Assembly: GCA_030407315.1 (NCBI GenBank)
Contig: JALQPE010002458.1
Location: forward strand, 1-64,000
Reading direction: 5' to 3'
DNA: 64,000 nt
DNA from: Asparagopsis taxiformis
Lineage: Eukaryota > Rhodophyta > Florideophyceae > Bonnemaisoniales > Bonnemaisoniaceae
Within the stretch, counting starts at the first letter, position 1, and each line of letters opens with the position of its first letter. The translations under genes were made by a program, and so were the position numbers. This document shows positions 1 to 64,000 of this stretch, in pieces. The notes under the pieces are model-generated. The model did no database searches. It saw nothing but the letters and a program-made list of their open reading frames with translations, and was not told the DNA's origin.

Positions 1-974
1 TGTAGGACCAGCCGGGATGGCGGTCACTAAGAGAGTTCTAGAATCGCTTGCCTTGTCAGGGCGTGTTGAACCGTAACGCGCTCGTGAACTTGCATTTCGC
101 ACGTCGCTCGGTAGCGGAGGCGATCGGGGTGGTACAACGGCGGAACGCGCAGGGCGATCGCAACACGGGATTCGCGGGCCGGCGCAAGCCGTGATCTCAG
201 GGCGAGATCACCGAGTAAACTCGAGCTCAACACGATCCACGCAGGGTCGTAACTCCCTGGCCTAGCGGTATGCGACGCAACGCGCGGTCTCGCGGTGCGA
301 CGCAATTCGACAGTCGGTAAACGCGGCGCGCGCGCACGTACGTCGGCGATCGTGAGCAATCCGCACGCAACGTCGTAACGCAATCGGTCCTCGCGACGCG
401 CTCAACGCTTAACTCGTAGCTGCGAAAGTGCTGACTGTTTATTGGTAGGGTGCGAAGCCATGCGACCACTAATAGCTAACTTACTTGGGACAGGTTGTCC
501 TTGTGTGGCCGGCCGCGGCGGCCGCACGCTCGCACGCAAAAAGGGAAATATTTGGGAAAAAGACTTTCGTCATAAAAAACCCAAAAAGGGAAAATAAAGG
601 GAAATTTGCGGAAATCGCTACACGTGGCGCGGCTCGCGGTTTCGTGGCAACGTACGCGCGCACGCGCTCGCGTTGACGCTCCGTGACACGTAATCAAGAC
701 GCCACGCGTGCGCTCGCTTACTAAACTAACTCAAACGGCTGCTTGGGGACTAACGTAAACGCGCGCGCTCGCATCGATTCCATCGACCAACTTAAATTGC
801 ACCACACTCCCCCTGACTAACTTCACAGCGCGTCCTCGCGCGTAAAGTTCTTGTGCACACCTTCGACTTTCTCCTGTCTTGTTCTCCTCTTCCAATCTTC
901 TTCTTCTTTTCCATCCTTCTTCTTCATCCCGCGTGCGTTCGTTCCGTCATCGCTGCACACACTCGCGCTTCGTG
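1..974. other. CpG-rich stretch, no supported gene
   Basis: The base composition is strongly CpG-rich (many CGCG runs), unlike most of the window after 5.3 kb. Short open frames occur on both strands but overlap one another and look like by-products of the GC-rich composition. No tRNA, rRNA or clear terminal repeat was seen. The sequence just upstream of 975 is pyrimidine-rich and may be a 5' leader of the following gene; that is inference. Confidence 0.5.
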
Positions 975-3931
975 ATGTCGCGCGATAATAACGCTCTGCT
1001 GAGTTGGCTTCGCGCCGGCGCTGCGCCTCGCGACGAACCTTCGACGCCCACTAACGCGTCTCCTCGCACTGCGCGCATCGCGTTCCCTTCTCTTTCAAGC
1101 CCGGAGAGCCCCTATTATACGTCCATGGCGCGAGCATCCTCCTCAACCATACCCGTAACCGCGAGCGGCCGTGGCGACAGTGGCGTCGTCGCGTCGTCTG
1201 ATGTTGTCGCTACCGTAGATGTGACCGCGACTCCAACCTCTGCGTCTGCTGCGCGCTCTGGGAGCGGCGTCCCACTTCGTTCGGTTCCTGCGCCAGCGTC
1301 CGTCTCGCTTCCGTCGGCCGCGCAAGATGCTCCCGAATCGATTCCGCGCGCGCGCTACGACGACCCGATCGCGTTCCGATTTATGCCACGCCCAATGCCG
1401 ACGTGGGCGGAATTGGGCCTTCGCCACTTCTACCCGCAGCGCTTTCAGTGGACGCGCATCGCTGATGTGTCACGCTATGCCGTGTTACCCGGCCACAAGG
1501 ATGCGCAAGCGGTGTGGGACGCGCGGCGCGAATCGGCGTTGTGCGATTTGGCGGTTCCCGCGAACTTACCGTGCGACGCGTACTTTCTCGAGGACGAAGC
1601 CGACGAACGACTCGTACGCCACTTGGCCCGGTTGCGCGTGATGCGTCGCGACGAATTTGCGCGCGTCGACCCCTGGGCCGCGGCGCCCAATGCGGGCTTC
1701 GTACTTGACGGCGGCGTTCCGTGGAACGACGTCGAACACGAGGGGGAGTCGAGCGTGCCGTGGTTCCTGAACGCGGATATGCGCCCGGAAGCGCGGCGCG
1801 AGTTGCGTTTGCGGCGTACGTCGGGCTACTTCGTTACGTATCGCGATATCGAATTTCGCGAGTTTCCTGATGACCGCGTCGCCGCTTTCTTCCCGCGTTA
1901 CGATGCGCGCGATTGGCCGGAAGCGCCCGACTCGTTGTCGGTGCCGCTTCCCTGCGTGTTCCATTACGCGCCGTCGGTACTGCTCGGGCGCGACGTCCCG
2001 GTCGAGGCTCGTTCGTATTTTTGGGCTATCGCTCTAAGCGAGTGGGTGGTGATGGTTGCCGCCGCGTGGCTTCACGTTGCTTACGTCGAGCGCCGCTTCT
2101 TGCGCTTAAGCGAAAAACTGATCGCGGGAATCGAGCGCGTCGGCGTTTCGGCGATCGTGCGGGGTTGAACGTATACGGCGGCGCATCTCGAAAGTCTCCT
2201 GACGGAACATCGCGCGTGCGCGTGGGACGAAACTCCGGTTTTCGATCTCGCGCCTGGTATGGATTTCAAGGAGGGTGGGCAATGGTTGCCCTGGAGCGCG
2301 GAGCGTGGCGTCGTCGACTGGGCGCATGGTTCGCTTGGCGTTCACCGGCATACTGAAATTCCACATCTCCTTCTCAAGTCGCCGCGCAATCCGTCGCGCG
2401 ACGCGTTTGCGCATTTAGAAGCGCGCGATGTCGTTACCGTTGATGCAGTGTTATCCGCGCTATCAACTAACGAACTGCACGTTATGCGCGCGACCGATTC
2501 GCGCGAGTACGCGCAGTATCTTGGCATGGCGGCGCTATTGGCGATCGAGCGTAGGCGCTTCCGAGACGGTCGGTATTCTCTTTTCTCCGAGCCGCCGCGC
2601 GCTCCTATTGACGTCGAACGACTCGACGCGGCGCTGCGCGCGGAGTACGTGAAAGTTTACAACGAGTTGCAGGCCTTGAAGGCGGCATCTTCTGGCCATG
2701 GTGGGGCTGCGGCGTCCAGCAGTGCGGGCGACGGCGGAGCGGCGGTCAGCAGCGCGGCGAGGAGCGGCGCGAGTGACGGCGCTGCTGCGGGCAGCCGCAC
2801 GGGCACAGGCGCTGCAGAGGCTGATAACGTGGCGGCACGTGACGCGGCGACCGTTGTCAACGAGGCGGGTGCTGTTTTGGCCGAATCAGACGCGAACGTG
2901 TTGCGGGGCCAGCTTGCCGCCGCCGAAAAGGGGCGGGAAGAGGCGTTGGCGCGCGTGTCGTTGCTCGAAGGATCTCGCGACGACGCTTTGGCGCGAATGG
3001 CTTCCGCCGTGGAGGGCCGCAGCGAGGCGCTGGCGCGTCTGGCGTCGGTCGAGCAGAGCCGTGACGAAGCGCTGGCGCGGGTGACGTCGGTTGCGCAAGC
3101 GCGCGACGACGCTGCGGCGCGCCTTAGCAAAGCGAACGCAACGCGCGACGAAGCGGTGGGTCTCGTGCACGAGGCTGAAAAGACACTTAAGGACGTGGCT
3201 GAACGCGAGGCGACGTTAGAGCGCAAGGCCGGGGAGGATGTGACGCGGATTGAGCGGATGCACAAGGACATCGGCGACTTGCAAGAACGCGCGGCGAATT
3301 ACGAGCGAGCTGCCAGCGGCAATCGTGCGATGATCACGGCCCTCCAAGAACGTTGCGAGGCTGCTACTTTGGCGCAGGAACGGGCGGAACGCGCGCTTAG
3401 CGATGTCGAAGCGGACCTCGCGGGCGAACGTCAACGGGTGCGGAGCGTGTCGCTGCGGTGCGTCGGGTGTATACTGCGCGTGAACGGGAGACCGTTCGTA
3501 GGATCCAGGATACGATCGAACGCACACATCGCCTCGGCACGACGCTGAATGATATCGTTGGCTTAGTGCAGCGGTCGCCCGAAACGTCTGCGGCGGGGGT
3601 GGTGTCTAACAGCGAGACGCAGTCCGTCAGCGGTCTTAACGAGGGAGCGGAACGGGAAGGTGATGCGTCGGTCGCGGTGGGAAGCGACGGGGCTGGTCGC
3701 GGTGGCGCGCGTCCCACGACTCGCACTCGCGCGGCGGCCGCAGCGGCTGCAAGTCCCGGCGTTCCTCCTTTGCGTCTCGGCGTGCAAGACGGGCGCGTCG
3801 TGCGCGTGCTGAATTCCGAGCGACGACGCAATCACCAAGCAGACACGGCTTCAAGTCGTGCTCGCGCGCGCGGCGCAACGGGCAGTTCTTCGAGCCGACG
3901 CACGCGCCGCGAGGATAACGCACGTGAGTGA
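975..3931 (+). pseudogene. decayed alanine-rich coiled-coil protein, unknown function
   Basis: I do not recognise this family. The likely start is the ATG at 975 (MSRDNNALLSW); an upstream ATG at 879 in the same frame gives a Ser-rich extension. The N-terminal third is Ser/Ala-rich and disordered. A Trp/Arg-rich globular part follows, then a long helix with about five degenerate copies of an 'R(D/E)EALARV' motif (about 2935-3125), which predicts a coiled coil, and an Ala/Arg-rich tail. The frame is interrupted by one TGA at 2166-2168 and continues at once in the same frame (TYTAAHLESLL). Near 3430-3450 it shifts frame: the coiled-coil sequence continues as AERVAAVRRVYTARE to the stop at 3931. 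The TGA fits CGA to TGA. A gag-like or other mobile-element protein is possible, but no polymerase, protease or terminal repeat was seen. Confidence is high that it was one gene and low on function. Confidence 0.55.
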
Positions 3932-5250
3932 GCTTCTTCGTCCGCATCCGGGCTAGCCGGTATTCCATCCTACTCCCTTGATTAAACCTCTTATGTTTTT
4001 GTTAACTCCACCTTGGCCATCCTTCCTTTCGTCACCTTGGCCATCCTTCCTTTCGTCCGCGCGGCGCGGGTTGCGTTTGCGGCGCATGCGTAGGCTCGAC
4101 GGTATGCCGCGCACTACTGCGGCGGCGTCCAGCAGCTTCTCGGAGTGTCGTGCGGACGTCCGGGCGGAGAGCTATTAGCTACGGTCCGACGCGAATTTCG
4201 CCGCGCGAGTCGCCGCTTGAAGCGGTGATTGCCCAGTGACCGCGTCGACGCTCGGAATTCACGAGCGACGCGGTTAGGGGCGCGTGGAGCGAAGCGGGAG
4301 AGAGGGGGATAGAGCTGTTGGCCGGTAGGCATACAGGACGGGCGCGTTCTCGTCGCGCTTGTCGTCGCGTTCGTCGCGTTTCGTCGCGTTCCGTCGCGTT
4401 CCGTCGCGTTCCGTCGCGTATGGGGACTGGGTTTCTAATGCTCTGGTTTTTAGCGAGCGTCTAGATGGGGTCCCGGCCCCGGGGGTTTGGGGTTCGCCAT
4501 GGCCTTCCAGGACGAGGAGGACGGGCGTGTGGATGGCATCCCCCTTTCCAGCGGAGGTTTTCGTTTGCTAGTATTCTGCGTCGTTCCCAGCCACCCGTGT
4601 GGTTCGTCGCGTACGCGCGTATGTGAACAGCCAATCCGGGGGTGCCATCAGGAAGCATCTCGCCACGGCGTCGGGGCAGATCGGCGCCGTCCATTTTTGG
4701 CCTGCCCCGGCCTCGGCTCGTTTTTCGGCCTATAATCTTCCAGCACAGTACATGGCCATGCTGTATGGGCCAATCCCTCTTCCGCAACGACCAATCCGGT
4801 GTGCGCGCTCCCCTTTTTTCGCGCGTAATTGCGCTGTCGGGCGTGCCCACTCCTGGGGATTCTGGCGTTGTCAGCATGGTGGATGGGAGGCGAACGGCAC
4901 CTGACCCCCCCCGGATACGATTGCCGTTTGGGTTCGTGCGGGAGCGGAAGGCGGACGGTGGAATGCGACGGTTGCGCGGTGAGAACGGCTACGCGACAAG
5001 CGGTGGCGCGGTTGCGCGGCGAAAACGATTGCGTGGAAGCGCGGCGATGTGACGCTTGGCGATTGCGCGGCGAAAGATGAACGCGATTGCGTGGCGTCGG
5101 TCAAGCGCGGTCGCGTTGCGTTGAACGGTTGCGCGGCATAAGATGGGAGCGATTGCGTGGCAAACGGTGGCGCACACAGGATAAGCAAAAATAGAGAATA
5201 TTCCATGGAAAATGCCGTATCGTACAGTAGAACTAGTCACCATATTTTAG
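3932..5250. repeat. CpG-rich intergenic with simple repeats
   Basis: No gene is supported. The stretch holds a perfect 24-bp direct duplication at 4010-4057 (starting ACCTTGGCCATCC), a tandem run of about 11-bp units of the type GTTCCGTCGC at 4349-4420, and a scatter of degenerate CGATTGCGCGGCGAAA-like units at about 4960-5165. These explain the overlapping short open frames on both strands. Confidence 0.5.
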
Positions 5251-5950
5251 CGGAACGCCCATCCCCAACGTTTGGATAAGGCCCATCGAAAAAAATGTAA
5301 AAAATCATGGGCTGAGACCAGCACGGCGATTTTGTTTTACAGTAGGCAGGAACCAAGCAGAACTATGGTGTGGCCGTGAGGTGATGGCTGAACCATGTAC
5401 GGAAGGACACGTAGGGATGGAAATGAACCACGTCCATATATGAGCAGGACGGCAGGTTGACTAGAACGGGCCAAGTCACGCAGACACGGACTGTTGGAAT
5501 GGAACCAGTACTGTATATGGGAATAGTTAGATATGGGGTGCACCGTGACTGCGATATGTGGTGGAAGGTGCAGAGCGATTCGTAGAAATAAACTATAAAA
5601 TATAATGGGCACACCGTGACGGTCCGGTGTCTGAAACCAGGCGTAAGCAGCACTCGCTGAATGGACGGTGACCAAAGTATGATTATTGTATTCATTGGAA
5701 TAATTCCAGAGTAGGTGACTTTTTGCTTATGGGACGTGACCAAGCTGACTTGTGGAACTGGCCAAACGATAATATGGAAAGGGACCATTGACTGGGCATA
5801 TACGGCCCAAGGCAAAGCGCGGTTAGTTTCCAAACTACAGTAATGTGTAAAGCCCGGATATATTCTATTATAACACCTGCTCGTGACACTGGTATTATTC
5901 CACCGTGGAGCACTGTAATGGGTACGGTTCACTTCCACTGGATGTAGTGG

Positions 5951-6098
5951 TTGTACCGTCGGGTTGGCGTGGACCATGTTCACTGGGTAGAGTAGTTGTA
6001 CCGTCGGGTGGGCGTGGTCCATTTCCACTGGGTAGAGTGTTTGTACCGTCGAGTGGGCGTGGACCATGTCCACTGGGTAGAGTGGTTGCACCGATGGG
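5951..6098. repeat. 45-bp tandem repeat, about 3.3 copies
   Basis: Units begin TTGTACCGTCGGG at 5951, 5996 and 6041, and a diverged copy (TTGCACCGATGGG) begins at 6086, so the period is exactly 45 bp. Because 45 is a multiple of three, all frames stay open, which creates a 285-aa open frame on the minus strand with repeated LYPVEMDHAHPTVQ-like segments. I regard that frame as a by-product of the repeat. Confidence 0.8.
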
Positions 6099-6458
6099 CG
6101 CTCTGGGTAGAAAATGAAAGGTAGAATGGGCAGCACATCGCACTTTTGCGGAGAAACTGCAGGACGGATAGGTCTGACTGAAACGATATCTAGGTAGAAT
6201 GGAAATCGGCATAGGGACAATGAATTAGACTAGGTTGCAGCCAGTAGCGGGTACGCAAGATTTACGATATGGTGTAGTGGATATGGAATAGGTAAATGGG
6301 CAGCTAACGCCAAAAGTTTAACGACATGAAGATCATCTGTACACTGCACTAAGGAACTATGAACTACGCTACCATGGTAGACACTAAACGGCAAAACGCT
6401 AGCTCTACATAAAGTAACTACAAATACATATAGGCATGAAAAGAGAGATGAGGGGAAG

Positions 6459-6760
6459 CCAGAAATTTCTGTTGGCACCTGGAAGGAAAAGAATAGATGA
6501 ATCAATGGTTAGTGCTAGGAATGTAATTTCATCAACGCTAGAAGCATGATTAGAAGCGAGAGAACATACCGTTGATAGTGGAGCCAGAGCTTGAGTAAGC
6601 GGATTGTAGAGAACCCAGAAACTTCTGCTGGCACATAGATGGAAAGAAGTGGATGACACAGTGGTTAGTGCTAGAAAGTGGGATACTGAGAGCTCGACTA
6701 GAAGTGAGAGAACGTACTAATGGCAGTAGCCCTGGAGAAAGACGAAACAGAAACTAGGAA
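6459..6760 (-). ncRNA. spliced minus-strand transcript with duplicated exon-intron unit
   Basis: On the minus strand a candidate 5' splice site (GTACGT at 6717-6712) is followed by CACTAACC and a 3' site ending CCAGCAG at 6625. A 55-nt candidate exon (6624-6570) follows, then GTATGT (6569-6564), another CACTAACC, a pyrimidine tract and CCAACAG at 6469. The two halves (about 6459-6572 and 6614-6718) are direct duplicates at a 155-bp offset, so an exon plus its intron was duplicated in tandem. The exon is open in one frame (KFLGSLQSAYSSSG), but no protein family is recognised. It may be non-coding or part of a small gene. The splice signals are read directly; the transcript itself is inference. 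Confidence 0.4.
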
Positions 6761-7140
6761 AGGCAGAAAAGTATGTTAGCAGAACAACGAAGAACCGCAG
6801 AAAAAGACAATGGGAGGAATGGCTAAAAGGCTAAATGAGCTGGAAAACCTTATCGTAGGATGGAGGCGGCGGGGCACAATCACATCCGCAGGGATGTGGT
6901 TGCACTCCGCCGCCCCATCCTGTGTAGGTGGTGTGCTCCGAGCGACAGGTGCTGGCGATGTTGCCCGGCGTGACGCAAGGCTTAAATAATGCTGCAGAGT
7001 GAGCCCAGAGGTCGCGTATTTCACTTGCGTAGTGAGAAAGCGCGCGCTTTTCGAACTGACAAATCAGAAACAAATCATCGATGATCCATAAACACGTCAT
7101 GGACACGTCATGGACTCGAGATGGACTCGTCCTGAACACG

Positions 7141-7178
7141 TAATGAAATAGAACACTAGGTAGTGTTCTATTTCATTA
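7141..7178. repeat. perfect 18-bp inverted repeat
   Basis: Two perfect 18-bp arms (TAATGAAATAGAACACTA) flank a GG spacer. It lies just outside the first family A hairpin, on the 3' side of the minus-strand transposase gene, and may mark an element edge or be an unrelated fold-back. Confidence 0.8.
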
Positions 7179-7269
7179 CAGCTGGCGTGGGCAGAACCAT
7201 GCTTGTGAGCGGAAACGTGTATTGCAGGCTGAGGAGCCAATGATGAAAAATTAGAAAAAAAATGACTAG

Positions 7270-7330
7270 TTACTGCAGTAAAAAGTGATCTAGGAAGATG
7301 CATTTGGTAGATCAGTTTTTACTGCAGTAA
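7270..7330. repeat. family A hairpin, inner part only
   Basis: The arms TTACTGCAGTAAAAAGTGAT and their near-perfect complement surround a short loop. This matches the core of the complete family A hairpins at 11.9, 12.6, 17.0, 22.0 and 22.7 kb, but the outer AAATTTGGTAAT parts are missing. It lies about 300 bp beyond the stop codon of the minus-strand transposase. Confidence 0.75.
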
Positions 7331-7624
7331 AAGAAACCTAATTTTACTATAATTTTATTGTGGTATGTTCTGCCCTGAGGAAGCTGGTTCAGGCTTGAGG
7401 CAGTTCAAGGAATGGAGAAGCTCTGGAAGAAGCATGAATGGTATAGACGAGGAATTAGAGATGGTTACATAGAATAGAACATATTGTCTCACAGGTTTTG
7501 GGACAAGGGACTTAAGTATGGCCAATGTCAAGGTGGATGTATGTGACGGAAACACTACAATATGAGGAAGTTTGTTTACGGGAAGTAATATGGTAGAGAA
7601 GCTTATGTACTAGACCCTAGAGTA

Positions 7625-10600
7625 TCATGCAGTCCTTGGCGGATATCCATCTTCTCTTGCAAAGATAGAGAAGGAACCACCATCCATAAACGAAGGAACT
7701 CCATGCGTAATTCCTCCATTCGAAGTGCCTTGCTCCACAGAACATAATGAAGGGCTACAATTGTGGAGGAGACCAACCTTGCGAACCCCTGAAGTGAGAG
7801 GGAGAAACCAGGAGCCGGAATCGTTGTTCGGAGCAAACGTAGTGGGGGAGGACTTCTGCTTGATAACTGGAAGAACAATAGCGTGTGGTGGAGACAGGTA
7901 TTCCTGGTGAGATTCGTCTATGCAAACGTTTCCAGGTGAAGCAATGTTTCCATCAATAGTCAAGTCAAACACGGTGGTAACAGCCCAAAAAGAAGTCGAA
8001 CAGGTCTTCTGTAGAATTCTAGAAGACGGGGAAGCTGAGTAGCAAGATTGTACTACACAGCCAGAAGCTATTTCTTGTGGCTTTGAAAAGTCCCGAGACG
8101 CAGCAGAGGGCGAAGCTGCACAGGCAGGGTGGGCAGAACTGAGACGTGCTCCCTTGCAAGGTTTTCCACGAAGCATGACTGCATCCGAATTCTGCCCACA
8201 GGAAAAATCCTGCTGTGGTAATGAAGAGGGAACTCCTGTCCACGAGTAATATGAATATGGAGAAGAGAAGAACGGTAAAGAAGACTTATTGAGATGTTCG
8301 AGAAGGGGTTCTTGAAAGAGGTCATGCAGCGTACTATCCGGGAGGTTCTCCATTGATTTACAGTGCTCCCGTCCGAATAGAACACGAAGGAGAAACCGTT
8401 TAGAACGTTGTCTCTCCACAGATGCTGGAGTAGAATTGGAGAAACTTTTCAAAGCAAGATGGAGGCTTCCTTTCCAATAGTTTCCGAGTGCCGCTAACAT
8501 AGCATCCAACTGTCTGTCAGCACCTCCGGAATGCTCTAGACCTCGTTTCATTTGTTGATGTGTTGCTTCGAATGATAGCTCAGCTACCTGGCGAGCGTGT
8601 CCGAGCAGAGGAACAGTGTGTTCAAATGCCTCAATGAGACGGTGCAAGTTTGGCTTATTGTCAAGAATCTTCCTTGCCCGGAATCCAGCAGTCTTGTTTT
8701 CCATCTCAATGTGGTCATTATCATTCGTTACTATACCTTCTGTCTGCATCTTCCGTTTCTTCGAGACCGCTGTGCTCCGCTGTCTGGTAGGAACAGTCTT
8801 GAGCAGGTCATCCACTAGAGTAGCATATTCTTTCGATAGCTGCTGCAGACGACGGAGACTGTTGTGCGCAGAATTCTCTGTAGCTCTCTGTACTGCCTCA
8901 GAACCGTCGATATTTTTTCGTGGTAGGAAGTATGTAGCTGCAGATATAGAGGACAGGAGACGAACAAGTTCGAGAGACAGATGGCGTTGCTCTTCAGAAG
9001 CCTGGAGTGACCTTGAACCGCTACCTTCGGATGACCTTGTAGTCTGCGATTGGAATTTCAGAGAAGACCTGAAGCAGTGTTCGGCGACGAGGAGAACTGC
9101 AAATCTGTCTGAGATTCCCATTGTATGAGTTTCACCTGCGTTGAAGTTATATATCTTGTTCTGATTTGCGAGACCCAATACACGGAGGGCATCCACCATG
9201 AACCTGTCGGCCAGCCTTCTCACACCATCATTAGGCAAGCTTGAAAAAGCATTGTCCAGAGCATCCTTTGCCAGTCCGTGGAGGAGATGGTCAATTCCAA
9301 CAAACGTCGAACGGTATGGGTCCAGAATAGCAGGCACGACAGGTATTCGTAGACCATCGTTTCCGAGTGGTGTCCCGGTTGGAACCAGCCCTTTGGACCT
9401 AGCTTCATGAAGTAGTCTTTCAATGAGATGCAATGGAGTGTCTGTGATATTTTGCACTGTTCTCAAACCCAGATACTTCAAGATGTTTGCAGAACTTTCC
9501 GATGAATGAACAGCTGCAGCTGTTCGCTCGGATGTGCGAAAGTGTGTATCAAAGCTCGAATGTAAACGGGTGTCGTAGCCAAACTGCGAGTTCTTCCCAT
9601 ATTTCCCCCCTCTTACAAAGAAACACAAATGGCATGGGCAGTCTGCGTTGTGCCCCATGACATCCAGCACATGAGAACAGGCAGGATAATCCGATACGAA
9701 ACCAATAAAGTCCAGGAAAATTAGACATTCATTGCCGTCTGGATCGACATCACGAAACCCCGACGTGCATCCTTGAATAATGTCTCTAGAGATATGTCGA
9801 AGGATATGGTTTGTACTAACACCGGGACCTGTGACACCGATGACGCGCACAGCAGAACTGTTCCGGCGACAGTCCAGCGGAAGACCCATTGGGAGCATAT
9901 AGCATCCTCCAGCACTCCCTTTCTTACCAGAGGCTTCATTGAAGTCATCGCAGTATAAAAGGAATGGATAGACGTAGTATGTGGTACCGCAGCTGAGAAC
10001 CCCACGGAGATGTGTAGGATGAAAGGGGCTGGAGCTCGTGCCTGGTTTCAATAACTTGACATTGTTGATTGCACGAGTTCCGCCGACAACTTTGTATTGC
10101 CCTTCAGAGTTGACGAGAAAGAGCAGTTTTTGCGATGGGCCTGGCGGTCCGGGAGAGCTGACGACAAGCCCAATGAAGAACTGTACACCATACTTTTGAG
10201 TAGAGTTGTATTCAAGACTGGGCGATAAAACTGTCAGGTGATCACCCGGCCGAGCATATTCCCGGAACGACTCTTTCTGAAGGATGAATGCGGACCCATA
10301 TGAATGCGGGGAGACCGAAAGCCTACTATGAAATGCGGCACCAGAGTTAATCCACGAAGAAGATGTGAAAGCTTTCAACGACTCATAGCTGGAAGGTAGT
10401 GATTCCTGTTGGAAAAGGGAACTGAGAGTAGGATCTAGAGGAGAGGCGTGCCGCCCAGATATCACGCGAAGCTCCACAATACTACCCCCGAAAGCAGGAA
10501 CCGGAGAGCCATCCTTATCTTCCGCCCTTAGAGTATAGTTTTGTCCTTTCAGAGAGTACTCTCTGAATTTTCCTATCCTGGATGTACACACATTACCATG

Positions 10601-11671
10601 TAAACTTAGTAACTCATCCGAGTCGGAAGCATCCAATTGTGTGTTATCACGCCACGCAAGGTCGAATATTTGTGGCGTAGCAATGTCTGCTCGTGCATAT
10701 TCGCTTGGTGGAACGATAAGTACAGGTGCTGACTGGCCTGTGGTTGCTCGTTCGACGCGGCTTCTTCGTAGAATTGCGGAGGAAGCTACACGGGCTGCAC
10801 TGCGCTCTACGTTTACAGGAAAATAAACGGTTTCTGAACGCAACCATGCATTGTAGAATAGCCACGGTCTCACCTTACGCACTATTGTCGAATAATGAGG
10901 CAGACCTTGCTGAACGTGTTTATTCGTTGAGCCTTTTCTCGCGAAATCGAACAAAACACGATCTTCCTGCAGGCTAGCGGCCGTACTTTTGGTGAAACCT
11001 GTCAGCTTTGCGACAGCACACAGCGTAGTCCATTGTGTCATGTAATTGCGAGCTTTGGCTGGATTGGACGTATTGAAGATGAAAGGAGAAGAGATGAGAA
11101 GTTTAGCCTCTATCTCCTCCTGCAGTAGCAGGTCTTTATCATTCGACGTGGTATCATGTTCTGAGAATACATCATCGGGTTCGTCAGAACTATCGTGATG
11201 GAATTCAGTAGGAACTGTCGCAACAGCAAAAGCAGGTTCAGTCCTAGAAGGAAGTATCATATCACAATCGTCGGGAATGGTGGATAGGTTTTCAACTGCT
11301 GGAAGTGGCAGGGTGTTTCCCTCTTCGCTTTTGGCGTACTCCAGAGAGACAGTGGTATCCATGGGTACCAGAGCAATAGCATGCAAGCTATTGTTCCCAG
11401 TTGTAGACGTATCCAGGACAGGCGAGGAAGGGGGTGTTGCATCTGGGAGCCGGTGGTTGATAGCATTTGGATTCTGGGGAATGTTCAAAGTGCTGTCATG
11501 GTCTATTTGTGGGGGAGGAAGAGGGTTTTGCATTGGTCTCCAGCCCATGTGATGGACGGAGAAAGGGTCAGAAACTGTTCTGGTAGTCGAACGCCTAGCC
11601 CGACTACGACCAGGGTATACATTGTTGTATCGTAGTCGTAGGCCAGTCCTAGACTTTCTCGGTCTTGCCAT
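7625..11671 (-). CDS. TNP2/KDZ-like DDE-type transposase
   Basis: A single open frame of about 1,348 aa. I chose the ATG at 11671 (MARPRKSRTGLRLR) because it matches the basic start of the paralogue at 26956; the frame is open further upstream (ATG at 11746). The N-terminus is basic and disordered. The core has a YPFLLYCDDFN motif (D575-D576), then SAGGCYMLPMGLP, then a DYPACSHVLDVMGH block leading into a CxCHLC cysteine cluster (about 678-683), and a DPYRS...DHLLHGLAKDAL block near 782-800. This order resembles the TNP2/Plavaka/KDZ group of eukaryotic DNA transposases; the exact family assignment is inference. The C-terminus (DGYPPRTA) matches its paralogue, so the protein looks full length. 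It would cut and join DNA in the nucleus. It is the promoter-distal gene of minus-strand cassette A, bracketed by family A hairpins. Confidence 0.72.
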   Translation of the reverse strand: MARPRKSRTGLRLRYNNVYPGRSRARRSTTRTVSDPFSVHHMGWRPMQNPLPPPQIDHDSTLNIPQNPNAINHRLPDATPPSSPVLDTSTTGNNSLHAIALVPMDTTVSLEYAKSEEGNTLPLPAVENLSTIPDDCDMILPSRTEPAFAVATVPTEFHHDSSDEPDDVFSEHDTTSNDKDLLLQEEIEAKLLISSPFIFNTSNPAKARNYMTQWTTLCAVAKLTGFTKSTAASLQEDRVLFDFARKGSTNKHVQQGLPHYSTIVRKVRPWLFYNAWLRSETVYFPVNVERSAARVASSAILRRSRVERATTGQSAPVLIVPPSEYARADIATPQIFDLAWRDNTQLDASDSDELLSLHGNVCTSRIGKFREYSLKGQNYTLRAEDKDGSPVPAFGGSIVELRVISGRHASPLDPTLSSLFQQESLPSSYESLKAFTSSSWINSGAAFHSRLSVSPHSYGSAFILQKESFREYARPGDHLTVLSPSLEYNSTQKYGVQFFIGLVVSSPGPPGPSQKLLFLVNSEGQYKVVGGTRAINNVKLLKPGTSSSPFHPTHLRGVLSCGTTYYVYPFLLYCDDFNEASGKKGSAGGCYMLPMGLPLDCRRNSSAVRVIGVTGPGVSTNHILRHISRDIIQGCTSGFRDVDPDGNECLIFLDFIGFVSDYPACSHVLDVMGHNADCPCHLCFFVRGGKYGKNSQFGYDTRLHSSFDTHFRTSERTAAAVHSSESSANILKYLGLRTVQNITDTPLHLIERLLHEARSKGLVPTGTPLGNDGLRIPVVPAILDPYRSTFVGIDHLLHGLAKDALDNAFSSLPNDGVRRLADRFMVDALRVLGLANQNKIYNFNAGETHTMGISDRFAVLLVAEHCFRSSLKFQSQTTRSSEGSGSRSLQASEEQRHLSLELVRLLSSISAATYFLPRKNIDGSEAVQRATENSAHNSLRRLQQLSKEYATLVDDLLKTVPTRQRSTAVSKKRKMQTEGIVTNDNDHIEMENKTAGFRARKILDNKPNLHRLIEAFEHTVPLLGHARQVAELSFEATHQQMKRGLEHSGGADRQLDAMLAALGNYWKGSLHLALKSFSNSTPASVERQRSKRFLLRVLFGREHCKSMENLPDSTLHDLFQEPLLEHLNKSSLPFFSSPYSYYSWTGVPSSLPQQDFSCGQNSDAVMLRGKPCKGARLSSAHPACAASPSAASRDFSKPQEIASGCVVQSCYSASPSSRILQKTCSTSFWAVTTVFDLTIDGNIASPGNVCIDESHQEYLSPPHAIVLPVIKQKSSPTTFAPNNDSGSWFLPLTSGVRKVGLLHNCSPSLCSVEQGTSNGGITHGVPSFMDGGSFSIFAREDGYPPRTA

Positions 11672-11891
11672 GTCTCGATGACAGACAATTTGCAGGCTCT
11701 GATATTTGTGTGAGGGAACGCGTGTAGGCCTTACTGTAGTGAGCATAGAAACGAAACACAAAGATGTGATGTAAAGCTGTAGAAAGGGAGAACATGAATA
11801 AGTCGACCGTTACAGTCTAATAGTTTAACTATGACCTTGCTCAGTTGCACATACGACTATACTACCCATAAACAGCAATCATTCATGGAAC

Positions 11892-12029
11892 GGGAGATGT
11901 TGAAATTTGGTAATTTTTTTCGCTCCGAAATTACTGCAGTAAAAAGTGATCTAGGTTGGTGTACTGTGCTAGATCACTTTTTACTGCAGTAATTTCGGAG
12001 GGAAAAATTACCAAATTTAAACATCTCCC
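11892..12029. repeat. family A fold-back hairpin (complete)
   Basis: Two arms of about 60 bp flank a loop of about 14 bp. The arms read outward-in as GGGAGATGT, AAATTTGGTAATTTTT, CGCTCCGAAATTACTGCAGT and AAAAAGTGATCTAG, and they differ at only a few positions. It lies about 130-220 bp upstream of the transposase start. Its size and form resemble a fold-back MITE or two abutting terminal inverted repeats. Confidence 0.85.
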
Positions 12030-12583
12030 TGAGCTTCCGGGCGCCAAACTTGGGCTTTTCCAACGATCTGCACCGGAATTAGCCCCATATGCGGCGCTTA
12101 CGACTCTAATGTGTTATATCGAGAGGGAAAGGTACGTACAGGGTAATCGCAATAGGTCATTAGGAGTATTATTGTCATAGGACCCATTCCGCGGTATACT
12201 ACATGTCTATATATAGATGATCTAGGAAGTGAAGTCGACGAGAGAAACTACCAGGTAAAATAGACCAAACTCCTTTAAACCTTCACTTCATGTACCCTAT
12301 GTATGGGATAGCCCCTATTTGGAAAGACTTGGATAGTGCATATTGCATTCCAGCCGCAGCAGGAATTCAAAAGTCTTACACGTATGTTTAGTGGCTGCTA
12401 TGCCTAGTCAGAATTCGGAATGTGTCGTGTACCTATGGGAATGTTGTACAAACTAGTGATTTCAAAATAATGTTGTGCTCTGTGAAGTGTTGCAACATGA
12501 CTAACTTTGTTGAAACAGTGATAGCTCAACCGTGCTTACGTGGCCAGGTTCCCTGGTTTGAGCACCTCTGTAAACGCGGTATC
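12030..12583. other. intergenic, nothing recognised
   Basis: Only short overlapping frames occur here. The segment lies between two family A hairpins whose left flanks share CATGGAACGGGAGATGT (11884-11900 and 12584-12600). Confidence 0.4.
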
Positions 12584-12603
12584 CATGGAACGGGAGATGT
12601 AAA

Positions 12604-12722
12604 AATTTGGTAATTTTTTCGCTCCGAAATTACTGCAGTAAAAAGTGATCTAGGTTGGTGCACTTTGCTAGATCGCTTTTTACTGCAGTAATTTCGGAGC
12701 GAAAAAAATTACCAAATTTTAG
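12604..12722. repeat. family A fold-back hairpin
   Basis: The arms are AAAATTTGGTAATTTTTTCG plus CTCCGAAATTACTGCAGTAA and AAAGTGATCTAG, with complements on the right side, around a loop of about 13 bp. It separates the transposase from the next minus-strand gene, whose 3' end is about 220 bp away. Confidence 0.85.
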
Positions 12723-12944
12723 GACCTCAACGCCAGGGGTCCAGCGCCCTTCGCGACTTACGAAGCACACTGGTTGCAACTAGCATACTACCATTCTTTA
12801 CCTTGCCATGCACCAGAAGGGGAGAGGGCAGAGGACTATCAACGGAAGGAGATTCTGACAAACTACAAGTAGACTATAGGAATGTGGGAGAACATGGAAA
12901 CAAGAGAAATATCAGTTTAGAGCAAGTTATAGTTCATATGCTAT

Positions 12945-14023
12945 CTATTCAACTGTAATATACTCTTCGCTACTACTTTCCTCTTCCTTATCACTATCCG
13001 ACACGTAGTCGTGATCGAAATCGTAGGGCTCCGGCAGAGCATTGGGGTCGTCACCCAGCCCTGGCGCATAAACTAGGTCGTTGACGAGCTGGAGGAGACA
13101 CGCGCAGCCATTGTGTGGACTCGAATATGGTGACCATACGGCATTCCAGTGTTGGAAAGCCTGGTCTTCACGAAATCGTGTTCCTGCCATCCTGGACCTG
13201 CATGTTCCAAGTCTCCACGAGAGACAAAAACAGAGAACGGAGGTATCCAGACCAACTTGGGAACGAGGTGGGGCCAGACGTCCAGGAACGCCTTACGTGG
13301 GGAGTTGAGGAAGGTATGGCTGCGAGGTCGTACCAGAATCGGGGAACCCACTGCACCAGTTGCAATGAATGCATAGTCAGGATCTGGTGCAGGTTTACCG
13401 TAGTATCGGTTGGGTTCCCCTGGCGGTGGACCGGGGTATGTGAAGTCCAGATGAAGTATCTGACGATCACAGCCCGACCCTGTGAGCAGCATCCGAAGAC
13501 CTGTTCTGCCAAACCTGAGCTTGGAGCCTTCCTTGAATCCCTTCAATGACGAAACGGAATCTTCTAAGAGGAGCTTTTCTGCTATAATAGCGAGCAGAAC
13601 ATCGACAGAAACTTTATCGTGAGCGATTGGACCAGACGCGAGCGTGTCCAGGTCTTCGACAACGGCCTTGCAGGGGGTCATGTACCGCTGCCGAGACGGC
13701 CCCCCTTCTGCATCCTTGGCTGTAGAACCGGAATTGAGAATCGAAATCCACGCACCTTCCTCGTTTTCCGAGAACTTCTTGGCAAAGGCTGACAGAAGGT
13801 CGTGGATACTAGACCGCACTTCCTTAGCTCCTAGTATGTTCTCCAGGACAACATATCCATCAGAATCAATACTAGCCCTTGCCCGCTCGAAATACACAGC
13901 CCTCTCGATGGACGAAGAACCAGCCATGGAGTCAATATCCTCCCTCAGCTCCTCCACCTCCCCTTCCGTCAAGTAGAACCCAGAGCGGTGTTCGGATGAA
14001 GTAGGCTCGAAACTGAACGGACG
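12945..14023 (-). pseudogene. 2OG-Fe(II) dioxygenase domain, split over two frames
   Basis: The frame opens after a TGA near 14024 and runs to 13073. It starts PFSFEPTSSEHRSGFYLTEG, which corresponds to the 'SRMKYYITEE' segment before the dioxygenase domain in the intact paralogues at 32095 and 37056. Visible features are a GYVVLENILG segment (typical first strand of PhyH-like folds), HLDF (HxD iron ligands), RGDLEHAGPGW (distal His) and a following RVHTM. A second frame (12945 to about 13130) then continues with an acidic tail (DFDHDYVSDSDKEEESS), so a frameshift or an intron lies near 13080-13130. The substrate is unknown. The domain would normally be the C-terminal half of a ParB-dioxygenase protein whose other parts lie just upstream (14121-16506). 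Confidence 0.65.
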
Positions 14024-14120
14024 AACGATTCAGCTTCGGCCGCGGAAGTATTCTCGAGGAGGTGGGGAGGTGGACTCGGCTGTTCGTCCTCGTACCGGTG
14101 GACCAGAAACCCCTTCGAAG

Positions 14121-14621
14121 TCACCTTCGATTTTGTGGGGTTTCTTCCTCCTCCTCACTCTCACCTTCATTGTCACGCTCCTTCTCACCCGAAGACGGGG
14201 GTTGACCAGGAAGCGGAAGGGAGGAAGGAGGGGAAGAAGTGCTGCCAAGAGCGATGAGCTGCTCTGCAACGGCAGCACTTCTGGTCTTCGACCGAGTAAC
14301 ACGGGCCGGAAGCGGACTAAAGGTATCGTCCCTTTTCCTCTTTTCCCCTCGTCGGGTACTCTTGGAGGGCTTCTTGACCTTGCCCAGAGATATGGGAGTC
14401 TTCTCTCCTACGGTTCTCCTCTTGTCCTTGACACCCGCTTCACCCTTGTCCTGTTCCACCGACTCGGTCGTTGAGCCTCCTTTGCGAAAAGGATTGAACT
14501 CATCACCATCCCACGCTTCTTGTAACGTGACCCCTGCAGGAGGGGTCCAAGAAGGGGCGTCATTGGGTTGACGACCATCATAGCACACGACGGGAGCAGA
14601 CGAAGACCATGTCTCGCTCAC
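14121..14621 (-). pseudogene. basic linker part of the ParB-dioxygenase gene
   Basis: This frame overlaps the ParB part by about 44 bp and holds a Lys/Arg-rich, disordered stretch (STRRGEKRKRDDTFSPL, TRSKTRSAA) followed by an acidic Glu run. The same kind of linker, including a KKRR..D basic cluster, sits between the ParB and dioxygenase domains of the intact paralogues, so this is read as the middle of one gene. A third frame (about 14150-13985) carries sequence resembling the paralogues' 'FTDEQENSLPD' segment, which implies a further frame break. Confidence 0.45.
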
Positions 14622-16506
14622 CTTGATTCAGGTACTTGATGGGGATGAGATGGTGGACGCGGGGATAGTCGCACAGATTGTGAACTGGCTTAGAGTTGCA
14701 CGCTGTGCATTTGTGCACAGCGGCAGAGCCGGGAAAGCGACAGTGCGGTCCAAGAGAGCAAGGGAAGGGGCGTGGAGTAGTTTCGTCGGCCGGAATGCGA
14801 ATGGCACGCGAAACGGGATACTCCGCACCACCCCCCAGCGGTTCAGGGACTTCCGCAGTTTCGGGGTTCTGCTGTTCCCCCATAGGAGTGGGGGGAACTG
14901 GAGCAGGGGAGGGTGGTGACACAGCCATAGGAGACTTGGGGGGAGAAGATGGAACCCGGGCAGCGGAGGGTGTTGAGACTGCCATGGGAGACTGAGCAGG
15001 AGAGGGATGAGGAGAAGGGGTGGTAGGATTGGCAGGAGGGGTGGTGGGATTGGCAGGAGGGGTGGTGGGATTGGCTGAGGACCCGGGAGCAATCTGCTGC
15101 GTTTGTTCAGATGGAACAGCAGCAGAAATGTCCAAGGGACCAGTTTCATCCTCTGGGAGGGGCTCAGAGGGAAGGGGGACAGGGAGAGGCTCGATGATAG
15201 TTTCTCCGAACTGTGTCGGAGAACGATCCTTGCCAGGCACTTGCGATGGTGATCCTGGCGGAGGGACAGGTGGAGGAGGAGCACTCGTTGAATCCCTCGC
15301 ACCCTCCTCCATTACCACGTCATTGGCGGGAGTGGTATTCGCAGCAGAGTCCAACGGCTCAGTACGAGGAGGAGTCTGTTGCTTCGGTGCAACATTGAAA
15401 CGATGCTGGATGACCGAACGGAAATCTTCTATACGAAGATCTTGGTTCTCCGTTCTCTTCGGCACCGGCTCCTCCTCGTACTGAACCATACGCTTGAACA
15501 CGGATTTCCAGGTCGGGATCATTTCCTTTCCATCCGGTTCAAGGTCTTCCAGGTCTGCCAATTGCTCCGTACTGAGGTCAACCATGGGTGCTAGTTCACG
15601 GATGACCTCGTAGAAATCTCTAACGTAATTGAGATATGTACGGAGCTGGAGACCTGGGATACGTCCAAACGAATGCATCAGCAGCACAGACCGGTAGTGA
15701 AGGCATTTGACCATCAATTCACTAGCACGGTCTTCAGCCTTCGTGAATGCTGTGTCTTTTAGGACCAGAAGGCTGATGCCGACCTCGTTCTCCTTCCTCC
15801 CGGAAGCCATCTTGTAGGCTGCGTACGTGCGAGGCGAACGTCGCATATTCATAGCCACATTGACGATGGACGTCACTGTACTCTTCCGGAGGATGCCAGA
15901 AAAATGACGTTGGAAGAACCAATTAGACAGCTGCGAAGCCGTCATGTTGGCCAGATTCCTATCCCCAGGTTGAGCGTACTTGAGGTTGCAATTGTATATG
16001 CTAATGATAGCATGTATACGATCCCGGATGGTGGTTGGCAAAACAGTGTGAACAAGCTCATTCAACCGCTGACTGAGGTAAAGGACATCCTCCATAGTCA
16101 TTGGCGCACCATCCGGCCTCAAGGCTTCCTGGACAGGAACGTTGTCCACAACGGAAGCTAGACGCTCAACCTGTTCCTCCTTCGCCCGCACCAGAGCTCC
16201 ACGACGATGAAGACCGTCCGCTATGTAGTAGCGTGTTCCATCGGGCCCAAATGGTAGATTTACCACAGTCATGGAGCCCACAGAAGAGGTCTGAAAGCCT
16301 TCGAGAACCATCTTCTGGAACAGCACTTCAACATGAGAGACATCAACCTCGCGGGATGTTTCTTCCGTGACATGAATGTCAGCGATCGGAAGTTTCGTTT
16401 CCCTGAACAGGTAGTTCGAAAGCGAGGTGCCAGTGCGGAACGTGGCAGGGATGGTGAGCTCTCGAGCTGCACTGGTGGTCGACTGAGGGATAGTACGCGG
16501 AGGCAT
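14578..16506 (-). CDS. ParB-like domain protein with C-terminal zinc-finger-like segment
   Basis: About 642 aa from the ATG at 16506 (MPPRTIPQSTTS); open frame upstream of it is pyrimidine-rich and looks untranslated. The ParB/sulfiredoxin-like domain has IADIHVTEE, SHVEVLFQKM and a YIADGLHRR motif (D97), corresponding to the DGxHR motif of ParB-like folds. An alpha-helical part and a long Pro/Thr-rich linker with NPTTPPA repeats follow. The C-terminus has a Cys/His cluster (CSLGPHC...HKCTACNSKPVHNLC) resembling a small zinc finger. At the end, AATCAAG|GTGAGC looks like a 5' splice site, so this exon might join the basic linker downstream. ParB-like domains bind DNA and some bind or hydrolyse nucleotides; which applies here is unknown. 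Confidence 0.6.
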   Translation of the reverse strand: MPPRTIPQSTTSAARELTIPATFRTGTSLSNYLFRETKLPIADIHVTEETSREVDVSHVEVLFQKMVLEGFQTSSVGSMTVVNLPFGPDGTRYYIADGLHRRGALVRAKEEQVERLASVVDNVPVQEALRPDGAPMTMEDVLYLSQRLNELVHTVLPTTIRDRIHAIISIYNCNLKYAQPGDRNLANMTASQLSNWFFQRHFSGILRKSTVTSIVNVAMNMRRSPRTYAAYKMASGRKENEVGISLLVLKDTAFTKAEDRASELMVKCLHYRSVLLMHSFGRIPGLQLRTYLNYVRDFYEVIRELAPMVDLSTEQLADLEDLEPDGKEMIPTWKSVFKRMVQYEEEPVPKRTENQDLRIEDFRSVIQHRFNVAPKQQTPPRTEPLDSAANTTPANDVVMEEGARDSTSAPPPPVPPPGSPSQVPGKDRSPTQFGETIIEPLPVPLPSEPLPEDETGPLDISAAVPSEQTQQIAPGSSANPTTPPANPTTPPANPTTPSPHPSPAQSPMAVSTPSAARVPSSPPKSPMAVSPPSPAPVPPTPMGEQQNPETAEVPEPLGGGAEYPVSRAIRIPADETTPRPFPCSLGPHCRFPGSAAVHKCTACNSKPVHNLCDYPRVHHLIPIKYLNQGERDMVFVCSRRVL

Positions 16507-17011
16507 GTTGTTTTTGCCGAGTGGGTAGCGCGGAAGTGTAGTGAGAAAGAGAGGGGATAGGAGAACAGAGATGGTCGAGGAGAGAAAGACTGTCGCTTTA
16601 GAGAGACAGTGGGAGGGAGAGAGTGGTGGATAGTGCCAGAGAGATTGGCAATGAAGTGGTAGAGAGGATACCTGAAAGGGTGGCAGAGAAAGGCAGGTAG
16701 AGGTGGAGAGATTGGTGTAGGGAGTGAAAGAGAGAAAGAGAGTGAGAGAGAGAGCGGAACAGTGCGTCTCGTAGGGGGAAGTCCTCGATCGGGATTGCTT
16801 TTCAAGTGCAGAAGAAGCAGAGAGAGTAGTAGATGAGTAGGAGCCGAGAAAGAAGAAGTGGATGGTCGTGTAAGGTATGCACTTGAAGGTTGTCCAAACA
16901 GGACCGTGGGACAGCGCAATATAACACCTAATGCGCAAAATATCCGCCGGTTGCGTCCTAATCAATCAGAACTCATATTGAACGGTCATGGAGAGAATGG
17001 AGGATGGGCAT

Positions 17012-17133
17012 TAAATTTGGTAATTTTTTTCGCTCTGAAATTACTGCAGTAAAAAGTGATCTAGCTTTGTGCACTTAGGTAGATCACTTTTTACTGCAGT
17101 AATTTCAGAGCGAAAAAAATTTACCAAATTTTA
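17012..17133. repeat. family A fold-back hairpin
   Basis: TAAATTTGGTAATTTTTTTC, GCTCTGAAATTACTGCAGTA and AAAAGTGATCTAG form the left arm, complemented on the right. It lies about 500 bp upstream of the ParB start codon at 16506. Confidence 0.85.
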
Positions 17134-17275
17134 AGCGCATCTTGAGCTGACCCGTGGCGCCTTTTCGGCGACTGCTCTAGCCTGCACTAAACGCGACCGT
17201 TGCTTCGATGATTTTATTGAGCAAAACAGAATGGCTTACGTTTACATAATAAACGGTCTTTCACGCAGCTTGACT
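17123..17275. repeat. inverted duplicate of 17868-18028
   Basis: This stretch, starting CCAAATTTTAAGCGCA and including GTGGCGCCTTTTCGGCGACT, is nearly the reverse complement of 17868-18028. It begins at the edge of a family A hairpin in both places, so it looks like non-coding terminal sequence of the element carrying the SET gene, present in opposite orientation. Confidence 0.7.
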
Positions 17276-17277
17276 GT

Positions 17278-17403
17278 GTCTATCAAGTTGTATGCGTCCC
17301 TGCTAATGTGCCCATTTCAGCTGGCTCAGAGTTATTCATCGAGTAAGGACACGAAATACTTTTCCGTGTAACCAGTACCCTGTCAGGAGAAATGTTGAGA
17401 AGT
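17278..17403 (+). pseudogene. inverted fragment of the SET-domain gene 3' end
   Basis: The plus strand reads as the C-terminal end of the SET gene at 18206 (YQVV, then PISAGSELFIE), with a TAC to TAA change and one inserted A compared with the gene copy on the other strand. Similarity continues past the stop through the 3' flank to the short hairpin at 17519. This is a dead, inverted partial copy. Confidence 0.7.
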
Positions 17404-17518
17404 AAATTTTTTCCCATCTTCCTTTACACCCTGTTCATAGCCTTGCAGTTGAAGTAAGTGTATGTGAGCCAGGAGGGAAATCCTTTCACAGGTCTCCTAA
17501 ACGACGTAAAATCCGTGC

Positions 17519-17563
17519 GTAAAATTTGGTAATTTTTTTGGCTGTGAAATTACCAAATTTTAC
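17519..17563. repeat. short family A hairpin derivative
   Basis: Arms GTAAAATTTGGTAATTT and complement around a loop of about 11 bp (TTTTGGCTGTG). It keeps the outer part of family A and lacks the TACTGCAGTA core. A near-identical copy is at 18016. Confidence 0.85.
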
Positions 17564-18015
17564 AGTCTAGCTTGTGGCTGCTGAGGTACTTGCCTTGCAC
17601 ATCTCCCCTCATACCGCGGACCAGTACCCTCTGTTTCCAGCATATTAACCATCGGAACGCAAGCTAGCGAGCAATGCAATGTAGTTGTTCCTCTACTTTT
17701 CCATCGCTATATTCACCCGGATGTACATGAACTAATATAAATGCACCGTATGGTAATGCACGAAGCATGACCACGAATACATGTTCTGGTCTGTCCCATA
17801 GTGGAGCTACTTGCGCCTGCTAGCAAACAATCGTGACACCCGCAAGGTGTAGTACGGCCATCATACACAGTCGAGCTGCGTCAAAGACTGTTTATTGTAG
17901 AAAGTAAACCTAAGCCATACCGTTTTGCCTAATGGCATCATTGAAGCAACGGTCGCGTTGAGAGCAGACTAGAGCAGTCGCCGAAAAGGCGCCACAGGTC
18001 AGCTCTAGGTGCGCT
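17564..18015. repeat. spacer with inverted element-end copy
   Basis: No gene is seen. The right part (from 17868) is the inverted partner of 17123-17275. The left part (17564-17867) has no recognised content. Confidence 0.5.
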
Positions 18016-18057
18016 TAAAATTTGGTAATTTTTTTGGCTGTGAAATTACCAAATTTT
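18016..18057. repeat. short family A hairpin derivative
   Basis: Arms TAAAATTTGGTAATTT and complement around the same loop as the copy at 17519. It lies about 150 bp beyond the stop codon of the SET-domain frame. Confidence 0.85.
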
Positions 18058-18205
18058 ACGCTCGGGTTTTACGTCGTTTAGGAGACCTGTGCAGGGTTTC
18101 CCTCCTGTCTCACATACACTTACTTGAACTACAATTCTATGAACAGGGTGTGAAGGAAGATGGGAAAACATTTACTTCTCAACATTTCTCCTGACAGGGT
18201 ACTGG

Positions 18206-18775
18206 TTATACGGAAAAGTATTCGTGTCCGTACTCGATGAATAACTCTGAGCCAGCTGAAATGGGCACATTGGCAGTGACGCATACAACTTGATAGGTTG
18301 ATACAGAGGTCTCATCAAGAACTTCTTGTATGGGGGAAGAGAAACTAACATTAGCAGAACGCGACGGACGCTCAGTTCCCTCCGCTGGGTCCACAAACGT
18401 TGGGTCGTTGATTTTCGATGCCGCACAATACTCGAATGGAACAATGAAGATTGGACTTGCAGACGTGGATGGCATCAGACATTTCACATTTGCATCCTTA
18501 ATTTGAACAGCGTACTTCTGGAAACGCTCAATCGAGAAGGAAGTAGGTCCAGTACCGGAAGTCTTCAACTTCGCCTTGTACAAATCCTTGTAAACCACAG
18601 ACCCGAAATAGTACCCTACGATATCTCCAGGATCAATATCCACTCTTGCAAACAGGCCGTCACCAGCCGAAGGAATCGTTGACGCTGCGGCGTATACATT
18701 GTGTGCCATCGCGTCTATTGACAGCAGGGTTTTAATATCCACGGTAGATAACAAACCCAGCAACGATTGTGGCCA
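18206..18775 (-). pseudogene. SET domain, C-terminal part of ParB-methyltransferase-SET gene (copy A)
   Basis: The frame is continuous with the methyltransferase part upstream except for one TAG. It contains IPSAGDGLFARVDIDPGDIV (the SET start, similar to G-x-G-V-x-A in the family), YYFGSVVY, a central 'FEYCAAS' segment in place of the usual N-H motif, and GSELFIEYGHEYF (the C-terminal ELxxDY-type motif). SET domains transfer methyl groups from SAM to lysine, usually on histones. The paralogue at 42666 aligns through the same motifs and shows Gln where this copy has TAG. As the protein is cut before SET, this copy is probably inactive for that domain. Confidence 0.7.
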
Positions 18776-19462
18776 CTAATCAATGGGTTGTTCTGTCAAC
18801 TCCTTGTGCTGGTCCGGAATGCACCAGATGCCAGTAAGAAAGCTGATGAGGTGGGGCGGAAGTTTGGTTGAAATGGGCACTTTTGAGGTTGTCTTCAATG
18901 ATGAACTCTCTTCCGAAGTTCCCAGACGAGCAGAAGCCAGCTGCTGTAGGGCAGTCGTGGACTGCTGGGCAAAGTTCCCAATAGAGACCTGGTGGAGAAA
19001 TGCGACGTTGACTCTAGGAAGAGACAGTTCGTAGCAATCCTTGAACTTCTCACACCCGACAAACCTCCTGTACTGACCATGGTGCATCGTCAGGCATGCA
19101 ACAGCAGTGGAGAAAGTTCCAGCAAACATGTCAACAACCAGGTCGCCCTGGTTTGAGAAACGCCCAATGAGCTCTTGCATGAGAGCGACGGTCTTCTGCT
19201 CGGGGCGCAACGTAACCTTCTTCTTGTCCTTGTCCATATATTTCACCGTCTCCGACGCAGTGATCCGCGGGATGTTGTCGATGACATTTGTCCAAGCCTT
19301 GAATCTAGAAGGTATGTATCCGGCATTTCGGTAATTTACCATCCCCCAGCCTTCTCTCCCCTTGCCGAGCTTGGTGGCATGTACGACCAACTCCACCATA
19401 TTCAACAAACTTGTCGTGATACGATACGGGGGGATGTGAAATGTGTCGGACTCCGAGTACAC
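18776..19462 (-). pseudogene. beta-class DNA methyltransferase, C-terminal half (copy A)
   Basis: This frame follows the N-terminal half after a frameshift in a CCCCCC run near 19437-19442 (HFTSPP|YRITTS). It contains VVDMFAGTFSTAVAC, the SAM-binding FxGxG-type motif I, and a GCEKFKDCYE motif II-like segment. Motif I comes after the DPPY motif, the order of beta-class amino-methyltransferases (CcrM, RsrI type). The frame ends in TAG at 18778-18776, where the paralogue at 42666 has Gln in PMDQWP; CAG to TAG explains it. Confidence 0.7.
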
Positions 19463-20694
19463 ACAATAGGCTGCGAATCAACGGCAAACATAGGATAGCC
19501 GGCAGAGTACTTCACTTTGCGGAGCTCGTAAACCCAATTGTAGAACAGAGCAGCAGATGTGAATATGAGAACATGACCACCCTTGCGCGTCACCTTGGAA
19601 ATTTCAGCTACCGTGTCTTCGATTTCTTCCTGACGGAGGACATCGTAACCAGAGTTTCCTCTGCCGGACATACGCCTAGTATTGTACGGCGGGTCAGTGA
19701 GGACCAACTGAGCACCTTCCCGGATTTGCGGCTTACCAGGATTGTCAACGGCGTCGTAGTTTTTCAGAAGGTCTCGGAAACTACAGTTGAATGTATGTAG
19801 GAAACATCCTTTCATGTTCTCCAGTTCCGCAGGAATTAACACTTCCTCTTCGACCCGCATGGAGTTCACATCAGCTTCGTTTGGACCGGTGCTGCTGCTA
19901 GCCGGGTTAGCCCCTGAGCTTGCTGCACCGATCGTACTGACCTCTAGACGCCTACGCTTAGTCGGGTTCGCGGCCACGGCTTCCGACACCTGTCGGGTTA
20001 CCGAAGATTCCCGCACTGGAGAAGCTGTCGTCTCCATTTCTCTGAACAGCTCCTCATTTGGGTCGGGCGTTGATTGCGGCTCTTCTGTGAGGCTGAACGC
20101 TGTGAGCTGCCTTTCCACCATCGCCAGTGCCGGAATAGTCGTGAACCTCCCGGAAACCGGGGAACCGGGGGACGGCTGGAAGCTCTTTATGAACGGTATA
20201 TCTTGCGGAGCCGAGACAGATAGGTCGAACAATTTGTCATTGCGACATATTGCCATTAAGTGTTCCCAGAATGACTTTGCACAGAGGCGCATCTGAGCGT
20301 CTTGCAGCAGCGTACGATGGACAGCAGCACTTGAAATGCTTGCCGAGTGTTGCACTCTTCGAACAGCTCCTCTGCCATGCAACAAGGTCTTCAGCTCTCG
20401 AAGCGGTGAAAAACCCCTATTTTCCGAGTCCAGGACGTGGTACGTAAACAGTCTCTGGTCGTAAAGAAGGTAAGGTTGCAGGAGCTCTTCTGCACCACCT
20501 GACCCCAAGGATTTTGCCAACTCATCCCATGCTGCCAGAACCTGATGAACCCCATATCCCAGACGCTGTGCCGTAAAAGGACTGTCCTTCTTGATTAGCG
20601 CTGTCAATCTAGCCGCAGACCTGGTTCTTGTCCGTTGTCGTGGGCGCGTTTCTACTCGCAACTTCCAGTCTCGATCCATCTGAATCAATCCCAT
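19402..20694 (-). pseudogene. beta-class DNA methyltransferase, N-terminal half (copy A)
   Basis: Contains LVLTDPPYNTRR, the catalytic motif IV of N6-adenine (or N4-cytosine) methyltransferases, then GGHVLIFTSAALFYNWV (motif V-VI region). The preceding part is a helical segment (VLAAWDELAKSLG), also found in the paralogue at 42666 (VLAAWDTGARVLG), and an acidic/basic linker with KRRRLEV. Upstream it meets the ParB-like frame through a break near 20685-20735; the alignment to the paralogue (FRKVVFLMGL against FRRLMVMMCQ) shows that coding sequence crosses it. Confidence 0.72.
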
Positions 20695-21635
20695 GAGGAA
20701 TACAACTTTCCGGAAAGACGGGGAATATCTTGGAGTTGCCCAGTTACCATGATCTGTAGCCCTTTCCTGGACGTGTGAAACAAAGAATTGACAAGCCAGA
20801 GTTTGCCTGGAGTACGCATCTCGTCCAATAGCTGTCCTTTCCCGTGTGTTATGGTTGAAATTTCTACACCCCTTGGTTCATCACGCTCATTGATGTACAC
20901 CGGAATAAAGAACGATACCGACAAATCCTGCATCCCACAGCTGGTAAGAAACAGATCCCATACTCTAGTATCAAGCTCTGTATTGCCATCATCACCAGTA
21001 CTCGTGAAGTTCCGCACTGATTGCACAATGTTAAACGTGTGGCGGTGGTACGCATATGAAAACCACCTGTCAACGATTACGATGGCTTCTAGAGATGGTA
21101 GATTGAATCTGTACAGACTGCCCACAGCCCTTCGGAACGCTGAGAGTGAACGTTCTTCGAGTGGAACGTTATCTTCGTCCTTCTCTCTATTATGCCAGCA
21201 GTCCCGCATGTAAGCTACAATTGACACACTTTCGTAGAACGGAATTGTCCTTTCGCTCTCCAGAATGTGATACAGAATCAAGGCAAGCGTATGCGGTTTC
21301 GTGGAAATAGACTCATAGCACATGCGGAGTAAATACCTTGAAGTCTTGGTTCGGGGGCGTGACAATACCTCTTCGCACACGTCCATACCTCCAACCAGGG
21401 TAACGTCCCCGTTTTCCGCTATGGTACCGTACAGATAGAGAGCATCGAAGTTTAGGTGCGTTCCGCGGGGAATATCAGAGGCAGGAGTGGCAGCCCCTTC
21501 AATCGCTGGAATTGAAACAACGCGCGCCGGATCCACCCAGAGAATTGTTCCGTCTCCGTACAAATCATGCGGTTCTGTTGGTCCATTTTCGCTGCGTGTT
21601 ACGACGAGCCCATGTCGCCGTCGTACTTCCGCCAT
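20685..21635 (-). pseudogene. ParB-like N-terminal domain of methyltransferase-SET gene (copy A)
   Basis: Start chosen at ATG 21635 (MAEVRRRHGLVV). It contains DPARVVSIPAIEG, similar in place to DPNQVSKFVSIRDV in copy B, but the DGxHR motif is replaced by VGGMDVCEE, so ParB function may be lost. Later segments (ALGSLYRF, TRVWDLFLTSCGM) align with copy B (LRLWQMFCHAWGL). The frame ends at TGA 20687-20685; copy B breaks at a different place, so the breaks are independent events rather than a shared intron. Confidence 0.6.
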
Positions 21636-21994
21636 TACTTGTGAGGTGAAGAGAAAAGGGAGAGCAGGGAGAATGGAAAAAGATGAGTGGGGAAAGTTTT
21701 CGACGATCAAAGGGCGGACTGGAAGTCCACGCCCTCCAAAGTCCACGCGGCGCCAATAAATTCGAAATCGGAAATTCTGGAACCGACACGCCGCCGATAT
21801 CTCGCGAGGGGACGTGAGGATGGCGACAGAAGCCAGAGTTGTATTGCAGGGATTAGAGTAGGGGTTTGTACTAGTTTGGAAGGGGTGCGTAAGTCGCTTG
21901 CACTCTGTGCCAGTAAACTAACTTCAACGAGCGCGAATGGCAAGGAGATAGTAGAGAAATAATAGTAGCAAGACTCGTTCTCGATTCACAATTG

Positions 21995-22110
21995 AAATTT
22001 GGTAATTTTTTTCGCTCTGAAATTACTGCAGTAAAAAGTGATCTAGCAAAGTGCACTTGGCTAGATCACTTTTTGCTGCAGTAATTTCAGAATGAAAAAT
22101 TTCCAAATTT
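21995..22110. repeat. family A fold-back hairpin
   Basis: Left arm GAAATTTGGTAATTTTTTTC, GCTCTGAAATTACTGCAGTA, AAAAGTGATCTAG; right arm complementary with a few changes (TTGCTGCAG). It lies about 360 bp upstream of the ParB-methyltransferase start and closes cassette A. Confidence 0.85.
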
Positions 22111-22653
22111 AAAGCACCGCTCTAATCGTTCATGCTTTATTCCAGAACTAACCAACTGAAACGTCTGACTAGTTTATGGAACGATAATCATCAGATTCTT
22201 CTTTTACGAATAAATCTTGCTGGGAATTCCTAGTTTTGGATATCGATCGTTAAACTAGTCTAGACTTTTAACTAACTTCGCGGACGTCCTACGATACATT
22301 CCAGCGCATGATGATGGCGTCGTACTGCTGTTCAGCATGCTGACAAGTGCACTAGTGTGTAAAATTGCGCAATGTTATACATGTGTGCTGCAGAGTAAGG
22401 GGGCTATCACTTGCTCTGCTTATTGCACTCTGCGCATATTGGAATGCACAGAGCAAAAAAGTTAGCTTTGCTGTCGTTAACATTGCGGGGCACCGATGTG
22501 CTCTGCTACGTACAAATTCGCAGTCTTGTATTACCAAAGTATACGGCCGAATAGCTCACCGAGTTTCCCAGTGCCGCACCTTCACAGTCCCTGAGCAGAA
22601 TAAGCGGTGGTAAAATACTAGATCATGTATTGTTGGCCGTCATGGTTTGTACA
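22111..22653. other. intergenic, nothing recognised
   Basis: No gene is supported. The stretch separates two family A hairpins. Confidence 0.4.
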
Positions 22654-22777
22654 GTTGAAATTTGGTAATATTTACGGTCTGAAATTACTGCAGTAAAAAG
22701 CGATCTAGCAAAGTGCACAATGGTAGATCGCTTTTTACTGCAGCAATTTCAGACCATAAAAATTACCAAATTTCAAC
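22654..22777. repeat. family A fold-back hairpin
   Basis: GTTGAAATTTGGTAAT, a diverged middle (ATTTACGGTCTG), AAATTACTGCAGTAAAAAG and CGATCTAG form the left arm, complemented on the right to TTTCAAC. It is the most diverged full-length copy. Confidence 0.85.
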
Positions 22778-23006
22778 TCTAGCCTACATTGCTGGTTTCA
22801 CTGCTTCTCAGTATGCCGAGGACCGTTACAGCCCTCATATTTCGTAACGGCACTACCATTGCACTTGTCCGTTACATGATTGGTCTGCTTACGACAGACA
22901 TTTCCCTCGAGTCTTTCTATTTATCTTTCTCGTTGGATAATCAATTTGCTCGTGCACCTCAATTCTCCTCTCCCGGACGTGGAACATCCCATCATTTTGA
23001 GCTGAA

Positions 23007-24291
23007 ATGCGAGATGAATTATCATTGTCAAGGTTTGCAAAGTTTGAGGAACAGTTTGCATCCCTCGAACAGTATATGCGCGACTCCCTTTCGTCCATTG
23101 AAATGGAGCTTGCTTGCATTCGGTACATGACCTCGGCTGCTGCAGGGACAAACACTGTACCTTCAGTAGTTCTCGAGGAGAGATCAAGAAAATCAGGTCA
23201 AATTACCACTCTAGTGTCCTCTTTGTTCAACAATAGGCATGTGACATCTAGATTCGTCGCTTTCCGAACCGTTGCAGAGCTTACCAAAACTTCAGTGGAT
23301 CCAAGTTTGCTCAGGAACTTGAATGCAAGGTCTGAAAAACCCCGCAAGAGAAGTCCTGCACAACATTGCTACTTGCTGCATTGTCGTTTTCGCAGACTTC
23401 CAGTTCTAATGCAGAGGTAAGACAATCCAAGAAATCTCTAATTGGCACGGCGGTTGGGAAACGGCATATATTCTTAAAACGCTCTATTGTCGGAACAGCA
23501 TTTATTTCGATGGCGAATGACAGAATTGTACGATGGAAGGACTCGGCCACCAGGAATGCCGGCATCCTGGACCCCGGCGAAGAAGAGGACTTGAACAGCA
23601 ATACTATCTCAAGAGATTATGCACTACGCAATGCAACAATTGTGCCCATCGATAAACCATCTTGGCTGCACATTTCGCAGCGCGCTCTTTTCCATGCTAT
23701 GGATATTTCGATGCCCACGGAGGCGGAACGCAACATAGAACAGTCCACGAGTTTGCAGGTTGGATCTTCAAGCGTCGGCGACTGTCTGGTTCGAAAGAAG
23801 CACGCCGTGCATCTACGTCCTCCTCTTCGTCTTCCGCTATGCCCAACCTGTCACCGTCGGATATACAGTCCATTCCGATCATTACCTCTGCTCTACGGCA
23901 GCTCACCCAGTTCTTCAACAGTTCCCGTAAGCAAATGAAAATGGAATTGGTCAAGCAAGCCTTCTTCCTCATCCACCGAGATATGAAGGCAACTATTGCT
24001 GTTCCACTTGACTCTGATGTGTCCACGTCGGACATGTGTCCACTTGACTCAATTCCGACAACGTTGAAAGCTTACGGAACAGGAGAAGACGCTCTAGAAG
24101 TGTATTCAAGAAATGATTCTACCTTCTCAAATTTCATTCTCAGTCGTCCCGAGCTTCACGTTCAGGTTACTTACAAAGTTCAGGTAAGCGGCGGTATCGT
24201 TAATGGAAACATTACAACTGCGCAGAATCCAGTGGAGAAATTGGCTGTATGTTCATTCTCTTTTCTTACTTTAGCTACACTACGGTGTTGA
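23007..24291 (+). pseudogene. family X protein, broken, unknown function
   Basis: Three plus-strand frames follow one another: 23007-23420 (MRDELSLSRFAKFEEQFASL, helical, coiled-coil-like), about 23335-23800 (SKKSLIGTAVGKRHIF and onward), and about 23760-24291 (FKRRRLSGSKEARRAST, then helices). The last part aligns by eye with the 299-aa minus-strand protein at 48492: ITSALRQLTQFFNSSRKQMK against VMKSALTAVTGFMNKSRDHV, and HVQVTYKVQVSG against LFKVEYEVQIIG. No known domain is recognised. It lies just outside cassette A, as the relative lies just outside cassette B, so it may be a further component of the same element type. Confidence 0.45.
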
Positions 24292-24299
24292 AAAGGGGG

Positions 24300-24540
24300 C
24301 CTCAGACAGTACTGCGAGACAGTGATTTTTACTGTCTGAGACAGTAAAAATCACTATGCGGCAAATGAAAATTAATGCCACACTTGGAGACAGTGATTTG
24401 CACTGTCTGGCAGACAGTACGGAACACTGTCTGCAGACAGTAAAAAACACTGTCTCACAGTACTGTCTGAGGCAGTGAATGGAGACAGTAAAAATTAATG
24501 ATTTATTCAATAGTTGGATATGATGTAATTTACTGTACTG
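24300..24540. repeat. AGACAGT/ACTGTCT-rich fold-back region
   Basis: Many copies of AGACAGT and its complement ACTGTCT occur in both orientations at short spacing, able to form several hairpins. It leads into the 35-bp minisatellite, which uses the same word. Confidence 0.6.
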
Positions 24541-24635
24541 GGCAGTGTTGGCGGATAGTGTTTTGTATTGGCCAAGGCAACATGGCCGGATAGTGAAATA
24601 CGCTGCCTGGGACAATAGATGGAACCAACACGGTG

Positions 24636-25153
24636 CACTGTCCTGGGCAGTACCTGGAGACAGTGATTTTCACTGTCCTGGGCAGTACCTGGAGACAGTG
24701 ATTTTCACTGTCCTGGGCAGTACCTGGAGACAGTGATTTTCACTGTCCTGGGCAGTACCTGGAGACAGTGATTTTCACTGTCCTGGGCAGTACCTGGAGA
24801 CAGTGATTTTCACTGTCCTGGGCAGTACCTGTAGACAGTACTTTGTGCTGCCCTGGGCAGTACCTGTAGACAGTACTTTGTGCTGCCCTGGGCAGCACCT
24901 GTAGACAGTACTTTGTGCTGCCCTGGGCAGCACCTGTAGACAGTACTTTGTGCTGCCCTGGGCAGCACCTGTAGACAGTATTTCGTGCTGCCCTGGGCAG
25001 CACCTGTAGACAGTATTTGTGCTGCCCTGGGCAGCACCTGGAGACAGTATTTCGTGCTGCCCTGGGCAGCACCTGGAGACAGTATTTCGTGCTGCCCTGG
25101 GCAGCACCTGGAGACAGTATTTCGTGCTGCCCTGGGCAGCACCTGGAGACAGT
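24636..25153. repeat. 35-bp minisatellite, about 15 copies in graded variants
   Basis: The unit is CACTGTCCTGGGCAGTACCT plus GGAGACAGTGATTTT. The first copies have ATTTTCACTGTC, the middle copies ACTTTGTGCTGCC with CCTGTAGA, and the last copies ATTTCGTGCTGCC with CCTGGAGA, so variants are ordered in blocks along the array. Thirty-five is not a multiple of three, so overlapping frames of 110-135 aa on the minus strand simply translate the repeat. Confidence 0.9.
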
Positions 25154-25557
25154 AAAAGTAGTGTCCTGATATAGTAAAATTCGGTGTCTGGGAGTGGTGG
25201 ATGAGATGGAGCGTCACGCTGTCGTGGGCATCTTTCTGGGGTAGAGGAAGGCAGTTCTAGCGCTATGAGGATGGGGCATGGACGGTATTCATATGGGAAT
25301 GGACAGAATAGTACGGCTAGGAATTTTTATTTCGTAGTGACTATGAGCTAGCGAGAGGTATACGCGGTAGGATAGGTAGCAATCTAAGAGGGTGCGATAT
25401 GGGAAGCTTCACTCTGGATTTGTTTATTTGCGCAGGCTACATTGAGAATAAACAATCCCTATGTTAAAAATGCTACTACAACTAACACTATTCCGACGAG
25501 TAAAACTAAAACTACTAGAAAAGTCTAGAAATCTATCAACTGATTGAGCTGCATGAA

Positions 25558-25860
25558 TAAGCTAGGAAATGAAGAGAAGAAGAAAAAATGATGTAGAGAA
25601 AGGAAACAAGTTAGTGACGTTGAATTGGAGAGGGAAATTGATGGTGATTAGGAGACTAACGTACCTTAACAAATACCATTGCATCCCAAATTGAGATATG
25701 TACTCACAGGCAGAAAAGAAAATTAGTGGAGAAGTGGTAAGAGAGAAAGATAAATGAAAGTAGAATTGGAACACTCACCGACTGGAAACCTGAGAAAGAG
25801 AAAACGAATAGAAAACTGGGTTAGTGGCGTGAGTTGTGGAAACGTACCATCATGGTTCAT
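25558..25860 (-). ncRNA. candidate spliced transcript with very short exons
   Basis: Reading the minus strand: an ATGATG|GTACGTTTCC 5' site near 25847, then CACTAACCCAG and a CTTTCTCAG 3' site; GGTTTCCAGTCG|GTGAGTG; a later exon ending TTGTTAAG|GTACGTTAG near 25665; then GTCACTAACTTG and TTTCCTAG near 25560. Each step has a donor, a branch-like CACTAAC or CTAAT and an acceptor. The exons are very short and no protein is recognised. Confidence 0.35.
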
Positions 25861-25996
25861 ATCCGTCGGAGACAAAGCAACAACTTTGGCCTTGGGAGCC
25901 GTATTGATGATCTAAAACTTACGCTTTGGAAGCAGTTTAGATGATCTATACGGCTTCCACGGCCAGGGTTGTTGCTTTGCTTCCGACGGATATGAA
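25856..25996. repeat. long imperfect inverted repeat (about 63-bp arms)
   Basis: The left arm TTCATATCCGTCGGAGACAA and onward is complemented on the right up to GACGGATATGAA, with several mismatches. It is unrelated to families A and B. It lies about 960 bp upstream of the plus-strand transposase and may mark the left side of cassette B. Confidence 0.8.
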
Positions 25997-26955
25997 GATG
26001 GAAACAGGGATCTCCAGAATCTGTTGTTTAAGTAGCACTCTGCGGGCGGAAATGACGTGTACTCTAACAATAGAGGGATGAATTTGAAACGGAGCGGTGC
26101 GATGGGAGGCCCAGAAAAACGATACCTAGGGTGCGAATTACGCTTTGAAGCACATGACCTGGCAGAACAGGCGCAAAATTATTGTATCTTCTACCGCCTT
26201 CTCTAGTCTATAATGACGTCATCACTACAGAAATATAGGAAAAACACTAGCATATCGGGCCTACTGGAAAGGGGGAGGCGAGGAGTAGGAAAAATGGCGC
26301 ACTTTCCTGGACGAGGAGTCCGCGCTTCCAGTGATGATTTGGACGGTATATATCGATGACGTCATTGCATGCTCTGAGCACACTTGGCAGGCAGTCAAAG
26401 CGGGCCACGTGGATGTGGGCGGCTAGGAAACAGCAGTGTGGGAGAAATTTTATAATTTTCATGTTGCAAGCGAGCAGTGAATCTGCATTGCAATATATAA
26501 ATTTATGCTAATTTAAGATATCACACCGAGTACGATTCAACGAGAGATTGTGCTTTCAACTTGTAAATAGGGCCGAAAATGGTAGAGTATACGAGTAGGA
26601 AGTACGTGTATGAGAAAATCAGATTCAGTATTAGTGCCTAGAGCATCACTGCGAAATAAACGGCCGTTTTCCGGAAATGGATACATCTTGGCTGGGTTTG
26701 TGGTTAGGGGATGCGATACAAGATAGCAAAACGATGTTGAGTCCGGATGAAATAGCAATCAATGTGCATAAAGCAATGAGCATAGGGCAAAGCATTGTGG
26801 TGAACCAGTTCATTGGATCGAATGAAAGCCTGGAAAGGTTTCGTAACGGTTAAAAGTAGTAGTACTGTATTGAGATAGTAGTCATGTCATAGAAGTTTAG
26901 AGTTGTATTCTATGCAACAAAACTGAGCGAAGAAGAAAAGAACAAAAACATCAAG
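25997..26955. other. intergenic upstream of transposase, nothing firm
   Basis: AT-rich sequence with only short frames. The last 100 bases before 26956 are A-rich and probably form the 5' leader of the transposase gene; no specific promoter motif is claimed. Confidence 0.35.
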
Positions 26956-29900
26956 ATGGCTCCGAGACGGACTCCTATTCGAAAGAAAACCACAAGTCGT
27001 AGGACAAAGGCGAGATTCGATTCACTCAATGTGGCCAGTCCCAGTAAACAGCTTCCTGGGAAACTGCAGGGAGAAATCCGCAGCAGTGATGCAGCCTGCA
27101 TGAACAAAGAAATCCCGAGAGGTAATGAGCTACGACGTGAGTGTACCACAGATGACCTATTGGAGTCCCCAATCCCTATGGGTGACACAATAGAAGGTTG
27201 TATTGATGTGTACAGCAACAACGATGAAGCTGGAAGTGACATCTACGTAGCATCGAGCACGCTAATGGAATCGGAAGAAGCAACCGGACGAGGTTCTGAT
27301 TCCATTTCAACTGGAGGCCCGATAGACCGAAATGCTGGGGATGAAGCATGTGGTGATTTCAAGGCATTACTACAATGGCCTGCGATGTATGGGGCTCTTC
27401 AGCTGAGTGGAACTCAAAGAATGACAAGAGCCCACTATGAAGGTACCCTGTTCGGAATGAATTTCCGCAGAGATCCAAGTGAGCACGTCCCGTCGGACTC
27501 TGTGATGCGACAGAAGATACTACCATTCTTGAGGAAACACTGCTATGCAAAGAGCTGTGACATCGAGTTTCCGATAGACCTTCGAAAGAGCGGAGCAAGA
27601 GCTGCACAGCATCGAGGTGCAGTAGGAACCCGTGGAACAACAGATGACAGAGACAATTGTGGAGGAATGGCGAAAGTTCGTATTGTACTCCCAAGCACAT
27701 GGGCTCTGAAAGATGTCCAGACTCGACCAATCTTTGAATCATTCCGCAGTGATGCGAACAATCGAAGCTCAGAAGGAGAAAAATCAACCGCAGAGTGCAG
27801 CATTGAAGATTCGTTCATTGCAAAGTGCAGGAGGGGTGTTTTGAGCGACCCATTCGTTCGCACAGCAGTTGTTCCCATTGACAGCGATGGGAAAAAGGGT
27901 TTGAAGCACATTTATGTACCTGATGGAACAGCAATTCGAATCCGATGTCATCCAGGAGCTCGTCAGGTTGCCGTCATCGAAAGAGCAAAAGGGTTCAGGA
28001 AGAATGACAGAGATGGTGGGAAACCGAAGAGGAGAAGAGTGGCGGTTACGTCGTTGTGGGAACTTCATGCTAGGACCATAGTTACCTATGAGGCTCGACA
28101 CGACGGTGAGCATGATGTGCATGTCGAAAAATATCTGCAGCCGCGAATGTCACATCTATTGGAATGGGAGAGGCAGCATGCTCTGCGAGCGATATCGCAA
28201 TGTGTAATCGGAGCAGGAGCCAAGGGAAAAGAAACACGAGCTGGGGACGTGATAACCGTTCTATTACCAATTGGAATGGAAGAGGGTGATATTGTTCCAC
28301 ACGTCGTATTGGTGAACAGGTATTTGAAAGAGCAGGTCGGAGAAGCATCCACCATGTTACTTTGCTTTTCACCGGGCGCGAGCTTTGCTGAAGCCAGAAA
28401 ACCGCCCGATAGACTAGGAAGCCCCAACTATGAAGAAATTCGTGTTTCAGGGGTGTTCTCGGATGGTTTCGGAGACCACAGGTCGCAATGGCACCCAGCG
28501 TCTCCGCGAGAAGATGCACCATGTTGGGGAAAGCTGGAGGATGGTCGAAACTACTTTGTTTACCGATTTCTCCTTTACACGGATGACTTCGAACCATTCA
28601 CAAGCAGGAAGGGAAGTTTTGGTGGATGCTATATGTTACCTCTCAATCTACCACCTCGGAAAAGGGGAAGCTACCAAGCGGTTCGAGTGATTGGTTTGCC
28701 ACCTCCGGGAGTGTCCACAAATTGTGTATTGCGATATATCGTTCAAGATATAGTGCGAGGAAGCACAGAGGGTTTCCCAACGAAAAATGCAGAGGGAGAA
28801 GATATTGTGGTATTTCTAGACCCAGTGGGGAGCATTGGAGACTATCCTGCAGTTTCACATACCCTGGATGTTCTTGGACACACATCAAACTCTCCGTGCC
28901 ACATCTGCAGTTTCCGCAAATATGACCTGAGCAGTACTGGTGGCACGAAGAATGCATACACTTCGGTAGTGAACGGGCAAACATCGACGCATGCCAGGAG
29001 CAAGTATCGGAATGCATCGACACGTAAGGATGCCACAGAAACCCAGCTTCGCACTCTCGGACTGGCTGCAGAAGAAGGGGAAGATTTACCATTTCATGTC
29101 CTGAGCACTTCCTTGGAAGCAGTGCAGGAAGAAGTACCGAAGACGGAAAACGGAGTTTCAGTTGTCCCAGCAATTTTTGACCCGTACCGTTCCGCAGTGA
29201 TAGCACCTGACCATCTATTGTCTGGACTGGCACAAGATGTACTGAACGCTTGTATTTCAGCTGCCAGCCCACGAATTCGAGAGGTAGCTGAATTGCAAAT
29301 TCTGGGCGCTCTGAAGAAGTTCAGGATGGGAAGGCAGAACCGTTTATTTGGAACCAACAATCTGCTTTCCATGAACATGAGTGACATATTCAGTGTGCTT
29401 CTGATAGCACCTATGGCATTCGAAAACGCAGCTCGAATGATGGATGGGAAAGGGGAAGGTCATCGTGAAAAATTTGATGGGGCCGTCAAACTAGTAGTGA
29501 TGTTTCAGAAGCTGGTTTCGTGTATTAGTTTCATGCCCGTATGGTGGAAAGACGGTCCCCATGAAGTAGAGACGGCTGACGGAGAAGGTGGCAGGAATGA
29601 ATACATTCTGGGAAGAACTGTAGACTACGTGGAGACGTTGAATGAGTATTGTCGGAAAGTGAAGGGAGCAGGAGCACATTTGGACAAGCCTAATGTTCAT
29701 CGTCTTGTCGAGTTTTGTGTTCATACGCTTCCTGCCTACGGCTCTGTGAAGCACGTGCAGGAGCTTATATTCGAACGGATGCATCAGCCGCTGAAGAAAG
29801 GTGTGAGAATGTCCAATCACCAAAGCGAACAGCTTTCAGCGCTGGAATTAGTTCTTGCGGATGACTGGCAGACGAGAGTGGCCATTGTTTTGCGCGAAAT

Positions 29901-30759
29901 CGGCATGGAGCCACAACATTGGTCCTCGTCCGAATGCTCTCAAATGGTCAACGTTCTTTCACAGGAGCTAGGGAGAGAAATAGATGTGGAAGACGAGGTA
30001 GTGAAAAACTGCTTCCAGGAACCGGTTCTCCAGCTTCTCTCCCAGCGTCGAGGAAAGATATTGTCGGCGGATGGTGAAATTGTGACGTGGAGAGGGCATG
30101 GAGGTATATCTATTGACGAGGTCAAGGAGTACATGAATGGAAAATGTGATATGGCAGAGGGTGCTGTAGGTGTTTTCAAACGGTTCTTTACCGAAAGGTA
30201 CGGAAGCGGAACAAGCGGGTGTGGAAAGTATGCCGAATGGGTGAGAAGAGTTTCTAGAAGCACTACGACAGAGTGGGGAAGGAAAACAGTGCAGAGGTCT
30301 GGCTCTCTAGAATCAGGAGCTATCATCCATGCTGTTTGCCCTGAACAGATGAAATGTGAGGATGGTGCAACTTCACAAGCGATTCTGTACCCGGCGTCTC
30401 GTCTCACATCAGAGATAATGCGGGGAAGAATTAATTATGAACCGCGGTTTTTTATTGTTCTAGCGTTCTTTATCCTGAGGAACGAGAGTGCGAGAGATGA
30501 GCAAGGTACAGCTTATGGAGTTTGCCTGGGTTTGCAAAAAACTGATGAAGGAGTGTTCAAGGTCGAAGAGAGGCGACGAACAGTAATTGTGGAGATGAGT
30601 GAGGGAGTCACTGAGGTGTTTGGTATGCACTATTGCAATGGGAGTGTATGCGAATATGATGAGAACATGAGGGAGGTAAGGCACGGACCCGGACTGCTGG
30701 AGGGTGGAGAGATATATGCACTATGTAGGCGAGACGGATTTCCACCGAGGGCTGCATGA
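26956..30759 (+). CDS. TNP2/KDZ-like DDE-type transposase (intact)
   Basis: An unbroken 1,267-aa frame from an ATG followed by a basic, nuclear-signal-like start (MAPRRTPIRKKTTSRR). It aligns over most of its length with the minus-strand transposase at 7625: YRFLLYTDDFE (D543-D544), FGGCYMLPLNLPP, GVSTNCVLRYIVQDIVRGST, GDYPAVSHTLDVLGH, CHIC (648-651) and FDPYRSAVIAPDHLLSGLA. Both end in DG(F/Y)PPR(A/T)A. These blocks fit the TNP2/Plavaka/KDZ-type transposases; the exact catalytic triad cannot be fixed by eye. It leads cassette B: the family B hairpin array starts about 120 bp after its stop codon, and two ParB-dioxygenase genes follow on the same strand. With no breaks it is a candidate active transposase. 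Confidence 0.78.
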   Translation: MAPRRTPIRKKTTSRRTKARFDSLNVASPSKQLPGKLQGEIRSSDAACMNKEIPRGNELRRECTTDDLLESPIPMGDTIEGCIDVYSNNDEAGSDIYVASSTLMESEEATGRGSDSISTGGPIDRNAGDEACGDFKALLQWPAMYGALQLSGTQRMTRAHYEGTLFGMNFRRDPSEHVPSDSVMRQKILPFLRKHCYAKSCDIEFPIDLRKSGARAAQHRGAVGTRGTTDDRDNCGGMAKVRIVLPSTWALKDVQTRPIFESFRSDANNRSSEGEKSTAECSIEDSFIAKCRRGVLSDPFVRTAVVPIDSDGKKGLKHIYVPDGTAIRIRCHPGARQVAVIERAKGFRKNDRDGGKPKRRRVAVTSLWELHARTIVTYEARHDGEHDVHVEKYLQPRMSHLLEWERQHALRAISQCVIGAGAKGKETRAGDVITVLLPIGMEEGDIVPHVVLVNRYLKEQVGEASTMLLCFSPGASFAEARKPPDRLGSPNYEEIRVSGVFSDGFGDHRSQWHPASPREDAPCWGKLEDGRNYFVYRFLLYTDDFEPFTSRKGSFGGCYMLPLNLPPRKRGSYQAVRVIGLPPPGVSTNCVLRYIVQDIVRGSTEGFPTKNAEGEDIVVFLDPVGSIGDYPAVSHTLDVLGHTSNSPCHICSFRKYDLSSTGGTKNAYTSVVNGQTSTHARSKYRNASTRKDATETQLRTLGLAAEEGEDLPFHVLSTSLEAVQEEVPKTENGVSVVPAIFDPYRSAVIAPDHLLSGLAQDVLNACISAASPRIREVAELQILGALKKFRMGRQNRLFGTNNLLSMNMSDIFSVLLIAPMAFENAARMMDGKGEGHREKFDGAVKLVVMFQKLVSCISFMPVWWKDGPHEVETADGEGGRNEYILGRTVDYVETLNEYCRKVKGAGAHLDKPNVHRLVEFCVHTLPAYGSVKHVQELIFERMHQPLKKGVRMSNHQSEQLSALELVLADDWQTRVAIVLREIGMEPQHWSSSECSQMVNVLSQELGREIDVEDEVVKNCFQEPVLQLLSQRRGKILSADGEIVTWRGHGGISIDEVKEYMNGKCDMAEGAVGVFKRFFTERYGSGTSGCGKYAEWVRRVSRSTTTEWGRKTVQRSGSLESGAIIHAVCPEQMKCEDGATSQAILYPASRLTSEIMRGRINYEPRFFIVLAFFILRNESARDEQGTAYGVCLGLQKTDEGVFKVEERRRTVIVEMSEGVTEVFGMHYCNGSVCEYDENMREVRHGPGLLEGGEIYALCRRDGFPPRAA

Positions 30760-30880
30760 TTTTTAGGGAAGAATAAAATGAATAACCAGATGCATCACAT
30801 ATGAATTGTACACTCTAGGGCGGTGGTGGATTGGTGCAAAGTAGTGGGGAGAGGATCTGAGAGGATGGAGGGAGGTATGC

Positions 30881-31394
30881 TTACAGCAAAGTCATCGTTA
30901 CGATGACTTTGCTGTAAGAAAACGTTTCCATTACAGTGGCCAAGAATGTTTTACCGGGTAAAAAAATCGTGGCAGCTGTAATGATTTGCTTTCTTACAGC
31001 AAAGTCATCGTAACGATGACTTTGCTGTAAGGAACCGTTTCCTTGCAGTGGCCGAAGAATTTTTTACCGGGTAAAAAATCAGCAAGAAATTTTACCGGGT
31101 AAAAAAATTGTGGCCGCTGTAATGATTTGCTTTCTTACAGCAAAGTCATCGTTACGATGACTTTGCTGTAAGAAAACGTTTCATTACAGCGGCCACAATT
31201 TTTTACCCGGTAAAGAAATCATGGCTACTGTAATGTTTTCTTTTCTTACAGCAAAGTCATCGTAACGATGACTTTGCTGTAAGAAAACGTTTCATTACAG
31301 CGGCCACAATTTTTTTACCCGGTAAAGAAATCATGGCTGCTGTAATGTTTTCTTTTCTTACAGCAAAGTCATCGTAACGATGACTTTGCTGTAA
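30881..31394. repeat. family B hairpin array, five copies
   Basis: Five copies of a 37-bp near-palindrome (arm TTACAGCAAAGTCATCG, single central T or A) start at 30881, 30995, 31135, 31246 and 31358. Between them lie TTTTACCGGGTAAAA or TTTTACCCGGTAAA palindromes and CATTACAGCGGCCA paired with TGGCTACTGTAATG, so nearly the whole array can fold. Central-base order is T, A, T, A, A. Confidence 0.9.
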
Positions 31395-31439
31395 GAAAAC
31401 GTTTCATTACAGCAAATTCATCGATAGTTAAGGTTAAGT

Positions 31440-32000
31440 AACCAACTTTAGGATGTCCAGAGGACCTGCTCGTTGTAAGGAATAAGGAATATTGATCAAC
31501 TGACGAAGAGGAAGCATTTTGAATCGACTAGGGTAGGAACGCAATGAGATTTGGTATGCAAGAAAACTGAATCGCAGTAGTGAATAGGTAGTTGAAATGA
31601 ATTCATATTGATGTTCTTTGGTGTATTGTCCATTGGAGCACATTGAAAACCATTTATATGATCACCGTTTAAATAGTCTATGAATCCTTTGCAGCCGAGT
31701 ACGCCAATAGGAAGAAATTCAAGCAGTGGCCTGCACGGGAACCGTTCATTTGTGAGTAGCAAAAGTTAGTGTAGAAATGAATTTTTCAGACTTGTAGGAG
31801 AGGTGGATCGTAGTAAATGTATAAAACTCACGTAGAATCGATTGATAGGAATCAATGGTACGGAAGAAGAAGCGAGGTGGAGAGTGTGGATGAAATAGGT
31901 TGTTGGAATATGAATGATAATTGACGTGGTGAGGTAAACGGGTTCGATTGCATTATATGCGCTAGAGGTACATACTATTAGGTGTAGATTGATGGAAAGG
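31440..32000 (-). other. possible small spliced minus-strand gene
   Basis: On the minus strand TAC|GTGAGTTTT (31831) is followed by CTACACTAACTTTTGC and CCGTGCAG (31731), a well-formed intron of about 100 nt. The downstream exon is open in one frame (LLEFLPIGVLGCKGFIDYLN). No family is recognised, and the upstream exon boundary is unknown. Confidence 0.3.
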
Positions 32001-32094
32001 GCTAAACGCTTTGTGGAGGTATCAGGATCAGGTAGAGTCAGAGGTGCTGAGCGGGTGCAGCGTAAGGTTCATCAGGACTGAACGTAGGTAGGGA

Positions 32095-35000
32095 ATGTCT
32101 TGTCCGGACAGTATAAGAGAGGAAGCTGAGAGACGGGAAGCGCACTCGGAGGTACCACAATTGTGGATTTCATCGTCTACACAACATTTGAACAGAGAAC
32201 CGATTGAACGAACTGAGATTGCAGGGATTACAATGGGAGACAATAGTATCATGAATACTACAGCGGAGAAGAGCAATTCTCCTTCTGCTGAAGAGAAAAG
32301 CATCACTATTGCTCAGTACAGCTCTTCTAAAGTGCAAGTTGATCCTCGCAAAGTGAAATTTCCGACAGTGACCTCCCGTTTGGTGCGACCGGGTCGTGTA
32401 AACGAACTGGCCAGCATTTTCATGGATAGAGGTTTCTCTACCACTGGAACTATGATTACAGTCTGCAAAATGGAAGATAACGAAGGAGACGAGTTTTACT
32501 GCATCGATGGCTCTCATCGCATAGCTGCTCTGCAACTATGCCTGGAGAAGTACTCAGGAAAGAACAGGGATTCCTTGGAATTGGTTTGGGTACAACAGTT
32601 GATTGCGCCGAACGGGCGTCTAATTTTCGATGCGCTGGAGGTTCTGAAACTGTCTCTCGAAGCCAATATACAAACTCACGATGTCGCTTCTGTGAGCATT
32701 GCCGACAATGTGTGTGCGGTCATAGAGTTTCTCAGGTTTTCCAACCAGATGGATCTTCCTGTTGTCCGGCTTATTCCTATTCTGAAAGAAGTGAGCTATA
32801 TTCTGCCGTCCGACAGGAACCGTTCGGAGAACTCGTATAGGCAGTACATCAACATTGCGAAGGGGTTCAATCGCACAGACAGCGTTGCTTTCGTGTACTG
32901 GAGCTCTATCCCTAGCGTTTACAATGCTTTGGATAGGAACAGAGAAATCGAGGATGCAAGAACCGAGGGAAGAGATCCGGACTTTTCTCGAATTGACTCT
33001 GCCGATATGTACGGGTGCGTGCTCGATCTTGTCAATAACGCAATATTCCGCAATGGCACGGACGGACGCGGGACGCGCGATAAGGAGTGGTTCCAGTGGT
33101 TTGTGCTCGAGATGACAGCGTCGTGGACAAGGATGAGGAGGAAGAGAGGACTTGTCAGAAATATCGGAAGCGGAAGTCCGTTCACGATGCGCACTTGGCT
33201 ACTGGCTCTGTTGGCCATCTATGATATGGCAGAGGTCGTCCGCAAGTGGTTGAACTCTGCAACGATGGAGGAATTCGTGCGAACGGATTTGGCAGCAGAA
33301 AACGCGAAGGAGGTCGGGGATAATGATCATCGCATTGGAGAGCGCATTGTATTCGTCCTTGTCGACTTTCATGACGACGTGGTAGACAGTAGCAGTCTGA
33401 GAACCAAGAACGGGATGTTTACAAACAGTTTTTACGACAAACTGGAATATGCTACCGGGACAAAGGCAATGCAGGAGACGAAAGCGGAGGAGGAGAGGGA
33501 ACGGAATCGCATGACCCCCGGAGAAATAGAAAAAGCACTTGTTGATGGCGCCAAAGCAGAAGACGAAGAAGCACCTACTGCCGCAGAACAGGGAAATAAT
33601 TCTACAGAGAAGGAAACTGTGGAAACTTCTGGTCCTGTTCAAGCAGAAGAAGGAGTATCTGCCGAAGCCCAAGCAGAGCAGGAAGTTTCTGCTGTTGTGG
33701 AGGAAGAACAGGAAATTACTCCAAATGTGGTGGCTGAAGAAGTGATTCCTGCTGTCGCGACGAAAGCAATAGAAGAGGCACCTCTGAGCACCCCGAAAGA
33801 AGCAGAAGACCGTCCTGCCGCAGCAAAAGAGGGAGGACAGGAACGTCCTGCCACGCGTCTTGCAGCAGCTGAGAAGAGGGAAGCAGAACGTCTTGCTGTT
33901 CTCCAAAAAGAACAGGAACGTCTTTCAGCTTCAAGGGCAGAGCGGGAAAGTCGTGCCAGGGATAATTCGCCGGGAAGGATTGTCAGAGAAGATCTTCCTC
34001 AGGGAAGGAAACAAAGCGGCGATACGCAAAGTCTGGATATCAACTTGGACAATAGTGGTCGCATGGACATAGACACGCCTGGACAACAAGCTGGAGATGC
34101 GCAGAACCGCTCTGTGATATTGAAACTTCGAATCAGGACACCAGAAACTTACAGCACTAGCCCGGCCGAAGTGGACAAGGAGAATTCGGGAAGAAGCAGG
34201 AGTTCTGGTGGAAGCGGCGATGAAAACGAGTCCAGGTTGGATAAGAAGCGAAGAAGGGAAGATACTAGCGCGAAGTTTTCTGAGCCCAATACGCCGGATG
34301 ACAACATTGAGATTGGGCCTCCCCGGGAAAAGAAGAGTAGAGTCAATGCAAGAGAACGAACGACTGGAGAAGAAGCACCACTCTTCACTGACGAGCAAGA
34401 AAACTCCCTTCCAGACCGCACATTCGCAGAGGACATACCTGAGAAGCTGCCTTTATGCGTTCCTTCCAACTCGAGAATGAAGTATTATATCACAGAAGAA
34501 GACATTGATACAATCCGGACGGAGATAATGGAAGCAGCTGCAGGCTACTCTACTTTGGTATGTCCCCTCGGTTCTTGTGAAAGCCAACAATACTTCAGCT
34601 ACCAGAGAAGAATGATCGACGAGCTTGGTTACGTGGTGTTGCAAGACATTTTCTCTTCTACTACAGTGGGAGCAGCTACGCACGAGTTATTCACACAGAT
34701 GGCCAGCACATTCCAAGGTACTACAAGTGGCTCAAGTGCAAGTCAGAAGAACCCGTGGAAACCACTTCGACCGAAAGACAGCACTGGTGTATTCAAGACG
34801 GACCGGAAAAGCATCTGCGATGACCTTGAGCAAGAAAGCGCGCGGCAGTACAGGAACAAGCTGATTCTGGAGCTAGGTAAGGCGATTTGTGCGGAGAACC
34901 TGAAGCTCGGGTTTGGAAGAGAAGAAGCGGTGGTCTTTCCAGAAACGGGTCTTCGTCTGATTTTGACCGCAGAAGGTAGTCAGGAGCAACTTATGCATAC

Positions 35001-35355
35001 CGATGTTCCCGTCCGTGAGGGAACTGGAACTGGTCCTCTCAACTCGCCATCATATTTCATGATGGCTGCTGGTGCGGATGGGTTCATCATTCGTATCGCC
35101 AAGTTCAGCCATGTGTGCCTAAGTCATCCAGCGAAAGAAAAGTACCGCGTGCCAGTGACGAACGTGCGCATCCCACCGTATTCCCTGCTTGTATGCCGAA
35201 CGGACGTGTATCACGGAGGAATGGGATTCGCGGAGGGTCGTTCTTCGGTGAGGTACCAGCATCCTATCCGGTCCCATCTATCACTGCGAACTTCCAGGGA
35301 GAAGTTGCTACAGCCTCCCTTCAATGTCAACTACTGGGAGCGTTTAGATATCTGA
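32095..35355 (+). CDS. ParB-like domain + 2OG-Fe(II) dioxygenase fusion
   Basis: An unbroken 1,086-aa frame; a second in-frame ATG at 32233 (MGDNSIMNTT) may be the real start. The N-terminal ParB-like domain has PTVTSRLVRPGRVNELASIF and CIDGSHRIAAL (D138, DGxHR-type), then a helical part (IADNVCAVIEFL, FVYWSSIP). A long Glu/Ala-rich charged linker follows with a basic cluster (LDKKRRRED). After SRMKYYITEEDI comes the dioxygenase fold: LGYVVLQDIFSS, GLRLILTAEGSQEQLMHTDV (H968-x-D970), FSHVCLSHP, and RIPPYSLLVCRTDVYHGGMG (distal H1040), with Arg residues downstream. HxD...H is the iron-binding triad of 2OG-Fe(II) dioxygenases, overall PhyH-like. Its substrate is unknown; DNA bases or chromatin proteins are plausible from context only. 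Family B arrays lie on both sides. Confidence 0.75.
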   Translation: MSCPDSIREEAERREAHSEVPQLWISSSTQHLNREPIERTEIAGITMGDNSIMNTTAEKSNSPSAEEKSITIAQYSSSKVQVDPRKVKFPTVTSRLVRPGRVNELASIFMDRGFSTTGTMITVCKMEDNEGDEFYCIDGSHRIAALQLCLEKYSGKNRDSLELVWVQQLIAPNGRLIFDALEVLKLSLEANIQTHDVASVSIADNVCAVIEFLRFSNQMDLPVVRLIPILKEVSYILPSDRNRSENSYRQYINIAKGFNRTDSVAFVYWSSIPSVYNALDRNREIEDARTEGRDPDFSRIDSADMYGCVLDLVNNAIFRNGTDGRGTRDKEWFQWFVLEMTASWTRMRRKRGLVRNIGSGSPFTMRTWLLALLAIYDMAEVVRKWLNSATMEEFVRTDLAAENAKEVGDNDHRIGERIVFVLVDFHDDVVDSSSLRTKNGMFTNSFYDKLEYATGTKAMQETKAEEERERNRMTPGEIEKALVDGAKAEDEEAPTAAEQGNNSTEKETVETSGPVQAEEGVSAEAQAEQEVSAVVEEEQEITPNVVAEEVIPAVATKAIEEAPLSTPKEAEDRPAAAKEGGQERPATRLAAAEKREAERLAVLQKEQERLSASRAERESRARDNSPGRIVREDLPQGRKQSGDTQSLDINLDNSGRMDIDTPGQQAGDAQNRSVILKLRIRTPETYSTSPAEVDKENSGRSRSSGGSGDENESRLDKKRRREDTSAKFSEPNTPDDNIEIGPPREKKSRVNARERTTGEEAPLFTDEQENSLPDRTFAEDIPEKLPLCVPSNSRMKYYITEEDIDTIRTEIMEAAAGYSTLVCPLGSCESQQYFSYQRRMIDELGYVVLQDIFSSTTVGAATHELFTQMASTFQGTTSGSSASQKNPWKPLRPKDSTGVFKTDRKSICDDLEQESARQYRNKLILELGKAICAENLKLGFGREEAVVFPETGLRLILTAEGSQEQLMHTDVPVREGTGTGPLNSPSYFMMAAGADGFIIRIAKFSHVCLSHPAKEKYRVPVTNVRIPPYSLLVCRTDVYHGGMGFAEGRSSVRYQHPIRSHLSLRTSREKLLQPPFNVNYWERLDI

Positions 35356-35607
35356 TGAAATTAGTTCTTAATAGCATTCTATGGCAGGCATCAAGGCCGC
35401 CTTCAAGTAAACGATGAAAGTTAGGCTAGTACATGACGTTTGCGTATGTAGACGGGTCGAGAGATATACAATACTCAATTTAATATGAGAAGGGGAGGAA
35501 ACTATGGTGGGCACTACTAGAATAGAACAAGGTAATATCGCAGTCGTCTTTGGTTACAACATTGAGGTGAGGAAGGCTTACAGATGATGCAGTTTCGCTG
35601 GGGTGCT

Positions 35608-35832
35608 GACAGCAAAGTCATCGTTACGATGACTTTGCTGTAATGATTTGATTTCTTACAGCAAAGTCATCGTAACGATGACTTTGCTGTAAGAAATCAA
35701 ATCATTACAGCGGCCACAATTTTTTACCGGGTAAAAAATTCTTGCTGATTTTTTTACCCGGTAAAATTTTCTCACCACTGTAATCAAACCTTTCCTTACA
35801 GCAAAGTCATCGTAACGATGACTTTGCTGTAA
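35608..35832. repeat. family B hairpin array, three copies
   Basis: Copies at 35608 (truncated by two bases), 35656 and 35796; central bases T, A, A. The first two are part of a larger fold around TTACAGCAAAG with GAAATCAAATCATTACAG on one side and its complement on the other. Confidence 0.9.
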
Positions 35833-35980
35833 GCATCCCGGGTAAACGGCTTCGGCTGTAAGCGGTTGGGAGTTTCGTCCGTCTCCCACCCTGGGAAGGG
35901 TGAGAAGGGAAGTGTGGAGCCGGGAACATCGTACAACGATGGTTTGGACGACTGTTGACGGCTCTGGGGAGCACTCTGCG
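35833..35980. repeat. family B element-end sequence, inverted orientation
   Basis: From GTAAGCATCCCGGGTAAACG through GGGAGTTTCGTCC to GGTTTGGACGACTGTTGAC, this stretch is the reverse complement, with changes, of 41787-41960 and in part of 41011-41080. It lies at the outer edge of the array, which is what a terminal inverted repeat next to sub-terminal hairpins would look like. Confidence 0.6.
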
Positions 35981-36433
35981 TCGTGCAAGCCTGGTTTGCG
36001 CTGGCTGCACTACCTGGTATTGAACGGTTCTGTGCGCAAAGTTTACTCATGAAGGAGTTAGGGTGTTGTGTACCACACCAACCATAGTTACTAACATTTG
36101 CAGTGTACTCTAGTGATGTAATTATTATTCTAGTTTCTAGCTATACAATGATATTAAGTAAGTCAGATGTGCACAGAGCATGGTCTAAGCCTAGCACGGT
36201 AGAGAAAGATGGAAGAAAGATTGAAGGGTAGGCATGCAGAGGTATGAAGGCAGCAGTATGTGTAGACTATGGCAGTGGTAAGAAAATATTTCATGCACCA
36301 AAGGGTGGGTAGAGTGACATTAGAGAGGTGGTGTGTAGGGGGAAGGTAGGTGGAGATGATGAAGGAGGACAACAGAAACGAGAGCGAGGGTTGAGACCAA
36401 CGGCTTACAGATGGAGCAGTTTACCAGGGATGC
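35981..36433. other. intergenic, nothing recognised
   Basis: Only short frames. The region lies between an inverted family B end and the next family B array. Confidence 0.4.
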
Positions 36434-36696
36434 TTACAGCAAAGTCATCGTTACGATGACTTTGCTGTAAGGAAAGGTTTCATTACAGTGGCCATGATTT
36501 CTTTACCCGGTAAAAAAATTCCTGGCCGCTGTAATGAAAACGTTTTCTTACAGCAAAGTCATCGTAACGATGACTTTGCTGTCAGGAAACAAAACATTAC
36601 AGTGGCCATGATTTCTTTACCCGGTAAAAAAATTCCTGGCCTCTGTAATGAAACGTTTCCTTACAGCAAAGTCATCGTAACGATGGCTTTGCTGTA
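36434..36696. repeat. family B hairpin array, three copies
   Basis: Copies start at 36434 (T), 36548 (A, with CTGTCAGG end) and 36660 (A, with one base change GATGGC). TTTACCCGGTAAA palindromes and CATTACAGTGGCCATGATTT units lie between them. Confidence 0.9.
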
Positions 36697-36931
36697 AGGA
36701 TCCTTGGTAAACTGCCTGAGCTGTAATTGTCGTACAACGAAAAGTGATGTGGAAGGTTCGGATTGGTCAACCGCTGAATATCATTACCAGGGTGTATACT
36801 AATAGGAATATGTCAGATCTCTAAGTTTCGCCTATCTTACTCAGCTTACGCAGCAAAACAGCTTGTCGTTCAGATCTTCTTCTCTCTTTCTCAATCTTTC
36901 ACTCTTCGTTTGTCAATCACTCACCAAAGCA

Positions 36932-37049
36932 ATGGCTCAACAATCCCCCAACGCTTTCGACCGCCAGGTGCGCTCTGCCAGCCGCCGTGACAACGATTCT
37001 CCCACTCCTTCTCCCTCTCCCTCTCCTTCCTCCTTCTCTGGCCCCCCCT
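36932..37049 (+). pseudogene. out-of-frame N-terminus of next gene
   Basis: The ATG at 36932 opens MAQQSPNAFDRQVRSASR and a Ser/Pro run, then leaves frame at a CCCCCCC run (about 37042-37048). The main ParB-dioxygenase frame continues from there. A single-base indel in the C run would join the two. Confidence 0.5.
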
Positions 37050-37055
37050 GTCCCC

Positions 37056-40000
37056 ATGGACGTTTGCGAAGCTGCTGCAGCGCTGACCCAGCTCAGCCCA
37101 GCACCTAAGCCCGTCCCCTCCCCCCCTTCCGCTTCCGATCCCGCGGTTGTCCCGACAATCGACGCTGGCGTTCCCGCAACTCCGCTTCCGGCTCAATCTG
37201 CCGAAGCGGCGCCAGCCGTCGAGGGATCTGGTGCTCCTCTGCCCAGCTCGCCTGCTCCGGACATGATCATCGCGTCCGGCAGCGACTTGGCAGAGGATGC
37301 GGAGAAGGTCGATGATCACAACGCTCGTGACATCGTACCGAACAAGCCTCTCCGCAGCACCAGGCTGGCCTACCCTGGCACAGTGCCCATCCCGGTGGAT
37401 GTGGACTACGACATAAGTCCGGAGAGCTGCCGAAACATTCCAGTCTTCATTTCCCCCCTGGATGTTTCTCCTCCGGCAGTCGTGTCCAGGGTGGTCAGGC
37501 CGCATCGCGTTGATGAGTTGAAGAAAACGTTTCTCACTCAGGGATTTTCCGTGATTGCTTCACGCGTGTCCGTCTGCGAGGTGATTGATTCCAATGCAAA
37601 AGTACGACTGCAATATGTCGATGGATCTCACCGAGTGACCGCGTTGAAGGCCATTCTCGAGTCGGCTGGACCTGCTCCTGCGAAGGACAGTCCAGAGTGG
37701 GAGGAGTTTGTCAAGTCTGACATCTACCGTCGCTTTGGAACTATTCCAGTCGACTTTCTCCTCCCACCGACTCGGCTTGGCCGGGATGTCTTCTGCTCCG
37801 AAGAAGTACTCCCGCTTTCACGGCTGATGAACTTCCACACCCACAATGTCAGCGAGGTAACAGTTGCTGACAATGTGTGCTCTGTGATGGAGTTCATCAA
37901 TATCCACCGCCTGGGAAAGAAGAAGATCGAGCCGACCGTTCAATACATAAAAGAACGGAAAGCGCTGAGCTGGATTCGTCCGAGACAGCTCATGCGCTAC
38001 GTCTCGATCGCGCGAGGGTTCAAGACCATTGAAAGCCCTGCTTTCAAGTACTGGTCGAGCATCCCGAACAGGCCGGAGTTCGTGCAGTTCTCTTCGACCG
38101 AGGATCTGGCTGGTTGTACGGTGAACTTGTTGTTCAATGGGTCGTTCAGGAGTGCTCCGGATGTGCAGAAGTGTTTCATCCTGGAGATGACGGCGCGCTA
38201 CACTTGTAGCCGTCGGTCGGCCGGGCTGAAACCGTACTCGGTTGGTACCATTGGGCAGGAATGGATTGCTGGTTTGTTGGAAATCTTCGGGTACGTGAAG
38301 GAGGTGGCCGAGTACTGGAACGTGTCGGATGTGTTGAGGATGCTGGATGGGTCAATTCCCAGCGTGGGTGACCCGAGCAAGAGCTTCGACATTCGCTCGC
38401 GCGTTGTCGAAGTTCTTGCTCAGATGGTCCCCAAGAAGGGGTGCTGGGCAGACTTCCGTCCCAAGGAAGGCCCCCCCGATGGTTACAGTTACGAAAATAT
38501 TTTTCCCCGTAAGAAGTCTGTCTTCGGGAAGGACGCCAGGAAAATGCTCCTGCGCGTCACTGGGTACCGCGACATGCAAATGCGGAAACGCTTTCACGCG
38601 ATGTACCCAGACATCCCACATGCTGCGCTCCCAGCCACATGTGGTGATGATGCCCCCATCCCTTCCTCTTCCAATTCCTTGCCCATCCCTTCATCCTCCA
38701 TTCCTTTGCCCCCACCACCTCAACTGGAATCTTCCAGCAATTCCGAGGTTGCCCCTGTTCCTGTCTCTACCCCTGCCGTGTCTGCATCCTCCCCTGCGGT
38801 GACCCCGGTCAAGCCGACTGCGCGTGGTCCCCAGGATGGCAGCGAACGCTCTGGTCCAGTTTCCCACGCCGGGACTGGTACCCCCAACCGTCCTGTCCAA
38901 GCCGCGCAGGAGCAGGTCTCACCGGCTTCGCAGCCTGAGCCTGCGACTCCGGCTGCCGAGCAGCACCCTGCTGCTCCGGCCCCCGCTGTCGAAGCTTCCC
39001 GTTCTGCATCTGCTAGCAGTTCGGGAAGCTCCAGCGATGACAGCTTCGTCCCTTCACCATCCGGTGGGGTTGGACAGAAGACGGTTGCGAGGATTTCGAC
39101 GGAGGGCCCTACTCCCGAGAATGTGGTCGAGGGCAGCAGTGCGAAGGGCGGTGCAGATCCTGACGAAGATGTCATTGAAGTCAGTGATTCTGCACCGCCC
39201 GGAGTGGAAACTTCTGGGAGGAAAGTGATGCCCAGAAGGAGTACCCGCCTGCAAGCGAGTCGTTCCGGTCGTGGTGGAACGGCGGGTGGTGCTGTGGAGG
39301 TCGTCGAGCTGGAGAGCGCCCCCGAGGATGCGGGTGAAAACTCCATCCTCGGGAAGCGTAACTTGGAAGCCGCTTCTGCGACGCCCGAGCCTTCTACCAA
39401 AAAGAGAAGGCTCGGTGAGACTTCATCAAAGTCGTCGTCAAAGAAATCCAAGTCGGCTTCCCGAGGTCGCTCTCGGGAGCCGGTTCTCCAGTTCGACGAC
39501 GCCCAGGAGAATCCCATTCCCGACAGCATCGTCGATGAGAATGTGGCCGCCGTTCTCCCCAGCGCAATTGCGTCTGGCAGCCGGATGAAGTACTATATGG
39601 AAAGTACGACGGTGGAGACGGTTCGGGCGGAAATGAGGGCGGCAGCATTCCAGGCAGCTGCATCGCCGGGTGCTGAGGATACGGTGGTGGACAGGTACTT
39701 TGCGGTGAAGAAGGCATTGTTGGAAAACTTGGGGGTTATTGTTATGGAAGGCCTGTTGGCATCGTCCACGGCTGGTAATGCGACGCATGAGTTGTTCGGT
39801 CACTTCGCTAGGCAGTTCCCGCTGGTTGAGGAGGTTGAAAAACCCTCCCAGCAGTCTGATTCTAACGATGACGACAGGGAGCCACAGGACGAGCCGCCAG
39901 CTTTCGCAAAGCCCGGCTTCGATCCTTCGCCGTGGCAGTTCATCCACAACGTGGGTGATGCGAAGGACCGCATCGATGGTGGTCGTGGGCGCCTCTCTCT

Positions 40001-40574
40001 GCCGCGGCGTGAGTTGTGCGACAAGTTGGAGGAGGGGAATTTGGAGATGTATAAGAACAAGTTGGTGGCAGAGCTTGCTCTTGGTGTTTGTGCGGAGTTC
40101 TTGAAGTTGGGAATGGAGGGTGAGGATCCTGTCTTCTTCCCGAAGACAGGATTGCGGCTGCTTCTTACAGCAGATGGGGCTGCGGACCAGGATGGGCACA
40201 CGGACTTCAAGGTAGCGACGAATAGTGTTGGAAGTCCTACCACGTCTCCATCATATTTCATGATGTCGAGCGGAGCCGATGGGTTCTCTATAGTAGTTGC
40301 CCCTTATAGTCATGTATGCCTGGCCAGTCCGGGCGCCGATATGTGGAAGGTTCCCCCTCTCATCTTTTGGGTGCCACCCTATTCCGTATTGGTTGGTCGC
40401 GGTGACCTTTACCATTACGGGGTCGGCTTCAGCCGAGGAGATCTTCCTGCAGGCGAGAAGTTAGTCTATGGCCTGCCCACGCGCGGCCACATCTACTTGA
40501 AGACGGAGAAGGACGTCCTCACGGACCACATCCACACCGTCGAATATTACAAGTACGATAGGAGCAATAGATAG
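37056..40574 (+). CDS. ParB-like domain + 2OG-Fe(II) dioxygenase fusion, second copy
   Basis: About 1,172 aa from ATG 37056 (MDVCEAAAALTQL); the original start may be 36932 with a frameshift in the C run between them. The ParB-like domain has SRVVRPHRVDELKKTF and YVDGSHRVTAL (D189), with VADNVCSVMEF and KYWSSIPN shared with the copy at 32095. The linker is Pro/Ser/Ala-rich with an ESAPEDAGENSI segment and KKRRLGETSSK. The dioxygenase half has SRMKYYMESTTVETVRAEM, LGVIVMEGLLASS, GLRLLLTADGAADQDGHTDF (H1048-x-D1050), YSHVCLASP and PPYSVLVGRGDLYHYGVGF (H1120). All three iron ligands are present, so it may be catalytically competent. Higher GC and a Pro-rich linker set it apart from the 32095 copy, suggesting an old duplication or separate arrival. 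Substrate is unknown. Confidence 0.75.
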   Translation: MDVCEAAAALTQLSPAPKPVPSPPSASDPAVVPTIDAGVPATPLPAQSAEAAPAVEGSGAPLPSSPAPDMIIASGSDLAEDAEKVDDHNARDIVPNKPLRSTRLAYPGTVPIPVDVDYDISPESCRNIPVFISPLDVSPPAVVSRVVRPHRVDELKKTFLTQGFSVIASRVSVCEVIDSNAKVRLQYVDGSHRVTALKAILESAGPAPAKDSPEWEEFVKSDIYRRFGTIPVDFLLPPTRLGRDVFCSEEVLPLSRLMNFHTHNVSEVTVADNVCSVMEFINIHRLGKKKIEPTVQYIKERKALSWIRPRQLMRYVSIARGFKTIESPAFKYWSSIPNRPEFVQFSSTEDLAGCTVNLLFNGSFRSAPDVQKCFILEMTARYTCSRRSAGLKPYSVGTIGQEWIAGLLEIFGYVKEVAEYWNVSDVLRMLDGSIPSVGDPSKSFDIRSRVVEVLAQMVPKKGCWADFRPKEGPPDGYSYENIFPRKKSVFGKDARKMLLRVTGYRDMQMRKRFHAMYPDIPHAALPATCGDDAPIPSSSNSLPIPSSSIPLPPPPQLESSSNSEVAPVPVSTPAVSASSPAVTPVKPTARGPQDGSERSGPVSHAGTGTPNRPVQAAQEQVSPASQPEPATPAAEQHPAAPAPAVEASRSASASSSGSSSDDSFVPSPSGGVGQKTVARISTEGPTPENVVEGSSAKGGADPDEDVIEVSDSAPPGVETSGRKVMPRRSTRLQASRSGRGGTAGGAVEVVELESAPEDAGENSILGKRNLEAASATPEPSTKKRRLGETSSKSSSKKSKSASRGRSREPVLQFDDAQENPIPDSIVDENVAAVLPSAIASGSRMKYYMESTTVETVRAEMRAAAFQAAASPGAEDTVVDRYFAVKKALLENLGVIVMEGLLASSTAGNATHELFGHFARQFPLVEEVEKPSQQSDSNDDDREPQDEPPAFAKPGFDPSPWQFIHNVGDAKDRIDGGRGRLSLPRRELCDKLEEGNLEMYKNKLVAELALGVCAEFLKLGMEGEDPVFFPKTGLRLLLTADGAADQDGHTDFKVATNSVGSPTTSPSYFMMSSGADGFSIVVAPYSHVCLASPGADMWKVPPLIFWVPPYSVLVGRGDLYHYGVGFSRGDLPAGEKLVYGLPTRGHIYLKTEKDVLTDHIHTVEYYKYDRSNR

Positions 40575-41010
40575 CATATCAGAAGTATTAAAACCTATAC
40601 TACTGTTCCCTGCTATAAAGTTCTGTCTTTCTCATCTCAACATTGTTACCTTAGCCCATTTTTCAGTTCTCATCTATACATCTGTCCTTCATCTCATAGT
40701 TTAGTGCTACTCAGCAGATTGCTTGCTACTTTTTAATATTAGTCTACAACGTTATATGATTTTACTAGCTAGGCCGTAGGGGGAGACTAGTTTCAACCCT
40801 TGACAACGCGCAGATTTCGACTACGAGAGCCGTCACTGTGATAAATTATTTGTAGAATTTTCGTCTATCTTCCCACCTACACTAGGCTACCTATATATAT
40901 ACAGGGTATAACCTGAACAGAGACCACGTGAGGTAAAATACTCCTGAGAGCTGCTCACAGCCGTACAGACCTTTGCTGAGCAATTTACCCGACTTCAAAC
41001 TTCGCTTCTT
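40575..41010. other. intergenic, nothing recognised
   Basis: AT-rich sequence without a supported gene; likely the 3' flank of the ParB-dioxygenase gene. Confidence 0.4.
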
Positions 41011-41368
41011 ACCTTTACCAGGATGAGAGAAGGACGAAACTCCCTGCTGCTTACAGCCGAAGCCGTTTACCAGGGTTCCTTACAGCAAAGTCATCGTAAC
41101 GATGACTTTGCTGTAAGGAACCGTTTCCTTGCAGTGGCCGAAGAATTTTTTACCGGGTAAAAAATCAGCAAGAAATTTTACCGGGTAAAAAATTGTGGCC
41201 GCTGTAATGTTTTGCTTTCTTACAGCAAAGTCATCGTTACGATGACTTTGCTGTAAGAAAACGTTTCATTACAGCGGCCACAATTTTTTTACCCGGTAAA
41301 GAAATCATGGCTGCTGTAATGATTTGTTTTCTTACAGCAAAGTCATCGTAACGATGACTTTGCTGTCA
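41011..41368. repeat. family B element end plus three-copy hairpin array
   Basis: An end sequence (GGACGAAACTCCCTGCTGCT, then TTACAGCCGAAGCCGTTTAC) leads into 37-bp near-palindromes at 41080 (A), 41220 (T) and 41332 (A). The pattern end sequence-then-array is repeated at 41787-42360 in the same orientation. Confidence 0.85.
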
Positions 41369-41786
41369 GCACCCCGCCGGAACTGCCAAAGCTGTAAGCA
41401 GTCTGGCTTCACCCTCTCCCCCATTTCTCTACTCCGCCTTCAGCATCCCAGCCTCTCTGGTGACGACTGACGCCTTTCGTTTCCCCCCTCACGCCCCCTC
41501 TCGCAATGAAATACTCGTCTATTACCACGATAGGCTACTCGTACTGCCGCCTTAATTTTCCTCTACACACACCCTCCCATCCGTCTCTTCCGTACTACGA
41601 TCTTAGGCTATCCTACCTTACGATTATAGTTGTATAGTGAGTAGCTAGAGTCCTACTTATTGACGACTATAGTGCACCGGAACCGGCGCCGGTTCCCGCC
41701 CGGGCGGGTTGAATATATATTTTATGCCGTGAGGCACAGGTACCATATGGTCGCTGTGGCTCACGGCACAAGGAGTAGATTTTGCG
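41369..41786. other. intergenic with a small perfect palindrome
   Basis: No gene is supported. GGAACCGGCGCCGGTTCC near 41680-41697 is a perfect 18-bp palindrome, and TGCCGTGAG...CTCACGGCA near 41724-41767 forms a looser hairpin. Confidence 0.5.
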
Positions 41787-42360
41787 ACCAACAGCCGTCC
41801 AAACCATCCTCCCGTGATGTTCCCTACTTCACACTTCGCTTCTCATGTGAGACAGCAGGGAGTTTCGTCCTTCTCCCATCTTGGTAAAGGTACCTTTACC
41901 AAGAAGGGAGAAGGACGAAACTCCCTGCTGCTTACAGCTGAAGCCGTTTACCAGGGTTCCTTACAGCAAAGTCATCGTTACGATGACTTTGCTGTAAGAA
42001 AACAAATCATTACAGCAGCCACGATTTCTTTACCGGGTAAAAAATTGTGGCCGCTGTAATGAAACGTTTTCTTACAGCAAAGTCATCGTAACGATGACTT
42101 TGCTGTAAGGAACCGTTTCCTTGCAGTGGCCAAAGAATTTTTTACCGGGTAAAAAATCAGCAAGAAATTTTACCGGGTAAAAAATTGTGGCCGCTGTAAT
42201 GTTTTGCTTTCTTACAGCAAAGTCATCGTTACGATGACTTTGCTGTAAGAAAACGTTTCATTACAGCGGCCACAATTTTTTTACCCGGTAAAGAAATCAT
42301 GGCTGCTGTAATGATTTGTTTTCTTACAGCAAAGTCATCGTAACGATGACTTTGCTGTCA
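41787..42360. repeat. family B element end, long palindrome and four-copy array
   Basis: An end sequence (CAACAGCCGTCCAAACCATC onward) contains a 78-bp near-perfect palindrome at 41853-41930 centred on GGTACC (arm start CAGCAGGGAGTTTCGTCC). Then come TTACAGCTGAAGCCGTTTAC and 37-bp copies at 41961 (T), 42072 (A), 42212 (T) and 42324 (A). It lies beyond the 3' end of the ParB-methyltransferase-SET gene. Confidence 0.88.
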
Positions 42361-42665
42361 GCATCCCCGGTAAACGGCCCGCACTGTAATGGGGTGACTG
42401 CTTCTCCTACATCGCTCTGTTACTGGTGTTCTACATGCTGCGTTGCTACACAATTTCGCACTCACATCTTTCTAGTTTCTCTCCCTTTCGTATCCATAGG
42501 TATAGCAGTTGAAAAGTGGATAGTTTGCACTCCAGGCCGCAGATGCCTTCCTGCAGTCATGTCACGATTGTTGTAGTGTAGTCTATAATATCTAGCGCTC
42601 TTGGAAGATGATGCACAGTCTATTGTCTCTGTCAATGCGTGTTTACTCAAATCTATCAAAGTAGC

Positions 42666-45428
42666 TCAGTTAGCTGGCCAATATTTTCTACCATAGTCAG
42701 CAAATATCTCCTCATCAGCTTCAACGTCTCTGGTCAGAACGACCTTGACAGCATGGGGATTCTTGATATTCGAAGCAAAGTCCGGTTTGTCTATGGCATC
42801 GCCTTGTCGAAACTCGGCTGACTGTGTTCGACTCACCTCGGTCGCTTTCTCCGTTCCGTCAATGACCCGACAATCATTGAGGTAGCTGGTACAATTATAG
42901 ACCGCTGGAACGAGCCAGACCTTCCGAACAGGTGCACCCCTCCCTATGTACGTGGTTTCCAATTCCATGTTGTAGTCCTGGAACCTCTGTCCTGTGCACC
43001 CAAATCCTTCCGGGCCGTACATCACTGATCTCTGCGGTTCCGAGTCTCGAATCTTCGCATAGAAAATCGTCCCGTTGTACCAGCCAATGACCGTCCCCTT
43101 CTTCAGTTTCTTCGCCGCGAATACGCCAAACCCACCACCTCTTACCTCCGATTGCGAAACATAGACACCGTAGAATGCGGCATCAGCAGCCAGAATCGCG
43201 TCCGGGTCTATGCTCCAAAACGAGTGCATGTCCTCGGCCGGCCACTGGTCCATAGGCACCCCGCTCAATCTGTGAAGCATAGAACCGTCCTTCTTCATTG
43301 ACGCAACGAACACAAGCAGATGGTTCGGCAATGCTGTCACAGCAGGTAAACCTTCTGGTGCATCTGAGATGTGCTTCTGACGAAGCCTTGGAGCTTTTCC
43401 TGTGACCGGTACCGACTCGTCCCCAAGAATACTCTCCACCTCACGCTGCAAGATCCCCCCATATCGCCCGGCTTTCACCTCACTGACGAAAGCATGCAGT
43501 ATCCACTCCTGCGATGCATCGTGGCACCTTTTTTCCTTCTCACACCCAATGAACCGACGATACGTACCATCCCTCAACGTCATACACGCTATGGCTGTGC
43601 TGTATGTTCCCGAGAAGAAATCCATCACGATATCGTTCTGCTTCGAAAATCGTTCCAGAAGCTCACGAAGAGTGGTCAACGCCTTCTGCTCATGGCGCAG
43701 TCGGTTGTTCTGCCCATCGTATTGAGCTTCACCAGCCGACAACCTCGGAACGTTGTCAATCGCGTTGGTGAACCCAGGGTGCCTCGATATGTCCGGATTG
43801 TGCAACCTGTAATCCACCATATCGTATGCAGCCATACCCTTCCCCCGCTTATACGCATGGATAACGAAATCGTGCATATTATGCAGTGTGCACGTTTTCG
43901 TCGATGGATTGGACGTAAAGCTGTGTGGTCGGCGAGATAGCACGACTGGAACACTGTCCACAATCATCTTGCCAGGCTCGGCATTTCTGATTGCATCCAT
44001 CCATGCCACGAGTTGGCGCACGCTGGAATAGATTAGAGCATGACCGCCAGGCCGAAGAACTCGAACTATTTCACACGCAACACTCGCCAACTCTTCCGGC
44101 TCCAGAATATCGTACTCCGAGTTTTCTCTGCCGCCTTCCCGCCTCGTGTTGAATGGAGGATCAGTGAGCACAAGCTGAACACTGTCCTCCAACACGCCAT
44201 CTTCCAGGAAACTAATTTTGTCCTCCACCTCTTTGGCTACATCAGTAGCGTCACAATTCACAGTGTGAATGTAACGCCCCATCACAGCTTCCAGCTTGGT
44301 GACATATTCTGGCTTGGATTCCTTTCCGACGTCAACGAGCGGTGCTTCTGTAGGCGATACAGTGTCAACCTCCATAGCGTCATCCTCGGCCGCACCTTCT
44401 CTTGTTGCTGTTTCGCTAGCAACCGCCGCATTATCGTCCTCTCCACCACCGCGCTCCAGCCTAGCCTTCTTCCTCTGTGGCTCCAGACTATCCTCTTCTA
44501 TATCCTCGCTGCCATTGTTTGGCACTGCTGCGGATATTTCCATCTGCGCAGGTGCACCTTCAAGGATGCCAGGCTCGGGCGTATCCTCAAGACTGTGCAA
44601 CTCATCCATGGTCAGAGGAAGCTTTCGTTGCTCTCGGGTTCGCAATAACCAAGCCTTCAGCCTCCTCTGACCATCCAGGGCATGAGACGTGTTCAACTTG
44701 GCTCGCATGAACGAGTTCAATCCGAACTTGTCAGGAGTGTCGAAAAGCAAGGCTCGAAGTCTCTGCATCAGCTGACCACGCTCGGCGAACACATTCACCT
44801 CAGTGACACATTGGCGTATCGACATCAGGAAGGCGCTTGTCAATGATCGCAGCCTTGCATCCACAGCCACTGGAAGGTCGGCACAGAACCCGTTTTCACT
44901 GTCTACAGTTTTCGGGACAATGGTCAGGTTTTTCCGATGCTCCTCGACCGCGCAGCCATCAGACCGATTCGGGAGTGACCTGAAGCAAAGGCTCGCAGGA
45001 TCGAATACCATGAACGGCCAGCACATCGATTCAACATCCTCATACCCCAACACTCTTGCCCCGGTATCCCACGCAGCTAACACACGGTCGACAACAAATC
45101 CAAGCTGGTTGGCTTGCGCACTGGATGTTGCAATTCCAACCATTCCACCACCACCAATGGCCCCGGATGTGGCTCTGGCCCGCCTAGATGGCACACTGCC
45201 CATCTCCTTACTGCGAATAGCCAAGATACACTGGCACATCATAACCATCAGCCTCCTGAACCGCTTCTGGCTAGCCTGCAAAGAATCTTGCATGTCGGAT
45301 GTAGCGCCGTCCAGAAAGTACCTGCTCGAAAGCAGTTCGCGGTTCAGTGGAGAGGACAATTCTCCGCGGGGTGTCTTGCCAAACATTTCGACGGCACGAG
45401 AACTAGTCACCCCACCTGTTTCGGAAAC
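42666..45428 (-). pseudogene. DNA methyltransferase (beta class) + SET domain (copy B)
   Basis: A continuous frame of about 920 codons without an ATG near its start; it joins the ParB-like frame upstream across a break at about 45407-45433 (a GGGG run), so the original gene was one. A helical part (VLAAWDTGARVLG) leads to a linker with a basic cluster (EPQRKKARLERG), then LVLTDPPFNTRR (motif IV, D about 417 counted from codon 45410), GGHALIYSSVRQLVAW, and DFFSGTYSTAIACM (motif I, D about 597). Motif order IV then I marks the beta class; DPPF fits N6-adenine transfer. The last about 165 residues form a SET domain: SEVRGGGFGVFAAKKLKKGT, GWYNGTIF, NCTSYLNDCR, and ADEEIFADYGRKYW. All core motifs look intact, so the only visible defects are at the 5' end. 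Confidence 0.75.
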
Positions 45429-46132
45429 TCAACCATCCTCGGAGAATTACCCATCTCTGCATTGAGTCCCCATGCATGACAAAACATTTGCCACAGACGC
45501 AAATCAATCGCACTCGAATCTTCTGCTCGGTGATACGGCCGAAGCACAGCCAGGATAGACATGCATGAGCTGTACTGCGGTTTACCACTCAGGCTTGAAG
45601 CAATTTGGCCGCTTGGATCGCAGGATTTGATCCAGCCCAACACATCGGCCATCCTCACAGACGAAATATGAGCGTACTTGTCCTTTCCTTTTTGGACCCA
45701 GTACTCGTCTCTGAGATCAACGGCGATCATCAGATACTCAACAAACATCATGCGCCTTTGCAGGCCTGCAATGTCGTTGGATGTCGTCGCTCTCACACGG
45801 TCCAGCACAACAGCAGTACTGCTGTTGGTGTCCGCCACGATAGACTCTTCTCGCATAGGAATCGTAACGCCAGGAGGAAAGACGCCCTTCTCCATTCCAC
45901 GTACAATTGCCATGCAGCGGTGCGCTCCATCCAATATCTCCAGAACGCCTTCTCGAAACCTGCCAGTCACGGGATGAGCTGTGTCATAACCGCTGTTGCG
46001 AATGCTCTCCATGAGCGCTTCCACATGACTTGCATCAACATCGCGAATCGATACGAATTTGCTGACTTGATTGGGGTCGATGAACACCCATCAGTCGTGC
46101 TTTTCACCGTGATTGTGGAACGTTCCTTCCAT
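45407..46132 (-). pseudogene. ParB-like N-terminal domain of methyltransferase-SET gene (copy B)
   Basis: An ATG at 46132 opens MEGTFHNHGEKHD, then an in-frame TGA (46093-46091), then WVFIDPNQVSKFVSIRDVDA, a clear ParB-like start. The domain continues with SHVEALMESIRNSGYD and EILDGAHRCMAI (the DGxHR motif), then helices (MADVLGWIKSCDP). The frame ends at TGA 45409-45407, one frame away from the methyltransferase. The TGA at codon 14 fits CGA to TGA. If the stop and the frameshift are real, the protein is not made in full; sequencing error or recoding remains possible. Confidence 0.7.
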
Positions 46133-46645
46133 GGCGAACAAAGGTAGAGTTTTTAAGAAAGGGATAGTTGGTTGCTGCTTGACCAGGGTGGCGCAAAGCA
46201 GAAGTTGGTTGTTTAAAACAAAGTGTCACCGAGTGGTAGCACTTCGGTGGCTGTTTCCTTTCCACCCCTGTCCGAACCTTTACAAGATAACTACATCGAC
46301 TGTTAGCTCAATAATCAATGTAATACTAAAGTAATACTCAAAATATTTTTCCATGCAATTTATTGGGCCCCGTAACAACTCTAAGCGTATCTTTGTAGTC
46401 CAATCGTATGCATCCGACATTCACTTCTAGAACGATTATTCACATCAAATTTTATGCTGCAATCAGTTCATGGCAGACATCATCCACACTGACGTGTCAA
46501 TTTTGTCAATTGTCCATTCTATTTCTACACCACCTAAACATCTCTTCTGGACCTTTCCAATCCCCCTAGTATATACTACTCTTTAGCAGAAGGTAACGGT
46601 TAGGCTTTCACTACTACAACAATTCTATCCCATAGCTATCCCAAC
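46133..46645. other. divergent intergenic region
   Basis: It separates the minus-strand ParB-methyltransferase-SET gene from a plus-strand gene, so promoters for both should lie here. It is AT-rich in the right half; no specific motif is claimed. Confidence 0.4.
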
Positions 46646-48007
46646 ATGCTTCCTCTCGCTCCAAACGACGTTATAGAAGTTCAATGGGAACTTCGGCCGT
46701 TTGGGAGGAAACGAAAAATTGTGTGGTGGTCTGCAATCGTCAAGGAAATTACTCAGGTCAAGACTGAAACAGATCCATTCCTCCATGCATTTCTCGAATA
46801 CAAAGCTGAATATGGTTTCGACTCTACCCTTTCTCAAGTCAAGATTTCAGATCGTAACGAGCTCGTCGACAAGGATTCCGGAAGGGTTCTCCCGTGGCGA
46901 AGTGGTGAGCTTCGCAGTATGGACTCACCTGCATCCCCAGCAGAGAGAGACCCGGACTATAGCATTGACCACACTCGCCACCGCCACCGCGGCATCCTTC
47001 AAGATTGCTCGGCGGATAAAATGAAGAAGACCATAGCAGAAATGCTGGCAAGATTGGAAAAGCTGGAGTCAGCTGCCAAACATCCTCTTCCCCCTCCATT
47101 CGATTCCAACAGCTCCATGACCTCCTCTGCTCTGACTGTATGTAGCATTCTGTTTCAGAAGCTTGGTGTGTACACGGACAAGCCCCTCTCCCTCCGGATG
47201 ACAAAATCCGAGTACTCCAGGGGAATGCGACAAACATCGCAAGAAGAAATCAGAGTACAGGCTGACTGCTCCCTTGCTCAATTCCGCACTATTGCCATTC
47301 AATGCAAGGCGAAAGAGAATCGTGACGTTCTCTTCCTGCCGTCCTTTGAGGACATCACCTTTCCCTCTGGAAATGAGTCGGATCTTTCCATCATTTTCCC
47401 CACCTTTCAGGCACTATGTGACTCCATAGGTACCTCGCAACACGGGTTCCAGAAAATATTGGTGAAGAGCAGGGCGGAACGCGATGGAGGCAGCTCATCG
47501 ATTGTCCGAATTTTAGGAAATCTAGTCGACGTTGATTGCTCTCATGATGCTCCTTCTTCCGCATTTCTCGTCGGCTCATCTGCTTACGTCCTGTCCAGCC
47601 CAGACCAACGTATGACAGTTCTTTGCAGAGACTCCTACGAGTTTGACCATGTCAACAATACATTTTTACATCCCCTATGTCTTAGCCAACTATCACAGTC
47701 TAGCATCGTGGACTCTTTCCACCTACGTGATAAGGCTACTGTTACTTATGGAGCAACGTTTTCGTTACTGTGGAGACGTATTCAGCGCCGAGCTTGTTAC
47801 AGCACTTTCCAGCCTCTATCAACCGCAGAGACGTTTGGTACACTACATCTACGCTTACCTTGCTGTATTTTCAGTGGTACTACTATATGCCAGGAGCTTG
47901 AAGACATTGGCTATGAGGCTATCTCTCGTCTTGGCTTCAATGCGGATTCAGACACTACCCACCCACCCTCTCCTCCACCTGCCACCTGCAGTCCGGAGCA
48001 AAAATGA
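46646..48007 (+). CDS. unknown 453-aa protein with Tudor/chromo-like N-terminus
   Basis: A complete frame from ATG 46646. The first about 85 residues (IEVQWELRPFGRKRKIVWWS, AIVKEI, FLEYKAEYGF, VKISDRNELVD) have the spacing of small beta-barrel chromatin readers such as Tudor or Agenet domains; this is a visual guess. A short coiled coil follows (MKKTIAEMLARLEKLESA), then a globular Ser/Leu-rich region without a recognised family and a Pro-rich tail. It is divergent from the ParB-methyltransferase-SET gene and convergent with the family X gene at 48492. A chromatin-reader role would fit the neighbours, but is not shown. Confidence 0.5.
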   Translation: MLPLAPNDVIEVQWELRPFGRKRKIVWWSAIVKEITQVKTETDPFLHAFLEYKAEYGFDSTLSQVKISDRNELVDKDSGRVLPWRSGELRSMDSPASPAERDPDYSIDHTRHRHRGILQDCSADKMKKTIAEMLARLEKLESAAKHPLPPPFDSNSSMTSSALTVCSILFQKLGVYTDKPLSLRMTKSEYSRGMRQTSQEEIRVQADCSLAQFRTIAIQCKAKENRDVLFLPSFEDITFPSGNESDLSIIFPTFQALCDSIGTSQHGFQKILVKSRAERDGGSSSIVRILGNLVDVDCSHDAPSSAFLVGSSAYVLSSPDQRMTVLCRDSYEFDHVNNTFLHPLCLSQLSQSSIVDSFHLRDKATVTYGATFSLLWRRIQRRACYSTFQPLSTAETFGTLHLRLPCCIFSGTTICQELEDIGYEAISRLGFNADSDTTHPPSPPPATCSPEQK

Positions 48008-48491
48008 TAAAGCACACCTATCCGTAGTTATCCTGTTCCTGGGTATTCCATTCTAGAGCTCCTGTGGCCATCAATTTCTAGTAAAGACGGATACCCTCGC
48101 CCCTTCTTACTTCGACTATTCCACTACCTGTCTCTGCGCTTTTCCTTCGACTTGACACTATCGTCTGACTGGTTTCCTGATGTCTCGCATCTATCTACTT
48201 CCATCTATTACAAAATTCAACTCAACAGAAATTTTATTTCTTCATTCTTCGTCTACTACACCGAAACTGGTTTCATCCGATACTACTCCCCTTCATTCTC
48301 GATTTCATCATCGACGAATACCTTCACATATTCTGCATCTCCTCCGTCCTCTTCCATAGACCTGAAGCTCTCCTCCAGCACTGATTCCCCCCCCATCGTC
48401 TACATTCAGTTCTTCATATCTATCACGCGATATAGTCAAAACCTCCTCATTCATGAACCGACTACTCACCCGCTCCCCGGAAGAAGCAGTT
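48008..48491. other. 3' region between convergent genes
   Basis: The segment is pyrimidine-rich on the plus strand; one 145-codon frame is Ser/Thr-rich and has no features of a real protein. Confidence 0.4.
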
Positions 48492-49391
48492 TCACTGCTT
48501 CATTGATTTCCCGGATTGCGCTCCTTCCACCTCTGTTCCACTTTGAAATTTCAAAATCGTTCGGAACCCGTATGCAAGTATGTAGATGAATTGCAAGGAG
48601 TATTCTGAACGTCGCAGGAACATGTTCTTATCAGAACATTGCGTGTAGGCGACTGCAAAGTTCAGTGCAACCTCTACTAAATTGATCCTCCTAGTCAAAA
48701 ACCTCTTGTCCGGTTCTCCAATTATTTGAACTTCGTACTCGACTTTGAATAGCATTTCTTTTCGCACTGCAATGAAGTCGCGAAGAATCTTCATATTCTT
48801 GTCATCCATTGCTGCACGCTCCGCTGCATTCATTTTCCTCTGCGCCGAGTACAGACTTGGAACTGACTCAATGTCCAGCCCACCGTCGTGCAAAAGATGC
48901 TCCATTCGGACTGAACCTTGAAACCCACTGTATAGAACGAATCCAAGATCTCGGATGAACCGGTTTCGCACATGATCTCTGGACTTGTTCATAAACCCGG
49001 TCACTGCCGTGAGTGCCGATTTCATCACAGTGATGCCTACCTCCTTTCTGTGCAACGGCCCATTCTCACCAACCTTTCTTCGCTTCTGCTTTCGAGCGGC
49101 CCCATCACTTCCCTCGGACGTCCCATGCATTCCATCCATGCGAGCAGAGTCCGTTCCGCGAATTGTCTCCTCAATGGTCCCGGTAGTCACATACCCCCGC
49201 GCCCTCCACCGTTCGATACCTTCCGACGTTCCATTGGAGCTGGAACGGTCTCCTCTCTCTCTGAAAGAATTGTTTTGACACGTATTCTTGATTAAAGAGG
49301 TCACAACTTGGCAGCGCAATTCAATGTGGTTCCGGCCGACAAGCGTCCTATTGAACACATCCTTTCGCTCATTGCTCTGCCTGGCGAACAT
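48492..49391 (-). CDS. family X protein, 299 aa, unknown function
   Basis: A complete frame from ATG 49391 (MFARQSNERKDVF). The middle has a nuclear-signal-like ARKQKRRKVGENG. The C-terminal half is helical (VMKSALTAVTGFMNKSRDHV, LRDFIAVRKEMLFKVEYEVQ) and aligns by eye with the last frame of the broken gene at 23007-24291. No known domain is recognised. Its position next to cassette B, like its relative next to cassette A, suggests a recurring partner of the ParB/methyltransferase/transposase set. Confidence 0.5.
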   Translation of the reverse strand: MFARQSNERKDVFNRTLVGRNHIELRCQVVTSLIKNTCQNNSFRERGDRSSSNGTSEGIERWRARGYVTTGTIEETIRGTDSARMDGMHGTSEGSDGAARKQKRRKVGENGPLHRKEVGITVMKSALTAVTGFMNKSRDHVRNRFIRDLGFVLYSGFQGSVRMEHLLHDGGLDIESVPSLYSAQRKMNAAERAAMDDKNMKILRDFIAVRKEMLFKVEYEVQIIGEPDKRFLTRRINLVEVALNFAVAYTQCSDKNMFLRRSEYSLQFIYILAYGFRTILKFQSGTEVEGAQSGKSMKQ

Positions 49392-49429
49392 CAGCGTATT
49401 GATTAGCTGGCACGTCTGTGTTCTCGGAA

Positions 49430-49660
49430 ATGGACGCGGACGTCCACAACCTCTAGTACACCTAGTATTACTAGGCGGACGTCCATGTTCTCCAGTATTT
49501 TTGGATGTCCGCCTAGAACCGGACGTCCATGCGGTCTAGTACGTCTAGTATTACTAGGGCGACATTCATTGTTTCTAGTACCACGGATGTCCCCCTCGGG
49601 ATGGACTTCCGCCATGTCTATGTCCACCTAGGACGGGCGCCGGTTCAGAAATTCAAAAAT
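49430..49660. repeat. diverged direct repeats rich in GGACGTCC
   Basis: CTAGTACACCTAGTATTACT at 49452 and CTAGTACGTCTAGTATTACT at 49536 are direct copies about 84 bp apart, embedded in several GGACGTCC or GGATGTCC words. No gene is supported. Confidence 0.6.
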
Positions 49661-49994
49661 TTCGACCCCAGAAATTTCTGCCGCCGTGCTCGACATGGAT
49701 GTCCGCATCCATCACGGCGACCACTCTATTTTTCCTTGTCGGTCGACTCCAATTTCGTCTTTAATTTTTTCATCCTATCGCTCACACCCCCTTCCTGTTG
49801 GTGCTCACCTCCCCCGTACTGTACCTCAAACACCCCCAATACCACTCCAGCACGCATTTTCAGCTACCTATCCCCGCTTCCACGGTGCACACCTCCATTC
49901 CATACATCCTTTTCTGCTCTACCGTACAGATTTCGTATAACCAGTCCTCATAATACCTCAGAATAGGGCAAAAACACCCCCTATCTCCTCGACC

Positions 49995-50734
49995 ATGGTC
50001 TTCCCCATCACCTTTGAAACGTATTGTTCTTCAATACCCTCTCTCCTCTACCTTCAACCCCTCTCCTTCGCCCTCTCCACAAACTTCCCCTGCAGCTTAC
50101 TCTTCCAAAACCTCTCACTCCCCATCCCGTACCCGACCTGCTACACCCCTCCCTCCCTCAGCTGCTCCATGCCCCCACGCCATCCGCATCTTCGATACCG
50201 TATACACCACCACCACCTGCCCACGCTCCCGCTCCCCCGCCGTCTCCCCAGAAACCTCCCCGCTCTGAAACACATATCAACCCCCCACTTCGCACCCTTC
50301 CTCCACTCCCCTCCCTCCCAAATACAATAACCCCCTTCTTCTCCATCACATCCCCACTCACCACAGCCAGAACAGACGCCACCCCTCCCCTTCTTTCTCC
50401 TCACTTTCCTAAAACCCCTCCTCTCGGCGACTTCAACCGCACCCTCCTACGGTCCCACCTAAACACCTCCTCCGCCCTCACTACCCCAACACCCGCAGCG
50501 TCTCCCAATCCCCATAATATGCTTGTCGGCACTCCTCTCCGAATCACACTCCATTCTAAACCCGCACTCCGTACATTTCCACCTCCCCCTGTACCATCCC
50601 AAGATTCCATCCCCCCACAGAACACATCTTCATACCACAGAAGAATTTTCTTCCTCTCATACCTCATCCTTAAAACCAACACTGATTTCGCTATGAACAG
50701 AACGTACTTTCCAAACCAGAATCCAACTTTCTGA
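49995..50734 (+). other. pyrimidine-rich open frames, possible Pro/Ser-rich protein
   Basis: The plus strand is strongly C- and T-rich, so all frames stay open. One frame reads SSTFNPSPSPSPQTSPAAYS, and another runs 50024-50734 with Pro-rich sequence ending NQNPTF. This may be a disordered protein gene with a frame break or simply a pyrimidine-biased tract. No domain is visible. Confidence 0.25.
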
Positions 50735-50826
50735 AGTTGATTGAACATGAGAGATGTTTTTTCATATTGATTGAATAGGATAACAAAGTTGATTGAACTA
50801 CTCGTGTCGTCGAAGACGAGGCGTTT

Positions 50827-53340
50827 TTACTTCGGAATAGACGCCAGGCCTGACCTGATCTCTTTCTCTACCCCAGCTCTTATCATCTTGTTTGTTAGTG
50901 AAGGGAACTCTGCAATGACGGTGTCAACCGAAATATGTCCCTTCCAAGCCACTGTTGTTCTCCCCTTGCGAAGCATGGCAGGCCTATACTTACCTGACCA
51001 TGCGTCTCTTCCATCGTAGACCTCGTACCACCGAACACACAGCTGACAAATAACCCCTTCGTTGTTTTTCTTACAACTCATAATTTGTCCTAGCCAGAAC
51101 GGCATCTCAGTAGTACAGTCTTCTCCATTTACAGCCACGAAGCGATTCACCGAGTAGGGCAAGTCTGATAGTGGTATGCAATCTGCAGTCGACATGAGTT
51201 CCTCCTCCATCGGGACGACGTTCCGATTCCCTTTTCGATACATGCCATTCATCTCGAAACATTCGGTGAGGTTCCAATGAAAAGAATCTTCCCTTTCCTC
51301 ATAAACCTGTCGTAGAAGCTCATGTAGCTGATCCATTTTAGAATTGTTATTGACCCTGCTCTCTTCCGAACGAAAACGGAGCAGGACCTCATGTCGATCT
51401 GGAGGAGAACGTATGATATTACTCGGTGTTCGTTTCAGTTCAGGAGGCTTAACCAGGAAACCATTCAGCCCCGGAGTGAGAACTGGGAGAGGCTTCCAGT
51501 TGTCTTCACAAAATATCTTAACATCGCATGCAGTTCTGTAGAAGTCATAACTTTTTCCTGTATCTTGGGATCGGTGAAACCTGAAGTATCTGAATTTTGA
51601 GAAAGCATGCACTTTTCCAACCGAATTCTCACTCCGGCAGAGACCGGAGAAGTTTGCCACGTGCAACATACGAGAGACAGAGGGTTCCGGAGTATAGGAC
51701 ACTCTGAGTTGTTCAACTAAATCTTCCATAGTGACGGCGTTGTGGGAACGTAGCCTGCGAGAGGTACAGCTAAAGGCCTGGTCGATGTCTGCATGGGTGT
51801 GGCCGATGGGTAGGAAAGAAGCGTGTACTTCTTCAAACACACCCCAAGCAACGAGACATTCTAGATAGCAAAACAGAAACGTGTTCTTGTTCTCTCTTGT
51901 GCAATTGTCTACCTGCAAGTACAGTGTTCCCTGAAGACTCGAACCCATAGCCTTTTTGGTAAGAGTCCTGTGAATTGCCTCGATGATATGATTTGCCCCA
52001 GTTTCGAATTCAGCAGTAAGTGTGTACAACGAAAGATGCTTTCGGACACCATGTTCGAGAACACCTATGAGTCTCACCTTCAAACTATGACCAACAGTCG
52101 CTTTTGTACATACCGTGAAATGGGGAAGACCGTATCCTGATTGATCAGCCCCGTCTACGATCAGAGACGTGAACCTGGAGGGATATAGTGACGCTTCTTC
52201 ACACTTCTTTTGATACTCCCTGCGTTCCCGTGCCACCATCTCGATATGACGCTGGCGACGTTCCAGAAGCGGAGCAGTGCGTTGAATATCTGTCCCGATG
52301 GCTTCCAGTTTATCACGTATGTACTCACATTCCGAACATTTCGTGAACCTCTGGACACGCCGAACCTTGATATTCGCGCAAAACGTGTTCCAGGTGTTGT
52401 AGAAGTAGCTCAAAGTTGGTGGGTTCCGGTTCGAGTATAATAACGTAAATTGGTCGCAGAACATCTCGTACACAGCCTTCTTCTCGAAAAGAGGCAGATG
52501 CTTCTCTCCACTGTCTGGCATCATATCAGCAGTCGAGGCAGACAAGCGTTCAAGGAAGCAGATCACTGCATCTCTATGTGGAGAGCCAGAAATTCGTTTC
52601 GGAGAAGCCATAAATGGAAGACTCCCATTCTGGCAAGCTTTCTTTACCGAGGTCTGCAGGTGTCGTGAAAACTTGAAGCTGAACTCGAGGAATTCGCAAC
52701 ACACAGGCTTCCCAGAGAAGTAGAACCGGTTACTGTTTGGTTCCAGTAGAGCGTGCAGATACCTGCGGCGATCGTCCCTGTTGTACAACAAAACTCGTTC
52801 TGCTTCATTCCGAAGGAAAACATGGTCGGTTTTTCTGAAGCATCCCGTATTGCAGCATGGTATTCTTCTTATATCTGTTTTGGGCAGTGACAAACTGAAC
52901 TTCACCCGCCTCTCTAGCATGCTGCTCTTTCGACGAACTGAACTGGACCTCGTCACACTTTCATAATTCTTCCTGTGTTGTAGTCGTGAAAATGGTTTAT
53001 ACATCGAAGCCGTGGATCGGAAAGAGTCGGAAGAAGTACCCACTATTCCATGCATCACTTCATCGTGGCTACGCGGCACAGATATGGTTTCAACAGAAGG
53101 AGCGTGTTCTGATTCGGAGTCCCTAGAAAGAGATTTCATGTATGATTCGGCTTTCTCCAGTGCGTCATTCCTAGCTTCGGCGAGATGAAAACGCGGAGCC
53201 ATCTGCTGTGGGAGCAGAACGAATGATCTCTGAACGGTAGTTAGATTTGCAGGTAGCGTGGAAAAGAGATGGCTGCAAGACGAGTATATCGGTTGATCAA
53301 GATGCATGGTGAGTAGGAATGACACCGGTGAGACGTTCAT
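50827..53340 (-). CDS. DUF7869-type transposase (RNase H fold)
   Basis: A complete 837-aa frame. The N-terminal part has a cysteine cluster (RIPCCNTGCFRK) and a CEFLEFSFKFSRHLQTSVKK segment that usually precedes DUF7869. A second CSECEYIRDKLEAIG zinc-type motif follows. The catalytic core shows SLIVDGADQSGYG (D396), LQVDNCTRENKNTFLFCYLE (D478) and FLPIGHTHADIDQAF (H514, D518), the acidic triad of this RNase H-like family. The C-terminal about 100 residues (PFWLGQIMSCKKN, VRWYEVYDGRDAWSGKYRP) look like a BAH- or chromo-like reader. DUF7869 proteins are widespread in repeat-rich eukaryotic genomes and are regarded as transposase-derived. It lies 200 bp downstream of a same-strand ParB-methyltransferase gene, so the two may form one element. 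Confidence 0.8.
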   Translation of the reverse strand: MNVSPVSFLLTMHLDQPIYSSCSHLFSTLPANLTTVQRSFVLLPQQMAPRFHLAEARNDALEKAESYMKSLSRDSESEHAPSVETISVPRSHDEVMHGIVGTSSDSFRSTASMYKPFSRLQHRKNYESVTRSSSVRRKSSMLERRVKFSLSLPKTDIRRIPCCNTGCFRKTDHVFLRNEAERVLLYNRDDRRRYLHALLEPNSNRFYFSGKPVCCEFLEFSFKFSRHLQTSVKKACQNGSLPFMASPKRISGSPHRDAVICFLERLSASTADMMPDSGEKHLPLFEKKAVYEMFCDQFTLLYSNRNPPTLSYFYNTWNTFCANIKVRRVQRFTKCSECEYIRDKLEAIGTDIQRTAPLLERRQRHIEMVARERREYQKKCEEASLYPSRFTSLIVDGADQSGYGLPHFTVCTKATVGHSLKVRLIGVLEHGVRKHLSLYTLTAEFETGANHIIEAIHRTLTKKAMGSSLQGTLYLQVDNCTRENKNTFLFCYLECLVAWGVFEEVHASFLPIGHTHADIDQAFSCTSRRLRSHNAVTMEDLVEQLRVSYTPEPSVSRMLHVANFSGLCRSENSVGKVHAFSKFRYFRFHRSQDTGKSYDFYRTACDVKIFCEDNWKPLPVLTPGLNGFLVKPPELKRTPSNIIRSPPDRHEVLLRFRSEESRVNNNSKMDQLHELLRQVYEEREDSFHWNLTECFEMNGMYRKGNRNVVPMEEELMSTADCIPLSDLPYSVNRFVAVNGEDCTTEMPFWLGQIMSCKKNNEGVICQLCVRWYEVYDGRDAWSGKYRPAMLRKGRTTVAWKGHISVDTVIAEFPSLTNKMIRAGVEKEIRSGLASIPK

Positions 53341-53541
53341 CTAATATGGATGCAGAGTGGCCTCCTCGACGGCGATAGTTGGCCCAGGATACAGCGCCAA
53401 ATACCTATGTCAAATCAATCTCTGTTGTGAATGGAGTACGGCTGATTGGTTGATTTGTGCTCTTCATGCGCCCATGATTACGGGGAAAAATGACAACAAT
53501 CTTTCCTCTCTGAAGGCCGAGCGAAACTATACGTAATAAGA

Positions 53542-56500
53542 CTAAGACAACGGCCTCATCTTGTTCAAGTCCCATGCGAATATCCCGTTCAGCCCTTTCA
53601 AAGTTCCAGGAGGAGGTTCAATACCACCGTATTTGTACGGGTAAGGACAATCCAAACAACATTCGTTCGGTTCGAACATATAACAAGATACAAGTTTCTG
53701 ATCCTCACCTTGAAAGTTCGCTAGAGGTACATTGTGTATTGTAGTTTGGAACCTCTCATCACTAGTTCCTGCACAAAGGAGAGACGCTTTTCCGACGACC
53801 TGATCCAAAATGTATAGTTCAACAGAATCTCCTCCTTTCAGTACTCTCTCTATTCCTTCGATAGTGGATTTACCGGCATTTGTATTATCATCTTTTCCCT
53901 TTTTCTGTAGCGAACAGATTTTCGGTTGGCTTAGCAGAACGCCATCCTCTGCATGATTCCCTGTTCTCCTTTTCTTCGATCCGATACGTGATCTCAGATC
54001 ATTATGATACAAAGCATCGGCAATAGAACGAAGTCTTTCATGAGCGAGACGGAAAATCTTGGTACTAGCTTCCACAACCACACATGAACGGGCTGTCTTC
54101 ATCGCTGCGATCGCAGTAGTAAGTGTTCCTCCGTAAACATCAATAACTGAACCCCTCTCAGGACAAAACGTGTTGATTATCTCGGATAACATTCCAATAT
54201 GTTTCTCTTCTGTTAGAACAGGAGATTTTGTTCCTGGAGTGAGAAGTTTGTCTTTCGAAACGGGAATTCTGGACATTGCAGCGAATTTCCGTTTCGTTTC
54301 TGTTGGGACGAGGTGATATTGGCTTCGAAGGTCTGGCTTGAAACCGTCCTTACGATGTCCGGGAGCCCTGGCAACAACTGCAAACTCGCACGCGTTTTGT
54401 GGGAACATATCTCCGCGATGTGCTTGTACAGTGTTCGTGTCTTTCATGAATACGAAAGGGTATTCCGGACCGTCGAAACCGACGTTTCTCAGCTCATGCA
54501 GGAATGCTGGAAAGTTTCGGAATGATACAAAACAGAAAAACCAGCCACCTGGCTTCAAGGCTCTCCTTGCAAACTGGCATAATGCATTGATTTCCTTATC
54601 ACTTATGAAATTGTTATATGCGGTATTACGAAGGGATTTAGAATTCGGAGTTCCATACGGAGGGTCGGTAAGAACTAAATCCTGAAGAGGGTACTCATCT
54701 GTCCATATTTCCTTGTCGAAGTCCTGCCATTTCATCTGATAGCATTTAATTCCCATTTCAAGAACGTAGTCTTTTCTTTCTGGCTCATTCGTACCAGATG
54801 AACCGCGTTTAGAATGAAGGTTGAGGCGGGCTGAGTTGATACTAGGTGAAGCAGAGACATCGTTCTCTGTTATCATTCGGTCGACTGGAATAGAAGTTTT
54901 CGGTCCGGTGATAACCTTTTCAGAAGCGTCAACTTCATCTTGTACAGATTCTTGCGTTATCTGGCTCATCTTCGGTACCGAGACTATATCCTCATCACAT
55001 ATTTCGGAGCCTAGTTGAGGAACACTATCTTCCTTCGAGACATCTTTTTGTTTCTCTTCTTTCGCGTCCCTTGTATCTGCATTTTCGTTATCGGCTGCCG
55101 TCTTGCCAATTTCCTGACAGAAAGAATCGGGATCTGGGTCTTTTCGATGGCTTTCCCGATACTTCTTTTCCTTCATGGGAGCAATTTGAGGGCAAACTTT
55201 CCGGTACTGCTTCAAAAGAGCACCCAGAATATTATAATCGTTTCCCATGTTCTCCATAACATCAGTATCGAACTTTGATGAGCGAAGTAGATTCTGCTTG
55301 ATTGATTCCATGCCCTTTGGCCATACCTGTCCTTCATGAAGAACCTCGAACTTACGCGCTTCTTTCATCGCTGCGCATGTGTATTCGTATTGCTGGAGGG
55401 TATCTTTGTATGATACTGGTTTGAATTTATTCAATCTGGAGATTCCCCGAAGCCTGTAAAGAGTATGAACTTGAACTTCTTCAGCATCAGTACCCGAAGC
55501 ATTCATGAACTTGGTTGCAGATTTCAAAGATGTTAAATTCACAAATTTGCGATACACGCGACAGTCAACGCTTGTCATTGGGGTATTAGTACCCTTTCTC
55601 CGAGTTTTCAATGCCATACTGTTGCTAGAAGGAGGTTCTGCCAAGTCTGGATGCTCCGAATTCATAATTGTTCCAATCTCTTCGATCACTCGCACAGGAA
55701 GGCGCAATGCCGTCGCAGCAGTCTGTCTGACGGTGTTATCCTTGAGGTGGGAGCAACCATCATATGCGGCAGCAACTTGTTTGGCTGTAGGTGGCTTTGA
55801 GGTCATGCTCTGCATCCGGTGGGCTTCTTCTTTCATTCCGCTCAGGATATCATAGAACGTGGTTTCGACATATAATGTTGCATCATGCTTACGGTTCTGA
55901 TGTCTGCCTAGTTGTTTCAGAACTTGGATAGAATGACCTCCTTTCAGTATCGTGACAGGCCACATAAAAGAGTCCCACCTCTCCGGGTTCTCATCCATTA
56001 ACTCCTGGATTGCAGTCAGTCTGTGCATACCGTCAACAACTCCGTACCAAACGGAACGGCATTCGGACTTCTCTTTCGCCTCACTGTCAGAAAGAAAATC
56101 ACCCTGAGGACCGCGTATCGTTTTGAAAAAGTCAATAATGTGGCGCTGGAACGACCCGGTCAACTCGACTACGATCGCATTGTCGGAGCCCGAAATGAAT
56201 CCATCAATTCCGTTTGTTTCATCTTGTTCTCGACATTGTGCTGACTTTATGTTTCCAGAAAATATCGACTTCAATCGCAACACACCAGAGCGCACTACTT
56301 GTCGAACAGCAGTGAGTGGGATGCATGCCCGCGGATCAACACGTGTGTTCGTAGACCCTTCCATGACGTCTGCAAATAAGGCGGTATTAGTGTGCTTCAT
56401 GGTGGAAGTACCCGGTTCCTCTTCTGGAGGACCTGATTTGGAACTGAGTCTGGACCCACTCCTCTTGAAGAATCTCGTCATGTCATCCAGTTCTGAAATA

Positions 56501-56574
56501 ATGAAGTGCCGGGTAAGAAATGAAGGGGAAACAGAAGCTATAAAACTCTGTATCAATTTCTCGCACTTTCGCAT
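53542..56574 (-). CDS. ParB-like domain + beta-class DNA methyltransferase (intact)
   Basis: An unbroken 1,010-aa frame from ATG 56574; a second ATG in frame gives MTRFFKRSGSR. The ParB-like domain carries VVDGMHRLTAI (D181). A helical middle part and an acidic, Lys-rich linker follow. The methyltransferase has LVLTDPPYGTPNS (motif IV, D637), GGWFFCFVSFRNFPAFLHEL, and SVIDVYGGTLTTAIAAM (motif I, D812), again the IV-then-I order of the beta class; DPPY fits N6-adenine. The C-terminus has CCLDCPYPYKYGG, perhaps a metal site, and no SET domain. It would methylate DNA in the nucleus. It lies directly upstream of the DUF7869 transposase on the same strand, and a 104-bp palindrome lies 50 bp before its start. 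Confidence 0.82.
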   Translation of the reverse strand: MRKCEKLIQSFIASVSPSFLTRHFIISELDDMTRFFKRSGSRLSSKSGPPEEEPGTSTMKHTNTALFADVMEGSTNTRVDPRACIPLTAVRQVVRSGVLRLKSIFSGNIKSAQCREQDETNGIDGFISGSDNAIVVELTGSFQRHIIDFFKTIRGPQGDFLSDSEAKEKSECRSVWYGVVDGMHRLTAIQELMDENPERWDSFMWPVTILKGGHSIQVLKQLGRHQNRKHDATLYVETTFYDILSGMKEEAHRMQSMTSKPPTAKQVAAAYDGCSHLKDNTVRQTAATALRLPVRVIEEIGTIMNSEHPDLAEPPSSNSMALKTRRKGTNTPMTSVDCRVYRKFVNLTSLKSATKFMNASGTDAEEVQVHTLYRLRGISRLNKFKPVSYKDTLQQYEYTCAAMKEARKFEVLHEGQVWPKGMESIKQNLLRSSKFDTDVMENMGNDYNILGALLKQYRKVCPQIAPMKEKKYRESHRKDPDPDSFCQEIGKTAADNENADTRDAKEEKQKDVSKEDSVPQLGSEICDEDIVSVPKMSQITQESVQDEVDASEKVITGPKTSIPVDRMITENDVSASPSINSARLNLHSKRGSSGTNEPERKDYVLEMGIKCYQMKWQDFDKEIWTDEYPLQDLVLTDPPYGTPNSKSLRNTAYNNFISDKEINALCQFARRALKPGGWFFCFVSFRNFPAFLHELRNVGFDGPEYPFVFMKDTNTVQAHRGDMFPQNACEFAVVARAPGHRKDGFKPDLRSQYHLVPTETKRKFAAMSRIPVSKDKLLTPGTKSPVLTEEKHIGMLSEIINTFCPERGSVIDVYGGTLTTAIAAMKTARSCVVVEASTKIFRLAHERLRSIADALYHNDLRSRIGSKKRRTGNHAEDGVLLSQPKICSLQKKGKDDNTNAGKSTIEGIERVLKGGDSVELYILDQVVGKASLLCAGTSDERFQTTIHNVPLANFQGEDQKLVSCYMFEPNECCLDCPYPYKYGGIEPPPGTLKGLNGIFAWDLNKMRPLS

Positions 56575-56624
56575 GAAGGACTTGAAATGATTGTCATGAA
56601 CGCCATACTCAAGTACAGTGTACT

Positions 56625-56728
56625 TTCACCATGCATAGTACACTGGCCCAAACCCGAAATGACCGTTCACATTGGATCCAATGTGAACGGTCATTTCGGT
56701 TTTGAGCCAGTGTACTATGCATGGTGAA
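56625..56728. repeat. 104-bp near-perfect palindrome
   Basis: Arms of 52 bp (outer end TTCACCATGCATAGTACACT) with about two mismatches, centred on GGATCC with no loop. It lies immediately upstream of the ParB-methyltransferase gene. No second copy was seen at the other end of the pair near 50.8 kb. Confidence 0.9.
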
Positions 56729-57080
56729 GCATCTTGGCCATGCAGGACACGACACGGCTCAAACCGGATTACGACGGCGGTGGTGGCCCGAGTATCGTGG
56801 TTACCATTGCTTGGAAGACAATTGAAGTGGATAGGAGACGCAAGCACTCTCCCAATGATTACCAGTCAGAAATATAAGTAGCGGGGTATTCTAAAAATTA
56901 TATTGCGCCGGGCCGTGTCCATCCAGATGATGGAATGATTTGGCAATCTGATTTGCTATGTTGCTCACAACACTTGGCATATTTTTTTTCATATTTCCCA
57001 GGAATGGCCCATCTCACCAGGACTATTTCCTATACAGGAAATGGGCCGTACACATCATCTTTTCGCTGCTAATAGCAGGA

Positions 57081-57802
57081 ATGTCTGAACAGGTTTCGCC
57101 ACCTTCCCCTCCGATACCAATATTACCGAACAGGTCTGAGTATCTTGCACACCGAAAACCCATTCTCATTTCCCCATTGCAATGCCATTTTTCAGTAAAC
57201 AGCGCAGCTACCAGGTTTCTTTCATCCCTTAATACATTCCATATCCTACATTACACCTTAGAGTACATTCCTACCCACTGCAACTTAGACGATAAACAAT
57301 GCATATTAGAAATAGAAACTCAGACCGAAAGAACATTATTATTGCTTGAACGGTGCACAAAGCAGGCCTGCCAAAAAGTAGTACGTTGTACTGTTCTCAA
57401 ACTACAGAAGCTTGATTCGATTTTTGTACAACTAAAATGGTGTTTACAAGGTTCAGGTGCAATAGCATGCAACTTGATACATATAAATGGTAGAACATTT
57501 ACATTATGACTCCATTCAATGAAAAGAATATTGTTCTACGAACATGTGGAATAATAACGGGAGCAGATAATGAATCGTTCCCACCAAGAGTATTCGGATT
57601 AGAGATCAGACAGATAACATGTCTTTCCACAGTCATTGCTGGTTTAACTACGACTGGCACGCTGGAATCCTTCAATTCAAGAGAGTTCCGGGCGTCCAAT
57701 GAGATCGATGGATTCAAGGCTCATAATTCAAGAAGTACATCTCGTTCCGAAAAGTACAGAAAGCGCTCATTTGTGACATATTTACATCCTGAGCGTTTAT
57801 AA
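57081..57802 (+). other. possible small gene over two overlapping frames
   Basis: The frame from ATG 57081 (MSEQVSPPSPPIP) runs to TGA 57509, and a second frame begins at the overlapping ATG 57506 (MTPFNEKNIVLRT) and runs to 57802. The overlap is ATGA-type. The first has a helical LLLLERCTKQACQKVVRC segment. No family is recognised; the second frame may be a continuation after a frameshift. Confidence 0.25.
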
Positions 57803-57891
57803 CTGATTAGAAGCTGGTTCCCGTTCTGGTATAAAGCAGGACATGTGCTGCAAGTCCCCGACACTTTCGCCCCATACCACCTCCATCAACA

Positions 57892-58973
57892 ATGACCGAA
57901 TCATCAGGATCTAAAATAGACCGACTGTCTTTCGCGATGAAAGGACAGGTGTCCTCTATCAGGAAGAGAAATCTGGACAGGGCAAAAATCATAGCGAAAA
58001 AGTTCGAAGATGGAGAATTGCACAAGGTACAATGCTGTTCCCGGCGCTGCTTCGAAATTGCTGCCAGCGAAGATCTAGTAAGGGACTCATTTCGAGTCGT
58101 TGAGTATGACCGTACGAGACGACAGCGCTACTTAGTATCGTTATATGAGCCGGTGTCGGAAATGTACGCATATCGCGGGAGTGCCGTCTGCTATCAATTC
58201 TTAACGCAGGTATTCGGCTTCTCCCGCGAGATGCAGTGGTCAAACAAAAAACCACTGAAAAAAGCTGCGCAACTGGCGATCGAGAAAAAAAGGGGGGAGA
58301 GTGTGAACGTTGTGAGCGCTGTATGCGACTCCGCTCTCCATCTCCGCACCATCGAGTACGCTTGCCGGCAGACAAAGCGCATCAATCCGCGCCGAAAAAT
58401 TCGCACATTGACACGTTCAGTGCACAGAAATCTGATATGGACAAACATCTAGCGACGCAAACACAGCCGCAATCTCCTACGGACAAAAATGAAGTGTCGC
58501 GTGCTGAGCCTACGGACAAAAATGAAGTATCGCGTGCTGAGCAGCAGTTTCAACCCTCCAAAGCTACTGAAAAGCCCATCGTGCAACAGTCCGAAAATTC
58601 GGAGACGCTTTCGATTCACGAAGAAACGGCGCCGCCGAGTCTTCTGAGTGCTACACAATCGGGAAAGAAGTTGTTTCTGGTGGTCAAAGGGGATCAGTGT
58701 ACGGATGAGGAGCCGTTCTGGGTGGCGAGAACACATAGAATTACGCGCAAGGGAAACCGTATCGCAAAATTGATGGTTCATTGGTACACCAAAACGGACG
58801 CTGACTCCTACCGGAGTAGGTACAAACCGTGCTTTGTGCTCGGCACTCCTACACCCTGGATTGACACAATTGCGCTTACTTCGGTGATTACAACGTTTGA
58901 CTCGCTAGTGGACGGAAAGTTAGATGGTGCAACCTGTGATCGAGTACGAGAGCAGTTGCCATCGTTTAAATAA
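57892..58973 (+). pseudogene. DUF7869 transposase relic lacking the catalytic core
   Basis: The first frame (57892-58452) matches the N-terminal zinc-type region of the 837-aa transposase: VQCCSRRCFEIA against IPCCNTGCFRKT, and AVCYQFLTQVFGFSREMQ against PVCCEFLEFSFKFSRHLQ. The second frame (readable from about 58330 to 58973) matches its C-terminus: DEEPFWVARTHRITRK, VHWYTKTDADSYRSRYKP. The whole RNase H core with its acidic residues is missing. At the junction a 33-bp unit (PTDKNEVSRAE) is duplicated in tandem at about 58478-58543. It is either a deletion derivative or, if spliced, a short protein with only DNA-binding and reader parts. Confidence 0.65.
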
Positions 58974-59760
58974 GTTGGTAAGACCGTTCACATAAATGTA
59001 TGTCGTTCAGAATCTCTTTAATGCCACTCACTCATTCATAATAATTCATATTGCAAAGTGCTGTGACGTGCATGCACTGTTGCACTGATTGCTTCACTGC
59101 CGCCACACAGACATGCACACTTATTTGTACACCCTTCCGTGCCATCCATGCACGCCACAGACTCATGCACACTTCTTTGTACACCCATCCATGCACGCCA
59201 CAGACTCATGCAAACATATGTGTAAATCCATCCATGCTATGCATGCTCCACGCTCCTATACCCCTGTACAATCATACACGCCGTATTGCAAAGTGCCGAC
59301 GACCATACACTGCTCCACTTATTGATTCTCGAACGCCACACACTTATGTGTACAACCATCCGTGTCATACATGCTCCCCACTCCTATACCCCTTTACAGT
59401 CATATGCTCCAGGCATGGACTGCTATAAGATCCTATTTGCACGTTGAGTGTGTGATGCAGTCCATGCATGGACGTATCACATGCTCCGTCGTGTGCTGAT
59501 GTCCGCGTCGGCATGCACGCACTGTTGTGCGTGAATTACAATGAGCACCGCCAAGACATCCACGCCATGGCGTCTCGAGTACACACATGTACACAATCAT
59601 TGTGCACATTGTGCACATTATGCTCAAAGTATGCAAAAGAAACACTGCTACTTGTTGGCGGGAGGTACAACATGTCACAGAGGGGTGTGCTTGAAATTGA
59701 AGCACAACAGGCCGGTACAAAATTTTGAGTCACAATTTTGAATTGTGACATGTGATCAAA
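58974..59760. repeat. repeat-rich intergenic region
   Basis: Direct repeats of about 43-52 bp start TGCACACTTATTTGTACACC at 59114 and TGCACACTTCTTTGTACACC at 59166, with a weaker copy at 59209. An imperfect inverted repeat (GTACAAAATTTT against AAATTTGTAC, with inner GTCACAATT) lies at about 59714-59768. Cys/His-rich short frames here come from the repeats. Confidence 0.55.
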
Positions 59761-60100
59761 TTTGTACCCGCGGCCGGCGGCTTTCTACTGGAAGCACGCC
59801 GGCCATTTAACTGCCAGATGCACATGTTCTGTAAGCCGTGCATGCATGACCCATCAAGGCCATGAAATTATTCCCTCTCCCTCCCGCCTCGCACATCCTC
59901 CCTCTGCAATGTGTTCCCTTCCGCCCTCAACGTCTTCCATGAGTGATAGTCACACATTTCTCAGGTTTTCGCGCGTCGTAAGTGCTCTCTGCGTATTCCG
60001 TGCATTCTTCCCCGCCTGTTCACCGCAAGTTTCCGTCGCCAACTTGGGCGAAATCAATTCTACTCAAGCGGAAACAATTGTTCTGGCGAATTTTTTTATA

Positions 60101-62515
60101 ATGGCATCACCAGCAACGACCACAACTAACACCACCAAATTCTACCGCCCATTCGCATGGCTTTCCTCAGCCTTTGTCTGATCAACCAGAGTCACGAGAA
60201 AAGCGTTCATATCACTCACAGAAACCATTGCGAAAAGTGCAACCTCCACCCAAGCCTACTTCGAAGCGCTTTCGCCATACGTCCCATACTTCAGATGTCG
60301 TAACCAAAGAAGGTGGCGCTCGAATTCGCCTCTCGGAAGCGCATAATTCGCCAACGGTGCCCTCATCTTCGTCATTTCCTCCAGTGCACACAGCTAAAAC
60401 ACATCGCCAGCTTCCGTGAAATTTTTCCGAGCGCAGTTCTCAGGAGTCAACTTCTTCCGATGTTCGTGTTGTTGCTCAGGCCACCACCCGTCGCACCTCT
60501 GCAACAGCCACTCCTGCCCTTCCGCCTCGACCACCACTATTATCTGCTCAAGTATTGTCGACAGACACACTTAATCTCAATGACAGTCCTCGCATTCGCT
60601 CACCCGATCCTCTCCCCACTCCTTGCCAGCCCTTGCGTCTTCGTAATGCTTCAAGTGCGAGCCCAACTATTCCTCCACCTTCTACTCATCCGCCAGACAC
60701 TTCTACCCCACACCAGCTCTTTCTTCGCGCATTCCAACACGTACATCAATTACAACAGATGACTCTGTGGACGATTGGGGCTAGGATGAACTGTCTGATG
60801 ACTCTGAAATCGCACCAACCAAGTTTCCAGCGAAGGGAACTGCCGCTAGCCGAAGCGGATCTATTAGTCGTCTTCACGATCGCATATCACCACCGCAGAA
60901 AGCAACCTCTTCAAACAGTGTTAGGGATCACGGTCCACGCGATACAATTACTCTCACTGCATTTGACGAAGAGTTGGACCAGCACGCCAAATTAGGTGCA
61001 TCAGATCTTCCTCTTGTGAGTAATGTCATTGGTGTGTATGCAGATCCTGCTGCAGAAACAGACGATTGGGGGGATGATTTTATCTTGGAACAGCGCCATT
61101 CTCCTTCTGGTGATTCTAGTGTGTATACGAGTGAAGCACTTTCACCAACAGTCTTTGACAATGATGCACAGGCTAGCCTAGACGAGGATGATTCTGAACA
61201 AGTTTCCACTGAAAAACTCATTTCAGATACAAGCAGTAAGCGCAATTCCTTGGATAAACAGAAGGAAGCCGTCCGCAGCTCAATCCGCAAGAACGCTGAA
61301 ACTTCTCCCCCGGTTACTACCTGCCGCTCTGCGAAAATTGCATCATCCCCCCGCCGCACTGAGCGAGTTGCGAAACGCCTGCAATTGAATGATAATGATG
61401 GTTCATCCAATGCCACGAATCGTGACGACGATAGCAGTCTTACTGATTCTGACGAAGACGTTGATCGAACCAGTGCTGGAATAAAAGGATTAGGCTGCCG
61501 ATACAACATGGCTAAGAGGGGACACTATGTGAGGCTATATCATACAAACATAACGTTGGAAGCGATGCCAACCTTTCACAACATCATCAGGAAGAATTGA
61601 GCAGATCGCTGCTCAGATTGCCCGAGGAGGTTGGTCGAAAACGAGACACTGATAGGTCGTGGTATGAGGAAGGGCTCATGCCATTTATCGTTCTGCCAGT
61701 CATCTATGTCAAGCGGGCTGATAATTCACCCGAACGCCCCATAGATTAGATGGATACTATGTGGATTAACATTGAACGTGTGGCTGCTTCGGTTGGGAGA
61801 GGGATGGTGTCCGCTGGGAAAAATTTTGGACGCAAACAACTTTCTACTGCTGGATTAACGTTGGAAAATACGTCATTGTCTCATTTCGACTGATGGTTGA
61901 GTACGGCGATGGATCAGAGCAATGAAGAACAATTTCAAGCACTACTTTTTGCAATGGGTAACACTGAGATGCTTGAACGGCAGACATACTTCCCAGCAGA
62001 TAAAGAGGCGTTACTGCAAATGGCTTATCAAGCATTTCAGAGCCCTGATAAAGTGGTGAGGTTGATACCAATCAGTAATTATATGATGAGAGACGAAACT
62101 ATTTGGAACACTGATGATGAGTGGCTGGGTGAGTTTGAATGGTGTAGGGAATCAATGCGCTCCAAAGAATCTAACGCTAAGAACCACTCCAAAGATATGC
62201 TGGTGCAGTCTGTCGCTGTTGACTGTTAGAGAGCTTGCTTGATGCTTGCAAAAGGTCGAGCAATTCAGGACTCTACAGCAAGGTTACTATCAGACGGAAG
62301 TTCCTCGTATAGTGGAGACGGAAATACGTCTACTGTCAACCGAAAATGGGCAAGTCAGTAGTACGCATGACAATTTGATCCACGCACCGTCAACATCACA
62401 GCTCGCAAGCGACTCATCGATACAGAAAGCGGCGCAGTTGTCTGCGCTGTCGTCGGTTGGAGACCAAAGTGAATCAATCGCAAACATCCAATTCCAACTT
62501 TCAGGATTGAGATAA
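60101..62515 (+). pseudogene. decayed gene of unknown family
   Basis: One long coding path can be followed through frame breaks. A Pro/Gln/Ser-rich part (PLSDQPESREKRSYHSQKPL) is interrupted by TGA at 60417 and continues in frame to about 60780. After a frameshift, an acidic Ser/Asp-rich part follows (60974-61600), including basic SSPRRTERVAKRLQL. After another shift, SRSLLRLPEEVGRKRD runs in one frame through a TAG (61747) and a TGA (61891) to 62229 (FQALLFAMGNTEMLERQTYF). A last frame ends at 62515. All three stops fit C to T. No domain is recognised. Confidence 0.5.
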
Positions 62516-62781
62516 GCTAGTTGTAGAATTGCGGCAACTAATGGACTGGCTTAGAAAACTTGATGGATCAATTTACTATTGGCGTTTGGCAAAAGTTGAG
62601 GAACAAAGAATGAAGTGAGCCGATTGAACTTTTACGTAGATTGTTTATCGTATGTACAATTGTAAACGCACAACAGTTCCGCTCTGAGATGACAAAGTTG
62701 CCTCCTCACGGCGGATGTCGCTCCCCACGCGCCGTGATTTACATAAATTTACTTTGCACACAGACGTCTGTTTTGGACGAG

Positions 62782-64000
62782 TCAACACGCCACGCCGACA
62801 AGCAAAGATGCATCTTTGGACTGATGTTCGAGGATCATGATCCTCGAACACTCGTGGGCGACGGCTGGACGCGATTGAGAAACGTCTGCTTCAGTTTCCT
62901 CATCCGAAACAGAGGGCAATAGCAATGGAGATGGCGAAGCAGAAGCAATTCCGGTCGGGCCCAAAATGGAGTGGGCGACACTGAAGCCGAAACATTGTCA
63001 GTGGGCGCCGGTGAAATTATAGAGGCAGAAGGCGTCGCCGATGCTAGTGCCACTGTTATGCCTGCAGATACTGACGGTTGCTGCACGATTGGAGACAAAG
63101 TCGGAGACGCGGATACTGTCCGGAATTGACTTGCCACGAGAATTGCGCTTTGAGAAGGCTGTGCCAATGGTTTCGCCAGGTATAAAACTTGATGGTGTAT
63201 CACTCTGCAACGTAATGGTTATACCAGTTGACGGTGACGGTGGCGGGGTGTTCGACGCTGTTGGTGACGATGATGTACTTGGAAGCGGAGAACTGGTTGG
63301 TGCCGCAGAATTTGAAGAACTAGCAGACGGCGTTTGCGTTGATGATTTACTCGCCTGTGGAGAACTAGTAAGTGTCGCAGAAGAAGAAGAGCTTGCAGAT
63401 GGCATCGGCGTAGATGATGTAATTGCTCGTGGAGAGCTAGTGGGCGCCGCAGAGGACGAAGAACTGGCAGATGGCGTCGGCGTTGATGACGTACTCGCTC
63501 TTGGAGAACTAGTCGGTTCTGCAGAAGACGAAGAACTGGCAGACATAGACGCAGATGGTGTTGTGCTCAGAACTGGAGATGGTGCATCACTCGGTGTGAT
63601 TTGGCCAGATGACGAGGATGATGGCGTGACAGAAGTCGAGACGCTCGGATGAGGAGTGGGCGAAACGGGTCGAAGGGGCGTTGGTGTCACAGTCGGTTCA
63701 ATCGACGCTGCTGACGAGCTCGGAGTCGGTGTCGATGTTGGCGTCGGTGCAGTAATTGACTTTGTCGGTGATGCAGAAGCTTGTACAGGCACTGGCATCG
63801 GCGTCTTTGTGGGCCCTCGGGGCGATTCGCTTGGCGATAGCGTCGGCATTGCTGAGGCGCTAGGTGATGCGAGCTCGCTGGTCAAGCTACTCGGACTACC
63901 TGTCAATGATGGCGACGGAGAGATACTCGGCTGGAGAAATGAAATGGTACTAATATGGTCAGTTTGGTGTCTTGCAGGCCGATTGATGTTGGAAAGTTGA
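62782..64000 (-). pseudogene. Ser/Thr/Pro-rich repeat protein, 5' end beyond the window
   Basis: The frame is open at the window edge, so the start is missing. It is almost wholly Ser, Thr, Pro and Ala, with four 24-aa repeats of the type SASSSSSAAPTSSPRASTSS (72 bp each, about 63256-63543). Such mucin-like stretches are usual in secreted or wall-linked proteins, but no signal peptide or anchor can be seen here. Near 63125 the composition moves to a second frame (ASQFRTVSASPTLSPIVQQP) and near 62960 to a third (GIASASPSPLLLPSVSDEE), so the 3' part carries at least two frame breaks or introns. Confidence 0.5.

Follow-up and report, generated by a model that had tools for sequence, protein, structure and literature searches.

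The red alga Chondrus crispus has enlarged EnSpm/CACTA families, among the closest systems described, which are cited as 16-20 kb long with 4-5 ORFs (Kojima et al. 2013, cited in PMC6431247). Chromatin-related proteins encoded by transposons are also on record. As described in PMC12730594, fungal DNA transposons, including EnSpm and Plavaka, carry a TET/JBP dioxygenase, HarbingerS and MuDR transposons of Phytophthora carry SET, and plant Vandal/MuDR elements encode anti-silencing factors, presented there as a regulator. Transposon-borne SET and TET/JBP are thus already known. In the literature searched, we found no report of a ParB-fused adenine-type methyltransferase-SET protein together with ParB-dioxygenases.

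Here we analysed a 64,000-nucleotide stretch of DNA from the red alga Asparagopsis taxiformis (contig JALQPE010002458.1, positions 1 to 64,000; the window). We found that two sets of genes in it belong to two giant cut-and-paste DNA transposons with CAC..GTG terminal inverted repeats (TIRs), element A (set 1) and element B (set 2), which share a cargo of transposase, ParB-linked dioxygenase(s), methyltransferase-SET gene and family X (Table 1). On the cited description of the Chondrus families, A and B resemble them as multi-ORF transposons of EnSpm type in a red alga, and B is larger; over 572 aa, the methyltransferase-SET protein of B shares 30% identity with one from Chondrus. The fungal elements are likewise DNA transposons with an epigenetic dioxygenase, but neither a ParB fusion nor a carried DNA methyltransferase is described for them in PMC12730594. 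The Phytophthora elements share a transposon-encoded SET protein with A and B but are of different superfamilies (PMC12730594). The Vandal/MuDR system, as presented there, works like our proposal in that an element-encoded protein controls silencing sequence-specifically, although that protein is a regulator and not an enzyme of these kinds. RAG1, ProtoRAG and Transib have the same predicted transposase core fold, at ~8-12% identity in structural alignments; A and B differ from them by an extra transposase C-terminal domain and by the accessory genes. Taken as a whole, it is probable that A and B are giant TIR transposon families whose accessory proteins control the chromatin of their own copies.

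Table 1. Features of elements A, B and C (window positions unless a contig is given).
Feature	Position	Strand	Remarks
Element A	5175..24277		left terminus CACAGGATAAGCAA at 5175; B interrupts at 24277
A transposase (P0001), predicted CMCT-type	7625..11761	-	
A ~100-bp palindromes	11895..12725, 17008-17140, 21988-22118, 22650-22781; partial 7262-7335		A-specific
A ParB-dioxygenase (putative single gene)	13073..16965	-	three ORFs: ParB 14578-16965, linker 14121-14627, dioxygenase 13073-14029
A methyltransferase/SET gene	18206..21917	-	four ORFs: 20685-21917, 19402-20877, 18776-19477, 18206-18775
A family X	23656..24277	+	cut by B; sequence runs on in C1847 and C1754, where A is uninterrupted
Element B	24278..49412		left terminus CACTACGGTGTTG at 24278; last ~1.3 kb missing in window
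B subterminal repeats	24299..25154		GACAGT/ACTGTC; 35-bp VNTR
B transposase (P0003)	26956..30759	+	predicted RAG1/Transib-like core
B palindrome clusters	30874-31413, 35604-36703, 41049-42378		three intergenic gaps
B ParB-dioxygenase 1 (P0004)	32095..35355	+	DGSHR..A, HTD..H
B ParB-dioxygenase 2 (P0005)	36987..40574	+	ParB signature and HxD..H motifs
B ParB + beta-class DNA methyltransferase + SET	42666..46090	-	Pfam N6_N4_Mtase, SET
B ORF5	46646..48007	+	453 aa, matches no family
B family X	48492..49391	-	upstream end lost at 49412 in window
Element C, third family	49411..64000		left end CACGTCTGTG; runs past window, abuts B
DUF7869 ORF (assigned to C)	50827-53340	-	
ParB-methyltransferase (assigned to C)	53542-56574	-	
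Dioxygenase-like ORF (assigned to C)	C2332:66430-67467		beyond window
ParB ORF (assigned to C)	C2332:67600-70530		beyond window

An initial annotation had proposed that the same gene types occur twice in the window, and this was borne out by BLASTP matches between set 1 and set 2 for the transposase (E 4e-83), methyltransferase (1e-39), dioxygenase (5e-26), SET (4e-17), ParB of the dioxygenase gene (3e-7) and family X (3e-5). Homologous genes are 22-36% identical, which makes A a distant relative of B, and the annotation was right that the sets are not a recent segmental duplication. The limits of the sets had to be redrawn: A starts at 5175 rather than 7141 and is cut at 24277, the junction at which B was inserted, and B ends at 49412, with a third, different element from 49411. 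Because of this interruption of A and the loss of the last 1.3 kb of B, neither is complete in the window.

Complete copies were found elsewhere. A 22.7-kb copy of A (C1847:27089-49779) runs from the CAC..GTG-type left terminus CACAGGATAAGCAA to the right end TTGCTTATCCTGTG; its left edge is common to the window copy, with different flanks, and the right TIR is also present in C1754. Complete B copies have their right end, CAACACCGTAGTG, 25-27 kb from the left end CACTACGGTGTTG, and the stretch bearing it is present in C289, C44, C74, C168 and C334. Family X of B is longer in C289, with 526 codons open. On C2332, the contig that carries the window, neither the A tail nor the missing B right end was found up to 74,200, and no C2332 location was among the 100 of 169 A-tail matches listed. 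The starts of B ORF5 and of an ORF of 529 aa from the tail of A look alike by eye, and BLASTP gave no match between them below E 1; they may be one more position shared between A and B. The right end of element C was not found, and we infer that the four ORFs assigned to it in Table 1 all belong to one element.

Genome-wide, in 141 Mb, we counted 1,063 B left ends, 468 transposases and 433 methyltransferases, and by 30-mer dioxygenase 2 occurred at 575 places and family X at 470. The B transposase was full length, open and shown as 100% identical at all 37 places scored (window included), which were drawn from 2,173 first-look candidates. Family B is very young, with hundreds of nearly identical copies, and by a crude estimate makes up about a tenth of the assembly. 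For the A transposase, 34 places were scored: 18 at 95-100% identity (window included), 15 at 87-88% and one split copy, with internal stops in 8 of the 34. Every part of these elements is high-copy, as a chance meeting of abundant independent repeats would have it. However, order, strand and spacing recur with common edges, and counts upstream and on the opposite strand are low; within elements bounded by TIRs, the B genes keep to one strand and to a small number of fixed offsets. The genome-wide check for independent scatter thus left the set standing, and the recurring offsets refute chance co-occurrence for B; as an account of the locus it has next to no probability. For B, the recurring order, strand and spacing inside TIR-bounded elements give strong support to the earlier suggestion of a set that moves or stays together. 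For A the comparison covered transposase and tail, the tail being at the expected place for 7 of the 34 transposases in an incomplete tail list.

The transposase had been labelled TNP2/KDZ-like, and this was wrong. Pfam holds a KDZ transposase model, yet 11 transposases scanned against Pfam with E allowed up to 10 matched three families, none of them KDZ. KDZ (Zisupton) elements make 8-bp target-site duplications, and those of the CMCT clade (CACTA/EnSpm, Mirage, Chapaev, Transib and Plavaka) are 2-5 bp (EnSpm 3 bp). An 8-bp repeat was absent from all four clean B flank pairs; 2 bp were duplicated in two of them (C74, C334) and 3 bp in none. C64 was left out of this count because its right end lies inside another B copy, and C126 because of its degenerate right terminus; the stretches examined of C390, C436, C1549 and C2162 yielded no B right end. 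An empty-site comparison gave a 1-nt net duplication for B in C168, and no duplication was seen in the two A copies examined. Together with a predicted RAG1/Transib-like fold, these results led us to reject a KDZ type.

TIRs of the CMCT clade read 5'-CA..TG-3', and those of EnSpm CAC..GTG. The CAC..GTG ends, a C(2)C motif and the predicted fold together fit placement in the CMCT clade. The motif, C648-x2-C651 after the second D, is invariant in 11/11 sequences, with catalytic residues assigned by eye. CMCT transposases have an H(3-4)H motif ahead of the last E; the conserved His pair here, H915-x7-H923, is spaced differently. The A and B transposases are 28-31% identical. Plavaka (PF18759) matched 2 of 11 relatives weakly (best E 5e-4, 19.8 bits against a cut-off of 26.3) and did not match P0003 itself, and a transposase profile found nothing convincing among PDB sequences. 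The predicted structure tentatively suggests a BAH-like domain at the C-terminus of the B transposase.

In the methyltransferase-SET gene of B, Pfam recognised N6_N4_Mtase (E 1.6e-16) and SET (E 3e-6). The methyltransferase is of the beta-class, bacterial/phage type, with DPPF before FxG, and its target is probably N6-adenine. Canonical SET motifs are NHxCxPN/DY; here DY is invariant in 4/4 and NHxC is replaced by N-D. The window copy is split by a one-nucleotide frameshift at a point where two other genomic copies differ, and a database protein, P0009, reads through intact. For set 1, a ParB domain had been claimed in the corresponding gene and was unsupported: ORF 20685-21917 gave no BLASTP match to the set-2 protein below E 1 and no Pfam match in its scanned part (20685-21746), and its ParB motif is degenerate by eye. 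The phage-like methyltransferase, together with the size and long uninterrupted genes, could point away from a transposon and towards an integrated virus or the relic of one. We consider this very unlikely given the TIRs, RAG1-like transposase and subterminal repeats; moreover, methyltransferase matches in viral contigs were only short, at 4 loci, and a pattern scan of 2.9 million such contigs found no transposase relatives.

The DGxHRxxA signature was present in all seven ParB-like domains aligned, the A methyltransferase gene being left out for its degenerate motif. The ParB-like profile phrog_1033 matched four of the seven (best E 3.7e-6); Pfam ParB_N matched none, and across the genome hit one place only, outside the window. 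Canonical ParB partition proteins have an HTH and form a CTP-dependent clamp on parS; an AlphaFold2 model of P0004 (mean pLDDT 34) was too poor to use. All four putative 2OG-Fe(II) dioxygenases have the HxD..H facial triad, and no Pfam family matches any of them, a difference from the TET/JBP-carrying fungal transposons. ParB and dioxygenase profiles found nothing convincing among PDB sequences, and no P0005 homologue was among 7,990 database candidates scored. By comparison with B, the three A ORFs carrying DG.HR..A and HxD..H appear to form one ParB-dioxygenase gene.

Hairpin families said to differ between the sets are real: A and B have distinct palindromes. A has five of ~100 bp and one partial, and three that were folded gave z of -13 to -18; three from B gave -10 to -19. 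The 15-bp core of the B palindromes, TCATCGTAACGATGA, has 17 copies in B and none elsewhere in the window, and there are no palindromes between the later B genes. GACAGT, counted on both strands, occurs 33 times in the first kb of B and 16 times in the last kb of the C289 copy, against 0.37 per kb in the interior.

In the mechanism that we propose, the RAG1/Transib-like DDE transposase would excise and insert the element, aided by the dense subterminal repeats and perhaps by a BAH-like reader. The accessory proteins would travel with the element to exert control over chromatin on its own copies. Their domains (N6_N4_Mtase, SET, HxD..H dioxygenases, ParB and perhaps BAH) fit the marking and unmarking of its own chromatin, as the initial annotation had supposed, and the enzymes may mark the element's own DNA, perhaps via the family-specific palindromes. 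ParB-type domains may recognise these palindromes as parS-like sites and spread or dock there, bringing the methyltransferase, SET domain and dioxygenases to the element; with marks set or erased, it could escape silencing or tell its own copies apart. A stronger form, which we regard as a tentative possibility, is a self-addressed eukaryotic epigenetic system: ParB-type clamps, loaded on the family-specific intergenic palindromes much as ParB is on parS, would bring adenine and histone methylation, as well as erasure by oxidation, to the element's own copies, and a BAH-bearing RAG1-like transposase would read the chromatin. With its own palindrome-ParB pair for each family, many families could coexist and amplify.

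Alternatively, the methyltransferase might mainly mark ends or new copies, gating the substrate or timing of the transposase, with chromatin effects secondary. Dam methylation gates IS10/Tn10 in bacteria, and the enzyme here, of bacterial/phage type, travels with a transposase; but timing alone would not account for SET, for a pair of dioxygenases or for palindromes between the genes, and we judge this reading unlikely. It is also quite improbable that the transposon merely captured phage- or host-like enzymes of no use to it. Short B derivatives, with dioxygenase 2 ~4.3 kb after the left end in 17 of the 100 left ends listed, lack some genes, so that not every copy needs every gene. However, A and B keep the same gene set despite their divergence, the methyltransferase motifs DPPF and FxG are invariant in 4/4, and relatives P0010 and P0014 (~44% identity) are predicted as proteins of 1,169 and 1,233 aa.

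In our favoured reading, of chromatin control over the element's own copies, a presumed writer and a presumed eraser of chromatin marks, and possibly a reader, are combined in one mobile unit. Recent B copies of different lengths allow asking which accessory genes transposition needs. Furthermore, these results suggest that genes annotated in red algae as phage-like DNA methyltransferases may belong to transposons.

Element B, one of three giant transposon-like units in the window, has a single left edge at 24278, as determined by comparing the window with the sequence around the B transposase on four further contigs. Its left terminus is CACTACGGTGTTG, and its right terminus, CAACACCGTAGTG, is found on contigs C289, C44, C74, C64, C168, C334, C337 and C454 of the same genome. 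Full-length copies measure 27.2 kb (C44), 25.3 kb (C74) and 26.1 kb (C168), the C64 copy is a 15.5-kb mosaic, and the window copy is without its final 1.3 kb. GACAGT repeats are dense at the termini (33 in the first kb; 16 in the last, counted in the C289 copy) and occur at 0.37 per kb inside.

Positions of the three elements and associated features (C2332 is contig JALQPE010002458.1, whose first 64,000 positions are the window)
Feature	Contig	Positions	Description
Element A	C2332	5175..24277	Transposase (-), ParB-dioxygenase (-), methyltransferase-SET (-), family X (+), cut by B; in uninterrupted copies followed by a tail ORF (-)
Element B	C2332	24278..49412	Transposase P0003 (+), ParB-dioxygenase 1 P0004 (+), ParB-dioxygenase 2 (+), methyltransferase-SET (-), ORF5, without family (+), family X (-)
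Element C	C2332	from 49411	Left-end sequence repeated directly at 72599
L061	C2332	66430-70530	Past the window; dioxygenase-like ORF adjoining a separate 976-aa ParB ORF
Complete A copy	C1847	27089-49779	
285-aa ORF in A	C2332	5363-6220 (-)	45-bp tandem repeat (5934-6093); no family match
ORF across repeats	C2332	62998-63906	72-bp repeat array (63269-63544), copies diverged
A left end and flank	C1754	168900-173400	4.5 kb, 99% to window 3205-7698; A without B
Nested B copy	C913	27620-32950	B begins within A-like sequence, near a second, inverted B copy; nested insertion here too
L001	C1526	7582-7839	Sole place reported above cut-off in a genome-wide Pfam ParB_N search

The genome holding the window comprises 141.5 Mb in 3,156 contigs; the published L6 assembly of Asparagopsis taxiformis is described as 142.47 Mb in 3,308 contigs (PacBio/Canu) with 70.67% repeats (PMC12115072). 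Pattern searches of this genome, allowing up to two mismatches, gave 1,063 matches for the left end of B, 468 for its transposase, 433 for its methyltransferase, 575 for dioxygenase 2 and 470 for family X, and the reversed control pattern gave none every time. By a crude sum B amounts to about 14 Mb, or 10% of the assembly. Linkage was counted on common contigs among the matches listed (about the first 100 per part), taking partners on the same strand that lay downstream at a distance of up to 25 kb. The left end was followed by the transposase in 51/100 cases (upstream 4, opposite strand 6), dioxygenase 2 by the methyltransferase in 35/94 (2 and 3), and the methyltransferase by family X in 60/92 (4 and 3); the transposase was followed by the methyltransferase in 24/99 (3 and 5), by dioxygenase 2 in 19/98 (2 and 2) and by X in 15/99 (1 and 3). 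Chance would give about 0.04-0.05 per site, and the fractions are underestimates because a contig ending inside an element hides its next gene. Among the 60 listed methyltransferase-X pairs, 45 have an offset of 4,795-4,803 and eight of about 3,500; since some offsets are shortened by such fixed amounts, internally deleted forms have multiplied too. A short derivative also recurs (C121, C135, C228, C212, C49, C59), with a left end and then dioxygenase 2 at about 4.0-4.3 kb; a second left end in the same orientation lies 2,125-2,167 bp past dioxygenase 2 at 8 of the 44 dioxygenase-2 sites listed.

Thus element B moves, and its genes move together, as the initial annotation had suggested for the set; instead of the independent scatter that it had named as the alternative, the linked genes of B recur at set offsets. 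From 2,173 first-look candidates, all 37 scored transposase places were open over 1,267 aa and displayed at 100% identity, and six copies with flanks, the window's own included, were about 99-100% identical to the window apart from changes in repeat number, indicating that B is very young. Clean flank pairs were gc/gc (C74), ca/ca (C334), tt/ta (C44) and gt/tt (C168); two of the four match over 2 bp (chance probability of at least two, 0.02, uncorrected for inspecting 1, 2, 3 and 8 bp). The C168 copy was inserted into a repeat. Unoccupied, this site reads ATCCATGTTGCAGCC, a form that agrees with all 100 listed of 204 genome-wide matches (reversed control, 0), and the filled site differs from it by a net duplication of one nucleotide. 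On C179 and C841 this target sequence belongs to a tandem array whose unit is about 2,268 bp long.

Element A begins with CACAGGATAAGCAA and ends with TTGCTTATCCTGTG. Its copies on C1847 and C1754 continue across the position of B (C1847 junction, ...TTTAGCTA / TGATATTG...), so B was inserted into A; the C1754 stretch is a duplicate locus or the other haplotype of the window's A left end. The A transposase was found at 34 places: 18, the window's among them, are 95-100% identical, 15 belong to a sister family at 87-88%, and one is split; eight of the 34 carry internal stops. Among 100 of the 169 genome matches to the A tail (up to three mismatches), at least 7 of the 34 transposases have a tail 11.5-13.0 kb away in the expected orientation, and two more have one elsewhere on the same contig.

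The BLASTP matches between A and B indicate that they are the same kind of element: transposase (28% identity, E 4e-83), dioxygenase (30%, 5e-26), ParB of the dioxygenase gene (26%, 3e-7), methyltransferase (36%, 1e-39), SET (25%, 4e-17) and family X (22%, 3e-5). These matches bear out the earlier claim that the gene types occur twice in diverged copies; as it also stated, the two sets are unlike in order and orientation. The claim that both sets hold a ParB-methyltransferase-SET gene is only partly confirmed: methyltransferase and SET stand, while ParB in the A gene is without support, its motif being degenerate and the first ORF, in the expected ParB place, having no BLASTP match to B below E 1. 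ORF5 of B and the A-tail ORF start alike by eye, though likewise without a match below E 1.

Element C starts with CACGTCTGTG inside B, where the uninterrupted B in C289 reads GCTGG/CATCCG. It encodes a ParB-methyltransferase without SET and a DUF7869 protein (Pfam E 2e-49); no A- or B-type transposase was seen in it, and it is a guess that the DUF7869 protein is a transposase. The L061 ORFs add another, third form of the ParB-dioxygenase pair; they are putative members of C, whose left-end sequence recurs beyond them as a direct repeat, with no right end found.

With the A methyltransferase gene excluded for its degenerate motif, all seven ParB domains aligned, which come from the three elements and one relative, share an unvarying DGxHRxxA signature; four match a ParB-like PHROG (best E 3.7e-6) and none matches Pfam ParB_N. 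The putative dioxygenases are so named from HxD..H, present in 4/4 sequences, none of which matches a Pfam family; the structure model of P0004 has a pLDDT of 34. The methyltransferase-SET protein of B is a predicted enzyme by its domain matches (N6_N4_Mtase, E 1.6e-16; SET, E 3e-6). DPPF and FxG are invariant in its four relatives, one from Chondrus crispus; where the SET motif NHxC would stand, their alignment has N-D. In PMC12115072 (Figure 4C legend), the contig with the bromoform (mbb) gene cluster bears genes labelled as site-specific and adenine-specific DNA methyltransferases; these may be copies of such transposons lying next to the cluster.

Several features of A and B are of known kinds: Chondrus has EnSpm elements of unusual size that hold 4-5 ORFs (Kojima 2013, as cited in PMC6431247), and there are transposons carrying SET in Phytophthora or TET/JBP in fungi (PMC12730594). 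The Chondrus entries, which enter here by way of the citing paper, may already hold ORFs of this set. No report of this gene combination was found in the literature searched, which covered few subscription journals.

Both elements carry palindromes. In B, 17 copies of a 15-bp core are confined to the gaps from the transposase through the two dioxygenases to the methyltransferase, with none between methyltransferase, ORF5 and X; the gaps of A hold their own palindromes of about 100 bp, unrelated to those of B, and six folded examples gave z of -10 to -19. ParB proteins act on palindromic parS, which makes these palindromes natural candidate ParB sites. Together, the domains and the element-specific palindromes suggest that the transposon-borne enzymes would mark the element's own DNA.
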